This document shows positions 1 through 64,000 of a stretch of DNA of 64,000 bases, piece by piece. The notes beneath the pieces are model-generated. The model was not told the origin of the DNA. It searched no databases and worked only from the letters and a program-made list of their open reading frames with translations. Location of the stretch: NCBI RefSeq assembly GCF_014518425.1, contig NZ_JACVCU010000002.1:124001-188000 (forward strand), in the 5' to 3' direction. The DNA comes from Terrabacter sp. MAHUQ-38 (GTDB lineage: Bacteria > Actinomycetota > Actinomycetes > Actinomycetales > Dermatophilaceae). A program made the translations under genes and the position numbers. Within the stretch, counting starts at the first letter, position 1; every line of letters starts with the position of its first letter.

Positions 1-1160
1 GTGGGTGGTGGCGGGTCCGGGAAGTGGCTTGTCCGAAGAGTTGGTGTGGGGTTGTGAGCCGGCCGCGCTGGAGTCAGAGTCGTCACCCTGGTGCCCTCCC
101 GGGCCCGTCGTCATGTGCCGGGCGGCGTCGGCGAGCATGGTGCGGTACACGATGTCGGACAGGCGTCGTTTCAGCAGCCGCATCGCTTCGTTCGATGTTT
201 TGCCTCGGGCTTTGGTTCGGTCGAAGTAGGCGCGCCCTTCGGTCGGGTTGCGCAGCTGCACGGTGGCCATGATGTGCAGCACCCGGTTGATCTGACGGTT
301 CCCGCCGCGAGAGAGCCGGTGCCGGGTGTGATCACCGGAGGACGCGTCGATGGGCGCGGTGCCGGTCCAGGAGGCGAAGTGGTTGTTGTCCGGGAACCGG
401 GTGATGTCCCCGACCTCGACCAGTAACCGGGCTGCGCCGGAGGGGCCGATGCCGTGCAGGTCGGTCAGGGTCGTGCCCGTGGCTGCGAGTAGCTCCGTGA
501 GCTCTTTGTCCGCGGCCTTCTTCCGGGCGTAGATCCGTTCGAGGTCGCCGACCAACTCGGCCGCGACCCGACGACGGGCCTTGCCGGCGACGTCGCGCGG
601 GCGCACCGTCGCCAGGAGCTTCTCGCCTGCGCCGCGGACAGGTCCTTCTTCGCTCCGCCCGGAATCAGTTCGAGCAGAAGATGATGCAGCTGAGAGACCA
701 TCCGCGTGTGGTCCTCCCCCAGGGCCGGCGCCGGTCGGCCAGCACCCGCAGGACCGCCAGTTGCTCGTCGTTGATGACCGGGCGCAGCCCGGCCATCCGG
801 ACCCCGACCAGGGCGATGGAGTGCGCGTCCGTCGCGTCGGTCTTGCGGCCCTGCCCGGTCGCGAACATCCGTACCCGGGCGGACAGCTTCGGCGGGACAT
901 CGATGACCTGCTCACCGTCAGCGAGCAGCCGCAACGCGACGTGGCGGCCGATGCCGTTACACCCCTCAACCACCCAGACCCGCTCCGGACAGACCCACCT
1001 CGAGCATGGCCCGGTAACCGGCTTGGTCGGTGTCGAACCGGCCCCCACTCAGGACGGACTCCTCGGGGCCCATCACCTCGATCGTGACCGACGTCTTATG
1101 CGGATCCATCCCAATCACCACACGCCTTGATCCACGCTCGTGCACGTCCCTCTCCTTCAT
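1..1160 (-). pseudogene. IS110-family transposase, frameshifted and cut by the window edge
   Basis: This is the relic of a DEDD-type IS110 transposase. The N-terminus (ATG at 1160) reads RRVVIGMDPHKTSVTIEV, the typical first catalytic-Asp strand. The reading then changes frame near 990 (VVEGCNGIGRHVALRLL, GQGRKTDATDAHS), again near 690 (QLHHLLLELIPGGAKK), and again near 620. From there an uninterrupted transposase_20 segment (LHGIGPSGAARLLVEVGDI, FASWTGTAPIDASSG, NRVLHIMATVQLR) runs off the left edge. At least three frameshifts make it inactive. It is unlike the intact IS110-family gene at 3618-4976 in sequence, so it is a different element. Confidence 0.9.
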
Positions 1161-1256
1161 CGAACCGAAACTGGTCGTCGAGCCGGGAGGGCAACGCTGC
1201 TTCGAGCTGGGGCATACCCCTCTTGAGCCTCTCCTTGCCCTGGCGACGTCCGGGCT

Positions 1257-1374
1257 GCGCAGGCCAGATGAGAGCCACACCAGCAGGGTGAGCAGCCGAA
1301 TTGAGAGCGACAGCCCGGACGCCTGGACCGAGCCTTGCCAGGCACCGATCCTGCGTCAATGAAACAAGCAGCCG
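1257..1374 (-). repeat. Non-coding IS110 left-end segment, copy 1
   Basis: A block of about 118 bp lies just upstream of the decayed IS110 transposase and recurs in diverged form at 8150-8271. Shared strings include gagagccacac and gtcaatgaaacaag. In IS110-family elements the non-coding end upstream of the transposase carries the bridge RNA that specifies target and donor DNA. The position fits such an end, but I cannot confirm an RNA fold by eye. Confidence 0.5.
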
Positions 1375-1398
1375 ATGAGCGGATGTGCATGCGTGTCG

Positions 1399-2172
1399 TC
1401 AGCAGCTGGTCTTGAAGCCGCCGTTGCTGTACAGGATCTGACCCGTGATCCACGACCCTGCGTCGGACATGAGGAAGCGGACCAGATCGCCGGTGTCCTG
1501 CGGCGAACCGAGCCGGCCGACGGGGGTCTGCTTCGTTCCCAGTTCACGGATCTCCGGTGTCATCCAGCCGGTGTCGATCGGCCCCGGGTTGATGACATTG
1601 GCACGGATTCCGCGCGGGCCGAGCTCGACCGCAGCGGCGATCACCACACGATCGAGGGCGCCCTTGCTGGCGCCATACGGCAGGTTGTCCACCGTGTGGT
1701 CGCTGGTGAGTGCGACAATCCGCGCGGTCACCTCCGTGGTCTGTAGGTCAGGGACTCGATCCGCGACAGCCTTGATGAGCAGCCAGGTAGCGCGAGCGTT
1801 GACGGCGAAGTGCCGTTCCCAGCTCTCGACGCTGGTGTCCAGGATCGAGCTGTTGACGCTCTCGCAATGTGACATGACCAAGCCCGCGAGATCACCATGG
1901 GCTGCCGCTGCCTGCACTAGCCGACCAGGCTCCTCGATGTCGGCCAGGTCTCCTGGGAATAGGTCGACGCGCCGCCCCAGTGCCCGGCATGCGTCGGCGA
2001 CGCCTTCGGGGTCGTTTCCTTGGCGTTCGAGGCCTACGCGCTCGTCATAGGGGCGCCCAGTAGCTGATCGCCAGATCCCATCCGTCCCGGGCCAGAGCTA
2101 GCGCGATTCCGGCACCGATCGACCGCTGCCTGCCGACGCCGGTCAGTAGAACCGTCCCTCGCCCATCCGACA
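1399..2172 (-). pseudogene. SDR-family oxidoreductase, single frameshift
   Basis: The 5' part (ATG at 2172) reads MSDGRGTVLLTGVGRQRSIG, the Rossmann dinucleotide-binding start of a short-chain dehydrogenase. Within a CCCC run near 2046-2050 one extra C shifts the frame into a TGA. The remainder continues in the next frame with the catalytic Tyr-Lys region (YGASKGALDRVV), the PGPIDTGWM segment and the C-terminal GQILYSNGG. The total length (about 257 codons) is normal for the family. With only one indel in a homopolymer, this is either a recent pseudogene or an assembly error. Substrate is unknown. Confidence 0.8.
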
Positions 2173-2339
2173 TGGCGGCTCCCAATCACTGGCCGGGTAA
2201 TGACATGGACAACCTCATCGGGCCGCAGCTGATCCCTGCAACTTAGTTTCCGGCCGATGCCCTCTTCTGCCGCGGTGAGCGTGAGCGTTCAGGTGCTTAG
2301 GCGCGGTGAGAGTCGCCGATCGGACCGGGCGGTCTTCGA

Positions 2340-3158
2340 TTAAGCATGGGGAAGCCGCTGTTGCGGTTCCTCGAAGATGAGCATCGGCGGGGGCGGCGGT
2401 GCATGTCCTGGCAGGAACCAAGGCATCGGTTCAGGTGCCTGGGCCGGCAGGAGCGGTGACAGCGCCTCGAACACTCGCCGCACAGCCAGCTCGTCGTAGT
2501 CCTCGGGCCGCTCAGTCGCCTGCAGCCGTACAAGACCGTGAGGAAGCTCCCCTACCGAGAAGAGGCTCGCGCGCGCGTACTTCCGGTGGGCCTCGTCGAG
2601 TTGTTCCCATAGGTCCGGACGGACGAGGGTGAGCCAGTCGTACCCGCGCAACGCGTGACGTCGCCAGGCCTGGCGAGGACCCAGCGCCATGGGTAGGTGA
2701 TCCTCCAGCATGGTCCCCGAGCCGGGAGTCATGGGCTCGCCGATCTGCCCATAGATCAGGTCGTGTTCGTCCGCAAACCTCGCAGCGACGTCCACGAGAG
2801 ACTCGCGAGCAGCATCAGGCAGCCCTCGAAGGGAGCACTCCAGATGAACCTGCCGCCCCTCGAGCTGCTCCCCGGGATCGGCCGGCAACTCGTGCACGGC
2901 GTAGGACAGTCGGACCCGAACCGAGGCGGATAGGAACCAGTGCACGGACCCACCCGCTGGGTACCGGAACCGGCGGACCGCCTCCACGATGCTCTGCTCC
3001 CGCCTGATTTCTCGGGTGGTCACTGAGCCACTCGCCGAAAACTTCATCACGTGGCGGGTCACGCTCGGGACCGGGTACGGCTCGCTGCCCTCGGCGCCCT
3101 CCATGCCTTCGGGCACAGGAACGATGGCCGGCTCGGCAGTAGCAACCAACCGGTCCAT
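2340..3158 (-). CDS. Hypothetical protein, with an in-frame stop in a possible 5' extension
   Basis: I do not recognise this 272-residue protein. It has no signal peptide or membrane segment. It is acidic and ends in a Pro-rich stretch (PGHAPPPPP). The frame continues upstream of the ATG at 3158, past a TGA at 3183-3185, to a GTG at 3287 with a good ribosome site (aggggag). The 34 codons before the TGA (for example RWLQRLAVSLWFGVPKDD) look like real protein. The gene may therefore be a 316-codon gene broken by a nonsense change, or the downstream ATG may be used alone. It stands alone between a decayed SDR and an IS element. Confidence 0.55.
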   Translation of the reverse strand: MDRLVATAEPAIVPVPEGMEGAEGSEPYPVPSVTRHVMKFSASGSVTTREIRREQSIVEAVRRFRYPAGGSVHWFLSASVRVRLSYAVHELPADPGEQLEGRQVHLECSLRGLPDAARESLVDVAARFADEHDLIYGQIGEPMTPGSGTMLEDHLPMALGPRQAWRRHALRGYDWLTLVRPDLWEQLDEAHRKYARASLFSVGELPHGLVRLQATERPEDYDELAVRRVFEALSPLLPAQAPEPMPWFLPGHAPPPPPMLIFEEPQQRLPHA

Positions 3159-3287
3159 GACGTCGGCCTCGACTCGCCGTACTCAGCTCTCAGCAACCTG
3201 CCAGGCGGTGTCATCCTTCGGTACACCGAACCAGAGCGACACAGCCAGACGCTGCAACCACCTCTGCGCAGATTCAGACTTCGGCAC

Positions 3288-3617
3288 GGCGCTCCCCTGT
3301 CACAACTCCGGACATGCGGCGATCCTCTCAGCGACGGCTACTGAAAGAGCTTGAGCCGTTGACCGGACATCAGCGTGAGGTGTTTAGCGTCAAGGGCTGG
3401 GCGGGTGCCGGTGTCTGGTCGTCGGTCCCTGCATAGCGGTAATCGAGCTCGTGCTCGGCAGCGTGTGATCGGGTTGTGTCGACGACGGGACGGGGCGGCC
3501 TGTGATGTCCGACGAGATACCTGATGGTTCTCAATGCCGCGGAAGGCTCACCCCGCCCCAGCTCTTGAACGCCGGACCTCGCGTGAGGACGGGCGGGGCA
3601 GAGAGGCTCGAATCTCG
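3288..3617. other. Intergenic stretch, nothing recognised
   Basis: About 330 bp between the hypothetical gene and the 3' end of the intact IS110-family transposase. No convincing reading frame, hairpin or repeat was seen. Part of it probably belongs to the right end of the insertion element. Confidence 0.4.
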
Positions 3618-4976
3618 TTAGGCCGCAGTCACTTCCTCCAAGGCTTTGGTGCCGTGCACGGCGATGGCCGGGTCCCGCGCCTGTTGGTGGACGACGACGG
3701 CGTACAGCTGTCGCAGGATCGCGCCGGCGACCGCGGTCTGGGCCTGGGTCGGGGTGAGGCGGTGGTGCTCGCGGCCGGTCAGGTGCCGGTAGCTGGCGGC
3801 GTACACCCGGTTCGTCTGCAGGCATCCCCACACCGCGCGCCAGGCCGCGACCCGCAGCCCGGGCCGTCCCGCGCCGGTAACCCTGGCCCGTCCGATGAAC
3901 GTGCCCGACATCCGCTCGCGCGGCGCGAGCCCGGCGTGCTTGACCACGGCCCGGGCGGAGGTGAACCGGTGCAGGTCCCCGGTCTGCGCGAGGATCGCCG
4001 CAGCCCCGACCGGCGACAGCCCGTCGATGCTCGTGACCAGCCTCGTCAGGCCCAGCTCGTCGAGCACGCCCGTCATCCGCGCCTCGGTCTCCTCGAGCTT
4101 GGTTCGGGCCTGGTCCCAGTCCGCCAGGGTCCACTCGATGCGTTCGAACACCGCGGGACGATGCGCGAGGACCCCGGCGCCATCGTCGAGTGCCGCGAAC
4201 AGGCGGCGCACGATCCGCAGGCACGGGCGGACCCCGCCACGACGGGCCACCTCGGCGCGCACGGCACGTTCGAACCGGGCCGGTCCGAGCCGACGAGTCC
4301 GGGCCAGGTCACCACCATCACGCCCGATCACCACGGCCATCGCCGCGACCCACGTGCTCGACCGGAACGGCCACTTCGCCGCCTCGAGCGCGGCCGGCCA
4401 CACACACTCGAGCAGGTCCCGCACCGTCTGCACGCACGCCACGTGCTCCTCCAGCAGCTCCTCGCGGCGAGCCCCCAGATGCCGCAGCCGAGCCCACTCG
4501 GCGCTGGCCTCGTCGACCGGTTCGGGCAGGTAGCAGCGCAGCTGCGCCGTCAACCGGGCGATGAGCACGGCGTCCTTGTCGTCGGTCTTGTCCGTGGTCA
4601 GGTCCTCGGTCTTGCGCACCCACGACGACAGTGCAGGCTGCACGCACACGAACGACATGCCCCGCCCGGCCGCGAGCTGCGCCAGCACCATCCACCGGTG
4701 CCCGGTCGGCTCACACGCCACCGTCGTCCCACCGAACCCGGCCCTTGCCGCGCGTTCGCTCGCCCAGTCCAGAGCCGCCCCCAGGTCCCACGCCTTGCAC
4801 CGGAACGTCCGACGCGCCAGGACCTTCGAGTCGTGGTCGGTCACCACCAGCATCTGCGTGCGGTCGGCCAGGTCGATCCCCACGATCGCGTTCGTGACCG
4901 GGACCGCCTCCCGCAGCCGGGAAAGGCGTGCGTTGCGGTTGCGATCCCCACGAGACACGCCACTACCGTTGTTCAT
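3618..4976 (-). CDS. IS110-family transposase, intact
   Basis: A 452-residue DEDD transposase. The N-terminal half has the first catalytic strand (AIVGIDLADRTQMLVV), the second acidic motif (TVACEPTGHRWMVLAQ) and the DKTDDKDA box. The C-terminal half has the transposase_20 helix-hairpin region (LVTSIDGLSPVGAAAILA, ARAVVKHAGLAPRERMSG). The frame is uninterrupted and full length, so it may be active. ATG 4976 is preceded by a strong aggagg ribosome site, which is itself half of an 11-bp inverted repeat (see 4977-5035). IS110 elements normally lack terminal inverted repeats, so the exact ends cannot be read here. Confidence 0.92.
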   Translation of the reverse strand: MNNGSGVSRGDRNRNARLSRLREAVPVTNAIVGIDLADRTQMLVVTDHDSKVLARRTFRCKAWDLGAALDWASERAARAGFGGTTVACEPTGHRWMVLAQLAAGRGMSFVCVQPALSSWVRKTEDLTTDKTDDKDAVLIARLTAQLRCYLPEPVDEASAEWARLRHLGARREELLEEHVACVQTVRDLLECVWPAALEAAKWPFRSSTWVAAMAVVIGRDGGDLARTRRLGPARFERAVRAEVARRGGVRPCLRIVRRLFAALDDGAGVLAHRPAVFERIEWTLADWDQARTKLEETEARMTGVLDELGLTRLVTSIDGLSPVGAAAILAQTGDLHRFTSARAVVKHAGLAPRERMSGTFIGRARVTGAGRPGLRVAAWRAVWGCLQTNRVYAASYRHLTGREHHRLTPTQAQTAVAGAILRQLYAVVVHQQARDPAIAVHGTKALEEVTAA

Positions 4977-5035
4977 GAACGTCCTCCTTTTCGCGCTGGG
5001 ACACCAAGCCCGACAAGCGCATCAGGAGGACGTTC
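4977..5035 (-). promoter_or_regulatory. Inverted repeat covering the transposase ribosome site
   Basis: On the transcript, GAACGTCCTCC (5035-5025) can pair over its full 11 bp with GGAGGACGTTC (4987-4977), which contains the Shine-Dalgarno sequence and ends one base before the ATG. The pairing would hide the ribosome site. This could limit transposase translation, a common theme in insertion sequences, or form part of the element's structured left-end RNA. Confidence 0.5.
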
Positions 5036-5052
5036 CCCACGCCAGACCCGAC

Positions 5053-5077
5053 CGCGCAGAACGTCTTTCTATGCCGC
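5053..5077 (+). repeat. 25-bp repeat, copy 1 (at IS110 left end)
   Basis: The string cgcgcagaacgtc-tttctatgccgc recurs at 10279-10304 with one extra C. It lies just beyond the hairpin upstream of the intact transposase and is likely part of this element's left end. The flank 5078-5411 has no recognisable gene. Confidence 0.5.
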
Positions 5078-5411
5078 TGTCCGCGCGTTCCCGTGCCACC
5101 AACGTGCTGAAACAAGACAGCTAGCTGAGGGTAGCCAGGAGTCTGGAGGTGTCTCGGGCCCCTCGACAGGTGCAGAGAACGCTCTGGGTTCGACCCGACA
5201 TCTCCGCAGTCTCTCGAAGCGAACGGCCGTCGAGACACTCTCGGCTCGCGAACGTGAGTAGCGCGACGCGCTGCTCAGGAGTCTGTCGAGTGTTGCCGTG
5301 CCGACGAACTCAGGGAGCACGGGCAAGGTCGGTCGAGACGGATAGGCCATCCGCCTGCCCCTTACCGAGGGGATCAGTAGGAGCACAGCCGCCTGAGCCG
5401 CGCGAGGCCGG

Positions 5412-5792
5412 TCAAGACGTGAACCAGTCGTTCCTACAGCCAGTGGTCGTCCGCATCTGCTGTGCCTGTGACCAGACCCAATCGCAGACCGTCATCCTGA
5501 CGCTCACACCATCGGCGATCCCACCTTCTGACACGCAGCCGTTGTAGACGATGTTGCCACCCCAGGCCCATCCACCCCCTTGGATCGAGGCATTCGCCCC
5601 GTCGCCGTCCCCACTGGCCATGTCGCAGATAACGAGTCGATTGTTCGAATCGTCGTACCAGCCGTAGGCCTTCCCGCTCGCCGAGAACAAGGTGTGGTCT
5701 GCTGCATGGGCCGGCGCTGCCATCGTCACCACCGTTACGGACGCCGTGGCCGCGGCCACGGCAACAGAGGCGAACTTCGAGACCAACTTCAT
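5412..5792 (-). CDS. Small secreted cysteine-containing protein
   Basis: A 126-residue protein with a clear Sec signal peptide (lysine near the N-terminus, an Ala/Val-rich core, and a probable cut after PAHA near residue 30). The mature part of about 95 residues is Gly/Asp-rich and has four cysteines (in VIC, NGC, TVC, TGC), which suggests two disulfides. No known domain is recognised. It stands alone between IS debris and an unassigned stretch, with a typical high-GC codon pattern. Confidence 0.7.
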   Translation of the reverse strand: MKLVSKFASVAVAAATASVTVVTMAAPAHAADHTLFSASGKAYGWYDDSNNRLVICDMASGDGDGANASIQGGGWAWGGNIVYNGCVSEGGIADGVSVRMTVCDWVWSQAQQMRTTTGCRNDWFTS

Positions 5793-6150
5793 GTGCTACT
5801 CCCTGTGATTGGTTGCGGGGGCGGGGGCACGCTCGCTGACAGAGGTGGACGGATGGCTGCGGTACGACCATGACCCCGGCGGGGAGCCTATCGCCTCCAG
5901 GAGCGCGTACTGCGGCTTCGAGTTCGGCTCACTGCTCACCGTCGACTACCGCGACGGCAGCAACGAGCCGGCCTACGTGGAGTCGGGGTTGAGCATCCCG
6001 GGCCTCGAGCGAGGGGAGATCCGGCCTGATTTAGAAATGGGATTCCCTCGTCCATCCGTCTACGCCCTCCAAGGCGCGCTCGCAGCGATGGAAAAGAGGC
6101 GTTCCGGCACGCTGACTCAAGACGCACTCTTATGCCGAAGTCAGCTGGAA
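5793..6150. other. Unassigned stretch with a possible gene fragment
   Basis: A plus-strand frame from about 5825 to 6030 reads like protein (LLTVDYRDGSNEPAYVESGL) but has no good start and changes character after about 6040. It may be a relic of a small gene. I see nothing else here. Confidence 0.3.
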
Positions 6151-6342
6151 TCAGGGCTTCCACCAAGCCGGTCGTTTGGCCAGATCCCCACGCTGCAGGG
6201 CTGCGGCCAGGTGGTCCGTCACCGTGTCAGCAAGGAAGCCGAGCTCCTCTTCGGTCGTGGGCGGCGACTCAAGCAGATTCGCATCGTGCAAGCCGGCCTC
6301 CACAACCTCGTTGATGGCTACCCAGTCGTGATCAGTGCCCAC
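6151..6342 (-). CDS. Small hypothetical protein
   Basis: A 63-residue protein from GTG 6342. It is acidic (TTEEELGFLADTVTDHLAAA) and is probably a helical bundle. The same frame stays open further upstream to about 6430 with protein-like sequence (VAVLAAADPDVDAALVWNHL) but without an ATG or GTG, so the true start may be non-standard or lost. Not recognised. It lies just downstream of the RsbT/RsbW-like kinase. Confidence 0.4.
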   Translation of the reverse strand: MGTDHDWVAINEVVEAGLHDANLLESPPTTEEELGFLADTVTDHLAAALQRGDLAKRPAWWKP

Positions 6343-6444
6343 AGCCAGATGATTCCAGACGAGCGCTGCGTCGACATCCGGATCTGCCGCTGCGAGGACG
6401 GCTACGCTCGTCCGACTTTGCCGCCGATCGGATGATCAGCCCCT

Positions 6445-6894
6445 TCACGAGTCCTGCCACTTGACCATCGTGATCGTCGTTCCCTGACCCGGCTCGCTCA
6501 CGACCGTGAAGTCGTCCATGAGGCGACACATGCCGGGCAGGCCGAGCCCCAGTGCTCCGCAGCTGCTGAACCCCTCGACCATTGCCTGCCCCATATCTTC
6601 GATGCCGGGCCCGTCGTCGTGCGCGGTGACCTTGATCCCAGGCCGCGGCTGCTCGAGAAGCTGGGCGACGAGCTCTCCCTGTCCGGCGAAGCGGACGATG
6701 TTGCGGCACGCCTCCGAGACGGCGGTGGCGACGCCGGTGAGGTCGGTCTGCGGGAGGGCCAGGTCCGACGCGAGATCGCGCACCGCCGCCCGAGCCGCGA
6801 CGATGTCGGCATCCGCCGTGATCACCAACCGCAGTCGCGTCAGGTGGTGCCGGGCGGCACTCACCGCTTGACCGGTTGGGTGTAGAGGGGGCAT
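6445..6894 (-). CDS. RsbT/RsbW-like serine kinase / anti-sigma regulatory factor
   Basis: A 149-residue protein with a GHKL ATPase fold. Visible motifs are the N-box (EACRNIVRFA), the G1 box (HDDGPGIED) and the G2 region (LGLGLPGMCRLMDDF). The glycine-rich GLGLPGM lid and short length fit RsbT-type switch kinases or RsbW-type anti-sigma factors. These phosphorylate STAS-domain partners or bind sigma factors in general stress partner-switching. No STAS protein or sigma factor lies next to it, so the partner must be elsewhere. Confidence 0.8.
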   Translation of the reverse strand: MPPLHPTGQAVSAARHHLTRLRLVITADADIVAARAAVRDLASDLALPQTDLTGVATAVSEACRNIVRFAGQGELVAQLLEQPRPGIKVTAHDDGPGIEDMGQAMVEGFSSCGALGLGLPGMCRLMDDFTVVSEPGQGTTITMVKWQDS

Positions 6895-7098
6895 GGGGGT
6901 GACCCTCGTTGCTCAGGAGCGATTCGGACTTTCCTCGAGGGGGACCCCGCCCACGACCCCATACTCATACCCCGCCTCCGGCCAACGCAACGGAGACGGC
7001 GACACTGCCGCGCCGACAGTCGCCGTGCACACGAACGATCCTCGCCATCGGCGGCTGGCTCGAGGATCGGGACAGTGCCCTGGGGTCGTGCTCAGGGA

Positions 7099-7300
7099 TC
7101 AGGAATTGGTGAACTCATGGGCCCGAACGGGCACGCGAGCTCCCAAGGTGTACTCGTACGCGGCATCCACAGGCATCACGAGCGTGCCACCGTCGACCTG
7201 GGTTGCCAGATCAAGCAGGCGAGGGGAAACGTCCGCTACTGCCGCGATCTGCTCGAGCCCGCTGGCGTCGGGTGCTGCATTCGCAGCTGCCGAGAGGTGA
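7099..7300 (-). other. Possible small gene or gene fragment
   Basis: The minus-strand frame ending at 7099 reads protein-like for about 65 residues (AAVADVSPRLLDLATQVDG, VMPVDAAYEYTLGARVPV) but has no clear start; further upstream the same frame is a shadow of the lipoprotein gene. The rest of 6895-7353 shows nothing recognisable. Confidence 0.3.
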
Positions 7301-7353
7301 TCGTGACTGCAGAGGCGGCCGACCGGGAAGCAATCTCGGGCTACCGTCCCGTC

Positions 7354-7773
7354 ATGAGGCTGTCGAGCCGTGAGGAAGCAACGCGCGCCGGGGCGCTGGC
7401 TCTCGTCGCTGCGCTGAGCGGGTGCGGTGCCTTCACACCACATGGCTGCACTGCCATTGGCGCAGACCCCGGCGTCACCGTCACCCTCGCAGGCAACGGG
7501 TGGACGGTGCCACTCACCGTTGAGGTGTGCGTGACCGACAACTGTTCCTCCAGCCCTGCCGTCACCAGCACGGCGCACGCGATCTTCATCCGAAATACCG
7601 GCCTCACCTCGCGAAAGCCCACTGACGTCGTGATCACGGTCCGCGCTGAAGACGGCACCATCCTGGCGCCACCCACGCACTCCATCGTGAGCCCGAATGA
7701 GTTCCAACCGAACGGCCCCGGCTGCGAGCCGACGGTCTGGGTCGCCGCGGTCACCGTCACACGGCAGACGTAG
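7354..7773 (+). CDS. Putative lipoprotein
   Basis: A 139-residue protein with a lipobox-type signal sequence (LVAALSGC, modified cysteine near residue 24) followed by a beta-rich mature region with four more cysteines (HGC, EVC, DNC, PGC) and no recognised domain. It is probably exported and anchored to the outer face of the membrane. It stands alone; the 150 bp that follow contain no gene. Confidence 0.65.
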   Translation: MRLSSREEATRAGALALVAALSGCGAFTPHGCTAIGADPGVTVTLAGNGWTVPLTVEVCVTDNCSSSPAVTSTAHAIFIRNTGLTSRKPTDVVITVRAEDGTILAPPTHSIVSPNEFQPNGPGCEPTVWVAAVTVTRQT

Positions 7774-7930
7774 ACGTCCGCAATTGCTGCGTTCCGGCCC
7801 CGATCGCCGGTATGTGGGAGACTGCCATCGTGAACGAGGCCGACGACCACGAGGGCGCGGTCTGCCGCGAAGCCGATCGCGTGATCGATGGCCTTCGGGT
7901 CGGTTCGCCTGCCTACCCGATGGATTGCTG

Positions 7931-8119
7931 ATGCGAATCCCTCGGCGTGCAAAGGTGATTGGCGTCATCGTCGCCGTGGCGATCGCGGGTTTCCTTGCGG
8001 CGGCTGCGAATTCGTCCACACCCGATGACCAGTGCAGTCGTCCCATTTCCGAGCGTGTCGGAGGTTGGGTATGCCCCAGTGGCGATCGGCCTGAACCCGT
8101 GAGCACTCACTCGACGTAA
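7931..8119 (+). CDS. Small membrane-anchored protein
   Basis: A 62-residue protein with a positively charged start (MRIPRRAK) and a single hydrophobic helix (VIGVIVAVAIAGFLAAAA), then a short extracytoplasmic tail with two cysteines. No domain is recognised. It could be a single-pass membrane peptide or a short secreted protein. Confidence 0.5.
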   Translation: MRIPRRAKVIGVIVAVAIAGFLAAAANSSTPDDQCSRPISERVGGWVCPSGDRPEPVSTHST

Positions 8120-8149
8120 GAGGGCCTGCCGACGCCTCACGCCCGCGCG

Positions 8150-8271
8150 GCGCAACCCATGAGAGAGCCACACGACAAGGCGTGGGCAGCAGCGTATGCG
8201 AGCGACGAGCGCGGGAACCTGACGAGAGCCTGCGCAGCACCGGTCCTGCCGTCAATGAAACAAGTAGCCGC
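8150..8271 (-). repeat. Non-coding IS110 left-end segment, copy 2 (solo)
   Basis: A diverged copy of 1257-1374 in the same orientation but with no transposase beside it. The conserved 3' block (tcctgccgtcaatgaaacaag) and the agagccacac block are clear. It reads as a solo end left by a lost or degraded insertion element. Confidence 0.5.
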
Positions 8272-8331
8272 GATCCGCTCTTTGCTGATGTGCGGGGCCC
8301 CAGACACGCACGACTGGGCGACACTTGAGGC

Positions 8332-9093
8332 GTGCCGCTGGAGCATCTGCACCCCGATCGCGACCGTGCCGTGTCGTTCGGGTCGAGCGCCGGGGCCTAT
8401 GACCGGTTCCGGCCCGGCTATCCGTCTGCTTTGTTCGACGACCTCTTGGCCACGCGCGTCAGCGCGGCTCTCGACGTGGGCTGCGGGACCGGCAAGGTCG
8501 CCATCGACCTCCTCGGGCGAGGCGTCCCCACGCTGGGCATCGATCCGGATCCTCGGATGGTTGATGTAGCCCGCAGACGCGGCGCTGTCGTCGAGGTCAG
8601 CTGCTTCGAGGATTGGGAGGATGCGGGACGCCGCTTCGACCTGATCACCTGTGGCCATGCCTGGCACTGGATCGAGCCGGCCAGGGGCTTGGACAAGGCC
8701 GTGCGGCTGCTGGAGAGGGGTGGACGTATCGCCCGGTTCTGGAACTTCCACGCCGTGCAGCCAGACCTGCTCGCCGAGTTCGAGACCATCTACGCCGACG
8801 TCGCCCCATCGATCACGGTCATCGGCCGCGACCCCAGCCACGATGACGACGCGCCCGATCCGTTCGCTACACACGCCGCCTTCACCGCCGCCTCGCCGCG
8901 CGTCTACCGGTGGCGCCGGCGGATGACAAGCGCCCAGTGGGCAGGCCTGGTCGCGACCTTTGCCGATCACCGGCACCTCGGCTCAGAAACGCTGGCGCGG
9001 TTGACCTCCGCGCTACAGGACGCGGTCGAACGCCAAAACGGCGTCGTGCGAGTCCATGGCGGCACCTACCTCCTGTCTGCCCGACGTCGCTGA
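8332..9093 (+). CDS. Class I SAM-dependent methyltransferase
   Basis: A 253-residue Rossmann methyltransferase. Motif I is DVGCGTGK near residue 48, followed by the acidic loop GIDPDPRMVDVAR and the post-II motif FDLITCGHAWHWIEP. This FDL..C..AxHW arrangement is typical of UbiE/COQ5-like methyltransferases of unknown substrate. It starts at GTG 8332, 60 bp after the solo IS end. The convergent neighbour at 9169-9780 is another methyltransferase of a different subfamily. Confidence 0.85.
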   Translation: MPLEHLHPDRDRAVSFGSSAGAYDRFRPGYPSALFDDLLATRVSAALDVGCGTGKVAIDLLGRGVPTLGIDPDPRMVDVARRRGAVVEVSCFEDWEDAGRRFDLITCGHAWHWIEPARGLDKAVRLLERGGRIARFWNFHAVQPDLLAEFETIYADVAPSITVIGRDPSHDDDAPDPFATHAAFTAASPRVYRWRRRMTSAQWAGLVATFADHRHLGSETLARLTSALQDAVERQNGVVRVHGGTYLLSARRR

Positions 9094-9168
9094 TGCACCA
9101 ACACCGCCCAGCGGACATGCCGGTGACCGAGCTTCTCCGCCGATGTCGGTGCGGCGCCGCCAACGCCA

Positions 9169-9780
9169 CTAGACGGCCCGGGCAGCGATGACCGCATGGG
9201 GACGTCGCTCCCCCTCCTGCTCCCGCTGCGAGCGTTCTACTTCCACGAACCCGACCGAAGCCAGCCGCCCAGCTACCTCGTCCATCGGCCATCGGTATGC
9301 CGTGATGACCTTGTGCTCGAAGGGCTCGCAGACCAGGCCTCTGAAAAAGCCCATGACCAGGGCACCGCCGGGCGTCAAGACGCGGCGGATCGCGGCCAGG
9401 ACGCGATCCAGCTCATCGGGGTGGACATGGATCAGGGAGTACCACGCCAGCACCCCTGCCACCGAGGCGTCCGGGCGAGTCCCGTCGGCCATGAACCCCA
9501 CCTCGAAGCGCGCCTCAGGGTAGGTCTGACGCGCGTGCGCGATGAACTCCGGCACCGGGTCGATCCCCGTCACGTCGCAGCCGGCAGAGCGTAAGAAGGC
9601 GGTCAGGTGCCCGGGCCCACATCCGGCGTCCAGAACCGGGCCTTCCAGATGACCCAGGTGTCGCTCGATCAGCAGCAAGTCGTCGGGGTGGACGATCTCC
9701 ACCGATCCGAGCAGGTCGATGTACTGCTGTGCGAGTGAGGAGTAGGCGTGCCGGACATCGCGGGAGTTCACCGGGCACAC
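9169..9780 (-). CDS. Class I SAM-dependent methyltransferase
   Basis: A 203-residue methyltransferase. Motif I is LDAGCGPGH near residue 50, with the acidic residue in VTGIDPVPEF and a methyltransf_11-like core (LAWYSLIHVHPDELDRVL, then RRVLTPGGALVMGFF). The substrate is not evident. It is convergent with the methyltransferase at 8332-9093, and the two share only motif-level similarity, so they are not tandem duplicates. Confidence 0.85.
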   Translation of the reverse strand: MCPVNSRDVRHAYSSLAQQYIDLLGSVEIVHPDDLLLIERHLGHLEGPVLDAGCGPGHLTAFLRSAGCDVTGIDPVPEFIAHARQTYPEARFEVGFMADGTRPDASVAGVLAWYSLIHVHPDELDRVLAAIRRVLTPGGALVMGFFRGLVCEPFEHKVITAYRWPMDEVAGRLASVGFVEVERSQREQEGERRPHAVIAARAV

Positions 9781-9992
9781 CGTACTAACGGCGATCGCCA
9801 GTCCGCCTGGGCACGGTGGCTAACGCGCCTCTCGCTCATACCGCGGCTGGCGCGATCCACCTATCCGATCTGCGCGCAACTGGGGTCGCCGGTCCGGCAG
9901 ACCCTCGACCTATGAGCTCTGGAGAAGGCGCGGCGAACGCCAACCATGCCCCCCTGTCCAGTGAGGTTCCCTCAACCATCTCAACAACGTCG

Positions 9993-10175
9993 TCAAACCT
10001 CGTCCGGCGTCTGCGTGGACTCGTGTCGGGTGCGCTCGGGGTCCTCGGTGCGCTCGTCCGACTCGGCAAGGATTGCGCAAGCCTGCATCTCGGGGTCCTC
10101 ACTGCCCGCGGCCTGTTCCTCCGGCAGGAGCTCAGCGCGCGCTTCGATGCGGTCCTTGGCGGGTCCTTGGGTCAT
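9993..10175 (-). CDS. Small acidic hypothetical protein
   Basis: A 60-residue, highly charged, cysteine-poor protein from ATG 10175. The core LLPEEQAAGSEDPEMQACAI and ILAESDERTEDPER resembles a short actinobacterial hypothetical family that I have seen in high-GC genomes; I cannot name a domain. No signal or membrane segment. It is likely soluble and partly disordered. Confidence 0.6.
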   Translation of the reverse strand: MTQGPAKDRIEARAELLPEEQAAGSEDPEMQACAILAESDERTEDPERTRHESTQTPDEV

Positions 10176-10278
10176 CGTTCGACGATACCCGGGGGACGTG
10201 CCCAGGCGCGCTCGACGCGACCCTCGCCCTCGAGCCCGGCGTCGAGGCCGTCGACAACCCCAGGAGACCCAGGCCACA

Positions 10279-10304
10279 CGCGCAGAACGTCCTTTCTATG
10301 CCGC
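10279..10304 (+). repeat. 26-bp repeat, copy 2 (solo)
   Basis: Matches 5053-5077 with one inserted C (cgcgcagaacgtcctttc, then tatgccgc). There is no transposase next to it, so it looks like a stray fragment of the end of the intact IS110-type element or of a relative. Confidence 0.5.
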
Positions 10305-10392
10305 GATTCGCCCGGTCGTCCGGAGGTCTAGGGAGTCTCCAAGCTGGCTGCCCAGCTTTCGAGCATCGATGTTCTGAGCGGCGTGCTGCGCA

Positions 10393-10641
10393 GGAGACCG
10401 TCAGGGATATCACGAAGCGCAGCTGGCTCGTCTGGTGGAACGAGCGGCCACCGAGATCGACCGCTTCCGGGCCGGGCAGCTGGACGCGTTCGAGGCAGAC
10501 GAAGCCCTTTTCCAGTACTCCCGCGCGGCGAAAGAGCCGTGGACGTTCTGCAACAGCGGGGACGTCGAGTAGGTAGCGCAGGACATCCGCGAGCAGGCAC
10601 CGAGCCAGTGGTGGGAGCGCGGAGCACCGAGGCGACCCTGA
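10393..10641 (+). pseudogene. Relic of a conserved hypothetical protein
   Basis: The frame reads GYHEAQLARLVERAATEIDR, then RAGQLDAFEADEALFQYSRA and AKEPWTFCN, with an amber-type stop (TAG) in the middle, and resumes with VAQDIREQAPSQWWERGAPR before a TGA at 10639. The strongly protein-like sequence with an internal stop and no start codon indicates a decayed gene. The following 10642-10941 contains only scraps. Confidence 0.6.
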
Positions 10642-10941
10642 TCGAGCGTGCCCGACCTCCCGCGGCAGACGCCGCCTGGTACCTCTCCGGGCGGATCTTG
10701 ATGTTGTCGCTGCCAGCCAGCGCCGGTGACCCTGCGAAGATGGCTACTCACGAGAACGTCTTGCTGCCCGCCCTTCTCCCACCCGAGTCAGACCGCCCCC
10801 ACTTGCCGTGGCGGCGTACCTGACCGCGTTGAAAGGCCAGTGGCGTGTCCACACCGAGTCCGCCGCACACGCCTACCTAGCCTGGTGCAGCGGTCATCGC
10901 CTGCCAGACGGGCGTCCTACCTGTGTGAACGGAGTCCAGAC

Positions 10942-11751
10942 ATGACCAGACCGTTTCGATTCGGCGTCGTCGCCCCAGTGCTGACAGACCTGCCCACGTG
11001 GCGGGACCGCGTACGCCGCATCGCCGACAGCGGCTACTCGACACTGCTGATGCCCGACGTACCGCAATGGCAGCCTGCGCCCGCCCCTACGCTCGCGATC
11101 GCAGCCGCCCACACGGACCTGCGTGTCGGCACCTGGGTCTACGCCTCGCCACTGCGCCCAGCCTGGAGCACAGCGTGGGAGGCGCACTCGATGTCGGTGC
11201 TTACCGAGGGCCGCTTCGAGATGGGCATCGGCACCGGGCGGCCCGGCATCGAGGACGAACTTCGGGAGCTTGGCATGCCCGTGGCCCCACCAAGAGAGCG
11301 GTTGGCCCAGGTGCGTGAGACCGTGGCGAGGCTGCGAGATCTGGACGGCCCAGATGCTCACACGCCCGTAGTCATGACCGTTCGGGGACCGCACGCCCGA
11401 GCGCTGGCCGTCGAAGTCGCCGACACGGTTACCGTCGCAGTGCATTCGGGCGACACGCGCGCAGACGTCGCCCGCACGGCACGGGACCTCAGTGCAGCGC
11501 GCGACATCGAGCTCGCGCTCCACGTCCCCGTCGTCGGCGACGACATCGCCCCGTTCATGGCGTCCGTGCGAGACACCGATCCAGAGGCGCTGCGGAAGGC
11601 GGACTCGCTGGCCATACTCCCCGATGACCCAGGGGCAGCCGCCGAGGAGATCCAGCGGCGGCGCGAGGAGATCGGCTACTCCTACTTCGTCTTTGGCGCC
11701 GACTCCGCCGAGGCGTTGGCCCCGGTTGTCGCCGAGCTGGCCGGTCAGTAG
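10942..11751 (+). CDS. LLM-class (F420-dependent-type) oxidoreductase
   Basis: A 269-residue luciferase-like monooxygenase-fold protein. The N-terminal TIM-barrel strands (FRFGVVAPVLTDLPTWRDRV, YSTLLMPDVPQW) and the segment SMSVLTEGRFEMGIGTGRPG are characteristic of the F420-dependent branch (mer/Fgd type). It is somewhat short for the family, which often has 290-340 residues, but ends cleanly. Substrate unknown. ATG 10942 is chosen because homology begins immediately. It stands alone. Confidence 0.85.
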   Translation: MTRPFRFGVVAPVLTDLPTWRDRVRRIADSGYSTLLMPDVPQWQPAPAPTLAIAAAHTDLRVGTWVYASPLRPAWSTAWEAHSMSVLTEGRFEMGIGTGRPGIEDELRELGMPVAPPRERLAQVRETVARLRDLDGPDAHTPVVMTVRGPHARALAVEVADTVTVAVHSGDTRADVARTARDLSAARDIELALHVPVVGDDIAPFMASVRDTDPEALRKADSLAILPDDPGAAAEEIQRRREEIGYSYFVFGADSAEALAPVVAELAGQ

Positions 11752-11864
11752 TCCACGCAGCCTTGGGAGCCGTCACCGTGCGGCATACCGCCACTCGGTC
11801 AGGGTCACACGGCCGCCGAGCGCCAATCAGCCCCGCCGCGCGCAGACGAAGAGAGGAGCAGGCG

Positions 11865-12401
11865 TCAGGAGACCGACGGCGGCCAGCGATGTCCCCGCCA
11901 CTCCTCCCATGTCGCGAACCCAGCCGGTGGGTCGTCCAGAGGTTCACTGCCGTCGAGTTCGCCTGGCGTTGGGACGTCGATGCTGGCATCCCACCCGACG
12001 AGTTCCTCCTCGGACATGTGCCAAGTCGTGTGTGACGCCTCGGCCAGGCGCTGGTCAAGTCGACTCCGCTGCTCAGCTGGGGTGAGCTCGAAGTAGCACA
12101 TCTCGACCTTCGCGCCGAGGTCTGCTGCTGCGTGCCGCAGCGCGGAGCGCTCATCTCGACCCCAGAGGCCATAGTCGATCACGACGTTGTTGCCGAGTTC
12201 GAGGACGCGGAGGCCGATCTGGATCAGCCGCCCTTCGATCACGTCCTGGGCCGACGACGGATTTTCTTGCCCGTAGAGAGCTTTCACCCATTCGTCCTTG
12301 GTGAGACGAAGGGCCTTCTGCTCCACCTCTATTCGCCGCGCCGCAGTCGTCTTCCCGGTGCCTGGGAGTCCCACAGTCAAGAACAGTGTTGGTTGTCTCA
12401 C
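11865..12401 (-). CDS. P-loop AAA-type kinase (zeta-toxin/AAA_33-like)
   Basis: A 178-residue nucleotide kinase-like protein. The Walker A motif LTVGLPGTGKTTAARRIE is at residues 6-23, followed by a substrate-type helix (ALRLTKDEWVKALYG), a Walker B-like VVIDYGLWGRDER and an Arg-rich lid (RSRLDQRLAE). Such AAA_33 proteins phosphorylate small molecules or polynucleotides; the target cannot be deduced. GTG 12401 is chosen over upstream ATGs because a strong ribosome site (aggaggtgatc) sits directly before it and the P-loop starts at once. Confidence 0.85.
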   Translation of the reverse strand: MRQPTLFLTVGLPGTGKTTAARRIEVEQKALRLTKDEWVKALYGQENPSSAQDVIEGRLIQIGLRVLELGNNVVIDYGLWGRDERSALRHAAADLGAKVEMCYFELTPAEQRSRLDQRLAEASHTTWHMSEEELVGWDASIDVPTPGELDGSEPLDDPPAGFATWEEWRGHRWPPSVS

Positions 12402-12516
12402 GATCACCTCCTCTCCGGAGCGAACGCCCCATCGTCTGCTGACGTCCGACGTCACTGGAAGGCGAAGGGCGCCGGCGTATCGTGACGAGGTCCGGTCGGT
12501 CACCGATGCGCGGTTC

Positions 12517-12666
12517 TCAACCGGCGTGACCCTCGGGGTCTTCCTCGGGCTCGAACGTGCTGCCTTCACCGTCGGTGTTGCCGATCTCGACGCCGGTGGC
12601 TTCCTGGTCCTCAGCTCTTTCGTGCTCAGGCTGTTCGACGTCGGGATGGTTCGAATTGGCGCTCAT
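12517..12666 (-). CDS. Very small acidic protein
   Basis: A 49-residue protein from ATG 12666 (MSANSNHPDVEQPEHERAED, ending STFEPEEDPEGHAG). It is extremely acidic, with no hydrophobic core, and so is probably disordered. The ordered residue pattern and clean start and stop suggest a real gene; I recall similar short actinobacterial proteins but cannot name a family. It lies upstream of the P-loop kinase on the same strand (115 bp apart). Confidence 0.5.
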   Translation of the reverse strand: MSANSNHPDVEQPEHERAEDQEATGVEIGNTDGEGSTFEPEEDPEGHAG

Positions 12667-12974
12667 CAGTCATGTCCTTGCCTCGATGTCGGTGTACCCC
12701 TCCAACATGCGGGATCCGTGAGGAGCCCACAAGAGCTACCGCGTGGACTGCGCTCCTGCTCCCGGGATGGGGTCACCGCCGCCGCACTCGTGGCAGGCAG
12801 CGCCTACCGGGGCCGGGCGACGCGCGTTGGCGCGGGGCGTTCCCGACCGCGTTCGACGATGCCGCCCCGTCACGTGGGACGAGGGGCGCGCGCTGACAAG
12901 ACCCCGCTGCTGCCCGCAGGGCCGAGGGCGAGCCCCGGTCGAGAAGCGATCCGGCCTAGGCGACGGCCGTGCCC

Positions 12975-13085
12975 GCAAACGGCGTCGGGGTCGGGGACGC
13001 TGCACAGGACCAGGCTGGAGATGACGGCATCGGCGCTGGTGTCGGGCAAGTCGATCCGTTCGCCGACGAAACTGCTTCTGTACCA
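12975..13085 (-). pseudogene. Methyltransferase fragment
   Basis: About 37 codons read GERIDLPDTSADAVISSLVL, then CSVPDPDAV, the motif-II region of a UbiE-type methyltransferase. Sequence similarity ends abruptly on both sides: upstream is the 3' end of the histidine kinase and downstream has no continuation in any frame. The rest of 12667-12974 holds nothing recognisable. Confidence 0.5.
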
Positions 13086-13092
13086 ACCAGGC

Positions 13093-14493
13093 TCAATGGT
13101 TCGTCGGGAGGCGGACCACGGCTCGCAGCCCCGGGGCGGCGTCCTCGAGGCGCACGTCGCCCCCGATGCGCCGCAGCAGCGCCCGAGTGATCGACAGGCC
13201 GAGTCCGCTGCCCCCGCTGTCCCGGTCACGTGCCTCGTCGAGCCTCGTGAACCGGTCGAAGACCCGCTCCCGCTCGTCGACGGGGATGCCGTGGCCGTCG
13301 TCGGTGACGGTCACCTCGACCTGGTGGCCGACCGAGGTGGCGTCGAGAAGGACTCGGGTCCGAGCATGTCGGACCGCGTTGTCGACGAGGTTCGTCAGGG
13401 CTCGCGTCACATCGGTCCTCTGCCCCCGTGTCTGCAGTGGGCGACCGGCGAGACCGGGCGAGACGCGCACCGGGACGCGGGCGCCGCCGTAACGGCTCGC
13501 GAGGTCCGTGAGGAGCGCCGTGACGTCGACCCCGGCGGACTGGCGTGTCGCCGCGGCCGCGTCATCGGCACGCGCCAGGAGTAGGAGGTCGTCCACGAGC
13601 ATCGTCAGGCGGTGCACGTCGGCGAGCAGCTCCGCCGGCAGGTCGCCGCCCTCACCGAGCCGCTGTGCCACTTCGAGCTGTGTGCGCATGCTGGCGAGCG
13701 GACTGCGCAGCTCGTGGGCCGCGTCGGCGACGAAGGCGCGCTGCTTGCGCCGAGCGATCGTGATCCGGTCGAGCATCGCGTTGAGGGTCGCCGCGAGGGC
13801 GCTGACCTCGTCACGGGTCGGTGGCACGGGCAGGCGCTCGCTCTCCGACGACGACTCGTCGATGCGCTCGGCACCGCGCCGGAGCGCCTCGACCGGAGTA
13901 AGGGCCGCGCCGATCACGCGCCATGCGATGACCGCCAGGACAGCGAGCAGCAGCGGAAAGATCCACAGCAACAGGGTGCGAAGGGTTCTCGCGCTCTGCT
14001 CGATGTCCCCGGTGGGCGCCGCTGCGACCACCGAGTACTCCCGGCCCGTCCGCACGGCCGGTCCCGCCGGGACCACCGCGACCTGTAGGCGGCCCGAGAG
14101 TCCGGACCGACTGCCCGGGACGATCACCTGCTCCCCCGCCAAGGCGCGCCGCAGCTCGTCGGGCGTGACGAGAGAGGTCAGCCGGTCGGCCGTCACGGAC
14201 CCGGCAACCACCCGTCCTCGGGCATCGAGGACCTGGACGACCTGGGCCCCGGACACCGGGACCGGGTCGGGCGTGCGGCCCGAGTCGACGAGCAGGGCCA
14301 CCTGCTGGGCGCTGGCCCGGGCCGTCCCCTCGATGGAGCGGCCGAGCGAGGCGCTGAGGACTGCGTAGAGCAGGAGGCCACCGATGAGGAGTGCGCCTGC
14401 GAGGCCTGCGAGGCCGATCAGCAGCAGCCGGGCCCGGATGCTCAGCCGGGCGAACCGGTGCCGCACCGACCGGTGGCGTGCGTCGACGGTCAC
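13093..14493 (-). CDS. Sensor histidine kinase of an OmpR-type two-component system
   Basis: A 466-residue membrane kinase. It has a TM helix near residues 20-45 (LLLIGLAGLAGALLIGGLLL), an extracytoplasmic domain, a second TM helix (LLLWIFPLLLAVLAVIA) near residue 185 and a HAMP linker. The phospho-acceptor H-box is AFVADAAHELRSPLASMR, followed by the ATPase N-box LVDNAVRHA, the G1 box DDGHGIP and the G2 box GGSGLGLSI. GTG 14493 overlaps the stop of the regulator gene by 4 bp (GTGA), so the two are translated together. The signal is unknown. Confidence 0.9.
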   Translation of the reverse strand: MTVDARHRSVRHRFARLSIRARLLLIGLAGLAGALLIGGLLLYAVLSASLGRSIEGTARASAQQVALLVDSGRTPDPVPVSGAQVVQVLDARGRVVAGSVTADRLTSLVTPDELRRALAGEQVIVPGSRSGLSGRLQVAVVPAGPAVRTGREYSVVAAAPTGDIEQSARTLRTLLLWIFPLLLAVLAVIAWRVIGAALTPVEALRRGAERIDESSSESERLPVPPTRDEVSALAATLNAMLDRITIARRKQRAFVADAAHELRSPLASMRTQLEVAQRLGEGGDLPAELLADVHRLTMLVDDLLLLARADDAAAATRQSAGVDVTALLTDLASRYGGARVPVRVSPGLAGRPLQTRGQRTDVTRALTNLVDNAVRHARTRVLLDATSVGHQVEVTVTDDGHGIPVDERERVFDRFTRLDEARDRDSGGSGLGLSITRALLRRIGGDVRLEDAAPGLRAVVRLPTNH

Positions 14494-15140
14494 GGCGCCA
14501 TCCGGTAGCCGACGCCGCGGACGGTCTCGATGCGCGTCCTGCCCAGCTTGCGGCGCAGGTAGCCGATGTAGACCTCGACCACGTTGGCATCGTCGAGGTC
14601 CCCCCAGACCTTCTCGAGAAGGTCCTCCTTGTGGACCGCGGCGGGATACGCGCGGAGGAGGTGCTCGAGAACGAGGAACTCTCTCGGGGCCAGCGACACC
14701 TCCGAACCGTCGGCTTCGACGCGGTGGGCTGCTGGATCGAGCATTACGCCGGCGGCCGCGAGGACCGTGGGACGCGGCGCGGGGTCGCGGCGGAGCAAGG
14801 CTCGCAGCCGGGCCACGAGGACGACGAAGGAGAACGGCTTGGTCAGGTAGTCGTCCGCGCCGTAGTCGAGCCCGTCGGCCTCGTCGTACTCCCCGTCCTT
14901 CGCCGTGAGCAGCAGCACCGGCACCCAGTTCTCCTCGGCCCGAAGAGTCTTGACGACGGTGTAGCCGGACATGCGCGGCAGCATGATGTCGAGGACGACG
15001 ACGTCGTAGGCGCCGAACCGTGCCGCCTCGAGCCCTGCCTGGCCGTCCCCGACATGGTCGACGACGAACCCCTCGGCCGTCAGCCCGCGCACGATGGCAG
15101 CGGCCATCCGGGCCTCGTCCTCCACCAGCAGCACCCGCAC
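14490..15140 (-). CDS. OmpR/PhoB-family response regulator
   Basis: A 216-residue regulator. The receiver domain (residues 1-115) has the acidic pocket LLVEDEA, the phospho-acceptor in VVVLDIMLPRMSG and the conserved Lys in DDYLTKPFSF. The C-terminal winged-helix domain ends in YIGYLRRKLGRTRIETVRGV. It starts at GTG 15140 and is divergent from the LolA-like gene at 15235 with a 94-bp gap, which must hold both promoters. It is a plausible regulator of that gene and the ABC genes behind it, an inference from position alone. Confidence 0.92.
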   Translation of the reverse strand: MRVLLVEDEARMAAAIVRGLTAEGFVVDHVGDGQAGLEAARFGAYDVVVLDIMLPRMSGYTVVKTLRAEENWVPVLLLTAKDGEYDEADGLDYGADDYLTKPFSFVVLVARLRALLRRDPAPRPTVLAAAGVMLDPAAHRVEADGSEVSLAPREFLVLEHLLRAYPAAVHKEDLLEKVWGDLDDANVVEVYIGYLRRKLGRTRIETVRGVGYRMAP

Positions 15141-15234
15141 ACCGCCACGATGCCACGGGGTGACGGCGACGCGCGGCTCCTCGCGGCTGCACGGTCTCAG
15201 TCGGCTCTCAGCAGGCAGGGCGCAGGATGGGGAC

Positions 15235-16437
15235 ATGAGCTTCTTCAGCGACCACCCCAAGGCCCGCTGGGCCCTACCCGTCGCGGCGGTCGGGGTCATC
15301 GGCGCCACGGCCCTCACCGTCAACCAGACGGCCAACGCCGACAGCGGACTACCGTCCCGCACCGCGGCCCAGCTGCTTGCCGACGTCCGCTCGGCGAACG
15401 TCTCCAGCCTCTCCGGGACCGTCGTCCAGACGTCGGACCTCGGCCTGCCCGACATCCCCGGACTGGGCAGCTCCGGACGGCCCGGATCCGCGAGCAGCTC
15501 GCTGACCTCACTCATCTCCGGCACGCACACCTGGCGGGTCTGGCTCGACGGTCCCACACGTCAACGGCTCGCCCTGGTCGGCAGCAACGGCGAGTCCGAC
15601 GTCATCCACAACGGCACGGACGTCTGGCTGTGGTCCAGCGCCGACAAGTCCGCGGTGCACCACAAGCTGAGCACCGACCAGGTGCGTGCCGGCTCGGCCG
15701 CCGAGCACCTGCCGAGCGGGCTCCCGAGCGAAGTCCCCAGCACGCTGCCGTCGGGCGCTCCCCGCACCCCCGACGAAGCGGCCGCTGCAGCCTTGGCCCT
15801 GATGGGCAAGCACACCTCGGTGACGACGTCGGGCACGGCCTCGGTCGCGGGCCGATCCGCCTACGAGCTGGCCCTCACCCCGAAGGACAAGACGACCCTC
15901 GTCGGGTCCGTGCGGATCGCCATCGACAGTCAGGAACACGTCCCGCTGCGCGTGCAGGTCTACTCCAAGAAGCTGGCGAACCCTGCGTTCGAGGTCGGCT
16001 TCACGGCCGTCGACTTCGCGAAGCCCGACGCTCGGCAGTTCGCGTTCACGCCGCCGGCCGGCACCAAGGTCACCGAGTCCGACGAGATGGCCGCTCGCAA
16101 GGGCGACGCCAACGCCGGCCCGACCCCGATCAAGCCGCCCGCAGACGCGCTGGCCAGGATGCAGGGAGCGCCGACGGTCGTCGGCTCCGGGTGGAGCACG
16201 GTCGTCGTGGCCCCGTTCACCCTTCCGACCTCGCAGCAGGGCGCCGGCGGCTCCGCGGCTGACAGCACGGCCCAGCTGAACGGCATACTCAAGGCGCTCC
16301 CAACCACGTCGGGTGCTTGGGGCAGCGGGCACGTCCTCCAAGGCACGCTGTTCTCGCTCGTCCTGACGAACGACGGCCGCATCGCCGTCGGAGCAGTCCC
16401 GCCGGACCAGCTGTACAGCGCACTGGCAGCGAAGTGA
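15235..16437 (+). CDS. Secreted LolA/DUF2092-like protein
   Basis: A 400-residue exported protein with an N-terminal hydrophobic segment (WALPVAAVGVIGATALTV). The fold-defining segments fit the LolA/LppX-like outer-membrane carrier superfamily: AAQLLADVRSANVSSLSGTV at the start, the DVWLWSSADKSAVHHKL strand and VRIAIDSQEHVPLRVQVYSK. In Gram-positives such proteins may bind lipid or sense the envelope. Its stop overlaps the ABC ATPase start (GTGA), so it is co-translated with the transporter and probably works with it. Confidence 0.75.
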   Translation: MSFFSDHPKARWALPVAAVGVIGATALTVNQTANADSGLPSRTAAQLLADVRSANVSSLSGTVVQTSDLGLPDIPGLGSSGRPGSASSSLTSLISGTHTWRVWLDGPTRQRLALVGSNGESDVIHNGTDVWLWSSADKSAVHHKLSTDQVRAGSAAEHLPSGLPSEVPSTLPSGAPRTPDEAAAAALALMGKHTSVTTSGTASVAGRSAYELALTPKDKTTLVGSVRIAIDSQEHVPLRVQVYSKKLANPAFEVGFTAVDFAKPDARQFAFTPPAGTKVTESDEMAARKGDANAGPTPIKPPADALARMQGAPTVVGSGWSTVVVAPFTLPTSQQGAGGSAADSTAQLNGILKALPTTSGAWGSGHVLQGTLFSLVLTNDGRIAVGAVPPDQLYSALAAK

Positions 16438-17405
16438 CCCAACCACTCGAACGTGTGCAGACGTCAGCCTCCGAGCGTGATCTCGCGATCGCGACCCGGG
16501 GGCTGACGAAGCGTTTCGGCGCTCGGGCCGCCGTCGACGGCATCGACCTCGTCGTGCCGCGGGGCTCCGTATACGGCTTCCTCGGGCCGAACGGCTCCGG
16601 CAAGACGACGACGATACGGATGCTGCTCGGTCTCGTTCGGCCGTCCGCCGGCACCAGCAGCCTTCTGGGGCAACCGATTCCAAAGGGTGCCCAGGCTGTG
16701 CTGCCTCGCGTCGGATCCCTCGTCGAGGGTCCCGCCTTCCATCCCTACCTGTCGGGCCGGGCCAACCTGCGGCGCCTCGACGCCGCCGACCTCGCCGCGG
16801 ACCCGCGTACCTCGCGGCAGCGGATCGACGCCGCCCTGGACCGGGTCGGCCTCCTCGCGACCGCGGGCAAGCGCTACCGCGCGTACTCCTTGGGGATGCG
16901 CCAGCGGCTGGCCATCGCCGCCGCGCTACTCATGCCGCGGGAGCTGCTCGTGCTCGACGAGCCGACGAACGGCCTTGACCCACAAGGAACTCGCGAGGTT
17001 CGTCACCTCGTCGCGTCGCTGGCGTCGGACGGGACAACGGTTTTCGTGTCGAGCCACCTGCTGTCCGAGGTGGAACAGATGTGCACCCATCTCGGCGTCA
17101 TGAGTGACGGTCGGCTCGTCACCCAGGGCTCGACCTTCGAGGTCCGCGGAGGGGCGGCCCCGACGGCTCGCGTCCTCACGGATCAACCCACCGTGGCGGC
17201 GCGGATCCTGTCCGAGCTCGGGCTCAACGGCGTCGAGGCGGTGCCTGGCGGGGTCCGTGGGACGCCGGACGGCGTCGCGCCGGAGAAGATCGTCGCGGCG
17301 CTCGTCGAGGGCGGCGTCGGCGTCAAGGAGTTCACCGTGACGAGTCCCAGCCTCGAGGACCTGTTCGTCTCGCTCACCGGGGAGGGTTTCGATGTCAGCG
17401 GCTGA
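16434..17405 (+). CDS. ABC transporter ATP-binding protein
   Basis: A 323-residue ATPase. Walker A is GPNGSGKTTT near residue 52, followed by the signature YSLGMRQRLAIAAAL, Walker B LLVLDEPTNGLD and the H-loop VFVSSHLLSEVEQM. The sequence is DrrA/CcmA-like, with the C-terminal extension common in ABC-2 exporters. GTG 16434 overlaps the upstream stop by 4 bp, and its own 3' end overlaps the permease gene by 14 bp. Together these form a three-gene operon. Confidence 0.93.
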   Translation: MTQPLERVQTSASERDLAIATRGLTKRFGARAAVDGIDLVVPRGSVYGFLGPNGSGKTTTIRMLLGLVRPSAGTSSLLGQPIPKGAQAVLPRVGSLVEGPAFHPYLSGRANLRRLDAADLAADPRTSRQRIDAALDRVGLLATAGKRYRAYSLGMRQRLAIAAALLMPRELLVLDEPTNGLDPQGTREVRHLVASLASDGTTVFVSSHLLSEVEQMCTHLGVMSDGRLVTQGSTFEVRGGAAPTARVLTDQPTVAARILSELGLNGVEAVPGGVRGTPDGVAPEKIVAALVEGGVGVKEFTVTSPSLEDLFVSLTGEGFDVSG

Positions 17406-18276
17406 GCCGGTTCTCGCCGACGTTCCCGAGAGGGGTCCGGGCGGTCGCGTTCCCCCGTCGAGGTGGCTGTCCGCACGCCTGCTGCGATCGGAGCTGCGGC
17501 TGATCGCCGGCCGCCGGCGCAACCAGATGGGACTGCTCGTCCTCGCCGCGGTGCCGGTCCTCATCGCCGTCGCAGTCCGGCTCTCGTCGCCGCGCGAAGG
17601 GCGCGGGCCGGACTTCCTGTCCTCGATCACCTCGAACGGGCTGTTCGTGCCGCTCGCGGCGCTCGGCGTCGAACTGGGGCTCTTCCTTCCCCTCGCCATC
17701 GCGATGCTCGCCGGTGACGCGGTGGCCGGTGAGGCGAACCTCGGCACGCTCCGGTACCTGCTGACCGTGCCGGTGGGACGGACCCGGCTGCTCGTCACGA
17801 AGTACGCGTCTCTCATGATCGGCGCCCTGTGGGGAGTCGCCGTCGTGGTCCTCGCCGGCGCCATCGCCGGGATCGCACTCTTCGGCACCGGACCGATGCT
17901 GACGCTGTCCGGCACCGAGATCTCGTTCGGCTCGGCGGTCTGGCGGGTGGTGCTGGTCAGCCTCTACATCGCTGCGGGGTTGGCCGCCCTCGGTGCCGTT
18001 GGGCTGTTCATCTCGACGCTCACCGAGCAACCGCTGGCCGCCACCGTCGCGCTCATGATCTTCACCATCCTGTCGTGGATCGCCGACTCGGTGCCGCAGA
18101 TCTCCTGGCTGCACCCGTGGCTCCTCGTCGACCAGTGGATGGCGTTCGGCGACCTGCTGCGCGACCCGCCGTTCTGGGACAACATCGCCCGGGGTCTGTG
18201 GGTCGACGTGGCGTATGCCGTCGTGTTCGGGCTGCTCGCCTGGGCCCGGTTCGCGGGAAAGGACATCACGAGCTGA
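17392..18276 (+). CDS. ABC-2-type transporter permease
   Basis: A 294-residue membrane protein with about six TM helices (LLVLAAVPVLIAVAVRL, VVVLAGAIAGIALFG, VSLYIAAGLAALGAVGLF and others) and the ABC-2 family segment GEANLGTLRYLLTVPVGRTR. It would form the channel for the ATPase encoded just upstream. The substrate is unknown. A strong hairpin (18370-18409) ends the operon. Confidence 0.9.
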   Translation: MSAAEPVLADVPERGPGGRVPPSRWLSARLLRSELRLIAGRRRNQMGLLVLAAVPVLIAVAVRLSSPREGRGPDFLSSITSNGLFVPLAALGVELGLFLPLAIAMLAGDAVAGEANLGTLRYLLTVPVGRTRLLVTKYASLMIGALWGVAVVVLAGAIAGIALFGTGPMLTLSGTEISFGSAVWRVVLVSLYIAAGLAALGAVGLFISTLTEQPLAATVALMIFTILSWIADSVPQISWLHPWLLVDQWMAFGDLLRDPPFWDNIARGLWVDVAYAVVFGLLAWARFAGKDITS

Positions 18277-18369
18277 CACGCCACTGGAACGGCGACCCCG
18301 TCACGGGCCACACCCCGGCTGCCACGACCTTCTGCCCGCGGGTCTCGAGCGCGGCCGCTTCGGCGAGGT

Positions 18370-18409
18370 GGGCCGACCGCGGAGAGCCTCCGCGTCGCGC
18401 GGTCGGCCC
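18370..18409. terminator. Bidirectional terminator hairpin
   Basis: A perfect 12-bp stem, GGGCCGACCGCG (18370-18381) with CGCGGTCGGCCC (18398-18409), and a 16-nt loop. It lies between the convergent ABC operon (ending 18276) and the small secreted gene ending at 18433, so it can serve both strands. There is no U-tract, as is usual in high-GC actinobacteria. Confidence 0.7.
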
Positions 18410-18432
18410 AGGTGCGGTGGTGCGAATGTCGG

Positions 18433-18762
18433 TCAGATCGTTGCGCGTGTCGCGTTGAGCGTGAGCGACATTTCATTGTGGAGCTGCCGCTTCTCGGTGA
18501 GCGGCGCCTCCGCGTAGCTTTCCGCCAACGTCAGAATGGCCCGGCCGACGTCGAGTATCGGAAACCTCACCGGCGGAGGAGGCAAGGGCATGAGCGCCGC
18601 GGCCGAGTGCGGCACCGCGACGGCACCAAGGGCGACGAGGACCATCACCGAGACGCGATGACGCAGCCGCGATGATGTCGCCTTCCTCGCGCCACTCATC
18701 CGGCTGCCTGCCGACATAGAGCTCGCACAACAAGTGCGCTGAGGTCGCGTCGTGATGTTCAT
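18433..18762 (-). CDS. Small exported hypothetical protein
   Basis: A 109-residue protein from ATG 18762, which has a good ribosome site (aggaggtgg). A basic region (RKATSSRLRHR) precedes a hydrophobic stretch (VSVMVLVALGAVAVPHSAAA), consistent with a late signal peptide or anchor. The short mature part ends in NEMSLTLNATRATI. Not recognised. Confidence 0.55.
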   Translation of the reverse strand: MNITTRPQRTCCASSMSAGSRMSGARKATSSRLRHRVSVMVLVALGAVAVPHSAAALMPLPPPPVRFPILDVGRAILTLAESYAEAPLTEKRQLHNEMSLTLNATRATI

Positions 18763-18969
18763 CGGAGTCCACCTCCTGTGTCGCGAGAACTTCCGATCAA
18801 CAGCCAATGTGAACCGCAGCTGGGTTGCCGTCTGTGCGCGCGACGACACAGCGATACAGCGGCCAGAGTCGGGCCGCTGCGCGGGGGCGGTGCGGCGCGC
18901 CGACCCGACCCGTGACGTACGCTCGTTGTGGATCGACGACCCGTCCGACGGACGACGAGAGGAGACGAC

Positions 18970-19290
18970 GTGAGCGCCCTGCGTCAGCACGTGTCCTCCG
19001 TCGCCGAGCCGGCCTTCGTGGCGAGCGTCGCGCTGACGGTCGTCGTCCTCCTCGGGTCACTGACGGCGTCGTTCACGGACGCGGGTGTCGTTCAGGTCCT
19101 CCTCACCACAGCCGCGGTCGGTGTCCTCACCGCGGTGCTGGCCTCCGCCGGCCGGCATGTCGTCCAGCCGCTACCGGTGCGCGCCAACCCCACCGGGGTG
19201 GCCGGCGCCGTCGCCTCGTCGTCGGCGTACTGGTGCGCTCTCGACGCGCCGAGCTGCCCGCACCGCCCTCGAGCTCCGGGTCGGCACTGA
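18970..19290 (+). CDS. DUF6412-like small membrane protein
   Basis: A 106-residue protein with two hydrophobic helices (FVASVALTVVVLLGSLTASF and VVQVLLTTAAVGVLTAVLAS) and a C-terminal tail with two cysteines. GTG 18970 has a gaggagacgac ribosome site. Placement directly before a YidC/Oxa1 gene matches the DUF6412 family of actinobacteria, which I recall from that context. It may assist membrane insertion; this is not shown. Confidence 0.65.
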   Translation: MSALRQHVSSVAEPAFVASVALTVVVLLGSLTASFTDAGVVQVLLTTAAVGVLTAVLASAGRHVVQPLPVRANPTGVAGAVASSSAYWCALDAPSCPHRPRAPGRH

Positions 19291-19373
19291 TCCCGTCCGC
19301 CGCCCACGCGGCGTCCGGGCCACTGCCCTGACCCATCCACGGCCCTGACCGGGCCCAGCCGAGGAGCTCATCC

Positions 19374-20201
19374 ATGCCTGATCTGCTGTCCCCTGTCGTC
19401 CATGCCCTCGCCGCGGTCCTCGCGGCCACCCACGACGTCGCCTGCGCCCTTGGCCTCAGCCCAGGGTCTGCCGGCGCCTGGCTGTTCGCCGTGCTACTGC
19501 TCGTCGTCGCCGTGCGCACCCTCCTGCTGCCGGTGGCGCTGCACAGCGTGCGCTCGTCACACGCCCGCGCTCACGCCGCGCCCCAGCTGCGTGAGCTGCG
19601 CCAAAGGTATGCCGGCACCCGCGACCTCGAGCAGCTGAGCGCGATGCGCGTCGAGCAGAAGGCCATCCATGCCGAGCACGGCGTCTCGGCGTGGAGTCTC
19701 GCGCCGGCCCTGCTGCAGCTGCCGCTCTTCTACGCGCTCTACCGCGTCGTCTCCGACCTCACCGCCGGACACTCGGTGGGCGCACTCGACGCCGGACTGG
19801 TCGCGTCGACATCGGCGGCATCCGTCGCGGGCCTGCACCTGACGAGCCACCTCGGCACGATCCTCCGGCAGAACATCGCGGCCGGCCTCCTCATGATGGC
19901 GGTCGCCGTCGCGGCAGGGCTGCTCAGCCTTCTCACCCAACGCTGGTTCGTGCAGCCGATGACCGATGTGAACGACCTGCCCGCGAGCATGGCGACCGCC
20001 CAGCGCCTCATGCCATGGCTCGGCGCGGCGGGCGTCCTCGCCGCGGCAGCCTTCGTCCCAGCCGGGCTCATCGTCTACTGGCTCTTCAACAACGCGTGGA
20101 CCTTCGCGCAACAGGGCCTCATCTGTCGCTTCGCCCCGACCCCCGGCTCAGCGGCAGCCGCTCGACGGGATGCGAGGCTGCTCGACGGCGCCAAGTCCTG
20201 A
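19374..20201 (+). CDS. yidC: YidC/Oxa1-family membrane protein insertase
   Basis: A 275-residue insertase paralogue. The core has LFAVLLLVVAVRTLLLPVAL, the cytoplasmic hairpin AAPQLRELRQRYAGTRDLEQ and TM segments SLAPALLQLPLFYALYRVVS and LIVYWLFNNAWTFAQQ, matching the 60KD_IMP fold. It lacks a long periplasmic domain, as in Gram-positives. Because it is not next to rpmH/rnpA, it is probably the second, specialised YidC paralogue rather than the housekeeping copy (inference). Confidence 0.85.
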   Translation: MPDLLSPVVHALAAVLAATHDVACALGLSPGSAGAWLFAVLLLVVAVRTLLLPVALHSVRSSHARAHAAPQLRELRQRYAGTRDLEQLSAMRVEQKAIHAEHGVSAWSLAPALLQLPLFYALYRVVSDLTAGHSVGALDAGLVASTSAASVAGLHLTSHLGTILRQNIAAGLLMMAVAVAAGLLSLLTQRWFVQPMTDVNDLPASMATAQRLMPWLGAAGVLAAAAFVPAGLIVYWLFNNAWTFAQQGLICRFAPTPGSAAAARRDARLLDGAKS

Positions 20202-20280
20202 ACCGCGGGCGACGCGGCATACAGGCCCGGCGTTGGGCGTCCGGCGTGGCAGTGGCCGCACGAGCCCACCCCGGCGGAAT

Positions 20281-20298
20281 TACGTAGTGAACTACGTA
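20281..20298. promoter_or_regulatory. 18-bp perfect palindrome, likely operator
   Basis: TACGTAGT-GA-ACTACGTA is an exact inverted repeat in the gap between yidC and the SGNH hydrolase, about 75 bp before the hydrolase start. It is much more AT-rich than its surroundings. The shape suits a dimeric repressor such as a TetR-family protein; no such gene is adjacent. Confidence 0.55.
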
Positions 20299-20371
20299 CC
20301 TTCCACGATGCAGCAACGCCCCCCGCCGACGACTCTGGAACCCAGGTTCGAGCAGCGACGAGGTGACGGTC

Positions 20372-21205
20372 ATGGATGACTACCAAGCACGACGTCAGGG
20401 TGACGGGTCCGCGCCGGCGCCGCAGCAGGGCGCCCGCGACTACATCCGATTCGTCGCCTTGGGGGACTCAGCCTCGTGTGGCGTGGGAGACCTGACGCCC
20501 GACGGGTGGCGCGGCTGGGCCCGAATCCTGGCCGACTCGATAGCGACCGATCACTATGTCTCCTTCTGCAAGCTCGCCGTTCCCGGCGCCACGGTGGCCG
20601 ACGTCCGGTGCCAGCAGCTCCCCCAGGCGCTTGACCACCGCCCGGTTCTGGCCTCCCTGGTGGTCGGGCTCAACGACGTCTTTCGTTCCACCTGGCACCC
20701 CGAGCAGATCCGCCGAGACCTGCTGCACTGCGCGGGTGAGCTGGCCCGTCAGGGCGCCCTTCTGATCACCGCCCGGTTCCACGACCACTCCCTCGTGCTG
20801 GGCCTGCCGCAGCTGCTGGCTCGCCCGGTGCGACGTCGGATCCAGGTCCTCAACGAGATCTACGACGAGGTGCACGAGAAGTACGGCGTGCTACAGGTCG
20901 ACCTGGCCGCCGACCCGGCCATCTACTCCCGTGCGTTCTGGGCCGTCGACCGGCAGCACCCCTCCGAGCTCGGGCATCGACGGCTGGCCCGGCTCGCCGG
21001 CGAACTGCTCGTTCAGGAGGGCCTCGAGTTCAACCTTCCCTCGTTGACCTGCACCGGCAACCCTCCAAACCTCAGAGACTCTGCGCGCACTCTGGTTGCC
21101 GACGTCGCCCCCTGGATCGCACGCCGGGTCCGCGACCTCGCCCCCTGGTTCTTCCGCGAAGCAGCACGCCGCACCCGAGGTTTGCTCCCAAGGCCAACCA
21201 TCTGA
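20372..21205 (+). CDS. SGNH/GDSL-family hydrolase
   Basis: A 277-residue esterase-type hydrolase. The catalytic-Ser block is FVALGDSASCGVGD near residue 27, where the usual GDS-x-S/T pattern is kept. The Gly block (FCKLAVPGATVADV), the Asn block (LVVGLNDVFR) and the C-terminal catalytic Asp/His pair (DRQHPSELGHRRLA) are present. It is likely cytoplasmic or surface-associated, acting on ester substrates. ATG 20372 has a gacgagg ribosome site; a GTG nine bases upstream is an alternative. Confidence 0.85.
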   Translation: MDDYQARRQGDGSAPAPQQGARDYIRFVALGDSASCGVGDLTPDGWRGWARILADSIATDHYVSFCKLAVPGATVADVRCQQLPQALDHRPVLASLVVGLNDVFRSTWHPEQIRRDLLHCAGELARQGALLITARFHDHSLVLGLPQLLARPVRRRIQVLNEIYDEVHEKYGVLQVDLAADPAIYSRAFWAVDRQHPSELGHRRLARLAGELLVQEGLEFNLPSLTCTGNPPNLRDSARTLVADVAPWIARRVRDLAPWFFREAARRTRGLLPRPTI

Positions 21206-21268
21206 AGCTTGAGCTGCTCACGTCTGAACGGCTCAGATCAGACACAGGAGTCGGTCGTCGAGGCGCCC

Positions 21269-21850
21269 ATGAACGCTTCAGGTCAGGGGCGCTACCAGCT
21301 CGTAGGGCGGTGCGAGGCGGTGACGGCGCCGATGGCAGCTCTGACCGGGATGCCGGAGTGGCTGACTGTCGCCGAACCAGAGACACACCAGGTCGTCTCC
21401 AGACACAGGGGCACTTCGGCCCTCCAACCGTGGTCGGTCCATTTCAAGGCTCCCGAGCCTGGCCAGATGGTCGAGGCTGAAGGGTGGCTCCAGGTCATGG
21501 CTCAGCACGAGTGGGCCTTACCCGTTCCCGACTCGCGGATGGACTGGCGCATCCGAGGCATACGGCTTCTCCGACATCGCATGGTGCCCGTCCCTGACGA
21601 GCAGACCGACGTCTTCACCTTCGGGCCCGTCGTCAAGGTCACCGAGCTCGAACGGTTGGACCCGGCAGCAGAGAGGCTCAGGGGTGCGCACCACCTGCTC
21701 GATCTCACACCGGCCCAGCGGACCCATCTTCGGCATCCGCTCGCCAAAGGCGCTGGGTGCGAGGCGCGTCCTCCCGCGGGCGCAAACCGCTGGCTGCAAA
21801 GCCGGCGCGGCAGATGGTGGCCACACCGGCGCGTGGGGCGCAGGATGTGA
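21269..21850 (+). CDS. Hypothetical protein coupled to the nitroreductase
   Basis: A 193-residue protein from ATG 21269, not recognised. The first 140 residues look like a real mixed alpha/beta protein (LTVAEPETHQVVSRHRG, WLQVMAQHEWALPVPD); the last 30 are Arg-rich and may be out of true frame. Its stop (ATGTGA) overlaps the GTG of the nitroreductase, which suggests translational coupling and supports the call. Confidence 0.5.
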   Translation: MNASGQGRYQLVGRCEAVTAPMAALTGMPEWLTVAEPETHQVVSRHRGTSALQPWSVHFKAPEPGQMVEAEGWLQVMAQHEWALPVPDSRMDWRIRGIRLLRHRMVPVPDEQTDVFTFGPVVKVTELERLDPAAERLRGAHHLLDLTPAQRTHLRHPLAKGAGCEARPPAGANRWLQSRRGRWWPHRRVGRRM

Positions 21851-22368
21851 TCGTGGAGACGTGGGACCCCTTGCGGGCGCGGCGAAACGTTCGGCAGTTC
21901 ACAGAGCAGCCAGTCCCTGACGAGGCCCTCGACCGAATCCTCGAGGCTGGGCGACGGGCCCCATCGGCGGGCAACTGGCAGCCGTGGGACTTCGTGGTCG
22001 TCACGGACCGGGCGCAGCTGGTCGAGCTGGCGAAGGTTTGGCAGGGTGCAAGGCACGTCGCCGGAGCGGCGGCCGCGATCGCGATCGTCGCGCCGGATCC
22101 GCAGGACGATCGGCAGTCGGCTCTCCTCCAGTACGACCTTGGCCAGGCCACGTATGCGATGACCATTGCCGCGGCCGACTTGGGGGTCGGCACGGGCCAC
22201 GCTGCAGCCACCGACCAGGACCAAGCCAGGGCCGTCCTGGGCTTTCCCGAAGGACGCTTCCTGGCCTACCTCCTGTCGGTCGGCTATCCGTCGGACAAGC
22301 CGTTGGCCGTCATCGAACGGCTGAACCGACGCCCCTTCGACGAGGTGGTGCACCGCGGAGGCTGGTGA
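21847..22368 (+). CDS. Nitroreductase-family protein
   Basis: A 173-residue FMN-dependent nitroreductase fold. The FMN-phosphate segment RARRNVRQFTEQPVPDEALD and the loop RRAPSAGNWQPWDFVVV are present, as is DLGVGTGHAAATD near residue 112. These reduce nitro compounds, quinones or flavins using NAD(P)H. It starts at GTG 21847, overlapping the upstream stop. No DosR-like site precedes it, unlike the genes after 42.6 kb. Confidence 0.88.
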   Translation: MIVETWDPLRARRNVRQFTEQPVPDEALDRILEAGRRAPSAGNWQPWDFVVVTDRAQLVELAKVWQGARHVAGAAAAIAIVAPDPQDDRQSALLQYDLGQATYAMTIAAADLGVGTGHAAATDQDQARAVLGFPEGRFLAYLLSVGYPSDKPLAVIERLNRRPFDEVVHRGGW

Positions 22369-22476
22369 CCGGCCTGACGCCGCGCCCGCACCGCCGGGTC
22401 GCAACGAGCTGCCACCGTGTCACTCCCCGCGCGGCCGGCGTAGCGCCGCCGCAGCCGGCAGGTCGTGGCGCCAGGA

Positions 22477-25400
22477 TCACCCGGCGAGGTGGCCCCACCT
22501 CTGGGAGAGCTCGCGCCACGGAGCGGCCTCGGCCACCCGGCCACCGTCGAGGACGACGACTCGGTCGGCTTGTGCCAGCGCGGCCGCCTTGCTGGTCGCA
22601 CCGATGACGGTCGACCCGCCGGAGCGCAGCGCAGTCCAGAGCTCGATCTCGGTGGCCGCATCGAGCGCCGAGGACACGTCATCGGCGAGTAGCAGGTCAG
22701 CCTCGCAGGCGAGCGCCCGGGCTAGCGCCAGCCGCTGCACCTGTCCCCCCGAGAGCCGGACCCCTCGGTGGCCGACGAGCGCGTCGGGGCCGCCGGCCTC
22801 GGCGACGTCCCGTTCCATGCGAGCCGTCGCCAGGGCTGACTCGACCTGTCGGTCGGCGTGGTCGAGGGCGATGTTGTCGATGAAGGTGCCGGACAGCACC
22901 CGCGGCACCTGGGCGATGTGGGACACGCGGCCGGGCCGCAGCTCGACCTCGGGTTCCGCGAGGGCGCGGCCGTTCCAGAGGATCTGGCCGGTGTAGGAGG
23001 TCAACCCTGCCAGCGAGGAGAGCAGGCTCGACTTGCCCGAGCCCACCTGGCCGAGCAGGAGCACCAGCTCACCCGCCTCCACGATGAGGTCGACGTCCTG
23101 CACGCCGATGGTGCCGTCGTCGTGGACTGCGGTCAGACCTCGCAGGCTGAGCGTCCGCAACGGCTCACGCGGCCCCGGCTGCGGCTCGTCCGCCGTGCCG
23201 TGCACCAGGTCGGTGCCCGGCGGCAGGTCCATCAGGTCGCCACCACCGGCGAGCTCGCTCCTGGCGTTCATCCACGACCGCACGCCGGGCGCCTCGGTCA
23301 CGACCGAGCCGGCGACCCGGCCGAACCAGTCGAAGCCGCTGACGGCGTTGGCGACGAGCAGAGTGATGGCGAGGGTCCACGTGCCGTGGAGGAAGCCCGC
23401 CCAGGCGGCGACGACACCGCCCTGGACCATGACGATCGGCACGCCGTCGAGCAGTGCCTGGACCCGGTGCTCGCGGACCGCCGCGTCGACCCGGCCGCCG
23501 TCGACCTGGCGCAGGTGCTTGTGCACCTGCGGGGTGGCAGCGGCGAGCTTGACCGTGCGGATCGACTCAAGGGCGGAGACCAGCGATCGCCCGAAGTTGG
23601 CCCGCGCCGTCGAGGCGGCCGCTGCAGAACGTCCGGCCACCGGTCGGCCGAGAGTCGAGGCCAGCGCCGAGGTGACCATCACCACGAGCAGGACCGCGCC
23701 GGCCAGCCACGTGCCGGCGATCATTGCCGTCATCGAGGCGACGACGAGGCCGTTGACGAAGTCGACCCAGCGGTCGGCGTAACGCGCCAGGCGGTCGGCA
23801 TCCATCGTGCGAGCGACCACCTCGCCGGGAGGAGTGCGCACGAGCCGGCGCTGCGCGGTCTGGCCGGCGAGCACCGTGGCGCGCACCCGGAGCCGAACCT
23901 CGATCCACCAGTGGGGGTAGGTCCGGAATGCCTGCGACAGGACGAGCGGGCCGACGACGAGCGAGGCGACCAGGGCCGCGGTGAGCCAGCCGGGGTTGTG
24001 CCCGGCCTGCAGCTCGGTGACGACGAGCCCCCAGGTCCAGCCAGTGACGGCCCCGAACGCGCCGGTCAGCGATGCGGCGAGGAAGAGGGAGGCGCCCAGC
24101 AGACCCCACTGCGGCTGGATGCGCATGGCGTGCAGCACCTGCCGGGCCAGGCTCGGGGTCGGAGCCAACGCCGGGGGAGGCGGCGGGGTGGTGCTGCGAC
24201 GCACCGAGCCGATCGCTGTGTCCTGGTGGGCGTGCTCCTCCAGGGCCACCTCGTGGGCGGCCGCCTCGAGCAGGCGGCGGAACGGCCCGTCGTCGGCGGC
24301 CAGCCCGCCGCGCGGACCCTGCTGGACGACGCGACCCGAATCGAGGACGGCCACCTGTTCGGCCCGCTCGGTCGTCGAGAGCCGGTGGGCGACGAGGATG
24401 CCCGTGCGCCCCGAGATCAGCCGGTCCGCAGCCCGGACCACCCGTGCTTCGGTGACAGGGTCCATCCGGGCCGTCGCCTCGTCGAGCACGACGACGCGCA
24501 CGTCACGCACGAGCAGTCGGGCGAACGCCACGAGCTGCTCCTCGCCCGCCGACAGGGTCGTGCCGCCCGGGCCGAGCATGGTGTCCAGACCGTCGGGCAG
24601 CCCGGCCACCCAGTCAGTGAGGCCCAGCTCGGCGACCGCGGCCGCGACCTGGGCCCGGGACACGTCACCGAAGAGCGTCAGGTTCTCCGCGAGGGTGCCG
24701 GCGAGCACCTCGGTGCGCTGGGTGACGACGCCGACCGCGGCCCGTAGCTGCTGCAGGTCCAGGTCGCGGACGTCGACCCCGCCCAGCATCACGGTGCCGC
24801 GGGGCGGCTCGACGGCCCGCGACAGGAGCGAGGCGAGCGTGGACTTGCCGGATCCGGTGCGCCCGACGAGCGCGCAGGTATGCCCCGCCGGGACGATCAG
24901 GTTGACGTCCCGCAGCGCGAAGGTGCCGGTGCCGTAGCTGAACTCGAGGCCGCGGTATGCGACGTCGAGCGGCCCGTCAGGCAGTGGCAACCCGCCGGTC
25001 GGCTCCGCCGGAGAGGCGAGCATGGCCCTCAGGCGCAGGACCGCGCCGAAGCCCTCCTGCAGGTCGGGCAGGTGACGCGCCAGCATGTCGACGCCGCCGA
25101 CGAACATCGTCGTGACGAGAAAGAGAGTGACCAGCCGGGCGGTCGACAGGTCGCCGGCGAGCACGACGCCGGTGCCGACCACTGCGACGGCGGCCAGCGC
25201 GCCGTGGAGCAGCCCGCCACTGCGCCGGGTGATCCGGACCTCGACCTCGAGCACCTTGTCCAGTGCCGCGTGGACGCGGGCGGCCATCTGGGCGTTGCGG
25301 CGCAGCACATGCGCCTGGCCCAGTGCGGTGCGCAGGTCGTCGCGGGCGGCGACGCCCTCCTCGGTGGAGGCTGCATGGTCGGTCCACGCCGCTTCCTCGA

Positions 25401-26004
25401 CGACCTTGCGTTCGGCGACCTGCGGCAGCAGCCGGCGAACGACCCAGTAGGTCGCGAATCCTGTCAGGGGGAAGAGGAAGGCGGCGGGCCACCAGGCGAG
25501 GCTCGCGACCACCCACAGCGGCCCGGAGGCGAGGAAGGTGCGCACGGCCTGCCACACGCCCCAGCGCATCAGCTGGCCGACCTCCCAGGTGTCGTCGTCG
25601 ATGCGGTCGAGCACCTCACCGACGGCCTGCTCGGACAGCTCGGAGAGTGGCTGGGCCATTGCGGCGTCGAGCAGGTCGGCGCGCAGCTTCCCCTCGGCAC
25701 GGTCGCACACGCTCGCCCATATCGTCTTGGCGACCGTGTCGATGACCGCCCCGCCCACGACGCACAGCGCGAGCAGGACGACCAGAGTCGAGGTGGCGTG
25801 CTCGGCGAGCCGGCCGGCAACCATCGACCCGAGTGATGCCGCGACGGCACCCAGAAGGGACATCGTGAAGCACACGACCGTGAGCGGGCGACGGACCCGG
25901 CGCCAGTCGACCGGGGCGCGATCCACCGGCATCCCCGCACCCGGAAGGGCCCCGCCCTGGCTCGTGCCCGCTGCCTCGTCGTACCCCAGCTTGGTGATCG
26001 TCAC
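22477..26004 (-). CDS. Fused ABC exporter with two TMD-NBD halves
   Basis: An 1175-residue type IV (exporter-fold) ABC protein. Half 1 has TM helices near residues 35-320, then Walker A GRTGSGKST, signature LSAGEEQLVAFARLL and Walker B VVVLDEATARMD with the catalytic Glu. Half 2 has TM helices near 650-930, then Walker A GQVGSGKSS, signature LSGGQVQRLALARAL and Walker B LLLADDVSSALD, where the catalytic Glu is replaced by Asp. The NBDs are therefore asymmetric, as in heterodimeric multidrug-type exporters. The substrate is unknown. It starts at GTG 26004 with no operon partners. Confidence 0.92.
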   Translation of the reverse strand: MTITKLGYDEAAGTSQGGALPGAGMPVDRAPVDWRRVRRPLTVVCFTMSLLGAVAASLGSMVAGRLAEHATSTLVVLLALCVVGGAVIDTVAKTIWASVCDRAEGKLRADLLDAAMAQPLSELSEQAVGEVLDRIDDDTWEVGQLMRWGVWQAVRTFLASGPLWVVASLAWWPAAFLFPLTGFATYWVVRRLLPQVAERKVVEEAAWTDHAASTEEGVAARDDLRTALGQAHVLRRNAQMAARVHAALDKVLEVEVRITRRSGGLLHGALAAVAVVGTGVVLAGDLSTARLVTLFLVTTMFVGGVDMLARHLPDLQEGFGAVLRLRAMLASPAEPTGGLPLPDGPLDVAYRGLEFSYGTGTFALRDVNLIVPAGHTCALVGRTGSGKSTLASLLSRAVEPPRGTVMLGGVDVRDLDLQQLRAAVGVVTQRTEVLAGTLAENLTLFGDVSRAQVAAAVAELGLTDWVAGLPDGLDTMLGPGGTTLSAGEEQLVAFARLLVRDVRVVVLDEATARMDPVTEARVVRAADRLISGRTGILVAHRLSTTERAEQVAVLDSGRVVQQGPRGGLAADDGPFRRLLEAAAHEVALEEHAHQDTAIGSVRRSTTPPPPPALAPTPSLARQVLHAMRIQPQWGLLGASLFLAASLTGAFGAVTGWTWGLVVTELQAGHNPGWLTAALVASLVVGPLVLSQAFRTYPHWWIEVRLRVRATVLAGQTAQRRLVRTPPGEVVARTMDADRLARYADRWVDFVNGLVVASMTAMIAGTWLAGAVLLVVMVTSALASTLGRPVAGRSAAAASTARANFGRSLVSALESIRTVKLAAATPQVHKHLRQVDGGRVDAAVREHRVQALLDGVPIVMVQGGVVAAWAGFLHGTWTLAITLLVANAVSGFDWFGRVAGSVVTEAPGVRSWMNARSELAGGGDLMDLPPGTDLVHGTADEPQPGPREPLRTLSLRGLTAVHDDGTIGVQDVDLIVEAGELVLLLGQVGSGKSSLLSSLAGLTSYTGQILWNGRALAEPEVELRPGRVSHIAQVPRVLSGTFIDNIALDHADRQVESALATARMERDVAEAGGPDALVGHRGVRLSGGQVQRLALARALACEADLLLADDVSSALDAATEIELWTALRSGGSTVIGATSKAAALAQADRVVVLDGGRVAEAAPWRELSQRWGHLAG

Positions 26005-26217
26005 AGTGATCGAACGCTACCCACCACCACCGACAGCGCGCCTCCCGTTTTCCGTCGCAGATCAGAGGCCTGAAATAGATGACTCGGCCGACCCGCGCGG
26101 GCTGTCGGCGGCACGAAGATCGCCATCCCGACACTGACCGGCCCGAGCCGTCAGGCGCCCATCGCCGGCCTGACCTTCTCCCGACGGCAGCACCCTTCGG
26201 ACTCATCGGCCCCGACC

Positions 26218-26590
26218 GTGGCGCACTCGTCGCGGTCCGCGGGACTGGACCACCCGGACACAGTCGTCTACGTCGGCATCTTGCACGTGCTCCCCACTCT
26301 GGACACCTGCGCCGTCCTCCAGGGCGTGAGACCGAAGGTCGCCTGGCACCTGTACCTCATGGCACAACCCTCTGTCATGCCCGAGAAGATGATCGCTGCC
26401 GTCGCCCCTGAGTTCTTCGGATCCTTCCTCGATGCCTGGGATCCCACCAGAACGACGTTCACCATCCAGGAGCGCGACTACAAGGTCACCAGCTCCGTCC
26501 CGCCTCGACCGTGGCCGACTACCGCGCAACCGCCGGGATCGACCTCGACATGGACCTCGCCGACCGGGACGCAGATGATCCCCTCGACTC
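26218..26590 (+). pseudogene. Alpha/beta-hydrolase relic (haloacetate-dehalogenase-like)
   Basis: Reads LDHPDTVVYVGILHVLPTLD, then VAWHLYLMAQPSVMPEKMIA and PEFFGSFLDAWD, the cap-domain pattern of haloacetate dehalogenase-like hydrolases. The frame then shifts near 26500 into ADYRATAGIDLDMDLADRDA, the continuation of the same family. There is no N-terminal half with the nucleophile elbow and no C-terminal His, so it is non-functional. It is fused to a piece of IS481 transposase. Confidence 0.65.
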
Positions 26591-26618
26591 ATCGAAGGAC
26601 CCCAGGTCAGCCCCCGAT

Positions 26619-26708
26619 ACCGCACTCACCCCCCGCCATCGACTCAAGGTCGCCCGACTCGTCATCGACGGCGGTCGGCCGATCAGCGAGGTCACCGCCC
26701 GCTTCCAG
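26619..26708 (+). pseudogene. IS481-family transposase N-terminal fragment
   Basis: ALTPRHRLKVARLVIDGG followed by RPISEVTARFQ is the helix-turn-helix start of IS481-type transposases. It is in frame with the hydrolase fragment before it, so an element inserted into or recombined with that gene. No rve catalytic domain remains. Confidence 0.65.
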
Positions 26709-26835
26709 TTGTTCCGGGCAGGCAGCGGCGCAGCTGTGGCTCGCAGCCGAGCAGGTGCAGCCGGTCCGATGACGACTTGACCGCTCGTTGGCCCGGGTCT
26801 TGCGACTGCGGGTTGTTAACGCTCACAATCAGCGG

Positions 26836-27093
26836 ATGGATGACCGGCACGAGGCGGAAGCGTTACGAGCAGTCCAGCAACGGCTGAACGACGAGTTCTC
26901 GCTCCTGGGCGACGAGGTCGTCGAGGCGGCGATCCGGCTGGCCCATTCGCAGCTAGGCGGCCCCATCCGGGACTTCGTGCCCGTGTTGGTCGAGCGCATC
27001 GCTCGGGAGCGCCTTACTGAGCTGAGGGACCAGCCCTCGCCTGCGACCCCGGCGCCAGCCGCGCCGGCCCGCCAGTCGGTCCAACTGGTCTAG
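26836..27093 (+). CDS. Three-helix-bundle dimerisation domain protein
   Basis: An 85-residue protein. The pattern LNDEFSLLGDEVVEAAIRLA followed by GGPIRDFVPVLVERIARERL matches the short actinobacterial three-helix-bundle dimerisation proteins, ending in a Pro/Ala-rich tail. The role is unknown; such proteins often sit near stress genes. ATG 26836 is at the start of the similarity. Confidence 0.7.
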   Translation: MDDRHEAEALRAVQQRLNDEFSLLGDEVVEAAIRLAHSQLGGPIRDFVPVLVERIARERLTELRDQPSPATPAPAAPARQSVQLV

Positions 27094-27279
27094 CACGCCC
27101 CTGGGCACCGGCCGACCGTGACCGGGTGGGTCGAGCGCCCTCTTGTCTGCAGAGGTCGCGTCCGCGGCCTTGGCGAGGAAGTTCATGACGCTGCTGAACC
27201 AGGCGGCTTTCCGACGACGTCTTCATGGGTCACCATCACACTCCGGATGGGCCGAACATCCTGTCGAGGAACGTCCGCC

Positions 27280-27537
27280 ATGGCCACGCGAAAGATCATG
27301 TAGGCCGTCGCGCCCGGCACCATGCTGGCGCTGATGCCCGTCACCGGCGCGTCGGCACACGTTCACCTCATCACTCCGCTTCGGTGCACCGCGGCACCGG
27401 ACAACGCCGGTGGCAACCAGACGAACACCACCCCGGCTTCCGCTGCCAACGGCGGTCCGATCAGCGGAGTGATCCCGATCAGCATGGGCGGTGCTGTACA
27501 ACCACGCGAGCCGGAACACTTCGGCGTGTGCCGCTGA
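27280..27537 (+). pseudogene. Secreted small protein with an in-frame TAG
   Basis: From ATG 27280 (ribosome site gagga) the frame reads MATRKIM, then TAG at 27301-27303, then AVAPGTMLALMPVTGASAHV and HLITPLRCTAAPDNAGGNQ. The two parts together make one normal signal peptide followed by a mature secreted chain. The stop falls inside the signal peptide, so the gene is probably dead, unless initiation occurs at the ATG at 27322. Not recognised. Confidence 0.6.
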
Positions 27538-27646
27538 GTCCACTGCTCGAGTCTTCACTGCGGCTCACAAGTGCCTCGGCGGCCCTGCGCCGAAGGTAGG
27601 CCAAGAGCGTGGCCGGGGACACGGCAAGTCGCAAGTTCCGGAGCAG

Positions 27647-28108
27647 CTACGTCGCCGAGGCGGGCGGTTCTTTCAGCGAGGCGATGCACGTCGTGAGCAG
27701 GCGCCGCATCTGATCCTGTTCGTTGGCATCCAGATTGGTCAGCATGGCTTGCTCGACGCGGCGAACCGCGGCGCTGGCCATCTCGAGCTGGTGGCGTCCA
27801 CGGTCGGTCAGCTCGGTCGGCAGGGCCCTGCCCACGGGTGCCCGCGCTGGGCGGATGACGAGTCCCTGACGTTCGAGGGCCTGCAGGAGCACATTCATGG
27901 ACTGCCGGGTGACGAAGGCGCCGCGAGCAAGCTCGGAGTTCGACAGACCGGGTCGCTGGGCGAGCAGCTCCAGGCAGGAGTAGTGGGTGATCGTCATGCC
28001 AAGCGGACTCAGCACGGCCTCCAGGGCGGAGTGCAGAGCGCTCGCGGCCGCCTTCAGCATGTACCCGAGCGATGTGTCCAGCTCGATTCCCGGCTCGCTT
28101 TGACTCAT
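27647..28108 (-). CDS. MarR-family transcriptional regulator
   Basis: A 153-residue winged-helix regulator. The helix-turn-helix segment is LSNSELARGAFVTRQSMNVL (residues about 67-86), followed by the beta-wing with VIRPARAPVGRALPTELTDR. MarR proteins are dimers that leave DNA when they bind small phenolic or oxidant ligands. Two palindromes lie at and just upstream of its own start, between it and the VOC gene, so it very likely represses itself and that gene. Confidence 0.9.
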   Translation of the reverse strand: MSQSEPGIELDTSLGYMLKAAASALHSALEAVLSPLGMTITHYSCLELLAQRPGLSNSELARGAFVTRQSMNVLLQALERQGLVIRPARAPVGRALPTELTDRGRHQLEMASAAVRRVEQAMLTNLDANEQDQMRRLLTTCIASLKEPPASAT

Positions 28109-28151
28109 GTCAGGAGTCTGACATACATTTTCTCATGTCAGACTCCTGACA
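28108..28151. promoter_or_regulatory. Twin MarR-type operators
   Basis: TGTCAGGAGTCTGACA (28108-28123) and TGTCAGACTCCTGACA (28136-28151) share the form TGTCAG-N4-CTGACA and are exact reverse complements of each other. Their centres are 28 bp apart. The first overlaps the MarR start codon and the second lies about 25 bp before the VOC start, so both genes can be controlled together. Confidence 0.85.
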
Positions 28152-28174
28152 TACCCATGAGGAGGTTAAGAATC

Positions 28175-28543
28175 GTGGCCGTAACTGGACCCGACTTCAT
28201 TTCACTGCAGGTGCGCGACCTGGAGCGCTCGGCCGTCTTCTACGAGCAGCATTTGGGGCTGAAGCGCTCCGAGGCAGGGCCGCCGCACGCCGTCGTGTTC
28301 GACACGAAGCCCATCGCGTTCGCTGTCCGCGACGTCGTCGCGGAGATCGACCTGGACGCGATCGCGCAGCCGGGCCAGGGGATGGCGCTGTGGCTGCACG
28401 CCCCCGACGCGCAGGGCATCCACGACGCCCTCGCCGCCGCCGGCACGACGATCGTCTCAGCACCTGTCGACGGGCCATTCGGCCGCACCTTCACGTTCGC
28501 GGACCCCGACGGCTACCAGGTGACCGTCCACGACCGCGCCTGA
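28175..28543 (+). CDS. VOC-family (glyoxalase-like) protein
   Basis: A 122-residue vicinal-oxygen-chelate fold with the two beta-alpha-beta-beta-beta halves. The first begins DFISLQVRDLERSAVFYEQ and contains GLKRSEAGPPHAVVFDT; the second holds GIHDALAAAGTTIVSAPVD and ends FTFADPDGYQVTV. Likely a lyase, dioxygenase or drug-binding protein. GTG 28175 is chosen because an aggaggtt ribosome site precedes it. It is divergent from the MarR gene and shares its operators. Confidence 0.85.
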   Translation: MAVTGPDFISLQVRDLERSAVFYEQHLGLKRSEAGPPHAVVFDTKPIAFAVRDVVAEIDLDAIAQPGQGMALWLHAPDAQGIHDALAAAGTTIVSAPVDGPFGRTFTFADPDGYQVTVHDRA

Positions 28544-29339
28544 GCAGGACGGGCTGGTCTGCGGCGCGGCAGGCGCCCTGAGCGGGCTTCTCGCACCCGC
28601 AGGCCAGCCACCCAAGGAACCGCCTTGCCGTCCGGAGATCGTGTGTGCGGCCCAGGCCGTACGACGTCAAGGTGCTCACGCACGATCAGCGGACTTCGCG
28701 TTCGCGGTTCAGTGCAGCGACGGTTGCAGCGGGGCCGACCGCGCCGGCTTGACGTTGCGGAGGCGATCACCAGTCGCGGACCAGCGTGGGGGCGAGCCCG
28801 ACGAAAGTGGATGGGTCGGCCGGTACGCCGGGGATCGCCGCGGGGCGACGCCTTGCTGCTGCCCATGGCGCCCCAGGCCCCTGACCTGCGGAAACGCCTA
28901 GTTGGCCGAGTTGGTCGCGCTGCCTGCAGATGGCGATTCTCGAACCTCTTGCGGACTTTTCGCGGACTGAGGGGCCGCAGCCGCTCAACAGAACATCGTC
29001 CACTCGAAGGGCACTCGGATCAGGTCTCAGACCACATCTGGCAGCGCCCAGGGCCGCCGCATGGGGCACGGCCCCGGTCGACCTGGTTCTGGCCTCCGTC
29101 CCTGGGGCAGCTGAGCGCCGAGGCCTGGGCACTCCCCCGTCCCCAGTACTTCACCCGAGCCGGGCAGCTCGCCTGCGATGGCCGTGGTCCGGCGCCAGAC
29201 AGGACGTCCCGCGGTCGGGGCCAGGCCGATCACGGTGTGACGCCTAGGAGTGGCGTCGGCTCCCCACTCGAGGTCCCCGTCGTTGCCGGAAACCGCGCCG
29301 CCGCCGGACCCATCGGGGGCCGCGGTCCTGACTCCCGAA
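28544..29339. other. Long stretch without a recognised gene
   Basis: About 800 bp between the VOC gene and the narK terminator. Several overlapping frames are open on both strands, as expected at this GC content, but none has a convincing start, composition or motif. I see no repeats or clear IS fragments. Confidence 0.4.
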
Positions 29340-29362
29340 CCACGAGCAGACCCCGCTCGTGG
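29340..29362 (-). terminator. Terminator of the nar operon
   Basis: An 8-bp perfect stem, CCACGAGC / GCTCGTGG, with a 7-nt loop, located 35 bp beyond the narK stop on the minus strand. Confidence 0.55.
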
Positions 29363-29396
29363 ATCTCCAGGTGCCTGCACGCCCCTGTACCGTCGG

Positions 29397-30623
29397 TCAG
29401 CGTTGCTGCAGCGTCGCCCTTCTCGGCGCCGCGGTCCTGATGCCCACGTAGGTGAACAGGAGAGCACCCAGTGCCACCAGGCACAGCAGCGCGAGGCCGA
29501 ACCCGTAGCCGGGGAACACCTTGCCGAAGGTGGCCCCCATGACCAGCGGCGGGAAGTAGCCCCCGAGACCACCTGCAGCGCCGACGAGGCCAGTGACCGA
29601 CCCGACGCGCTCGGCCGGAGCCTGCAATGCCACCCAGGCGAACACGCCACCGGTGCCGAGGCCGAGGAAGAACGCGATCGCGACGAAGGACACCCCCGCC
29701 GGCACCTCCAGCGGAGGGCGGAACGCCAGCACGAGGGCCAGGACGGCGGTGCCGGCGAGTGAGATGCCGACGACCGTCCGTGGCCCGAGGCGGTCCGAGA
29801 GCATGCCGCCGACCGGACGCGCGACCACGGCTGCGATGGCGAATCCGGCGGTGCGGGTGCCGGCAGCGGTGAGGTCGAACGAGTAGACGTCCTTGAGGAA
29901 CGTCGGCAGGTAGGTCGAGAAGGCCACGAACCCGCCGAACGCGACGGCGTACAGGAACGACATCTGCCAGGTGACCGGCAGGCGCAGGGCCGCCGCGAGC
30001 TTCGGGACCACCGGATCCGTGTTCGGCTTCCATACCGGCGAGTTGCGCATCGCCAACCAGCACAGGGCCGCGGTCGCGACGAGCGCGAGGGCCATGATGA
30101 CGTGGGTGGTCGTGTAGCCGAACCACGTCACGAAGCGTGGGGTCAGGAACGCGGAGAGCGCGGTGCCGCCCATGCCGGCGCCGAAGACACCCGTGGCGAA
30201 GCCGCGACGGTCGGCCTCGAACCACGAGTTCACGAAGGGGATGCCGACCGCGAAGGTCGTGCCGGCGATCCCGAGGAAGAAGCCGAACAGCAGCATGAGC
30301 GGGAACGACCTTGCATTGCCGGCCAGCGCCACGAGCAGCACGAACGGCACGGTGATGAGCGTCAGCGCCGGGAACATGACCCTGCCTCCGTGACGGTCGG
30401 TCAACGCCCCGACGGGGATGCGTCCCACCGATCCGACGAGCACCGGCGTCGCCACGAGCAGGGCCTTCTGGGTGCCGGACAGCTGCATGGCGTCGGTGTA
30501 CCGCACCGCCAAGGGGCCGACGAGGTTCCACGCCCAGAACGTCACGGCGAAGGCGAAGGTGGCCAGGGCGAGGTTCTTGGTCCGGTCACGGGGGTCGATC
30601 ACGGCAGGGGCGGTGGCGCTCAT
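29397..30623 (-). CDS. narK: Nitrate/nitrite transporter NarK
   Basis: A 408-residue major facilitator with 12 predicted TM helices. The two nitrate-signature glycine motifs are seen: VFGAGMGGTALSAF near residue 145 and GLVGAAGGLGGYFPP near residue 340. The MFS loop motif is GALTDRHGGRVMF. It would import nitrate, export nitrite, or exchange them for NarGHI. It follows narI with a 28-bp gap and belongs to the same operon. In M. tuberculosis narK2 belongs to the DosR regulon (family knowledge). Confidence 0.93.
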   Translation of the reverse strand: MSATAPAVIDPRDRTKNLALATFAFAVTFWAWNLVGPLAVRYTDAMQLSGTQKALLVATPVLVGSVGRIPVGALTDRHGGRVMFPALTLITVPFVLLVALAGNARSFPLMLLFGFFLGIAGTTFAVGIPFVNSWFEADRRGFATGVFGAGMGGTALSAFLTPRFVTWFGYTTTHVIMALALVATAALCWLAMRNSPVWKPNTDPVVPKLAAALRLPVTWQMSFLYAVAFGGFVAFSTYLPTFLKDVYSFDLTAAGTRTAGFAIAAVVARPVGGMLSDRLGPRTVVGISLAGTAVLALVLAFRPPLEVPAGVSFVAIAFFLGLGTGGVFAWVALQAPAERVGSVTGLVGAAGGLGGYFPPLVMGATFGKVFPGYGFGLALLCLVALGALLFTYVGIRTAAPRRATLQQR

Positions 30624-30651
30624 CTGTTCCCCTCGGTTCTCTCGTCGGTCG

Positions 30652-31401
30652 TCACGGGCGTCGTTCGCGGTCGGACGTGCCCACGCTGGACCAGCCGGGC
30701 CGCGGAGAGCGCGAGCCCTGGCCGCGCTGGTCGCGTGACCGGTACACGATGTACGGACGGAAGAGGTAGTGCAGGGGCGCGGTGAAGGCGTGCACGAGGC
30801 GCGTGAAGGGCCACAGCGCGAACAGGAGCATGCCGACGATGGAGTGGATGTGGAACTGGATCGGGGCGGCTGCCATCGCAGCGTCGTCGGGCCGCAGGAG
30901 GAACACCGAGCGGAACCACGGTGAGACCGTCTCGCGGTAGTTGTGGGCTTCGTGGCCGGCGCCGACGCTGACGAGCGTGGTCCAGAGGCCGAGGAGGATG
31001 GCCGCGACGAGCAGGACGTACATCAGCTTGTCGTTCTTCGTCGTCGCCATGAAGACCGGGCCGGTCGTGCGCCGGCGGTAGACGAGGATGAGGATGCCCA
31101 CGAGGGTGCAGACGCCGGCGATGCCGCCGAAGAGCAGCGCGTTGAAGTGGTAGAGGCCCTCGCCGACGCCGACGGCCTCGGTCCACGACTCGGGGATGAC
31201 GAGCCCACCGACGTGGCCGATGAAGACGAGCAGGATGCCGAAGTGGAAGAGCGGCGAGCCGATGCGCAGCAGCCGCGACTCGTAGAGCTGCGACGAGCGC
31301 GTCGTCCACCCGAACTTGTCGTAGCGGTAGCGCCAGATCGTGCCGCCGACGAGGCTCGCGATGCAGAGGTAGGGCAACACGCCCCAGAGGAAGGTGCTCA
31401 C
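30652..31401 (-). CDS. narI: Respiratory nitrate reductase gamma subunit (cytochrome b)
   Basis: A 249-residue membrane subunit with five TM helices. Histidines suited to the two b-haems are in SPLFHFGILLVFIGHVGG (TM2) and FHIHSIVGMLLFALWPFTRL (TM5). It oxidises menaquinol and passes electrons to NarH. Its ATG overlaps the narJ stop by 4 bp. The C-terminus after PYIVYRSR is charged and extends past the usual end. Confidence 0.95.
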   Translation of the reverse strand: MSTFLWGVLPYLCIASLVGGTIWRYRYDKFGWTTRSSQLYESRLLRIGSPLFHFGILLVFIGHVGGLVIPESWTEAVGVGEGLYHFNALLFGGIAGVCTLVGILILVYRRRTTGPVFMATTKNDKLMYVLLVAAILLGLWTTLVSVGAGHEAHNYRETVSPWFRSVFLLRPDDAAMAAAPIQFHIHSIVGMLLFALWPFTRLVHAFTAPLHYLFRPYIVYRSRDQRGQGSRSPRPGWSSVGTSDRERRP

Positions 31402-32087
31402 GAGCGCACTCCTGTCGACGAGGTGGGGACCGGTTGCAGCGGGAGGAGTCGCGGGTCGTACGGGTCGAGACCGACCGCCTCGGTCGGCTGCGGCCCAGCC
31501 ATCCCGACCATGGCCATGACAGCCGCGCGGTCGGTCGGCGACTCACCCGGCAGCGTGGCGCACACGGCAACTGCCGCCGCGGCATACGGACTCTGCTTCT
31601 CCTGCAAAGCGATTCGCAGCAGCTCGAGGCTGGCACGGTAGCCCTGCAGCAGCTCCGACCCGGCTGCCGCATCGGCGCACGCCGCGAACTCCAGGACCAT
31701 GGGCAGGTAGTCGGGCAGCTCGCCGTGCGTGTCGACGACGAACCCGCTGCGCCGGTACGCCGTCTTGAACCGTCCCAGCACCTCGCCGCGTCGGCGCGTG
31801 TCACCGTCCGTCCAGTAGGACAGGTAGAGCGCGTGCTTGCGACTGAGGTCGAAGGTGTCGACGTACGCGCGTTGCAGGTCGGGCAGGGGCACGGAACCGA
31901 GGTGGTCGACGAGCGGGAACAGCTCCCGCGCACCTGGCGAGTCCCCTTGCTCCGCAAGGGCATCGAGCATCGTCGAGAGGGACCCGACGAGCTCGTCACG
32001 CGGGTAGTCGAGGCAGCGGGCCGCCACGAGGTGCACGACGCGGTGGTCGCTGGGGCGGCGGTCGGCCCGGCGTCGCAGCCCCATCAT
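31398..32087 (-). CDS. narJ: Nitrate reductase assembly chaperone
   Basis: A 229-residue TorD/NarJ-type chaperone needed to insert the molybdenum cofactor and Fe-S cluster into NarG. Typical segments are AARCLDYPRDELVGSLSTML, AYVDTFDLSRKHALYLSYWT and RRRGEVLGRFKTAYRRSGF followed by ELPDYLPMVLEF. Its start overlaps the narH stop by 4 bp and its end overlaps narI by 4 bp. It is not part of the final enzyme. Confidence 0.95.
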   Translation of the reverse strand: MMGLRRRADRRPSDHRVVHLVAARCLDYPRDELVGSLSTMLDALAEQGDSPGARELFPLVDHLGSVPLPDLQRAYVDTFDLSRKHALYLSYWTDGDTRRRGEVLGRFKTAYRRSGFVVDTHGELPDYLPMVLEFAACADAAAGSELLQGYRASLELLRIALQEKQSPYAAAAVAVCATLPGESPTDRAAVMAMVGMAGPQPTEAVGLDPYDPRLLPLQPVPTSSTGVRS

Positions 32088-33790
32088 CGCTGCTCCTCCG
32101 CGGTGGTCGCCTCTCGCGGGGTGTCGGGGAAGAGCCCGTCGGGGGCGCCGTTGCCGTCCCAGTTGAGCAGGTTGACCCTTCCGCGCAGCTCTCCGCTCGC
32201 CGTCGTCGACGTCGGGGAGTCGCTGGTCTGGCGTTGACGCAGCGCGTTGAACGTCTCGACGGCTACGGGCGCGGGACGCCCGCTCGCCTCGCCGAACGGG
32301 CCGGACTCGTACATGCCCGGCCCCTCGTCGTAGTCGAGCGAGCAGCCGAGCTCCTCGAGCTCGTGGGCGCGCTCGACGTGGGCGCTCGGGATGACGTAGC
32401 GGTCGGCGTACTTCGCGATGGCCATGAGGCGGTACATCTCGTAGAGCGCCTCCTCGCTCATGCCGACGGCCTCGGGGATCGAGGGGTCGCCGTCTCGCCC
32501 GAGGGAGACGTCGCGCATGTAGGCGCGCATCGCCGCGAGCTTCTGCAGCACGGCGGTGACGATGTCGGTACGGCCCGCGGTGAACAGCTCCGCGAGGTAG
32601 TCGACGGGGATGCGCAGCGCCTCGATCGCACCGAAGAGCACGCCCTGGTCCTCAGCGTCGTGCCCCTGCGACGACAGCACGTCGACGATGGGAGACAGTG
32701 GCGGGACGTACCAGACCATCGGCATCGTGCGGTACTCCGGGTGCAGGGGCAGCGCCACCCGGTACGTCTTCGCGAGCGCGTAGACGGGCGAGCGCCGCGC
32801 GGCGTCCATCCAGTCGTCCGGTATGCCGTCGCGCCGGGCGGCGGCGACGACCTCTGGGTCGTTGGGGTCGAGCAGCAGGTCCAGCTGCGCCTCGTAGAGG
32901 TCACCCTCGTCCGGTGTCGTGGCCGCCTCGGTGACGCGGTCTGCGTCGTAGAGGAAGAGACCGAGGTAGCGCAGCCGGCCGACGCACGTCTCGGAGCACA
33001 CCGTGGGAAGGCCGACCTCGATGCGCGGGTAGCAGAAGGTGCACTTCTCGGCCTTGCCGCTCTTGTGGTTGAAGTAGATCTTCTTGTAGGGGCAGCCGGT
33101 GATGCACTGGCGCCAGCCGCGGCACCGGTCCTGGTCGACGAGGACGATGCCGTCCTCCTCGCGCTTGTAGATGGCGCCGGACGGGCACGACGCCATGCAC
33201 GAGGGGTTGAGGCAGTGCTCGCAGATGCGCGGCAGGTAGAACATGAAGGTCTGCTCGAGCTCGAACCGGACCTTGTCCTCGGATGCGCGACGCACCTTCT
33301 CGTTCAGCGTGGCAACGATCGGGTCGAGGTGGCCCATCTCGCTGGAACCGCCGAGGTTGTCGTCCCAGTTGGCCGACCACGTGATCTTGGTGTTGTCGCC
33401 GGTGATCAGCGACTTGGGTCGCGCGACCGGGAAGTCGTCGCCGAGGGGCGCCTCCACGAGCGTCTGGTAGTCGTAGGTCCACGGCTCGTAGTAGTCGGCG
33501 AGCTTGGGCTGCACGGGGCTGGCGAAGATGCCGAGCAGCTTCTGCACCCGTCCGCCGGCCTTGAGCTTGAGGTTGCCGCGGTGGGTCAGCTCCCAGCCGC
33601 CCTTCCACGTCTCCTGGTCCTCGTAACGGCGCGGGTAGCCCTGTCCCGGACGGGTCTCCACGTTGTTGAACCAGACGTACTCGGTGCCGGCGCGGTTGGT
33701 CCATGCCTGCTTGCACGTGACCGAGCACGTGTGGCAGCCGATGCACTTGTCGAGGTTCATGACCATGCCCATCTGGGCCATGACACGCAT
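32084..33790 (-). CDS. narH: Respiratory nitrate reductase beta subunit (Fe-S)
   Basis: A 568-residue electron-transfer subunit with four cysteine groups. They are CIGCHTCSVTC at residues 16-26, CEHCLNPSCMASC, CRGWRQCITGC and the pair CTFC/CSETC. In the third group a Trp stands where a Cys would be, which gives the known [3Fe-4S] cluster among three [4Fe-4S]. ATG 33790 overlaps the narG stop (TGATG); upstream frame is a shadow of narG. Confidence 0.96.
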   Translation of the reverse strand: MRVMAQMGMVMNLDKCIGCHTCSVTCKQAWTNRAGTEYVWFNNVETRPGQGYPRRYEDQETWKGGWELTHRGNLKLKAGGRVQKLLGIFASPVQPKLADYYEPWTYDYQTLVEAPLGDDFPVARPKSLITGDNTKITWSANWDDNLGGSSEMGHLDPIVATLNEKVRRASEDKVRFELEQTFMFYLPRICEHCLNPSCMASCPSGAIYKREEDGIVLVDQDRCRGWRQCITGCPYKKIYFNHKSGKAEKCTFCYPRIEVGLPTVCSETCVGRLRYLGLFLYDADRVTEAATTPDEGDLYEAQLDLLLDPNDPEVVAAARRDGIPDDWMDAARRSPVYALAKTYRVALPLHPEYRTMPMVWYVPPLSPIVDVLSSQGHDAEDQGVLFGAIEALRIPVDYLAELFTAGRTDIVTAVLQKLAAMRAYMRDVSLGRDGDPSIPEAVGMSEEALYEMYRLMAIAKYADRYVIPSAHVERAHELEELGCSLDYDEGPGMYESGPFGEASGRPAPVAVETFNALRQRQTSDSPTSTTASGELRGRVNLLNWDGNGAPDGLFPDTPREATTAEEQR

Positions 33791-36700
33791 CAGTACGTCA
33801 CCTCCTGCGAGCGCTTGCGCACCGTCGAGACCATGTCGCGCTGGTTGCCCGTCGGGCCCAGGTAGTTGAACGTGTAGGACAGCTGCGCGTACCCGCCGAT
33901 GAGGTGGGTCGGCTTGACGAGGAGGCGGGTCACCGAGTTGTGGATGCCTCCGCGCCGGCCGGTCGCCTCGGACTTGGGGACGTCGATGGTGCGCTCCTGC
34001 GCGTGGTACACGTAGACGACGCCCTCCGGCATGCGGTGGCTGACGATGGCCCGGGCGACGAGCACGCCGTTGGCGTTGGTGCACTCGACCCAGTCGTTGT
34101 CGTGCACGTCGATGGACTCCGCGTCCTGCGGGCTCATCCAGACGGTCGGCCCGCCTCGTGAGAGCGAGAGCATGAGCAGGTTGTCCTGGTACTCCGAGTG
34201 GATCGACCACTTGGAGTGCGGCGTGAGGTAGCGGACGGTCACCTGCTTGGCCCCGTCGGCGCCGAGACGAGGTTCGCCGAAGAGGCGGTGCATGTCGAGC
34301 GGTGGTCGGTAGATCGGCAGCGCCTCACCGACGTCCTGCATCCAGTCGTGGTCGAGGTAGAAGTGCATGCGCCCCGTCAGCGTGTGGAACGGCTTGAGCC
34401 GCTCGATGTTGACGGTGAAGGGGGCGTAGCGCCGACCGCCGGTCTCCGAGCCCGACCACTCGGGTGAGGTGATGACCGGGACGGGCTGGACCTGCGTGTC
34501 GGCGAAGGAGATCCGCTTCTCCTCCGCACCCTCGGCGAGGTCGACCAGCTTCTTGCCGACCCGCTCTTCGAGGGTCCTGAAGCCCTGCACGGCGAGGTGG
34601 CCGTTCGTCGTGCCGGAGAAGGAGAGGATGGCCTCGGCCATCTTCGAGTCGGTGTCGATCGCGGGCCGGCCGTCACCTGCGCCGCCGAGCATGACGCCGT
34701 TCCTGGCCGCGAGCCGAGCCGTCTCCTCCTCGACTCGGTACGTGACGTTCTTGACGGTGAAGCCGAGCGAGTCGGCGAGCGGGCCCACGGTAGCGAGCTT
34801 CTCGGCGATCGCGGTGTAGTCGCGTTCGACGACCTGGAAGACCGGCATCGACTGCCCGGGCGCGCCCGGCGCGCCGCTCGTTCGCCAGTCGACGACTCGA
34901 CCACCCGGCTGGGCGGTCTCGCCAGGCGTGTCGTGCATGAGAGGCACGCTGACGAGGTCCTTGACGACGCCGAGGTGGGTCTTCGACAGGTCCGAGAACC
35001 TTTGGGCCAGAAGGTGGAACAGCTCGAAGTCGCTCTTGGCCTCCCACGGCGGGTCGATGGCCGGGGTGAACGCGTGCACGAAGGGATGCATGTCGGTGGA
35101 GCTGAGGTCGTGCTTCTCGTACCACGTGGCCGCCGGCAGGACGATGTCCGACAGCAGGGTCGTCGACGTCATGCGGAAGTCGGCCGAGAGCAGCAGGTCG
35201 AGCTTGCCCTCGGGCGCCTCGTCGTGCCACCTGACGTCGGACGGCCTTGGAGCCTCTGGGTTCTCGCTGCCCATGACGTTGGAGTGGGTGCCCAGCAGGT
35301 GCTTGAGGAAGTACTCGTTGCCCTTGGCCGACGAACCCATGAGGTTGCTGCGCCAGAGCACGAGCGTGCGGGGCCAGTTCTCCGGTGCGTCGACGTCCTC
35401 GATGGAGGCCGTGAGCGTGCCGTCGTGGAGCGCACCGGCGACGTATGCCGCCGGGCTGGCAGCGGTGCCAGCCTCGACGGCGGCCTCGGCGTCCTGCGCC
35501 ACGTGGAGCGGGTTCGTGCCGAACTGCGGGTAGAACGGCATCCAGCCCATCCGTGCGGACTGGGCGATGGTGTCGGCCGTGTGCTTGCCCGCGAGGTGCC
35601 CCTTGGCGAGGGGTGAGCTGAGCGAGCCGGCGGAGTAGCCGTCGTTGCGCCACTGGTCGGTGTGCATGTACCAGTACGCCGTGCCGATCATGGTGCGCGG
35701 CGGCCGGCTCCAGTCGAGCGCGTTGGCGAGCGAGATCCAGCCGGTGATGGGACGGCACTTCTCCTGGCCGACGTAGTGCGCCCAGCCACCGCCGTTGCGG
35801 CCCATGCAGCCGGTGAGCACGAGCAGGGACAGGATCGACCGGTAGGTGGCGTCGCCATGGAACCACTGGCAGATGCCGGCGCCCATGATGACCATCGAGC
35901 GGCCTTGCGACTGTTCGGCATTCGTCGCGAACTCGCGCGCGACCCGGATGCACTGCTCGGCCGGCACGCCGGTGACCTCGGCCTGCCAGGCCGGCGTGTA
36001 GGGCGTCGAGACGTCGTCGTAGCCGCTCGCCCACTCCCCCGGCAGACCGTCCCGCGGGACGCCGTACTGGGCGAGCATGAGGTCGAAGACCGTGGTCACG
36101 AGGTGCCCGCCGATCCGCCGTGCGGGCACGCCGCGGCGCAGCACCGAGCCGGAGCCGTCCGGCTCGACGAAGGCGGGCAGCAGCACCTCGACAGCGGTCG
36201 AGTCGGCGCCAGCCATCGTCAGGGCGGGGGTGACCCCGTCGAGGTCGAGGTTCCAGCGGCCCTTGCCGGAGTCGGCGTAGCGGAAGCCCATCGACCCGTT
36301 CGGCACGACCGGCTGACCCGTGGCTTCGTCGAGCAGCACCGTCTTCCAGGCGTCCTCGTCGGGTACGTGCGCGCCGTCGGCGGCCAGATCAGCAGCGGTG
36401 AGGAACTTGCCCGGCACGACGGCTCCGTCGCCGCTCTCAGCCGGCGCGGCGGCATACGCCCCCTCGGCGGGGTCGAGGCGCACGAGGAAGGGCAGGTCGG
36501 TGTACGTCCTGACGTAGTCGACGAAGAACGGGACCTCGCGCTCGACGAAGAACTCCTTGAGCAGCACGTGCCCCATCGCCATCGCGAGGGCCGCGTCGGT
36601 TCCGGCCTGCGCCGGCATCCACTCGTCGGCGAACTTCGTGTTGTCGGCGTAGTCGGGGCTGACCGTGACCACCTTCGTGCCGCGGTAGCGGACCTCGGCC

Positions 36701-37551
36701 ATCCAGTGCGCGTCGGGCGTGCGGGTCACGGGGACGTTGGAGCCCCACATCATGAGGTAGGTCGCGTCCCACCAGTCACCCGACTCGGGCACGTCGGTCT
36801 GGTCGCCGAAGACCTGCGGGCTCGCGACCGGCAGGTCGGCGTACCAGTCGTAGAAGCTCGTCATGACCCCGCCGATGAGCTGGATGAAGCGGGTGCCGAC
36901 GCAGTGCGACACCATCGACATGGCCGGGATCGGCGAGAAACCCGCCACCCGGTCGGGCCCGTACTCCTTGATCGTGTGCACGTGCGCGGCGGCCGCGATC
37001 TCGACAGCCTCGCCCCACGATGCGCGCACCAGCCCGCCCTTGCCGCGGGCGCTCTGGTAGCGGCGGCGCTTGTCCGGGTCGGTCGTGATCTCGTGCCAGG
37101 CCGCGACGGGGTCGCCGAGGCGGCCCTTCGCCTCGCGGTACATCTCGAGGAGGACGCCGCGCACGTACGGGTAGCGCACGCGCGTGGGCGAGTAGGTGTA
37201 CCAGGAGAAAGCGGCGCCGCGGGGGCAGCCGCGCGGCTCGTACTCCGGGCGATCGGGGCCGACGGAGGGGTAGTCGGTCTGCTGCGTCTCCCACGTGATG
37301 ATCCCGTCCTTGACGTAGACCTTCCACGAGCAGGACCCGGTGCAGTTGACGCCGTGGGTCGACCTCACGACCTTGTCGTGGCTCCACCGGTCGCGGTAGA
37401 AGACGTCGCCGGCCCGACCGCCCTCCCGGAAGACGGCGCGTCCGTCGGCGGACTCCTCCCACCGGGTGAAGAACCTCCCGGCCCTCAGCAGTGCTGCAGA
37501 GGCGGGCCCGTCGATGCCAGGCGATGCGCTCCCCTGGACTCGCTCAGCCAC
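33790..37551 (-). CDS. narG: Respiratory nitrate reductase alpha subunit (Mo-bisMGD)
   Basis: A 1253-residue catalytic subunit, normal length for NarG. The N-terminal [4Fe-4S] FS0 cluster has the characteristic His ligand in place of the first Cys: STHGVNCTGSCSW (His66, Cys70, Cys74) and Cys109 in PRGCPRGA. Cofactor-binding segments such as YLMMWGSNVPVTRTPDAHW follow. There is no TAT signal, so the active site faces the cytoplasm. GTG 37551 is chosen because gaaggag lies eight bases before it and homology begins soon after. First gene of narGHJIK. Confidence 0.96.
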   Translation of the reverse strand: MAERVQGSASPGIDGPASAALLRAGRFFTRWEESADGRAVFREGGRAGDVFYRDRWSHDKVVRSTHGVNCTGSCSWKVYVKDGIITWETQQTDYPSVGPDRPEYEPRGCPRGAAFSWYTYSPTRVRYPYVRGVLLEMYREAKGRLGDPVAAWHEITTDPDKRRRYQSARGKGGLVRASWGEAVEIAAAAHVHTIKEYGPDRVAGFSPIPAMSMVSHCVGTRFIQLIGGVMTSFYDWYADLPVASPQVFGDQTDVPESGDWWDATYLMMWGSNVPVTRTPDAHWMAEVRYRGTKVVTVSPDYADNTKFADEWMPAQAGTDAALAMAMGHVLLKEFFVEREVPFFVDYVRTYTDLPFLVRLDPAEGAYAAAPAESGDGAVVPGKFLTAADLAADGAHVPDEDAWKTVLLDEATGQPVVPNGSMGFRYADSGKGRWNLDLDGVTPALTMAGADSTAVEVLLPAFVEPDGSGSVLRRGVPARRIGGHLVTTVFDLMLAQYGVPRDGLPGEWASGYDDVSTPYTPAWQAEVTGVPAEQCIRVAREFATNAEQSQGRSMVIMGAGICQWFHGDATYRSILSLLVLTGCMGRNGGGWAHYVGQEKCRPITGWISLANALDWSRPPRTMIGTAYWYMHTDQWRNDGYSAGSLSSPLAKGHLAGKHTADTIAQSARMGWMPFYPQFGTNPLHVAQDAEAAVEAGTAASPAAYVAGALHDGTLTASIEDVDAPENWPRTLVLWRSNLMGSSAKGNEYFLKHLLGTHSNVMGSENPEAPRPSDVRWHDEAPEGKLDLLLSADFRMTSTTLLSDIVLPAATWYEKHDLSSTDMHPFVHAFTPAIDPPWEAKSDFELFHLLAQRFSDLSKTHLGVVKDLVSVPLMHDTPGETAQPGGRVVDWRTSGAPGAPGQSMPVFQVVERDYTAIAEKLATVGPLADSLGFTVKNVTYRVEEETARLAARNGVMLGGAGDGRPAIDTDSKMAEAILSFSGTTNGHLAVQGFRTLEERVGKKLVDLAEGAEEKRISFADTQVQPVPVITSPEWSGSETGGRRYAPFTVNIERLKPFHTLTGRMHFYLDHDWMQDVGEALPIYRPPLDMHRLFGEPRLGADGAKQVTVRYLTPHSKWSIHSEYQDNLLMLSLSRGGPTVWMSPQDAESIDVHDNDWVECTNANGVLVARAIVSHRMPEGVVYVYHAQERTIDVPKSEATGRRGGIHNSVTRLLVKPTHLIGGYAQLSYTFNYLGPTGNQRDMVSTVRKRSQEVTY

Positions 37552-37622
37552 GGTCGGAACTCCTTCGTATGTCGGTTCCCGGACAGACAGCCGTGGAGCT
37601 CGGCATGACCAGCAGGATGGCA

Positions 37623-37640
37623 CGCGTGTGACGCGTGTGA
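37623..37640. repeat. Tandem 9-bp repeat upstream of narG
   Basis: CGCGTGTGA occurs twice head to tail, 72-89 bp before the narG start. This could be a regulator site in the nar promoter. It is not the inverted TGTGA-N6-TCACA form of a Crp/Fnr site, and no GGGNC-N4-GNCCC box is present here. Confidence 0.35.
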
Positions 37641-37649
37641 CCAGATCTC

Positions 37650-38780
37650 CTACGGGCTGTAGTGCTCAATGTGGTCCTCCGATCGGCGCAGGGGTGAGGC
37701 GTTCGACCTCGTCCCATTCGGGGCCTCCGAGTTGAATCGCCGCAGCAGCAAAGGGGCCGTCTTAGCGCACCCGCGAGGTCGAGTCTCCGGCGGGCGGGAA
37801 TGCAGCCACCAGTGCCAAAGGTCCCGTGCTGCACGGGGCTGCGAGGGATATCTCCGAAGCTGAGAAGCGCAATGGCCACAGGCAAACCTGCGGGCCCGAG
37901 CCATCCGGCCCCGCTGGTCTCGGCCGAAGAGTGGTGCGACACCGTGCTCGGTCACGACCGCGCTGGGCTGGAACGAGGTCACCGGCTCGTCGAGCAGGGG
38001 CACGATCGTCGACACGTCCGCCTTGGGATGCCAGCTGCGCAGGGCGATGAGGGCCTGCCCACCGCTGGAGTGCACGGCTCCGACGATGAAGTCGGTCTGA
38101 CCGCCATGTCCGGAGTGGATCCGGCCCGCCACGCGCGAGGCGTTCGCCTGCCCGTAGAGGTCCACCTCAAGGGCCGTGTTGATGCTCGTCATCGCCGGGT
38201 TGGCGGCGATGAGCGTTGGGCTGTTCGTCTTCTCGGTGCGCAGCATCCGGATGCGCGGGTTGTGGTCGACAATGCTCGTAGAGCTCGGCCGAGCCGAACC
38301 AGAACGACGCCGTGACCGGACGATCCGGGTCGAGCACGCCGGCCCGCTCGAGCGTCAGCAGCCCGTCGGAGAACATCTCCGTCCAGACCCCCAGGCCCTG
38401 GCGGCCGGTGAGTCCGCCGATGGCGGCGTCGGGCACGGCTCCGATGCCCATCTGCAGCGTCGCACCGTCACCTACCCGCGCGGCGACCCGTTCGGCCACT
38501 GCCAGGCTGGCTTCGTCGGATGCCTGCGGGTCCCTCGACGGGAGCGGCGCGTCCACCTCCACCGCCATGTCGACCGACGCCTCGTCGAGCAGAGCGTCGC
38601 CGAAGGTGTACGGCATCGAGGGTTCACGAGAGCGACGACGAGTGCCCCACGGGCGCGACATGCATCGAAGGCCCAAGCCAGCACGTTGACCTCGGTGCCC
38701 AGGTTGAGTGGCCGTTCGCCGGTGGGGGCAGTGGACGGCAACCACTTCCGGCGGGGTGCTGGCTGTAACAGCAGCGCGGC
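37650..38780 (-). pseudogene. Acetyl-CoA hydrolase/transferase relic
   Basis: Pieces of an acetyl-CoA hydrolase/CoA-transferase appear in order but in different frames: VNVLAWAFDACRARGALVV, then PYTFGDALLDEASVDMAVEV, GDGATLQMGIGAVPDAAIGG and DGLLTLERAGVLD in the next frame, then NPAMTSINTALEVDLYGQAN and HSSGGQALIALRSW in a third. There is no proper start, and the C-terminus after AVVTEHGVAPLFGRDQRG is scrambled. The gene is dead. It separates narG from the WS/DGAT gene. Confidence 0.8.
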
Positions 38781-38782
38781 CC

Positions 38783-40189
38783 TTACGCGGAGAGCCGTGA
38801 CAGCTCGCTCTGCACGCCCGCAGCGATGCTGGCGTGCTCGGAAACGACCACGGGGTCGGCGACGACCGTGACGACGAGACGCCCCGCATAGGAGAGCACG
38901 TCGAAGCTCACGCCGACGTTCCCCGGCGTGACGGCCGCCGGCACGATGCCCGCCACGCGGTGCCCCGCGAACGACAGCTCTGTCGCGGGCCCGCGCACGT
39001 TCGTCACGAAGGTGTGCACGAGGCGCTGCCGGTCGATGAACGCCTGGAAGAGGCCGACACGGGCGAGCGCCCGGAACGCGACACCGAGGGGTGCGGCCGA
39101 CGTGCCGCGCGCCGGGCCTCGGCGAGCTGCCGTGAGGGCGGAGATGCGCCGCAGCCGTTCGTCGCCGTCGGCGAGCAGCGGCAGGGCCAAAGGCACGACA
39201 CCGGTCTCGTTGCCGAGCCGGTCGGCCGTCGCGGCACGTCGCGACGAGATGGGCACCGAGACGACGAGCTCGGTCAGCCCCTCCCCGCGCGCCTGCAGCG
39301 TCGATCGCATCGCGCCCGACACCGCGCAGAGCACGAGGTCGTTGACGGTGCAGCCGCGCCGGTGGGCGGCCTCGAGCAGGCCCTTCAGGGGAACCGTGGC
39401 GGTCGAGAGCCGGCGGCGTGCTCCGGTCGGACGGTCGAGCGAGGAGCGGACGGCGAGCCGCGTGCGGTGCGGGCCGCCCATGAGCTCCCTCGTACCGGAT
39501 GCCGTACGGCGCAGAGTCGCGGGAAGGCGCCGCCAGGCCGCGAGCCGGGACTGCCACGCCTCGCGGGCCAACGAAGCTACGGAGGGTGCTGCCGCCGGGA
39601 AGGTGTCGTCCAGCGGGTCAACCTGGTCGGCGCCGTCGTCCGCTAGAGCGGCGAGCACAGCGATCCCGCCGAGCCCGTCCGCGAGGCAGTGGTGGACGAC
39701 GAGGACGAGCGCCGCGTCGCCGTCAGGCAGCCCGGTGACCCAGCGGGCAGACCACAGCGGGCGGTCGCGGGGCAGACGGGTGCACACGACCGCCACGGCG
39801 ACGTCGAGCAGGTCGCTTCCCGGGAAGTGCAGAGCGCCGGTCATCGGGACGTCATCTTCCGGGTGTGAGGGGGTGGCGGCCAGCCGGATCTCCTCGACCT
39901 GTCGCGCCACGTCGAACGCCGCGTCGTCGACCCACACCGGTCGCCCGCACCCGGGCGGCGTCCGCACGAGCCGTTGACGCAGGCGCCGTACCCGCGGGAC
40001 GCGTGCCGCCAACACCGAGCGCACGGCCTCGACACCCACCGAGGAGCCGCCCTCGACGACGAGCACCGCGCCGATGTTCATCGGTGTCGGGCCGCGGTCG
40101 GTGACCAACGTCGTCAGATCGTTGGCACTGACGCGCTCGACCCGCCCCCGCTCCCCCGCAACCGTGTTCGTCGCGCTCTCAGTGGGCAT
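38783..40189 (-). CDS. WS/DGAT wax ester synthase / diacylglycerol acyltransferase
   Basis: A 468-residue acyltransferase that makes triacylglycerol or wax esters from acyl-CoA. The catalytic motif HHCLADG is in LVLVVHHCLADGLGGIAV, and the second conserved block VHTFVTNVRGPATELSFAG is in the C-terminal half. The N-terminus has the family pattern SANDLTTLVTDRGPTPMNIG. ATG 40189 with a ggaaaggg ribosome site is preferred to upstream starts without homology. The M. tuberculosis homologue tgs1 is DosR-controlled and stores lipid in hypoxia (family knowledge). Confidence 0.9.
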   Translation of the reverse strand: MPTESATNTVAGERGRVERVSANDLTTLVTDRGPTPMNIGAVLVVEGGSSVGVEAVRSVLAARVPRVRRLRQRLVRTPPGCGRPVWVDDAAFDVARQVEEIRLAATPSHPEDDVPMTGALHFPGSDLLDVAVAVVCTRLPRDRPLWSARWVTGLPDGDAALVLVVHHCLADGLGGIAVLAALADDGADQVDPLDDTFPAAAPSVASLAREAWQSRLAAWRRLPATLRRTASGTRELMGGPHRTRLAVRSSLDRPTGARRRLSTATVPLKGLLEAAHRRGCTVNDLVLCAVSGAMRSTLQARGEGLTELVVSVPISSRRAATADRLGNETGVVPLALPLLADGDERLRRISALTAARRGPARGTSAAPLGVAFRALARVGLFQAFIDRQRLVHTFVTNVRGPATELSFAGHRVAGIVPAAVTPGNVGVSFDVLSYAGRLVVTVVADPVVVSEHASIAAGVQSELSRLSA

Positions 40190-40207
40190 GTGGGCACCCT
40201 TTCCGTG

Positions 40208-40227
40208 GCCCTCGTTTCCACGAGGGC
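40208..40227. promoter_or_regulatory. 20-bp palindrome before the WS/DGAT gene
   Basis: GCCCTCGT-TTCC-ACGAGGGC is a perfect 8-bp inverted repeat, 19-38 bp before the start codon. It partly overlaps a poor match to the DosR-like box (40206-40219, read on the minus strand, 10 of 14). Could be an operator or a leader hairpin. Confidence 0.45.
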
Positions 40228-40406
40228 ACACGGCGGCCCCGCGGTAGCGGTTCATAACCGCGTTCGAGGCGGGGGCGTCAGTCAGGCGGCAATCAGGTAT
40301 GCCGACCGGGTTGAGTAGGTCTGTCCCCGCACCCCCTAACGGGTCGGAGCGAGATCGGCGCAGTCTGCTGCGCCAGAAGTTGAGGCGTCGTTCGGGTCCT
40401 CGTACG

Positions 40407-41360
40407 TCATGCATCCCTGGACCACCACCCGGCTCGCAGCCATGGTGACGTCACGGCGCCGAGCGTGCGGCCGCCTCGCACCAGCAGCCAGGCCTCGACC
40501 GCGAACAACGCGGCGAACACGATGGTGAACACCGTGATCTGGGCGCCGACCTCGGCGTCGGTGTGCAGACCTGCCGCCAACGCGAAGGGCGTGACCAGCA
40601 ACATCGATGCGGAGAGGATCAGCAGGGCGACGAGTATGACAGCGGCGAGGAACGGCCCTGCCGGGTGGTGTCGGCGTAGGAGTACCGCTGCGGCAAGGCA
40701 CATCGGGATGATCCATGCGAGGTCGAGGACCCAGGTGGGGTTCGGCAGCTGCGAGAGGTGGATGTTCGGTGGCATGGCGTCGGGCCAAGCGGCGATGATC
40801 TCGCTCAACCACAACGCGCCGATGCCGACACCGCCGAGGGCGAGGAACCAGCCAGCCGCACGGAGCGGCGCGCGGACGAAGGCTGGCCGGGCAGCGACGA
40901 CGTCGAGGCGTACCAGGCCGTCCAGCGTCGCGAAGCCGGCTAGAGCCAGAATCGACAGGTAGACCAAGAACATCGGGTTGAGCGGTACGCCGATCGACAG
41001 ATGGGCATAGGAGTACGCCACCCAGAGGAGGATGCCAGTGGTGACGAGGTGAGCGCTGAGGGAGCCGGTCCGGGCGCGGCGGCTCGACCACAGCAGCAGC
41101 GGCACCGAGAACAGGGTGATGGCATCCTGCGCGCGCCACGTCTCGCGCGTCATGTCCGACACGAGCCGGTACGCGTGCTCGACGAGCAGCCCGTACCCGG
41201 TTGCCACGACCACCAGGGCGCCGAGGATGCCGAAGTACGCAGGCGGAAGGGGCTTCCCCTCTGCGCCCGACGCCTGCCGAGCCGCGCGGGTGCCGCCTGG
41301 AGTCTGCGTTGCGCGTCGTCCGAGATGCTCGGTTAGGCGGTTGCCGAGGCGGGGGTCCAT
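40407..41360 (-). CDS. Multi-pass membrane protein
   Basis: A 317-residue protein with about eight hydrophobic helices (YFGILGALVVVATGYGLLV, NPMFLVYLSILALAGFATL, FLAAVILVALLILSASMLL and others). No family is recognised. Its first base overlaps the last base of the upstream gene's stop, so the two are co-translated. Charged residues are confined to the N-terminal 40 positions. Likely an integral membrane protein of unknown function. Confidence 0.7.
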   Translation of the reverse strand: MDPRLGNRLTEHLGRRATQTPGGTRAARQASGAEGKPLPPAYFGILGALVVVATGYGLLVEHAYRLVSDMTRETWRAQDAITLFSVPLLLWSSRRARTGSLSAHLVTTGILLWVAYSYAHLSIGVPLNPMFLVYLSILALAGFATLDGLVRLDVVAARPAFVRAPLRAAGWFLALGGVGIGALWLSEIIAAWPDAMPPNIHLSQLPNPTWVLDLAWIIPMCLAAAVLLRRHHPAGPFLAAVILVALLILSASMLLVTPFALAAGLHTDAEVGAQITVFTIVFAALFAVEAWLLVRGGRTLGAVTSPWLRAGWWSRDA

Positions 41361-42538
41361 CAGTTCCTCCGGTGATCTGCGTTGGCGAGGTGGCGCCTGA
41401 CGCCACTGGGGGCCTGGCGGCCGACGTCGTAGTGGATGTCGTCGATCTGGAACTCCAAGTAGGCGAAGCGACCCTCCGGGTCAGGTGCGTCCCAGATCGC
41501 CTGTCCCGTGGTGGCCACGAGGCGTCCTTCGAACGCTGCGTACTGACCCACCGGGGTGGACCACCCGAGCCGCGTGAAGCTCTCGCCGTCGGCCGAGGCC
41601 CGCAGCCGGTCCTCGGACACGAAGTCAACGAGGTCGCCGTCCTCGTTGAACACCAGGACCGCGCTGACCTCCTGGTGCCCCAAGCCGAACGTCCCGCGGA
41701 CGGCGTGCGAGTCGACGGCGTCCCAGGTGACGCTTGCGTCAGGCAACGCAGCAGGCGCCATGATGCACAGGTCGTTGAAGACGGTCACGGTCTCCGCACG
41801 CGTCATGTCCGCTCCCGAGGCGTCCAGAATGGGGACCAGAGAACAGAGCCGACCGCGCATCGTCGCGGCGCCGCCGCTGAACGTATGGAGGATGTCGACC
41901 GGTAGCCCGAGCATGGTCGCGTCCATGAAGAACAACCGACTCGGATCCGGCCCGAAAGTGTTGACCTGCTGTCCGGTGAACGACATCCACGCCTTGTCCG
42001 GTCCACCACGGATGCGCCCGTGTACTGTCGCCCGGAAGCTCGTGACCTTCGGCCGACCGACCGCACCGGCTCGACGCACGTACGTGGCCAACGGCTCCGG
42101 CAGTCTCGCCAATTCGCGCTCGGTCACCACGCCGCTCGATTGCAGACCGGTCAGCGCCTCACGCGCCTGTCGCGCGTACTCGGCCCTGAGGCTGGCAGGG
42201 CCGTCGGCCCGGTATCCATAGACGGCGGCGAGGAGCATCACCGCGTTGACCACGGTGCCGACCTTGGCGTCGGCCCAGCTCGTGACGACGACGGCCTGCG
42301 AGAGCAGCGCCGCGGCGGCGAGCGCCAGCCACCAGCCCCGAAGGCGCCTGGCGGCCATCACGCTCGCAGTGAGAACCAGCCCGGCCGCAGCCAGCCAGAC
42401 CATCCCCGCGCCAGCGCTGGTCGGTCCGTCGAGCTCGTCCACCTCTGCCCAGCGCAGTCCCTTGGCGGCACCGATCAGGTGGATCAGACCATGCACCGCC
42501 ACGAGGACTGCAAAACCCCAGCGCAACGTTCTTCGCAT
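41360..42538 (-). CDS. DUF6544-like membrane-anchored protein
   Basis: A 392-residue protein. Residues 1-110 contain about four TM helices (WGFAVLVAVHGLIHLIGAAK, GMVWLAAAGLVLTASVMA, LALAAAALLSQAVVV, GTVVNAVMLLAAVYGY). Residues 145-370 form a soluble domain (YVRRAGAVGRPKVTSFRATV, RGGPDKAWMSFTGQQVN, LGLPVDILHTFSGGAATMRG, ending YLEFQIDDIHYDV) that matches my memory of DUF6544 proteins. Function unknown. It forms an operon with the downstream membrane gene. Confidence 0.7.
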   Translation of the reverse strand: MRRTLRWGFAVLVAVHGLIHLIGAAKGLRWAEVDELDGPTSAGAGMVWLAAAGLVLTASVMAARRLRGWWLALAAAALLSQAVVVTSWADAKVGTVVNAVMLLAAVYGYRADGPASLRAEYARQAREALTGLQSSGVVTERELARLPEPLATYVRRAGAVGRPKVTSFRATVHGRIRGGPDKAWMSFTGQQVNTFGPDPSRLFFMDATMLGLPVDILHTFSGGAATMRGRLCSLVPILDASGADMTRAETVTVFNDLCIMAPAALPDASVTWDAVDSHAVRGTFGLGHQEVSAVLVFNEDGDLVDFVSEDRLRASADGESFTRLGWSTPVGQYAAFEGRLVATTGQAIWDAPDPEGRFAYLEFQIDDIHYDVGRQAPSGVRRHLANADHRRN

Positions 42539-42659
42539 TGCCTTGTGACTCCTCTCTCAGATCTCGTCGAGCCGCGGTAGCGCCCCCAACTGACGGCATG
42601 ACCGGGTGTACGCCCGCCGTTCAAGCCCCTAATGCGGGTTTGCGGGGCCGGTGAGACGT

Positions 42660-43103
42660 TCACTGCCTCCACTGCCTCCACTGCCCCAGTGCGTCGCGCC
42701 CCCAAGCGATCAGGCCGAGACCGACGACGACGTAGATGACGTGGAAGTAGCTCAGCTCGCGGATGAACGCCAGCTCCACGACGATCCACCCGATCAGGAG
42801 GAGCCCTTCGATCACTGCCGCGAGATCGGCACCACGGTGGGCCAGCCACGCCAGGACCGCGACCACCGTGGCCGGAACAGCCACGATCACGGTCAGCGCG
42901 ATACCGCCGAGCACGGGACTCGCGAACGGCAGTCGCTCCTCCAAGTCCGGCGGCAAGCGCAGGAACCCGGACACGAGTCCCAAGGCCCCGGCATACGCGC
43001 CGACGGCGATGAGGACCGCGTAGACCGCGAGCGGGACGCGGCGCCCTCTTCCACCTTCACCTTTGACCGTATGGTCGCTCTGCTGCATCGTCCGGCCAAC
43101 CAT
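42660..43103 (-). CDS. Small four-TM membrane protein (DosR-like box upstream)
   Basis: A 147-residue protein with four hydrophobic helices (VPLAVYAVLIAVGAYAGALG, GGIALTVIVAVPATVVAVLA, LAAVIEGLLLIGWIVVEL, FHVIYVVVGLGLIAWGR). The C-terminus ends in a repeated WRQ (GQWRQWRQ), produced by a 9-bp tandem repeat at 42660-42688. Function unknown. A GGGGCGAACGTCCC site is 60 bp upstream of the start. Confidence 0.75.
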   Translation of the reverse strand: MVGRTMQQSDHTVKGEGGRGRRVPLAVYAVLIAVGAYAGALGLVSGFLRLPPDLEERLPFASPVLGGIALTVIVAVPATVVAVLAWLAHRGADLAAVIEGLLLIGWIVVELAFIRELSYFHVIYVVVGLGLIAWGRDALGQWRQWRQ

Positions 43104-43162
43104 GACCGCCTCCCTCTCACGCCTCTCTCACCAACGTGCGCTGCGCATGGCGCGCTCCGGAA

Positions 43163-43176
43163 GGGGCGAACGTCCC
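43163..43176. promoter_or_regulatory. DosR-like box
   Basis: GGGGCGAACGTCCC: exact match to GGGNC-N4-GNCCC, 60 bp before the 4-TM gene at 43103. Confidence 0.65.
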
Positions 43177-43426
43177 GCCCGACCTCCACAGGACATCAAT
43201 GCGGTTGCCGCCTGCGGTCGATGCCGGGGTCACAGCGATCACTTCACTACGGCTGCCCCGCGACCGTGGCGGGGGCGCCGAGGCCCCACTCGCACGCCTG
43301 CCGACACTGCCTGCCAGCAGAACGTTTGCAACGTAGACGGCCCATTGGTGCGGCCGGAAGGCGGTGGCGGTGACGCCAAGTGACCGCTCGGGCCCCAGGG
43401 GGTGTGGTGGCGGTGCTCCAGCCTGC

Positions 43427-43440
43427 AGGCCCTTGGACCC
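43427..43440. promoter_or_regulatory. DosR-like box, one mismatch
   Basis: AGGCCCTTGGACCC (reverse complement GGGTCCAAGGGCCT), 113 bp before the beta-CASP gene at 43553; differs from the consensus only at the outermost base. Confidence 0.6.
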
Positions 43441-43552
43441 TGGTCGGCTCGTTGCCACCACGTAGCGTCATGGCTGACGGTCAGATATGACGACCACGAA
43501 GCACGACTCTCACCACGGCGGAGCCGGTGGACACCTACGCTGAGGAGCAGCC

Positions 43553-44923
43553 ATGACCACACTCACGTTCCTGGGCGCAGCCGGAACCGTCACCGGCAGC
43601 AAGTTCCTCCTCGAGGACGAAGACCGACGGGTGCTCGTGGACTGCGGTTTATACCAGGGCGAGCGCCAGTGGCGCCGACTCAACTGGGAGGACCCCGGCG
43701 TGGAGGCCGGCGCCTTGACGGACGTCGTGCTCACTCACACCCACCTCGACCACTGTGGCTACCTACCGGCCCTCGTGCACCACGGCTACACCGGACCGGT
43801 CTGGGCCACGGCAGGCACGGCTGCATTGGCCGACATCGTGCTGCACGACGCCGCGAAGCTCCAGGAAGAGGACGCGGCCAACGCGCAGGCATGGGGTTAC
43901 TCCAAGCACCACCCCCCACTCCCCCTGTACACGTGGACCGATGCCGATCGCGCCATCGAGCTGATGCGGATCTGCGAGTTCGGGAAGCCGACGACGCTGG
44001 AGTCCGAGGCCGTGCTCACCTTCGTCCGGGCCGGCCATGTTCTCGGGTCCGCGTCGGCACACGTCGCCCTCGGCGCCGCCAGTGTTCTCTTCTCAGGCGA
44101 TCTCGGACGTCCCAGCCACCCCTTGCTGCTCCCCCGCGACCGACCGCCGGCGGCCCGCACCGTAGTGGTGGAGTCGACGTACGGCGACCGCGTGCACCCC
44201 GACGAGCATGAGGGACACCAGGTACTCGGCGACGCCGTGCGCCGGACGATCGGTCGTGGCGGCTCGGTTCTGATCCCGGCGTTTGCCGTCGATCGCACCG
44301 AGCTGGTCCTGTTGGCTCTGGCGCACCTCCGCAAGCAGCACGCGATCCCCGATGTGCCGATCTACGTCGACAGCCCAATGGCTCTGGCTGCGCTTGACGT
44401 CTACCAGCGGCCGGAGCACCAGGCCGAGCTGCGTTCTGACTCCCTGACCGCGCTCAGCGCTCTGTCCCGGCTCCGCACCGCGCGCACCTCCGAGGAGTCG
44501 AAGCGGCTCAACACGCCAGGCACACCGTGCATCATCGTCTCGGCCTCGGGCATGGCCACCGGTGGGCGCGTGGTGCACCACCTCCGCTCGCTGCTCCCCA
44601 ACCCGCGGAACACCGTCGTCCTCACCGGGTACCAGGCTGCCGGCACTCGCGGGCGCCTGCTGCAAGAGGGAGCACGAGAGCTCAAGATGATGGGCCAGTA
44701 CGTTCGAGCACGGGCTGAGATCGTCACTGACGAAGGCTTCTCCGTTCATGCGGACTCCGCCGAGCTCCTGCAGTGGCTCGGCCAGCTACCTGAACCTCCG
44801 AAAGCGGTGTACGTCGTCCACGGTGAGCCCCGCGCCAGCTCCGCGCTTGCCGATGCCATCGGCGACGTGCTCGATTGTCCGGTCGTGGTGCCGAGGCGTG
44901 GTGAGCGGGTGCTCGTCGACTAG
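43553..44923 (+). CDS. Metallo-beta-lactamase / beta-CASP RNA-processing-type hydrolase
   Basis: A 456-residue two-metal hydrolase of the CPSF73/RNase J-like branch. The MBL core has TFLGAAGTVTGSKFLLED, the metal motif LTHTHLDHCGYLP, the later His in FVRAGHVLGSASAHV and the Asp in VLFSGDLGRP. The beta-CASP part has VESTYGDRVH, IPAFAVDRTELVLLAL and IIVSASGMATGGRVVHHL, with His in GFSVHADSAELL near the C-terminus. It probably cleaves RNA. A DosR-like box lies 113 bp upstream and a strong terminator follows. Confidence 0.9.
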   Translation: MTTLTFLGAAGTVTGSKFLLEDEDRRVLVDCGLYQGERQWRRLNWEDPGVEAGALTDVVLTHTHLDHCGYLPALVHHGYTGPVWATAGTAALADIVLHDAAKLQEEDAANAQAWGYSKHHPPLPLYTWTDADRAIELMRICEFGKPTTLESEAVLTFVRAGHVLGSASAHVALGAASVLFSGDLGRPSHPLLLPRDRPPAARTVVVESTYGDRVHPDEHEGHQVLGDAVRRTIGRGGSVLIPAFAVDRTELVLLALAHLRKQHAIPDVPIYVDSPMALAALDVYQRPEHQAELRSDSLTALSALSRLRTARTSEESKRLNTPGTPCIIVSASGMATGGRVVHHLRSLLPNPRNTVVLTGYQAAGTRGRLLQEGARELKMMGQYVRARAEIVTDEGFSVHADSAELLQWLGQLPEPPKAVYVVHGEPRASSALADAIGDVLDCPVVVPRRGERVLVD

Positions 44924-44998
44924 GGCTCCTCGACTAGGCAGCCGCCGGCGCTCAGTTGCTCAGGTTGACCAGTGAAGCGTGTGCTCGGCCACACATGC

Positions 44999-45032
44999 GT
45001 TCGGTGAACAGTCGTCGGACTGCTCACCGAAC
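44999..45032. terminator. Bidirectional terminator hairpin
   Basis: GTTCGGTGA-a-CAGTC-GTCG-GACTG-c-TCACCGAAC forms a 14-bp stem with one mismatched pair. It sits between the convergent beta-CASP gene (ending 44923) and the 2TM gene (ending 45044) and serves both. Confidence 0.85.
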
Positions 45033-45043
45033 AGTGCTCTGCT

Positions 45044-45352
45044 CTACCGCTGTGTGTGGCGCAGCCGTTCCATCTCCGCTTCGATCTGGCGTGGTCCCGG
45101 TGCGGGCGAAAGGACGTCCCAGGTGTGGAACGCCAGCCCGATGCCCCACCCGAAGATCGGGAACACGGGCCAGAAGAAGGCAGCACCCGTGACGTACCAG
45201 AGCGCAACCAAAAGCAGGTTGACCGTGAAGTACGCAAGGGCGTGCGCCATCAAGCCGCGCTTGTCCTCCAGCCGCTTGACGGCTTGTCGACGCAGCTCAG
45301 GCTCGTCGTCGACGAGCTCGGGCATGTGCTCCGGTGTGACTCTCTCAGTCAT
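45044..45352 (-). CDS. 2TM-domain protein
   Basis: A 102-residue protein that matches the 2TM domain: KRLEDKRGLMAHALAYFTVN, then LLLVALWYVTG and PVFPIFGWGIGLAFHTWDVL form two membrane helices around a Trp/Pro-rich hairpin. The acidic N-terminus and charged C-terminal helix (QIEAEMERLRHTQR) face the cytoplasm. The function of the family is unknown. A box (GGGCCGAACGTCCC) lies 63 bp upstream. Confidence 0.85.
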   Translation of the reverse strand: MTERVTPEHMPELVDDEPELRRQAVKRLEDKRGLMAHALAYFTVNLLLVALWYVTGAAFFWPVFPIFGWGIGLAFHTWDVLSPAPGPRQIEAEMERLRHTQR

Positions 45353-45414
45353 CTACGACACCTCCTCTCTCCCTTCAGCCTTACGTCGGCAGACGCCCCC
45401 GGCGGGGCCGAACG

Positions 45415-45428
45415 TCCCGCCATCAGGG
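45415..45428. promoter_or_regulatory. DosR-like box
   Basis: GGGCCGAACGTCCC: exact match to GGGNC-N4-GNCCC, 63 bp before the 2TM gene. Its right half (GAACGTCCC) is identical to that of the box at 43163. Confidence 0.7.
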
Positions 45429-45516
45429 CCTGCTGGCGAGTGAAGTCCGCGACACGACAGCGATCCGGCGTTGCACTGGACGCGTCGGGCGAGGGACGGA
45501 AAGGATTGGCATACCG

Positions 45517-45987
45517 TCAGCCTTGCGGAGGCTGCGGCCGCGGCGCCTCCGAGGCTCGCGCGAGGGCCATCAGGCCTACCAGGACGCCGATGCCGCTTCC
45601 CGCCATGCCAACCCCTATCACCCAGCGAGCGAGCAGATCCCAGTCAAAGCTGCTGTCGCCGAAGTCGAAGGGGAAGACCTGCCAGATGCGTACCAGCGCA
45701 GCGATTCCCACGACGTTCTGGGTGATGTCACCCAAGGCCTTGAACCACGGAGGGTCGCTCATGACATAGAGGGCGTTCGCAACAAGGCCGACCACGATCG
45801 ACGCGTTGACGAGGCCGAGCACGCGTGGAGTGTCGCCGGTCAGGAACGGCACAGCAGTCCAGCCCGGCCACTCGTTGATGGCGAACAGCAGGCCCGCGTT
45901 GACCACCAAGCCCACGGTGTAACCCAGGCGACGGGACGCCAACGACGGACGCTGTCGGCGCCGCTGTGCGGTTGTAAGAGACGACAT
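45517..45987 (-). CDS. Four-TM membrane protein
   Basis: A 156-residue protein with about four hydrophobic helices (TVGLVVNAGLLFAINEWPGW, VLGLVNASIVVGLVANALYV, NVVGIAALVRIWQVFPFDF, LLARWVIGVGMAGSGIGVLV). Not recognised; the repeated helix-hairpin layout suggests an integral membrane protein of unknown function. ATG 45987 has a gaaaggg ribosome site. A GGGACGAAGGTCCG box lies 60 bp upstream. Confidence 0.75.
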   Translation of the reverse strand: MSSLTTAQRRRQRPSLASRRLGYTVGLVVNAGLLFAINEWPGWTAVPFLTGDTPRVLGLVNASIVVGLVANALYVMSDPPWFKALGDITQNVVGIAALVRIWQVFPFDFGDSSFDWDLLARWVIGVGMAGSGIGVLVGLMALARASEAPRPQPPQG

Positions 45988-46046
45988 GGCGGACCCTTTC
46001 GTAAAGCAGCTCCCTCCAGCGAACAACCTTCAGCCACCCCGAAACA

Positions 46047-46060
46047 GGGACGAAGGTCCG
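46047..46060. promoter_or_regulatory. DosR-like box, one mismatch
   Basis: GGGACGAAGGTCCG, 60 bp before the membrane gene at 45987; only the last base departs from the consensus. Confidence 0.6.
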
Positions 46061-46181
46061 CGCAAAGCAGCCACTGCCGGGGCCGCACGGCGAACGCACC
46101 TTCGTGCTGCCTTGAACCTGCTGCGTCCGCTCGAGCAGCGAGCTTCAAGGACGTCGATGTGATCGAGACATCAACCGGGTC

Positions 46182-46195
46182 GGGCCTTTCGGCCC
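46182..46195. promoter_or_regulatory. DosR-like box
   Basis: GGGCCTTTCGGCCC: exact match to the consensus, 74 bp before the DUF4389 gene at 46269. Confidence 0.65.
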
Positions 46196-46268
46196 TGATC
46201 CTGCGGTCGGTCGGCGATGGAACCTGTTGAGGAATGGGCCGATCGATCGACCAACGGAGGCGAAGACG

Positions 46269-47705
46269 ATGAGCACATCAACGTATCCCGTGCACGTTCA
46301 GGCGCACCTGGATCCCGGGCTGAGCCGAGGGCTCTGGCTGGTGAAGTGGCTGCTCGTGGTGCCGCACTACGTTGTGTTGGCGTTCCTCTGGCTCGCGTTC
46401 GGCGTGCTCAGCGTGGCGGCCTTCTTCGCCATTCTCTTCACGGGGCGCTACCCGAGAGCCATCTTCGAGTTCAACGTGGGGGTGCTGCGGTGGACGTGGC
46501 GAGTCTCCTACTACGCGTATGGCGCCTTGGGCACGGACCGCTACCCTCCTTTCTCGCTCAAGGACGACCCCACCTACCCCGCACGGCTCGACGTCGACTA
46601 CCCACAGCGCCTGTCGCGTGGCCTCGTCCTGGTCAAGTGGTGGCTCCTCGCCTTGCCGCACTACCTCATCGTGGGCGTGCTGATCGGCAGCGGCGCGTAC
46701 GTCGTGGCACAGAGGTCCGGCCTCGACCGGACTCCCTTGGTGTGGGGCGGCGGTCTCATCGGTCTTCTGGTCCTGATCGCGGCCGTCGCCCTTCTCTTCA
46801 CCGGTCGCTACCCCCGACCGCTCTTCGACCTGATCCTCGGCCTCAACCGGTGGGTCCTGCGGGTCGCCGGCTATGCGGCCCTCATGACAGACGAGTACCC
46901 GCCCTTCCGCCTCGACCACGGTGGCGACGACCGGGGCGCTTCCGAACAGCTCGCGCTTCCACTCAGCCCGACGACGAACCTCCCGGCACGGAATGCACCC
47001 GCGACCGCCGATCCGTGGACCGCGGGACGCGTGACAGCGCTCGTCGTCGGGGCGGCCGGCGTGATCCTGTCCGTCGGGCTTGCAGGTGCCGGAGGCGCCC
47101 TCGCCTACGCGGACACCGCCATGCGCGACAGCGGCGGCTACGTCATGAGCGGCAGCATGCGACTCAGCACCCAGACGTACGCGGTGACCTCCGCGAACGT
47201 CGAGCTGCACGCCGCCGACGTCTTCAGGGCGATCCCCGCTGACGCGATCGGCGACGTCAAGATCACCGTGACGGCAGCCTCGGAGAAGCCGGTGTTCGTG
47301 GGCATCGCACCGACCCGTGCCGTCCAGAGCTACCTTCACGGCGTCGCGCGGGCGCAGCTGAGGTCACTACCCGGCGACGCAGCGGGATACACCACGATGT
47401 CCGGGACCGCGCCCACCCGTTCACCCGCCGAGGCCCTGTCCTGGGCGGCGCAGAGCGCCGGCACTGGCACGCACTCCATGGTCTGGCCTGTCGAAGCCGG
47501 CGACTGGACGGTCGTGGTCATGAACGCTGACCGGTCCGCCGGAGTGGACGCGGCAATCGCCTACGGCGCAACCGTCCCCGCCCTGCGGTGGCTCGTCCCG
47601 CTCCTCCTCACGCTCGGCGCCACGGGCCTGCTGGTCGCCATCGCACTTCTCGTCGGCGCAATCGCCACGGCGGCTCGTTCCAGCGAAGCGAGCCAACGAC
47701 CATGA
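46269..47705 (+). CDS. DUF4389 membrane protein
   Basis: A 478-residue protein with two similar N-terminal modules. The first reads LSRGLWLVKWLLVVPHYVVL then ILFTGRYPRAIFEFNVGVLR, and the second LSRGLVLVKWWLLALPHYLI then LLFTGRYPRPLFDLILGLNR: an internal duplication of the DUF4389 domain. Residues about 260-440 form an extracytoplasmic domain flanked by TM helices, ending LVPLLLTLGATGLLVAIALL. Family function is unknown. Flavodoxin gene follows after 115 bp, probably in the same unit. Confidence 0.85.
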   Translation: MSTSTYPVHVQAHLDPGLSRGLWLVKWLLVVPHYVVLAFLWLAFGVLSVAAFFAILFTGRYPRAIFEFNVGVLRWTWRVSYYAYGALGTDRYPPFSLKDDPTYPARLDVDYPQRLSRGLVLVKWWLLALPHYLIVGVLIGSGAYVVAQRSGLDRTPLVWGGGLIGLLVLIAAVALLFTGRYPRPLFDLILGLNRWVLRVAGYAALMTDEYPPFRLDHGGDDRGASEQLALPLSPTTNLPARNAPATADPWTAGRVTALVVGAAGVILSVGLAGAGGALAYADTAMRDSGGYVMSGSMRLSTQTYAVTSANVELHAADVFRAIPADAIGDVKITVTAASEKPVFVGIAPTRAVQSYLHGVARAQLRSLPGDAAGYTTMSGTAPTRSPAEALSWAAQSAGTGTHSMVWPVEAGDWTVVVMNADRSAGVDAAIAYGATVPALRWLVPLLLTLGATGLLVAIALLVGAIATAARSSEASQRP

Positions 47706-47781
47706 CCGGCCGCTCGGAGCGTTCAGGCATGTCTCGCTCGACTGACCACGCACCGGGCCGCACCCTTACCACTGCCCACCC

Positions 47782-47802
47782 GGGGCCGCGAACAACGGCC
47801 CC
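47782..47802. repeat. Hairpin before the flavodoxin gene
   Basis: GGGGCCG-N7-CGGCCCC is a perfect 7-bp inverted repeat, 19 bp before the start of the flavodoxin gene. The spacer is too long for the GGGNC-N4-GNCCC box, so I read it as a leader or intergenic hairpin. Confidence 0.4.
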
Positions 47803-47820
47803 ACCTGAAAGGAGCCGGAC

Positions 47821-48339
47821 ATGAGCCGTGCGATTGTCGTATTCGAGTCGCTGTGGGGTAACACCGAGAAGGTGGCCCGCGCGGTGGCAGACGGGCTCGC
47901 TGAGTCCATGGATGTCGAGGTGCTCGACGTCAGCACGCAACCCTCCCCTCCGTCCGATGACGTGGACCTCCTCGTCGCAGGCGGTCCCACCCACGCCTTC
48001 TCGATGACGCGGCCCCGCACTCGTGCGGACGCGCGCAGTCAGGGCGCCACCCAAGGATGCGAGGGCCCCGGGCTTCGCGAGTGGCTCGACGAGCTTCCGA
48101 GTGGTCGCCACCACCAACGGGTCGCGACGTTCGACACGCGCGTAGGCAAGGCGCGCCACCTCCCCGGGTCGGCGGCGAAGAGCGCCGGCAAGGAGGCGCG
48201 ACGGCACGGGTACGAGACGGTGACTCGGCAGAGCTTCTGGGTGCGCGACGTCGCAGGCCCTCTCTTCGACGGGGAGCTCGAGCGGGCGACCGCGTGGGGT
48301 CGCGATCTGGCCGTGAGAATGGGTGAGCCGGCGAGATGA
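47821..48339 (+). CDS. Flavodoxin-domain protein
   Basis: A 172-residue flavodoxin-fold protein. The phosphate-binding start is IVVFESLWGNTEKVARAVAD (residues 5-24), and the second strand/loop is VDLLVAGGPTHAFSMTRPRT near residue 57. The 90s loop that stacks on FMN is less clear. It probably carries electrons or binds FMN. ATG 47821 has an aaaggag ribosome site. Confidence 0.85.
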   Translation: MSRAIVVFESLWGNTEKVARAVADGLAESMDVEVLDVSTQPSPPSDDVDLLVAGGPTHAFSMTRPRTRADARSQGATQGCEGPGLREWLDELPSGRHHQRVATFDTRVGKARHLPGSAAKSAGKEARRHGYETVTRQSFWVRDVAGPLFDGELERATAWGRDLAVRMGEPAR

Positions 48340-48374
48340 CCGCCCGGCAAGCCCGCGGTGCGGCTCCACTTTCC

Positions 48375-48388
48375 GGGTCCTAGGTCCC
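48375..48388. promoter_or_regulatory. DosR-like box
   Basis: GGGTCCTAGGTCCC: exact match to GGGNC-N4-GNCCC with a palindromic CTAG centre, 80 bp before the universal stress gene at 48468. Confidence 0.7.
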
Positions 48389-48467
48389 AGCCGTTCAGGT
48401 GGGAGCGACCCGATGCTGGACGTACCGGCCGCGCACGTCGCGTGACCGACGATCTCAGGAGGACACC

Positions 48468-49358
48468 ATGTCAACCCGACTCACCTCACGTCCGGTCGTG
48501 GTCGGCCTCGACGGCCGACAGCCGGGTCGCATCGCCCTGGACTGGGCCATCGATGAGGCGCGCTGGCGGCGTACATCCCTTCGCCTGCTGCACGCGACGC
48601 CGATGCCGCTACGCGGCCGCGCTCCGGAGCCCTCGTCCGAGGTAGCCGCGGGTGATGAGCAGAGCGCCCGCATTCTCGACGAGGCGGTCGACCGGGTGCG
48701 CGCCCTGTCACCGGCCACGCCTGTCTCCACGTCGACCGGGCACGGCAATGCCGCGGTCATGCTGGTAGAGGCTTCGAAAGACGCGTCGTGCGTCGTCGTC
48801 GGCGCACGGACGCGCGGCGCCCTGGCGTCTGCGTTCATGGGGTCCACGTCCGTCGACGTCGCGGCACACGCTGCCGCACCGGTCGTCGTCGTCCGGCAGC
48901 TGCCGGTGGTCCGGCCCAACCGTCCCGGTGTGGTAGTCGGCTCCGACGGGTCGGCGCTGTCGACGGCAGCCATCGCTGAGGGCTTCAGGCAGGCCGACGA
49001 GCGCGGACTGCCGCTCACCGTGGTGCACGCGTGGTTCCTCGACCCCGGCCTGGGCTTGGCGGCATTGCAGTCCGAAGACGCCCTGCGCGCGGCCGGCGAT
49101 GCTGAGCACGCACTGGCGGCGGAGGCGCTCGCAGGGTGGTCCGAGAAGTACCCCGACGTCATGCTGCGCCACCACGTCATCAACGCCCACCCGGTGCAGG
49201 CCCTGGTAGAGCACTCGGACGGCGCGGAGCTCGTCATCGTGGGCAGCCGCGGGCGCGGGGGCTTCGGAGGCCTGCTCATGGGCTCGGTGAGCCAAGGAGT
49301 GCTGCATCATGCGCACTGCCCGGTGATGGTGGTCAAGGCGCCCGCAGACGAAAGGTGA
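48468..49358 (+). CDS. Tandem universal stress protein
   Basis: A 296-residue protein with two UspA domains. Each has the start strand (PVVVGLDGRQPGRIALDWAI; PGVVVGSDGSALSTAAIAEG) and the ATP-binding end (VVVGARTRGALASAFMGSTS; VIVGSRGRGGFGGLLMGSVS) with G-2x-G-9x-G-S spacing, so both halves should bind ATP. It matches Rv2005c/Rv2623-type DosR-regulon proteins in domain order. ATG 48468 has an aggagga site. Its stop overlaps the GTG of the next gene. Confidence 0.92.
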   Translation: MSTRLTSRPVVVGLDGRQPGRIALDWAIDEARWRRTSLRLLHATPMPLRGRAPEPSSEVAAGDEQSARILDEAVDRVRALSPATPVSTSTGHGNAAVMLVEASKDASCVVVGARTRGALASAFMGSTSVDVAAHAAAPVVVVRQLPVVRPNRPGVVVGSDGSALSTAAIAEGFRQADERGLPLTVVHAWFLDPGLGLAALQSEDALRAAGDAEHALAAEALAGWSEKYPDVMLRHHVINAHPVQALVEHSDGAELVIVGSRGRGGFGGLLMGSVSQGVLHHAHCPVMVVKAPADER

Positions 49359-49804
49359 CCACCGTGAACGGCGACATTCTGCCTACCGACCACACCGGGC
49401 TGCAGGTCTTGGACACCGAGAGCTGCCTCGAACGGGTGCGGCGCACGCCCGTGGGTCGCATCGCGTTCGAGCTCGACGGCGAGATCGCCGTTCTGCCTGT
49501 GGTTCACACCGTGGACGGGCTCGACATCTGCTTCCGCACCGCGGGCAACGCCAAGCTCGAGATGGCGCTGGAGCACGACCGCGTGGCCTACGAGGTCGAC
49601 CAGTGGGACCCGGATTCACACAGCGGGTGGAGCGTGCTCGTGCAAGGCACGGCCTCGATCGTCGACGACGAGGACGAGGTGCGTCGGCTCGAGCAGGTCT
49701 CGGGTGGTTCCTGGATCCCCCAACATCGGCAGGGCTACCGCTGGGTCCGTGTCCGGGCCCACACCATCACCGGGCGCTTGCTGGAGCCGCCCGCCGATGG
49801 ATGA
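49355..49804 (+). CDS. Pyridoxamine 5'-phosphate oxidase-fold protein
   Basis: A 149-residue split-barrel flavin- or haem-type protein. It opens with LDTESCLERVRRTPVGRIAF, continues LPVVHTVDGLDICFRTAGNA and KLEMALEHDRVAYEVDQWD, and has SGWSVLVQGTASIVDD. This resembles the actinobacterial nitroimidazole-resistance-like family, which includes DosR-regulon members such as Rv0080/Rv3129 (from memory). GTG 49355 overlaps the USP stop by 3-4 bp; the two genes form one unit. Confidence 0.88.
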   Translation: MTTVNGDILPTDHTGLQVLDTESCLERVRRTPVGRIAFELDGEIAVLPVVHTVDGLDICFRTAGNAKLEMALEHDRVAYEVDQWDPDSHSGWSVLVQGTASIVDDEDEVRRLEQVSGGSWIPQHRQGYRWVRVRAHTITGRLLEPPADG

Positions 49805-49861
49805 CGCGCTGGGTGTGCGTGCCACATCGAGGGCCGGACGGGGCCGAGGCCGCGGCGCCGG

Positions 49862-52315
49862 TCAGTCTCGGACGTGGTGCGCGTGCCGGACCGACGGCGA
49901 AAGACGGTAGACCGCCTCCACCGCCGCCGCCCCCGCAGCACCGACAGCCAGCGAGCGCCACAGCATCGGCAGCGGCACGTCGAAGGTGAAGAAGCGTGCC
50001 GCGATCGGCAGGACGAACGCGAGCACGGCCAGCAGAACCATCGCGCCGACGAGCGCGACCTTCCACGGGCGGAACGGTCGCGCCAGCACGACGAGGATCC
50101 AGAAGAAGGCGAGGAGCAACGTGACTGTCGCGCCGCTCCCGGGCTGCCAGCACGCCACGTCGGCGACAGCCCCCACGCCGGCCTCGAGTCCGCACCGGTC
50201 AGCGAGCTGTTCACGGGACACACCGTGGTTGGCGCCGGCGAAGAGGTAGGACACGATGACCGCGAGGCCCGCTACCGCTCCCGAAGGCACGGCGAAGCGC
50301 AGAATGCGGCCGAGGAAGCCGGGCAGGTAGCGGCGCCTGTTGGGTCCCAGGGCGAGGAAGAACGCCGGGATGCCGATCGTCACCGCCGACACGAGCGTGA
50401 GATGGCGCGGCAGGAAGGGGAATGGCAGCGAGGCGAGAGCCGCGGCCAGGATCGCGACGAGGCTCATCGCGTTCTTCGCGACGAAGAGGTTGGCCACCCG
50501 CTCGACGTTGCCGATGACGCGGCGACCCTCCGCGAGCACGTCGGGCAGGTGGGAAAAGCGCCCGTCGAGAAGGACCAGCTCAGCGACGGCCTTCGTGGCC
50601 TGCGCGCCGTTACCCATGGCCACGCCGATGTCGGCGTCCTTGAGGGCGAGGGCGTCGTTGACGCCATCGCCCGTCATCGCGACGACGTGCCCGTCGGCCT
50701 GCAGCGCGTGGACGAAGGCCCTCTTCTGCTCAGGCGTGACACGCCCGAAGACGGTGTGCGCGGCGAGCGCTCGACGCAGGACATCTGGGTCGGCCGCGGC
50801 GTCGGGCAGGGTGCGGGCGTCGATCGGCTCGCCCACGTCGAGGCCGACCGCCCGGGCGACGGCCGCGACCGTGACGGGGTTGTCGCCGGAGATGACCTTG
50901 ATGGCGACGTCTTGCTCCGCGAAGTAGGCGAGCGTGTCGCGAGCGTCCGGCCGCACCTGCTCGGTGAGCGTGACGAGGGCCGCCGGCACGAGGTCGGCGG
51001 GCAGCCTCGCGCCGTCGAGCTGCTCCTCGCTGCGGGCGAGCAGAACGACGCGGCGGCCGGAGTCGGCGAGGGCGGCCACGCGGACCCGGATCGCCTCGAG
51101 CGCCGCGTCGGTCGGCTGTGGGTCGGCGGCGAGCAACACCTCCGGAGCCCCGAGCACCCACGTCGAGCGCTCGGCGAAGCAGGCGGCGCTCCACTTGCGG
51201 GCAGAGCTGAACGGGATGGTCCGGGTGCGCTGCCAGCCCGGCGAGGCGAGCGCCGCGGCGACCGCGGTCAGGGTGCCGTTGGCATTGGGGTCATCCGCGA
51301 GGGCACCCAGAGCGCAGCGGATCTCCCCGAGCTCCTGTCCCTCGAGCGGCACGACGTCCTCGTACGCGATCTCGCCGACCGTCAGCGTCCCGGTCTTGTC
51401 GATGCACACGACGTCGACGCGCGCGAGGCCCTCGACTGCCGGCAGCTGCTGCACGAGGACGTCGCTCCGCGTCAGCTGTACCGCAGACAGGAGGAACGCC
51501 ACCGACGTGAGCAGCACGAGGCCCTCGGGGACGAGGCCGACAACCCCCGCCGCCGAACGGATGACGACCTCCTGCCATCCCCGGTCGCCGACGGTGCGCC
51601 ACTGCGACCAGAGCGCAATCGGCAGGGCCGTGACGATGACCCACGTGATGTAACGCAGAAGCCGGTTGACCGACTCTTGGATCTCCGAGTGGGTGCGGGT
51701 GAACTTCCTTGCGTCTGCAGCGATTTGGTTGACGTAGGCGTCCGCGCCGACCCGCCTGGCGTGGTAGCGGCCCGAGCCGGCGACGACGTTGGTACCCGAC
51801 AGAACGTCATCCCCTTCGTCGTGCGCCACCGGGTCGGACTCGCCAGTCAGGTTCGCCTCGTTGAGCTCGAGGCCGGCGCTCGAGACGAGGGTCCCGTCGG
51901 CGGGCACCTCGTCCCCGGTGCGCAGCTCGATGAGGTCGTCCTGGACGACCTCGGTCGTGGGGACGACCCGCACCTGGCCCTCGCGCACGACCCGCGTCGT
52001 GGGCGCGTTGAGCAGGGCGAGCCGGTCGAGCTTGCGTTTGGCAAGGTACTCCTGGGTGGTGCCGATGGCGGAGTTGACGACGAGGACCAGCCCGAAGAGC
52101 CCGTCGGCGTAGGACCCCGTCACCAGAATGAGGACGAACAGCGCGCCCAGGATCGCGTTGAACCGGGTCAGCACATTGGCACGCACGATCTCGGCGATGG
52201 AGCGCGACGTCCGCTCGTCCAGCCGGTTCACCGCCCCGCGCGAGACGCGTTCCGCCACCTCGGCACTCGTCAGCCCCGTGGGCCTGGTCAGCGTCGCGTC
52301 CCCGTAGGTTGTCAC
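49862..52315 (-). CDS. Cation-translocating P-type ATPase (CtpE-like)
   Basis: An 817-residue P-type ATPase. It has the A-domain TGES (NEANLTGESDP), the TM4 motif VGLVPEGLVLLTS, the phosphorylation site VCIDKTGTLTVGE and the hinge MTGDGVNDALALKDADIGVA. Sequence runs such as IAEIVRANVLTRFNAILGAL follow the M. tuberculosis CtpE pattern (a proposed Ca2+ transporter). GTG 52315 starts where the homology starts; longer starts overlap the BON gene and lack it. It is downstream of the BON gene on the same strand and probably shares its promoter and box. Confidence 0.9.
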   Translation of the reverse strand: MTTYGDATLTRPTGLTSAEVAERVSRGAVNRLDERTSRSIAEIVRANVLTRFNAILGALFVLILVTGSYADGLFGLVLVVNSAIGTTQEYLAKRKLDRLALLNAPTTRVVREGQVRVVPTTEVVQDDLIELRTGDEVPADGTLVSSAGLELNEANLTGESDPVAHDEGDDVLSGTNVVAGSGRYHARRVGADAYVNQIAADARKFTRTHSEIQESVNRLLRYITWVIVTALPIALWSQWRTVGDRGWQEVVIRSAAGVVGLVPEGLVLLTSVAFLLSAVQLTRSDVLVQQLPAVEGLARVDVVCIDKTGTLTVGEIAYEDVVPLEGQELGEIRCALGALADDPNANGTLTAVAAALASPGWQRTRTIPFSSARKWSAACFAERSTWVLGAPEVLLAADPQPTDAALEAIRVRVAALADSGRRVVLLARSEEQLDGARLPADLVPAALVTLTEQVRPDARDTLAYFAEQDVAIKVISGDNPVTVAAVARAVGLDVGEPIDARTLPDAAADPDVLRRALAAHTVFGRVTPEQKRAFVHALQADGHVVAMTGDGVNDALALKDADIGVAMGNGAQATKAVAELVLLDGRFSHLPDVLAEGRRVIGNVERVANLFVAKNAMSLVAILAAALASLPFPFLPRHLTLVSAVTIGIPAFFLALGPNRRRYLPGFLGRILRFAVPSGAVAGLAVIVSYLFAGANHGVSREQLADRCGLEAGVGAVADVACWQPGSGATVTLLLAFFWILVVLARPFRPWKVALVGAMVLLAVLAFVLPIAARFFTFDVPLPMLWRSLAVGAAGAAAVEAVYRLSPSVRHAHHVRD

Positions 52316-52431
52316 CGAGCCATTCTCGTGGTGGGACACGAGTATGGCGGGCCTTCGAGCGACCGCATCGACGGCGTCGTCCCCATGGTGGGTGCTCTCG
52401 CTGCTGTCCCAGAGATGTCCGCGGCGGGGTG

Positions 52432-53139
52432 TCAACCAGAGAGCACCATGCTGGTCTCTCCCGGCTCGGGGTGCGACACATGCAGGTTGTTGCGGACGGC
52501 TGTGACACCCGGCGTCGACCATGCGGCATCACCTGCCTGTTCGAACTCGTCCCACGTGAGTACCGTGCCGGTCAGCTCGATCGTGGTGCCGCGCACCGCG
52601 ACGTGGATGTTTGCGGCGTCGTCCTCGGCGTTGCGGAGCAGAGCCGCAAGGATCCTGCGTTTGGCCTCCTCTGCGGCCATGGGCAGCTCGGGCTTGATCT
52701 CTATGATGTTGTGGACCGACCTGACGCCCGGAGTGCTTCGAACCGCCCTGTCGGCCTCATCAAGCTGGTAGCGCCACGGAAGCGACCCGCTGAGCAGTAC
52801 GCACCCGTCGTGGACGGCGAGGTGGACGGCACCCTTGGGGATGGTGGGGTGCGCAGCCATTGCCTTGGCGGCGGCACGGACGATGTCGACGTCCTCGCGA
52901 CCGGAGGAGCGGTTCTTGACGACGAGCTCGTCCGCGACCCCCGTCACGCCCTCGACACGATATGCCGCGTCCAAGGCTGCTTCCTTCTGGGCATAGGTCT
53001 CGACCTCCCCTGAGAGCGTGACGGCGCCCTCGGTGACGGCGACGCCGACGTGGTCGGCATCGACGTCGGGCGACCACCGCAGCTCCTCGCTGACGCGGGT
53101 CTTCAGGCTGTGGTCGGTGCTGTGGAGTTTCTGGGTCAT
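52432..53139 (-). CDS. Triple BON-domain protein
   Basis: A 235-residue protein made of three BON domains (about residues 8-75, 85-150 and 157-225). Each has the strand-helix-strand pattern with HVGVAVTEGAVTLSGEV, VHLAVHDGCVLLSGSLPW and IHVAVRGTTIELTGTVLTW, followed by GVTGV/GVRSV/GVTAV turns. BON proteins bind lipid membranes or polysaccharide and act in envelope stress. No signal peptide. A near-ideal box (GGGACCAAGGGCCC) is 36 bp upstream. Confidence 0.9.
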   Translation of the reverse strand: MTQKLHSTDHSLKTRVSEELRWSPDVDADHVGVAVTEGAVTLSGEVETYAQKEAALDAAYRVEGVTGVADELVVKNRSSGREDVDIVRAAAKAMAAHPTIPKGAVHLAVHDGCVLLSGSLPWRYQLDEADRAVRSTPGVRSVHNIIEIKPELPMAAEEAKRRILAALLRNAEDDAANIHVAVRGTTIELTGTVLTWDEFEQAGDAAWSTPGVTAVRNNLHVSHPEPGETSMVLSG

Positions 53140-53174
53140 ACCTTGAGCGTGCGACGGAAAGACCTTCCTGAGAA

Positions 53175-53188
53175 GGGACCAAGGGCCC
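53175..53188. promoter_or_regulatory. DosR-like box
   Basis: GGGACCAAGGGCCC: exact match, 36 bp before the BON gene at 53139. Confidence 0.75.
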
Positions 53189-53211
53189 GCACTCACCGCC
53201 CTGGGCAGGCT

Positions 53212-53907
53212 TCAGCAGGCCATCAGGCCGACGACGAAGCCCCGGGCGCGCAGTCGTGGGATGAGCAGGTCGAGAGCAGCGACAGTCTGGGAGCGGTCTC
53301 CACCGCCGTCGTGCAGCAGGATCCTGGAGCCACCACGCACGTTTGCGAGCACGCGGCTCACGATGCTCCACGTGCCAGGGCGCGACCAGTCGCGCGGGTC
53401 TACAGTCCAGAGGATCTGGCGCTGACCGCGGCTGGCGATGATCGAGGCGACGCGGGAGCTCGTGGCACCGTACGGGGGCCGGACACAGCGCGGCCGATAT
53501 CCGAGCGCCCCCTCCATCTTGTTCAGCTGCCAGTTGACCCAGTAGTTGGACAGGTAGGTCAGGTTCGGGTGGTTCCACGTGTGGTTGCCGATGAGGTTGC
53601 CGTTCGCCCGGACTGACCGTGTGACCGATGGGTACCACGAGATGTTCTGCCCCAGCTCGAAGAACACCGCGCGCACTCCGTACTTCCGCAGGATCGAGAC
53701 GACCTTCGGCGTCCACGTGGGGTGGGGGCCGTCGTCGAAGGTGAGGTAGACGGTGCCCGCGTATGCCACTGGAACGGCCTCGAGTGCGGTGCCCACCGGC
53801 GCGCGAGCCATCTGCGCCGCGCTCGTATCCGCCTGTCCAGCAGGCACGGTCACGACGGTCAAGGAGACGGCGACTGCCGTGAGTGCAGCTGTGAAGAAGG
53901 CTTTCAT
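53212..53907 (-). CDS. Secreted polysaccharide deacetylase (NodB family)
   Basis: A 231-residue exported enzyme with a signal peptide (AALTAVAVSLTVVTVPAGQA). The NodB motifs are intact: catalytic Asp in YLTFDDGPHPTWTPK, the His metal triad in GNHTWNHPNLT, and RPPYGATSS. WTVDPRDWSRPGT and ILLHDGG complete the core. It removes acetyl groups from peptidoglycan or chitooligosaccharide outside the cell. ATG 53907. A box (GGGCCCTCCGTCCC) is 60 bp upstream. Confidence 0.92.
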   Translation of the reverse strand: MKAFFTAALTAVAVSLTVVTVPAGQADTSAAQMARAPVGTALEAVPVAYAGTVYLTFDDGPHPTWTPKVVSILRKYGVRAVFFELGQNISWYPSVTRSVRANGNLIGNHTWNHPNLTYLSNYWVNWQLNKMEGALGYRPRCVRPPYGATSSRVASIIASRGQRQILWTVDPRDWSRPGTWSIVSRVLANVRGGSRILLHDGGGDRSQTVAALDLLIPRLRARGFVVGLMAC

Positions 53908-53966
53908 GATGTCCCCAGTCCACTACTCCCCTACTCCGATTGTTCGCCTCCTCGGTGGGCGGAACA

Positions 53967-53980
53967 GGGCCCTCCGTCCC
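53967..53980. promoter_or_regulatory. DosR-like box
   Basis: GGGCCCTCCGTCCC: exact match, 60 bp before the NodB deacetylase at 53907. The same spacing occurs at four other genes. Confidence 0.65.
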
Positions 53981-54123
53981 GTCGTCCGTAACCTCGTGCC
54001 GGCGGTCAAAGGCACCGTCGTGCTGCCGTTCCTCTGGTCATCTCGCTGGTGGCAGCCGTCGGCGTCGTGGCCCTCGCGCGTGCGGGAGGAAGAGCCGTCG
54101 TCGTCGCGTGGTGTACTGCGCGT

Positions 54124-56289
54124 TCAGCCGCGGGGCTGTCCGGACTGGGACGGACCGATCCGGTACGGGCGCATCATCTCGTTGTCCTCGTGCTCGACGA
54201 TGTGGCAGTGCCACACGTACTGGCCCGGTGTCGCGAACTGCGCCCGGACCCGGGTCACCTGTCCGGGGTAGGCGATCACCGTGTCCTTGACCCCGGTCTC
54301 CCACGCCTCGGGCGGGGTTACGGCTCCGTCGAGTCGCAGCGGCAGGATCACCTCATCCTCGTCGTCGAGGGCCAGGGCCTGGCGGTTGACCACCTCGAAG
54401 GCCACCTCATGGACGTGCATCGGGTGGGCATCGGCCGTGGTGTTGTAGAACTCCCAGACCTCCGTATCGCCGACGGCTGGGTTCTCGCTGGGCGGGTCCA
54501 TCCAGAGCCGCTCGACGAGCGCCCCGGAATCAGCCGTGCCCAGCACGGCCTCCACGGGCCCCTCCACCTCCGCGCCCCCGGCATCGGTGCCGACGCCAGC
54601 CTTCTCGATCAGGGCCAGCGGACGGCTTCGCACCTCAGCCGGCAGGGACGTGAGCGCGGGCAGCTGCAGGAACTCGGGTGGGGTGGTGGGGTCCGGGCCG
54701 ACAGCTGGCACGACCCGGAACTGCAGGAGCTGCCCGGTCGAATCCGGGTCGGCAACCTCGAACCCGTCGGGCGGATCGCCACCGGGCTCGCCGCCGCCGA
54801 ACGGCTCGTCGGGGCCGACGTTGCGCAGCACGTAGTTCCCGACGGGCACGTCGGTGAAGTCGACGATGAGATCGGCGCGCTCGGCCAACGCCATGAGCAG
54901 TCGGTTCCCGTGGCCCGCAGTGAGGTTCACCGGTGCGGACAGGAACCCGCCCTCGTTGCCGATGACCCAGACCCGCACGCCGGGGATCTGGCTGAAGTCC
55001 AGGATGAGGAAGCGGGACTGGCAGCCGTTGAGGAAGCGCAGCCGGTAGCGCCGCTGCTCCACCCGCTGGAACGGCCACGTCGCGCCATTGGCCATGATCG
55101 TGTTGCCGAAGAACTCCGGGTTCCAGATCGGTGAGAACTCGCCTGTGGGGATGTAGTGGGCCACGAGGCCGTCGAAGAAGTCACGGGAGCTCGGGTAGAA
55201 CAGCGACCCGTCGGCGTCGAACGAACGGTCCTGCAGCGCGATCGGGATCTCGTAGTAGCTCTTGTTCGACGGGAACCGGTCGCCTTCTCTGGGTGCCGGG
55301 CCCGGCAGGACTGCCGCCCTGCCGCTGCGGCTGTCCAGGACAGCCTTGTCGCCGTGCGGCCCGCCGCGGATGATGTAGAACCCAGCCGGCCCCGCGTAGA
55401 CGTTGAGACGGGTCATGCCGAGGGTGTGGTCGTGGTACCACTTCGTCGATGCCCGATCCGGGTTCGGGTACTGGAAGGTGGCGAAGCCGGGCCCCCATGC
55501 CACGCCGTAGCGGGACTGGGCCTTGCCGGCGAAGAAGTCGTACCAGCTGCCGACGGTGGCGTAGCCCGCGGGGATGTTGGTGGCCGCCGGGAGGTACCAG
55601 GCCTCGGCGTACCCGTCGCTCTCGTCTCCCACGTGGAGCGATCCGTGGACGTGGGTCACCATCGGCACCGGTCCCGGGTATGGCCCGGGGGTCGCGGCGA
55701 ACGCGGGCCGCGAGTCGCGGCCCGCGGGTCCGCCGGGTGGGTTGGCCCAGTGCAGCGTGGGATCGACGGGCAGCAGGTGTGGCAGGTAGCCACCATCTGG
55801 CCGGACCAGCTCGTTGACCCACTTCACCCGCACCGGTCGTCCCGTTCGGGCCTCGATCGTCAGCGACGGCGCGTGGTGGAGCAGGGTCCCGCGGCTGCTC
55901 TGGGCCGTAACGGGGCCGTATCCCCACACCGTGGTGGCTGGCAAGCCCGCCGGCAGGATCTGCTGCTGGAACTGGCGAACGGAGATCTCGTAGTAGTCGG
56001 CCGGCTTACCGCCTGGCAGGGTGAGCGTCGCTGCTCGTGGCATGACAGGCGGGATGAGCAGGGGCGTGACGAACTTGGGGATGGCGGAGGGATGCAGAGT
56101 GCCGCCGGGCACCTCGGCGAGCGCCACCTTCGTGCCGTTCGGCAGGTAGGCGTAGAGGACGAAGCCGAACCCGGCTCCTCCCGCCGCCCTGATGAATGTC
56201 CGCCGACTAAAGACGGAGCGTCCGTTGCCGAGCGGCCGTCCAGCGGCGGCCGCCACGGGGCCATCATGAGAGCCACCGTATGCGGCCAT
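54124..56289 (-). CDS. Multicopper oxidase (CotA/bilirubin-oxidase type), TAT-exported
   Basis: A 721-residue laccase-like oxidase. A TAT-type leader is at the N-terminus (SRRTFIRAAGGAGFGF). Copper motifs occur in order: MVTHVHGSLHVGD, KWYHDHTLGMTRL, then HPMHVHEVAFEVV and YVWHCHIVEHEDNEMM near the C-terminus (HCH-x3-H with the axial Met). It oxidises substrates with O2 outside the membrane. ATG 56289 has an aggagat site. No DosR-like box was seen upstream; it may be read through from the SDR gene 139 bp before it. Confidence 0.92.
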   Translation of the reverse strand: MAAYGGSHDGPVAAAAGRPLGNGRSVFSRRTFIRAAGGAGFGFVLYAYLPNGTKVALAEVPGGTLHPSAIPKFVTPLLIPPVMPRAATLTLPGGKPADYYEISVRQFQQQILPAGLPATTVWGYGPVTAQSSRGTLLHHAPSLTIEARTGRPVRVKWVNELVRPDGGYLPHLLPVDPTLHWANPPGGPAGRDSRPAFAATPGPYPGPVPMVTHVHGSLHVGDESDGYAEAWYLPAATNIPAGYATVGSWYDFFAGKAQSRYGVAWGPGFATFQYPNPDRASTKWYHDHTLGMTRLNVYAGPAGFYIIRGGPHGDKAVLDSRSGRAAVLPGPAPREGDRFPSNKSYYEIPIALQDRSFDADGSLFYPSSRDFFDGLVAHYIPTGEFSPIWNPEFFGNTIMANGATWPFQRVEQRRYRLRFLNGCQSRFLILDFSQIPGVRVWVIGNEGGFLSAPVNLTAGHGNRLLMALAERADLIVDFTDVPVGNYVLRNVGPDEPFGGGEPGGDPPDGFEVADPDSTGQLLQFRVVPAVGPDPTTPPEFLQLPALTSLPAEVRSRPLALIEKAGVGTDAGGAEVEGPVEAVLGTADSGALVERLWMDPPSENPAVGDTEVWEFYNTTADAHPMHVHEVAFEVVNRQALALDDEDEVILPLRLDGAVTPPEAWETGVKDTVIAYPGQVTRVRAQFATPGQYVWHCHIVEHEDNEMMRPYRIGPSQSGQPRG

Positions 56290-56428
56290 GGGATCTCCTC
56301 TTTCCGTGTGGTGGCTCACGGCGACCCCCAGGAGGTCGCGGCTGCTTGGAACAGGAGCGAGAATCGCCCGGGAGCTGTCGTCTGCAACGCCGTTGGTGCG
56401 ACACGGCGCGCCGTGTCGCCCGGACCGC

Positions 56429-57190
56429 TCAACGGGCCAGGTAGCCGCCGTCGATCGGGTAGTACGCGCCGGTGGCGAAGGACGCGGCATCGCTGGCGAG
56501 CCACGCCACGAGCTCAGCGACCTCATGGGGTTCGCCGATGCGCTGGAGGGCATGTTGCCCGGCAAGGACCTGCAGCGTTGCCTCGTCCAGGTTGCGCTCC
56601 AGCAACGGCGTGCGGATGAAGCCGGGGCCCACCGCGTTCACCCTGATCCCGTCGGCGGCATGGTCCCAAGCCGCCACCTGCGTGAGACCGACGACGGCGT
56701 GCTTGGCCGCCGTGTACGCGCTCGCAGTCGGGAAACCCACGGCACCCAGGATCGACGCCATGTTGATGATGGAGCCGCCGCGCCCGCTCGCTTTCATCGC
56801 TCTGATAGCGGCACGCTGGGTGTAGAAGACGCCGTCGAGGTTCACGCGGATGACCTCCCGCCAGGCCTCATCGCTGTAGTCACCGCTCGTCAGGGCGGCG
56901 CCGCCGATGCCCGCGTTGCAGACCGCGACGTCGACGTGGCCGAGGGCGCTGAGTGTCCCAGCTATCGCGGCGTCCACCGAGGCCGGGTCGCCCACGTCCA
57001 CCACCACGCCGTGTGTCCGACACTCGACAGCGTCCAGCTCCTTGAGCACCAGCTCGATCTGGTCCCAGTCCTGGTCCCAGATCGAGATGTCAGCGCCCGA
57101 ACGAGCCATCGTGCCGGCACAGGCACGTCCGATGCCGGACGCCCCACCGGTGATGACAGCAACCTTGCCTCCGAGACCGTATGTGTTCAT
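56429..57190 (-). CDS. SDR-family NAD(P)-dependent oxidoreductase
   Basis: A 253-residue classical short-chain dehydrogenase. The TGxxxGIG site is ITGGASGIGRACAG, followed by the NAG motif (VAVCNAGIGG) and catalytic Ser, Tyr and Lys in SIINMASILGAVGFP and SAYTAAKHAVVGLTQ. PGFIRTPLLERN and GAYYPIDGGYLAR end it. The acidic residue in ISIWDQDWDQ suggests NAD preference. Substrate unknown. A box (GGGCCATTGGTCCC) is 58 bp upstream. Confidence 0.92.
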   Translation of the reverse strand: MNTYGLGGKVAVITGGASGIGRACAGTMARSGADISIWDQDWDQIELVLKELDAVECRTHGVVVDVGDPASVDAAIAGTLSALGHVDVAVCNAGIGGAALTSGDYSDEAWREVIRVNLDGVFYTQRAAIRAMKASGRGGSIINMASILGAVGFPTASAYTAAKHAVVGLTQVAAWDHAADGIRVNAVGPGFIRTPLLERNLDEATLQVLAGQHALQRIGEPHEVAELVAWLASDAASFATGAYYPIDGGYLAR

Positions 57191-57247
57191 CGTGCCCTTC
57201 CTCTCTGCGTCAGCCACCACTCTGCGACGGCATGAAGCGGCGGGGCA

Positions 57248-57261
57248 GGGCCATTGGTCCC
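57248..57261. promoter_or_regulatory. DosR-like box
   Basis: GGGCCATTGGTCCC: exact match, 58 bp before the SDR at 57190. Confidence 0.7.
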
Positions 57262-57351
57262 TCGTGCACCCAGCGGCAGCCACCTCCAGGGAGACGCCGA
57301 CACGGGTTGTCCGCCACCACGAGCTCCTCGCTCCGGGTGCGGCGTCTTCTC

Positions 57352-57365
57352 AGGACCAGTGGCCC
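57352..57365. promoter_or_regulatory. DosR-like box, one mismatch
   Basis: AGGACCAGTGGCCC, 85 bp before the DUF6448 gene at 57450; only the outer base departs from the consensus. The divergent SDR/DUF6448 pair thus has one box for each gene. Confidence 0.6.
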
Positions 57366-57449
57366 TCCCGCGACGCAGGATCGGATGCCAGGCTCGGTGA
57401 ATGGCGTAGGGCCGCTCTCGATGCATCGCGACGACACCTGGAGGAGACC

Positions 57450-57962
57450 ATGCCCCCGCACTGTGACACGTTGGATGGGCCGGTGGTGGTTGCTGCCCGC
57501 CAAGCCCTTGAGTCAGGCGACCTCACGAGGGTCCTTCCGTTCGTACCGGAAGCCGCCGAGGAGGAGGTGCGGGACACCTTCCTGGCCACGCTTCGCGTGC
57601 GCCCGATGGGTGTCGACGCGCGAGACCTGGCCGACCGGCTGTTCTTCGAGACGGTGGTTCGCCTCCATCGCCTCGGCGAGGGTGAGCCCTACACGGGGGT
57701 CAAACCGGCGGGTCAGCCGGAGGGGCCGGTGATCCCGCTGGCCGAGGAAGCTGTCGAGTCGGGCTCCGCCCAGCAGGTGGCCGCATTCCTGACCCGCGTG
57801 CTCGAGACCGAGCTCGATACGCGGCTGGAGCAGGTCCGCGAGCTGCGCGAACGCCGCGGCCGCTCGGTGCCGGATGACCGCCGCTACGTCGAGGCGATGC
57901 TTGGTTTCGAGGTGTACACGCACCACGTTCTCGAGGCCATGCACGGGTCGGCCCACGGGTGA
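57450..57962 (+). CDS. DUF6448-family protein
   Basis: A 170-residue protein. It begins PPHCDTLDGPVVVAARQALE, has VLPFVPEAAEEEVRDTF and DLADRLFFETVVRLHRLGEG, then PYTGVKPAGQPEGPVIPLAE, matching my memory of the DUF6448 family in anaerobe-tolerant bacteria and archaea. The HCD near the N-terminus and conserved His/Glu residues suggest a metal site. No signal peptide. ATG 57450 has a ggaggaga site. Confidence 0.8.
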   Translation: MPPHCDTLDGPVVVAARQALESGDLTRVLPFVPEAAEEEVRDTFLATLRVRPMGVDARDLADRLFFETVVRLHRLGEGEPYTGVKPAGQPEGPVIPLAEEAVESGSAQQVAAFLTRVLETELDTRLEQVRELRERRGRSVPDDRRYVEAMLGFEVYTHHVLEAMHGSAHG

Positions 57963-58015
57963 AGCTCGTCATGCCGGTCGTGAAGGCGGCCGGACTCGAC
58001 CACCAGCCCGCCACC

Positions 58016-58300
58016 TCAAGCCAGAGGCGAGCGGAGTTTCGGCAGTGGTCGTGGGCCGCGTAGGAGCGCTCGGCTGTCCGCCGGCTGAACCGCGAGACCT
58101 GCGCCGGCGAAGGAGTGGGTCAACAGGTTGAGCCACAAGATCTGGGCGGGGAGCAGGAGCAGCGGCACTCCGAAGAATGGGCCCGAGCAGCATGAGGACC
58201 ACTTCGGACCCACCACCGGAGTTCGGTCCGACGAGGCGCAGGCGAAGGGCGGCCACGGCGGCCGAGAGCCGCGGGGGCTGCCCTCGGAGACGGTGCCAGT
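58016..58300 (-). pseudogene. P-type ATPase C-terminal relic
   Basis: The frame reads FFGVPLLLLPAQILWLNLLT, the TM5-TM6 segment of a P2-type cation ATPase, and after a frameshift near 58200 its upstream part (GGGSEVVLMLLGP). There is no phosphorylation or hinge domain. It is unlike the intact CtpE-like ATPase at 49862-52315, so it is the remains of another ATPase, possibly of CtpF/MgtA type. Confidence 0.65.
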
Positions 58301-58326
58301 TGCAGCCACGGCACCTTGCTACCCCG

Positions 58327-58908
58327 TCATGTGGCCTCCAGGGTGACGTCGTGCTCACCGGTGAACTGCTCGATGTCGCCTGCCGCCGTGGCGAGGAGCT
58401 CGTCCGCCAGCCGCCGCAACGCCCTGGCAACGGCTACCTCGTCCCCGATCTCCGGAACCGTGGGGTCGCCAGGGCTCCGGTGGCTGTGGCCCGCCGCAGT
58501 GAGGTGGCGTTGAGAGTCAGCCAGCAGAACCACTTTCGCGTCGGTGTCCTCGTCTGACTCGAAGATCGTGATCCGCACCTGCCAGTCGCGCACTCGGCGC
58601 CACTCGTGGGTGGTCGCAGGTTGTGGCGTGGCGGCTGTGAGTGGCGCGGTGCTGGAAGACGCGGGCGGGCCGGCCTCAACCGGCACCGGCGCGTTCTGCT
58701 CTCGCACCGAGGCGCTCGCTTCCTGCGGTCCGATGCGCAGGACGGAGCCGTGTCCCGGGAAGAACAGCCCGACGTGGCCATCACTCCAGCGGACGAGGAA
58801 CGGCGGTGTGCCGTCCGGACCGCGCGCCTCGAGGACCTCCCCGTCGTGTAGCGGCGCCGAGACGGTGGGAGGAGCGAGGATGATGCGGTCGCCGACATGC
58901 GCTTTCAT
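58327..58908 (-). CDS. DUF1918 domain protein with extended C-terminus
   Basis: A 193-residue protein. Residues 1-58 match DUF1918 (MKAHVGDRIILAPP, GEVLEARGPDGTPPFLVRWS, GHVGLFFPGHGSVLRIG), a small beta-barrel found across actinobacteria. A Pro/Ala linker follows, and residues 105-193 form a dsRBD-like or dodecin-like domain (WRRVRDWQVRITIFESDEDT, KVVLLADSQRHLTAAGHSHR). ATG 58908 with ggagg before it is chosen over ATG 58920. A box lies 113 bp upstream. Confidence 0.85.
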   Translation of the reverse strand: MKAHVGDRIILAPPTVSAPLHDGEVLEARGPDGTPPFLVRWSDGHVGLFFPGHGSVLRIGPQEASASVREQNAPVPVEAGPPASSSTAPLTAATPQPATTHEWRRVRDWQVRITIFESDEDTDAKVVLLADSQRHLTAAGHSHRSPGDPTVPEIGDEVAVARALRRLADELLATAAGDIEQFTGEHDVTLEAT

Positions 58909-59020
58909 GAGTGCCTCCATGGGTGCGAGCGCTCAGTCATGCGGGGCCTTGTCCGGGCGCCGAGCTGGCGCTGGTGTTCTCTGCCGACGCCAGTCTGAGA
59001 CCGTGCGAGCCCCGACTGCA

Positions 59021-59034
59021 GGGCCGTAGGTCCC
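59021..59034. promoter_or_regulatory. DosR-like box
   Basis: GGGCCGTAGGTCCC: exact match, 113 bp before the DUF1918 gene at 58908. Confidence 0.65.
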
Positions 59035-59127
59035 GCGACCCGGAATGTGCCCAGCCACGCGGCGCCGAGAGGCGGGGACGCGGCGGGCCTTCCTGCAGGC
59101 CCGACGAAGGTGCGTGCGCCCATGGCA

Positions 59128-59141
59128 GGGACGAAAGCCCC
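59128..59141. promoter_or_regulatory. DosR-like box
   Basis: GGGACGAAAGCCCC: exact match, 80 bp before the kinase-fusion gene at 59221. Confidence 0.65.
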
Positions 59142-59220
59142 TGATCAGTCTCGGTCAAGAGAGAGCAGGCTGGGGGTGTCAGAGCTTGAGTGTCGGTACG
59201 GCGCCGAGGAGTGAGGCGTG

Positions 59221-60810
59221 ATGAGTGACTGGGGTGCGACGGTGCGCGAGACCCACTCTGCGGTGGTTCTGCTGATGGGCGAGCACGCATACAAGATCAA
59301 GAAGCCGGTCGACCTGGGCTTCCTGGACTTCACGACGCGGGCGTCGCGTGAGCACGCGTGCCACCGCGAGCTGGTTCTCAATCGACGGATGGCTGCGGAT
59401 GTCTACGAAGGAGTGGCCGACGTACTCGGGCCTGACGGCCGACCGTGCGAACACGTCCTGGTGATGCGGCGGATGCCTGACGAACTGCGGTTGAGCACAT
59501 TGGTTGACCAAGGTGTCGACGTGACCGCCGCACTCCGGCACCTCGCCCGAGATCTAGCCGCCTTCCACGCGACCGCAAGGACGAACAGCGAGATCAGCGC
59601 CTGCGGGGCCCCCGACGCGCTCCGAAAGCGTTGGCTGGACAACGTCGGTGCCCTACGACGTCTGGGCGTCACCCTGAATACGCCTGTTGAGCCTTGGATG
59701 ACCGACCGCATCGAGCTCCTGGCGCTGCGTTACCTGGCCGGTCGGGAACCGCTGCTGCATTCACGCATGGCGGCACGTCATGTCCGGGACGGTCATGGCG
59801 ACCTGCTCGCCGACGACATCTTCTGCCTCCCTGACGGTCCGCGGACGCTGGACTGCCTCGACTTCGACGACCGGCTCCGCTGGATGGACGTTGTCGACGA
59901 TGTGGCATCTCTGGCCATGGACCTCGAGCGCCTCGGGAGCCCCGCTGCCGCCATGACCCTGCTGCGCTTCTACGAAGAGTTCTCCGGGGATCGGCAACCA
60001 CGCAGCCTGCAACACCACTACATCGCGTACCGAGCCGTGATGCGCGCCAAGGTGGCCGCCATTCGGGCGGCTGAGCGAGGTGGTGGCGACGACGAATCCG
60101 CTGAGACGAGGCGGCTGTGCGCCATCGGTTTGGACCACCTGGAGAAGGCCAAGGTTCGTCTGGTCCTCGTCGGCGGATCCCCCGCCTCCGGCAAGACGAC
60201 GCTCGCCGAGGCCTTGGGTGCTGCAATGCCCGCCGCGGTCCTGTCGAGTGACCGCGCACGCAAGGAGCTGAGCGGGATGTCGCCGAAGGAGCATGCGCCC
60301 GCGGCATTCCAACAGGGCATCTACCGGCCGGAGACAACCGGCGAGACCTACGCATGGCTAGCGGACCACGCTCACGCCATGCTCGCGATGGGTGAGAACG
60401 TCGTGGTGGACGCATCGTTCGCCGCGGACGTGCTACGCGTGCCGTTCCGCAAGGCATCGGCGGACTCCAACGCCGATCTCGTGGAGCTCTGCTGTCGGCT
60501 CCCGGATGCGGTACGCGAGGCACGATTGACCTCGCGTGCAGCCTTTCCCGACGACCTCAGCGACGCCGACCTCGCGGTCGGCCGCGAGCTCCACGCCTTG
60601 GCGGACCCCTGGCCAGAGGCGGTGGAGGTGCCGACCGGGGGCTCCGGGGCCAACGCCGTCAGGTCGGCGTTGCTGTCCGTCGAGGGGGCAGCACGTTCCC
60701 AGTCCACGCGGACGGAGTCCAGCCACGTCGATGCGGGTCTGGAAAGTCACCGGGCTCAGCGGCGGACGGATCCGTCGTGGGGAGCGTGCCGTACCTCTCC
60801 CCCACGATGA
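59221..60810 (+). CDS. Aminoglycoside-phosphotransferase-like / P-loop kinase fusion (Rv2004c-like)
   Basis: A 529-residue two-domain protein. Residues 1-310 are APH/kinase-like: YKIKKPVDLGFLDFTT (Lys-rich strand), HVRDGHGDLLADDIFCLP (catalytic loop with HGD) and DCLDFDDRLRWMDVVDDVAS (metal loop). Residues 320-490 are an AAA_33 P-loop kinase: VLVGGSPASGKTTLAEALG and SSDRARKELSG, VVVDASFAA. Order and length match M. tuberculosis Rv2004c, a DosR-regulon protein of unknown function (family knowledge). The last 30 residues are low-complexity. A box lies 80 bp upstream. Confidence 0.88.
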   Translation: MSDWGATVRETHSAVVLLMGEHAYKIKKPVDLGFLDFTTRASREHACHRELVLNRRMAADVYEGVADVLGPDGRPCEHVLVMRRMPDELRLSTLVDQGVDVTAALRHLARDLAAFHATARTNSEISACGAPDALRKRWLDNVGALRRLGVTLNTPVEPWMTDRIELLALRYLAGREPLLHSRMAARHVRDGHGDLLADDIFCLPDGPRTLDCLDFDDRLRWMDVVDDVASLAMDLERLGSPAAAMTLLRFYEEFSGDRQPRSLQHHYIAYRAVMRAKVAAIRAAERGGGDDESAETRRLCAIGLDHLEKAKVRLVLVGGSPASGKTTLAEALGAAMPAAVLSSDRARKELSGMSPKEHAPAAFQQGIYRPETTGETYAWLADHAHAMLAMGENVVVDASFAADVLRVPFRKASADSNADLVELCCRLPDAVREARLTSRAAFPDDLSDADLAVGRELHALADPWPEAVEVPTGGSGANAVRSALLSVEGAARSQSTRTESSHVDAGLESHRAQRRTDPSWGACRTSPPR

Positions 60811-60829
60811 CGCGTTCAGCACTGGTGCA

Positions 60830-61066
60830 TTAGTCCAGCGGGAGCAGGTTCGGGCGGCGACGGCCGAACACGAAGTAGGCCAGAGGTCCCACAGTGTTGA
60901 CGAAGGTGGCGCAGGCCCATGCCCAGCCGGGTCCGTTGAGTTCTTCCGGCCGACGGTGACGCAGGTCTCGGAGAGCGACAAGCTGAAGACCCACCTGCAC
61001 GACTGCTCCGATCACGACCCAGCCACGCTGCGGGTTGCTCAGGTCACCCCAGGACTTCTTTCTCAT
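60830..61066 (-). CDS. Small PLDc_N-like membrane protein
   Basis: A 78-residue protein with two hydrophobic helices (GWVVIGAVVQVGLQLVALR and AWACATFVNTVGPLAYFVFG) followed by RRRPN. This is the phospholipase D-type N-terminal anchor seen alone in many actinobacterial small proteins. ATG 61066 has a ggaggagag site. The strand is opposite to the kinase-fusion gene and convergent with it. A 15-bp weak box (GAGCCAAGTGGACCC, 61154) lies upstream. Confidence 0.75.
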   Translation of the reverse strand: MRKKSWGDLSNPQRGWVVIGAVVQVGLQLVALRDLRHRRPEELNGPGWAWACATFVNTVGPLAYFVFGRRRPNLLPLD

Positions 61067-61185
61067 GATGCCTCTCCTCCACGGGCCAACGGACGATCCT
61101 CGACCAGCGGTCCGGGAACTGGCCCCGCCGTGCCTGCCTGCGACAAGAGGCCCGAGCCAAGTGGACCCGGACCTCTGTGGCTTGG

Positions 61186-61779
61186 TCACTTGAGGACGGG
61201 GAAGCGCTGGACCAGGTGCAGGCTCTCCCAGGCGCGACCGAGACCGAACGTGTGGCCGGCCTTCCCGAGCAGAAGCAGGACCAGCACCAGGGCGTAGATC
61301 AGGTGGTCATCCATGAACGGGTTGTTCTCGGGCCAGAGCGCCGCACTCCACATCATCAGCATCAGGGCAACTCCGGAAACGGTCGCGATGCGCATGCAGA
61401 TGCCGAGCATCAGCGCGGCGCCGATGCCGGCCAGGGCGACCATGAAGAGCCAGTTGGCCCAGGCAGCGCCGGCAAAGCTCTGGTAGAAGTCCGCCAGCGG
61501 CCCCTTCGTCCCGAACTGGAGGAAGCCCAACGTCGGCGATCCTTCGTTGATCCAGGCCGCGGGGCCGAAGGTGTCGACCGCGCCCGTCTCGGGATCCCGA
61601 CCCGTCGCGAAGCCGAGGGCCAGCAGCTTGTCGAGGAAGGCCCAGGCGAAGATCCAGCCCAGGGACAGACGTGTCGCGGCAGCGACATAGCGGAAGGCCT
61701 GGCTCTTGGGAACGGCCGCGCTCTCTTCCGCGAGAACGTCCTGCCCGGTGGTCGGCGTGTGACGGGCGATGGTGCTCAT
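61186..61779 (-). CDS. DoxX-family membrane protein
   Basis: A 197-residue protein with four TM helices: TRLSLGWIFAWAFLDKLLAL, WLFMVALAGIGAALMLGICM, RIATVSGVALMLMMWSAALW and DHLIYALVLVLLLLGKAGHT. The DoxX pattern (LGWIFAWAFLDK, GHTFGLG) is clear; members act in quinone or thiol redox at the membrane. Its ATG overlaps the stop of the upstream USP gene by 4 bp. A box at 61863, inside that gene, is 84 bp upstream and may give it its own promoter. Confidence 0.88.
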   Translation of the reverse strand: MSTIARHTPTTGQDVLAEESAAVPKSQAFRYVAAATRLSLGWIFAWAFLDKLLALGFATGRDPETGAVDTFGPAAWINEGSPTLGFLQFGTKGPLADFYQSFAGAAWANWLFMVALAGIGAALMLGICMRIATVSGVALMLMMWSAALWPENNPFMDDHLIYALVLVLLLLGKAGHTFGLGRAWESLHLVQRFPVLK

Positions 61780-62312
61780 CGTCGTCTCCCTTCATGTGAC
61801 TCAGTCGATGGTGCGTTGTTGGTCGTGCGTCCCACGATCGGGCGGCTCACGTCGTCCGTGTAGGGACCAATGGCCCGCGTTGAGCTGGATTCCACGACGT
61901 GAAGTGGGCACCGCGCACGTGCAGCGCAGTAGGCGGCGACGGGGGCCGGTTCGTCGAGGGCGCTCGGACGATCCGCTGCCACAACGAGCCCCACGGCTCC
62001 CCGAGCTCGGGCGACGAGTACCTCGCAGGGATCTCTGCTCGGCGTCTCGAAGGTCGCGTGGATCCGGGGTCTTCCCTGCAGCGCCCTCAAGGCAGCCTCG
62101 AAGATGGCGGTATCCGCTTCGGCACGGTCGTGCGGCTGCAGCCCTTCAGGCAGCACCTGTACGAAGCGCACCGCCACACGGAGCTCGCGCGCCAGACGTA
62201 CCGCCTCGAGTGCGACCTCATGGGCAGACCCGTCAACGCCGAGGCCGGCCACGACCTCTGAGTAGAAGCCGGGCCTCGGACGGGCCTTCCGCGGCACTGG
62301 AACATTCCTCAC
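61776..62312 (-). CDS. Universal stress protein-like, single domain
   Basis: A 178-residue UspA-fold protein. The start strand reads VVAGLGVDGSAHEVALEAVR, the middle RVAVRFVQVLPEGLQPHDRA, and the end VEVLVARARGAVGLVVAADR then CPLHVVESS. The ATP motif is weak (no clear G-2x-G-9x-G), so it may be a non-ATP type. The 30 C-terminal residues after CPLHVVESS are unusual; they overlie the box at 61863. GTG 62312 is the chosen start; TTG 62354 would lie inside box 62348. Confidence 0.75.
   Translation of the reverse strand: MRNVPVPRKARPRPGFYSEVVAGLGVDGSAHEVALEAVRLARELRVAVRFVQVLPEGLQPHDRAEADTAIFEAALRALQGRPRIHATFETPSRDPCEVLVARARGAVGLVVAADRPSALDEPAPVAAYCAARARCPLHVVESSSTRAIGPYTDDVSRPIVGRTTNNAPSTESHEGRRR
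61863..61876. promoter_or_regulatory. DosR-like box within the USP gene
   Basis: GGGACCAATGGCCC: exact match, 84 bp before the DoxX start and within the 3' end of the USP reading frame. It could serve DoxX alone. Confidence 0.65.
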
Positions 62313-62347
62313 CTGCCAACGGTGACTGGGTGGCGGGCGACCGAGCT

Positions 62348-62361
62348 GGGCCAACAGTCCC
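62348..62361. promoter_or_regulatory. DosR-like box between USP-DoxX and the sensor kinase
   Basis: GGGCCAACAGTCCC: exact match. It is 36 bp before the USP start on the minus strand and 79 bp before the kinase start on the plus strand, so it may control both. Confidence 0.7.
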
Positions 62362-62439
62362 GGACTCGTGTCCGTCTTTTGTCCGTCGGGTCTGACCGAG
62401 GCTCGGTCGCGAGTGCCAGCAGCGGCCTATCCTCGAAGC

Positions 62440-64000
62440 GTGGCATCGGAGACCAGTTCAGGTCGCGGCCCGCGGCGGTGGGCCGACGGTATGTCGCTGC
62501 ACGTCGACGACCTCATGGAAGAGCTTCGGTCCAGGGCGGATGCGGCGCAGCGGTCTCATGCCCAGTTCGAGGAGCTGCTCGACGCGGTGACCGCCATCAG
62601 CGAGGACCTGGAGCTGTCCGAGGTCCTGGGACGGATCGTGCGATCCGCCTGCGCTCTGGTCAACGCCCGCTACGGGGCCCTTGGCGTCCTGGGTCCGGAC
62701 GGCGAGCACCTCATGGAGTTCATCACCCACGGCGTGAGCGCGGAGGAGCGAGCGCGGATCGGAGATATTCCCTCCGGGCACGGCATTCTCGGCCTCCTGA
62801 TCCGAGACCCGCGTCCACGGCGGTTGTCCGACATCGGCGCCCACCCCGACTCAGTCGGCTTCCCGCCGAACCATCCGCCGATGACGAGCTTCCTGGGTAC
62901 TCCTGTACGGATCCGCGACGAGGTCTTCGGCAACCTCTATCTCGCTGAGCGTCAGGGCGAGAAGGAGTTCTCGGAGGCCGACGAGGCGATGCTGGTGGCA
63001 CTGGCCGGGGCTGCCGGCTTCGCCATCGAGAACGCACGCCTCTATGAGCGCAGCCGGCAGCAGCGGATGTGGGCACAGGCCATCGGCGAGCTGACCCAGA
63101 GCCTCCTGGAGAGCGCGGACGAGGACACGGCCCTGATGCTTCTGGTGGAGCAGGTCGTTCATCTCTCAGAGGCCCAGGTATGTCTGGTGGCCCTACGCGA
63201 CGAGGAGGGCGCGCCCACGCGCGTGCGAGCTCTGCACCGTCGTGATGAGGCCGCGCCGCAGCCTGGATGGAGCAAGTGGCCCCCGCTGGAGACCCGGGAA
63301 CACTGGTCGCAGGTTCTGGGCTCAGACCAACACCTCCTGTTGATTCCCGGATCACAGGGCGGCGCGACCGGACGCGTACCAGCAGATCTGGCGCAGCTGG
63401 CCGGGCTTGCCGCAGCCGGGCCGACAGCCCTGCTGACCATGTCCGCCGGTCGCGGCGACATCGGCCACCTGATCGTGCAGTGGCCGGCGGGGCACGAGGA
63501 CTCCGCGGCGCAGGGGATGCCGGCGCTGTCCACTTTCGCGCAGCAGGCGGCGCTCGGGCTCGTAGCCTCCCGGGCACAGCACGACCGCCAGCTGCTGGCG
63601 ATGCTCGAGGACCGGGACCGGATCGCGCGCGACATGCACGACCACGTCATCCAACGTCTCTTTGCGACGGGACTGTCCCTGCAAGCCGCGGCCAGACTGG
63701 CGGTCCACCCCGTGGTGAAGTCGCGATTGGACGAGGCGGTGGACAGCCTCGACGAAGCCATCAAGGTCATCCGCTCCACCATCTTCGAGCTCCACACGAT
63801 GGCCGCAGATCGCACCGTCGAAGAGGAGCTCGCAGATGTGGTGACGTCGTACGCCGGCAGCCTCGGGTTCACCCCCCTGCTCGAGGTTCACGGAAAGCCG
63901 GAGCTCGACGACGCAGGCCTGCGGGCGGACCTGCTCGCCGTCGTGCGGGAGGCGCTCGCCAACGTCTCGCGGCACGCCGGCGCGAAGTCTACGACGGTGG
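62440..64000 (+). CDS. DosS/DevS-like GAF-GAF sensor histidine kinase (partial)
   Basis: A 520-residue open frame that runs off the right edge. GAF 1 (about residues 45-190) has DLELSEVLGRIVRSACALVN and SVGFPPNHPPMTSFLGTPVR; the HPPM histidine sits where the haem ligand of M. tuberculosis DosS (His149) is found, as far as I recall. GAF 2 covers about 210-380. The HisKA_3 box is DRIARDMHDHVIQRLFATGL, and the ATPase N-box is VVREALANVSRHAGA. It senses redox, O2, CO or NO through haem in the known family. The GTG at 62440 is chosen; ATG 62491 is an alternative. Its cognate regulator lies beyond the window. Confidence 0.92.
   Translation, partial: MASETSSGRGPRRWADGMSLHVDDLMEELRSRADAAQRSHAQFEELLDAVTAISEDLELSEVLGRIVRSACALVNARYGALGVLGPDGEHLMEFITHGVSAEERARIGDIPSGHGILGLLIRDPRPRRLSDIGAHPDSVGFPPNHPPMTSFLGTPVRIRDEVFGNLYLAERQGEKEFSEADEAMLVALAGAAGFAIENARLYERSRQQRMWAQAIGELTQSLLESADEDTALMLLVEQVVHLSEAQVCLVALRDEEGAPTRVRALHRRDEAAPQPGWSKWPPLETREHWSQVLGSDQHLLLIPGSQGGATGRVPADLAQLAGLAAAGPTALLTMSAGRGDIGHLIVQWPAGHEDSAAQGMPALSTFAQQAALGLVASRAQHDRQLLAMLEDRDRIARDMHDHVIQRLFATGLSLQAAARLAVHPVVKSRLDEAVDSLDEAIKVIRSTIFELHTMAADRTVEEELADVVTSYAGSLGFTPLLEVHGKPELDDAGLRADLLAVVREALANVSRHAGAKSTTV

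Follow-up and report, generated by a model that had tools for sequence, protein, structure and literature searches.

Predicted operators of a DosR-like low-oxygen regulator, very probably confined for the most part to one stretch of about 75 kb in Terrabacter sp. MAHUQ-38

The 64-kb stretch of the Terrabacter sp. MAHUQ-38 genome analysed here (the window; contig NZ_JACVCU010000002.1, positions 124,001 to 188,000) carries a series of 14-bp palindromes of the form GGGNC-N4-GNCCC in front of genes, raising the question of whether these are the operators of one regulon or what a GC-rich genome yields by chance when its gaps are read selectively. Our answer is that the palindromes very probably serve as binding sites for a DosR-like low-oxygen regulator whose gene lies at the window edge, and that the predicted boxes very probably mark some thirty likely promoters within a single stretch of ~75 kb (the island) rather than chromosome-wide (Table 1). 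Open-licence literature searches returned no description of this island, and a tRNA scan of the window found none.

The window contains 11 exact GGGNCNNNNGNCCC palindromes, every one within 43163-62361, and a scan of its first 43 kb returned no exact GGGNC-N4-GNCCC. The first-pass annotation had listed 14 sites, of which 13 were recovered: the 11 exact ones, including one placed at 45415 that actually lies at 45405, and the one-mismatch sites 46047 and 57352; the third one-mismatch site, near 42.6 kb, is absent, as none starts between 42199 and 42967 in a one-mismatch scan. Taken over the whole window the exact count is merely mildly high, because shuffles average 6.05 and 1 of 100 reached at least 11, and one-mismatch palindromes are not enriched as a class (117, against a shuffle mean of 129.9). 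Nor is there an excess genome-wide, with 367 exact matches in 5,156,829 bp against 377 for the reversed pattern; this corresponds to about one per 14 kb, instead of the one exact hit per 4-5 kb estimated earlier. The signal in the relaxed palindromes is their clustering rather than the window total: at the genome-wide rate 1.37 exact sites are expected in 43163-62361 and 11 are seen, eight times as many (Poisson P(>=11) = 2e-7, with motif and stretch both picked post hoc from the same data). The clustering described for a block of 42.6-62.4 kb is thus real, but the block does not end there, since 16 further exact palindromes extend as far as window coordinate 112,930 and a one-mismatch site lies upstream of narG at 37812.

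Bases 4 and 11 of the palindrome had been called relaxed, which is not simply so: 18 of the 27 exact sites (contig positions 167163 to 236930, counted by eye) pair an A arm with a C arm, and WW mostly occupies the N4 centre of the island sites. Symmetric GGGAC-N4-GTCCC occurs seven times in the genome, twice inside the island (reversed control 5). The strict form GGGACSWWNGGCCC, itself derived from the island sites, is found 17 times in 5.16 Mb, with 16 of these inside 68 kb, or 1.3% of the genome, and its reversed control once; pattern GGGMCNWWNGKCCC gives 23 matches genome-wide, 19 of them in the island, against 8 for the reversed control. An even spread over the genome, which the first-pass annotation had taken to speak against an operator, therefore characterizes the relaxed motif but not its sharper form.

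A weight matrix was also trained on 88 WW-centred sites from other species, taken around DosR homologues in 80 loci, the WW selection having been prompted by the island sites. At >=10 bits it returns 36 sites in 75.7 kb, whereas a 400-kb control from this genome yields 5 and the 53-kb left flank none; a Markov null for 142 kb gives a mean of 3.46 matches and a maximum of 8 in 50 runs. A -10-like A-N3-T follows 24-26 bp further on in 30 of those 36 sites and in 0 of the 5 from the 400-kb control. Counted in either direction, it accompanies 31 of 37 island sites, 49 of the 88 sites of relatives and 20 of 163 control sites, and is missing from the remaining 6 of 37 in the island. A chance product of high GC and selective reading of gaps would fit the relaxed motif equalling its reversed control and the one-mismatch matches being no commoner than in shuffles, but we give it almost no credence in view of the clustering, the strict pattern and the spaced matrix sites. 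It is the foreign-trained box together with the -10 distance that sets the island sites apart from chance matches in this GC-rich genome; the palindrome alone fails to do so. Four off-island GGGMC matches score 13.0-17.0 bits, and therefore a few members may sit outside the island.

The constant spacing is that from box to -10-like element, not that from box to predicted start codon; the two groups of start-codon distances proposed earlier, at about 60 bp and at 74-85 bp, dissolve into a broad spread with crude gene calls. The island element is mostly [CG]ANNNTGG, not TANNNT. A distance of 24-26 bp would bring the box centre near -42.5, so that the box is predicted to overlap the -35 region and to keep a fixed spacing to the -10, as expected of DosR-regulon promoters; boxes are reported to overlap the -35 in DevR-activated promoters of Mycobacterium tuberculosis (PMC3029386). 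The same spacing counts against the regulator repressing at these boxes, because a repressor would require no such distance, and we regard repression as highly improbable even though some boxes lie <=35 bp from predicted start codons. Two palindromes fit the pattern poorly: box 46047 is doubtful because A-N3-T at 24-26 bp is missing in both directions, and box 62348 has it only on the side away from the kinase gene, with 568 bp to the next gene there.

Table 1. Boxes and genes of the island in window coordinates (gene starts are crude predicted calls, and annotation is partial on the right-hand side of the island; distances are from box to -10-like element).
Feature	Position	Strand	Details
NarK-like transporter	29397-30623	-	NarK family best match, below NCBIfam cut-off
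narGHJI	30652-37623	-	narG, narH, narJ, narI above NCBIfam cut-offs
Predicted DosR box upstream of narGHJI	37812..37825	-	one mismatch; 14.4 bits; GAGACTCG at 26 bp, narG side; crude narG start 260 bp away
Predicted gene without Pfam family, behind box 43163	42660..43103	-	147 aa
Predicted DosR box, exact	43163..43176	-	17.3 bits; CACGTTGG at 26 bp
Weak candidate box before metallo-beta-lactamase/beta-CASP gene	43427..43440	+	one mismatch; 10.6 bits; TAGCGTCA at 24 bp
beta-CASP/RMMBL metallo-hydrolase (RNase J-like) gene	43553..44923	+	
2TM-domain protein gene behind box 45405	45044..45352	-	
Predicted DosR box, exact	45405..45418	-	17.9 bits; AAGGCTGA at 24 bp
Candidate box	46047..46060	.	one mismatch; 11.8 bits
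Predicted DosR box, exact, C/C type	46182..46195	+	20.7 bits; GAACCTGT at 26 bp
DUF4389 protein gene behind box 46182	46227..47705	+	
Predicted DosR box, exact	48375..48388	+	18.8 bits; GATGCTGG at 25 bp
Universal stress protein gene	48399..49358	+	start likelier ~48468
Pyridoxamine-oxidase-like gene after universal stress protein gene	ends 49804		
P-type ATPase gene	49862..52522	-	
BON-domain protein gene behind box 53175	52432..53196	-	start likelier ~53139
Predicted DosR box, exact	53175..53188	-	18.3 bits; CACGCTCA at 25 bp
Polysaccharide deacetylase gene behind box 53967	53212..53907	-	
Predicted DosR box, exact, centre without WW	53967..53980	-	10.5 bits; AACAATCG at 24 bp
Short-chain dehydrogenase gene behind box 57248	56429..57283	-	start likelier ~57190
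Predicted DosR box, exact	57248..57261	-	20.7 bits; CAGAGTGG at 25 bp
Candidate box before DUF6448 gene	57352..57365	+	one mismatch; outside 45 best matrix matches; CAGGCTCG at 25 bp (by eye)
DUF1918 + Rv2632c-like protein gene behind box 59021	58327..58920	-	
Predicted DosR box, exact	59021..59034	-	22.7 bits; CAGACTGG at 25 bp
Predicted DosR box, exact	59128..59141	+	14.8 bits; CAGGCTGG at 26 bp
AAA_33 protein gene behind box 59128	59218..60810	+	
Predicted gene without Pfam family, behind box 61863	61186..61779	-	197 aa
Predicted DosR box, exact	61863..61876	-	20.3 bits; GATCGTGG at 25 bp
Exact palindrome before kinase gene, weak candidate	62348..62361	.	7.8 bits
Sensor histidine kinase gene, DosS/DosT kind	62491..64188 (window ends 64000)	+	GAF, HisKA_3, HATPase
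Predicted box before DosR orthologue gene	64195		outside window
DosR orthologue gene, after kinase gene	64278-64931		past window end

What would act at these boxes is suggested by the two genes at the window edge. Pfam finds a single GAF domain in the kinase; the best match of this domain is 2vzw with DevS next, and its HPPM His and NLYL Tyr line up with the counterparts in DevS/2vzw that we take to be heme residues; the regulator thus appears to have an adjacent GAF kinase with a putative heme-pocket His, as a DosR regulon should. The kinase gene might instead begin at the GTG at 62440. The regulator scores 225.7 bits against DevR and 125.1 bits against the next match, VraR; its D57, K182, K185 and N186 are invariant over 10 homologues and align with D54, K179, K182 and N183 of DevR, the Lys/Lys/Asn being presumably DNA-contact residues. 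It would accordingly qualify as a NarL-type DosR orthologue with the phosphorylation Asp and the DNA-contact Lys/Lys/Asn. NCBIfam named neither kinase nor regulator above any cut-off.

With 29 GerE-domain matches in the genome, the boxes might instead serve another NarL/LuxR-type regulator with a similar operator. This seems very unlikely to us, given that within this genome the regulator's nearest homologue is ~40% identical (127 bits vs 458), that a box sits before the regulator's own gene, and that the strict motif follows DosR across the family: among 40 genomes, the 24 with DosR hold 116 strict matches against 44 for the control, and the 16 without it hold 8 against 30, although 4 of the 24 have none. 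The DosR-box reading offered at the outset is hence supported, because kinase and regulator homology, foreign-matrix sites and A-N3-T spacing agree, and it gains from the motif tracking DosR in these genomes. The suggestion of a lineage-specific motif was rejected, as the asymmetric A/C operator recurs near DosR homologues of many actinobacteria: it is the commonest form in the sites of relatives (40 of 88, against 31.8 expected from arm independence; permutation p 0.027, a modest excess), and it is the core of the narG2 site reported for Streptomyces coelicolor (PMC5069765).

In S. coelicolor, the regulator OsdR and kinase OsdK are described beside Usp and nar genes (Urem et al. 2016, PMC5069765), an arrangement that the Terrabacter pair resembles. 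The narG2 site given there, AGGGACCTTCGGCCCC, includes the commonest box of the Terrabacter island, whereas the 16-bp OsdR consensus AGGGCCGATCGGCCCT has C/C at positions 4/11 where the island boxes are mostly A/C (PMC5069765). Eight sites near osdR are reported as controlling 20 of the 22 genes that make up one region, and 43 sites were predicted before 27 transcription units, many of them distant from osdR, so that the regulon is described as partly clustered (PMC5069765), in contrast to strict operators nearly all in one stretch in Terrabacter. Closer relatives, among them Knoellia, Humibacillus and further genera of the family, have regulators 65-84% identical and the same strict motif; they are less confined, with 8 of 15 strict matches <=56 kb from dosR in one genome (G085) and 0 of 12 within 100 kb in another (G234).

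The DosR regulon of M. tuberculosis, whose targets include Usp, nar, Rv2632c-like and P-type ATPase genes, is scattered over the genome, and its boxes are commonly paired and bound cooperatively. The Terrabacter system is like it in the regulator's match to DevR, in a kinase GAF domain like that of DevS/DosT, and in having such typical targets among the cluster genes, but the island boxes are mostly single. Narrowly, then, the kind of regulon is already known; the unusual trait is the almost complete confinement of the strict operators to one island.

From the computed sites, their clustering, the kinase and regulator homologies and the spacing, we infer where transcription starts, that the regulator binds DNA, which signal acts and that binding activates, as follows. 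It is very likely that the island sites are operators of the DosR/OsdR-type response regulator from the same cluster, which would switch on its units. The GAF kinase of the DosS/DosT kind would detect a shortage of oxygen or a related cue, presumably via heme, and phosphorylate the DosR-type regulator, which would bind GGGACC-WW-NGGCCC boxes ending 24-26 bp before the A of the -10-like element. Once bound, it would activate some thirty short transcription units, whose products serve nitrate respiration or are universal stress proteins, P-type ATPases, hemerythrin and further proteins of the dormancy type, with almost all strict operators of the genome falling between window coordinates 37.8 kb and ~113 kb, ~75 kb in all. 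Among the candidate targets are narGHJI and the genes for Usp, P-type ATPases, Rv2632c-like and hemerythrin proteins. With the A arm mostly distal, the C arm proximal and the -10 distance fixed, the grammar of the operator is open to study here.

How the island arose is less clear-cut. Of eight congeners, seven have a DosR homologue that is distant and falls in another clade, and the eighth has none above 40% identity; transfer or differential loss of the cluster is possible because the congeners carry a different DosR clade. We lean slightly towards vertical inheritance in the family with loss in the congeners, rather than acquisition as an island: the regulators of other family genera form one supported set with Terrabacter's own, no integrase or clean boundary was found (nor a clean insertion site when flanking DNA was compared with congeners), and GC is nearly alike (0.694 vs 0.712, within the 0.683-0.730 of single stretches). 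Against this stand the congeners' regulators and the few island genes with counterparts in the congener stretches examined. It is conceivable, if rather doubtful, that the entire dormancy programme, with sensor, regulator, about thirty polar promoters and genes, is a portable unit of ~75 kb moving between genera. If true, a whole regulon, not a regulator alone, would pass on as a unit. The island offers a compact natural case for studying the assembly of a low-oxygen regulon and whether such a regulon can be inherited whole.

All 11 exact GGGNCNNNNGNCCC sites in the window, each a 14-bp palindrome predicted to be a DosR operator, lie at 43163-62361 as the first-pass annotation had stated, where 1.37 would be expected. 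Its one-mismatch sites 46047 and 57352 are also present, but a third near 42.6 kb is absent from the one-mismatch list, and the site placed at 45415 should be at 45405. When neighbouring stretches were added to the window, the resulting 142 kb (C11:104001-246000, C11 being the contig, on which the window spans 124001-188000) held 28 exact sites against 7 of the reversed control, 27 of the 28 between C11:167163 and 236930. The exact sites thus continue beyond the window, so that the block is part of a larger stretch, here called the island, of about 75 kb (window coordinates, which may run past 64,000, from 37.8 kb to about 113 kb). Across the 5.16-Mb genome the relaxed pattern shows no enrichment (367 matches against 377 of the reversed control), which comes near to the even spread that had been named as refuting the reading, but the clustering still stands.

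Counted by eye, 18 of the 27 exact sites pair an A at position 4 in one arm with a C in the opposite arm, the remainder being 2 A/A, 1 C/C, 2 A/G, 3 A/T and 1 G/T. Derived from the island's own sites, the sharper pattern GGGACSWWNGGCCC has 17 matches genome-wide, of which 16 lie at C11:169405-236943 (reversed control, 1). Because GGGACSWWNGGCCC was drawn from the island, GGGMCNWWNGKCCC (genome 23, island 19, reversed control 8) and a weight matrix trained elsewhere were also applied. The training set comprised 88 sites with a central A/T pair (WW), a rule itself prompted by the island, from DosR loci of other species. At 10 bits or more, this matrix places 36 sites in 75.7 kb of island. Across 20 spaced stretches of the genome, 400 kb in total, it yields 5, and in the 53-kb left flank none; a first-order Markov null of 142 kb averaged 3.46 such positions over 50 runs and never exceeded 8. 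At 12 bits or more there are 30 positions, 25 of them outside crude gene calls, which cover 79% of the island. Four off-island GGGMC matches score 13.0-17.0 bits, so it is possible that a few regulon members lie outside the island.

The boxes are also followed by a spaced element. On 39 gene-directed island flanks, an A with a T four bases on (A-N3-T) stands 24-26 bp past the box end in 26 cases; the same pair totals 17 at 27 other offsets (11 to 40). In relatives it lies at exactly 25 bp in 41 of 176 flanks, against 12 of 326 reversed-control flanks. Taken in at least one direction at 24-26 bp, it accompanies 31 of the island's 37 sites (62348 and the 36 matrix sites), 49 of the relatives' 88 and 20 of 163 control sites, and none of the 5 matrix matches from the 400-kb control sample. 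Counted per site, 26 of the island's elements are directed at a predicted gene start no more than 300 bp away. Site 57352 has the element by eye, though outside the 45 best matrix matches. If the A is -11, the box centre would lie near -42.5, in agreement with M. tuberculosis DevR boxes, which overlap -35 (PMC3029386). Several predicted transcription starts fall on start codons, which makes leaderless transcripts likely: those behind boxes 53175, 74417, 77645, 82294, 90016 and 92001 (window coordinates) lie on one or within 2 bp of it, so these genes may be leaderless. Among asymmetric cases, the distal arm carries the A in 15 of the island's 20 (p 0.04) and in 26 of the relatives' 33 (p 0.001), rows that are not independent by descent. 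The -10-like elements are mostly [CG]ANNNTGG, not TANNNT, a form that may reflect dependence on an activator or a special sigma factor.

A candidate regulator is encoded within the island. The response regulator's best solved relative is DevR, the DosR of M. tuberculosis (225.7 bits; VraR next at 125.1), and the kinase GAF domain matches 2vzw, which we take to be DosT, best at 168.4 bits and then DevS at 161.9. The HPPM His and NLYL Tyr, presumably heme-pocket residues, are conserved in both alignments; NCBIfam gave neither protein a name above cut-off. Box 64195, 69 bp upstream of the regulator gene and between it and the kinase gene, is followed by TAGTGT at the expected spacing. Site 62348 before the kinase is weak (7.8 bits) and lacks A-N3-T on the kinase side; an in-frame GTG at 62440 and TATCCT at 62428, spotted by eye, may serve the kinase gene as start and promoter of its own. 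Judged by its sequence, the feature, which is real, is a predicted regulon of the DosR/OsdR type (OsdR being the S. coelicolor counterpart).

Genes discussed in the text (window coordinates)
Feature	Coordinates	Details
Sensor kinase, 565 aa	from 62491	crosses window end; GAF, HisKA_3, HATPase
Response regulator, 217 aa	64278	follows kinase gene
1175-aa protein	22477-26004	two ABC ATPase domains
Wax-ester synthase-like gene	38783-40414	
Hemerythrin-CBS fusion	72479-73615 (L001:10479-11615)	hemerythrin domain, two CBS domains
P-type ATPase-hemerythrin fusion	92049-94475 (L002:10049-12475)	C-terminal hemerythrin domain, residues 670-799
L001 and L002, neighbouring stretches that extend to the right of the window.

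Box 37812 lies upstream of narG, which with narH, narJ and narI exceeds NCBIfam cut-offs. Pfam assigns the window part Usp, pyridoxamine-oxidase-like, flavodoxin, P-type ATPase, BON, polysaccharide deacetylase, SDR, DUF6448, DUF1918/Rv2632c-like and AAA_33 genes; to the right are the two hemerythrin fusions, a cation ATPase, GH65 and Usp. None of the 45 best matrix matches lies upstream of the wax-ester synthase-like gene. The P-type ATPase-hemerythrin protein is an odd fusion of pump and oxygen-binding domain with a strong box upstream, and the strong box (23.0 bits) of the hemerythrin-CBS gene lies within the predicted gene.

Some left-flank genes are shared with congeners at 64-92% protein identity, the nearest well-conserved one being the ABC gene (86-88% DNA identity in three congeners); conservation of the right flank is poor. 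In 11 congener stretches only three island genes have counterparts over threshold (one at 65%, one at 50% and an ABC match at 32%), and the congeners' own DosR loci share the regulator, in two cases the kinase (37-38%) and a few matches of 32-49%. With a GC of 0.694 against a mean of 0.712, this pattern would fit transfer or differential loss, without showing which. Pieces of an IS110-family transposase lie at the window's left end (665-1048 and 3618-4976).

The motif had been suggested to be lineage-specific, yet around DosR homologues at 80 named loci there are 88 WW-centred sites against 9 of the reversed pattern, with no such site at many loci, and 40 of the 88 are A/C; the asymmetric operator is thus, on these predicted sites, widespread and not peculiar to the lineage. 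Seven of eight congeners have a DosR homologue 51-56% identical to the MAHUQ-38 regulator, the eighth none above 40%, and each of the eight holds 1-6 strict matches. The seven form a separate clade, and the MAHUQ-38 regulator groups with that of G225 (84% identical, support 100/96) among the regulators of the family. Alignments of these seven homologues (L158-L164) to the MAHUQ-38 regulator span 219-236 columns for about 210 residues, several being interrupted near residue 139-160, which suggests a linker insert.

Among 40 family genomes, 116 strict matches (control, 44) come from the 24 that have a DosR homologue at E 1e-60, and 8 (control, 30) from the 16 that lack one; four DosR-bearing genomes have none. 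The regulators of Knoellia locipacati and Humibacillus xanthopallidus have identical or near-identical counterparts in two family genomes, which places MAHUQ-38 within the Intrasporangiaceae/Dermatophilaceae group. Confinement near dosR differs between family genomes: 8 of 15 strict matches lie within 56 kb of it in G085, and none of 12 within 100 kb in G234. The unusual trait of MAHUQ-38 is that its strict operators are nearly all confined to 1.3% of the genome.
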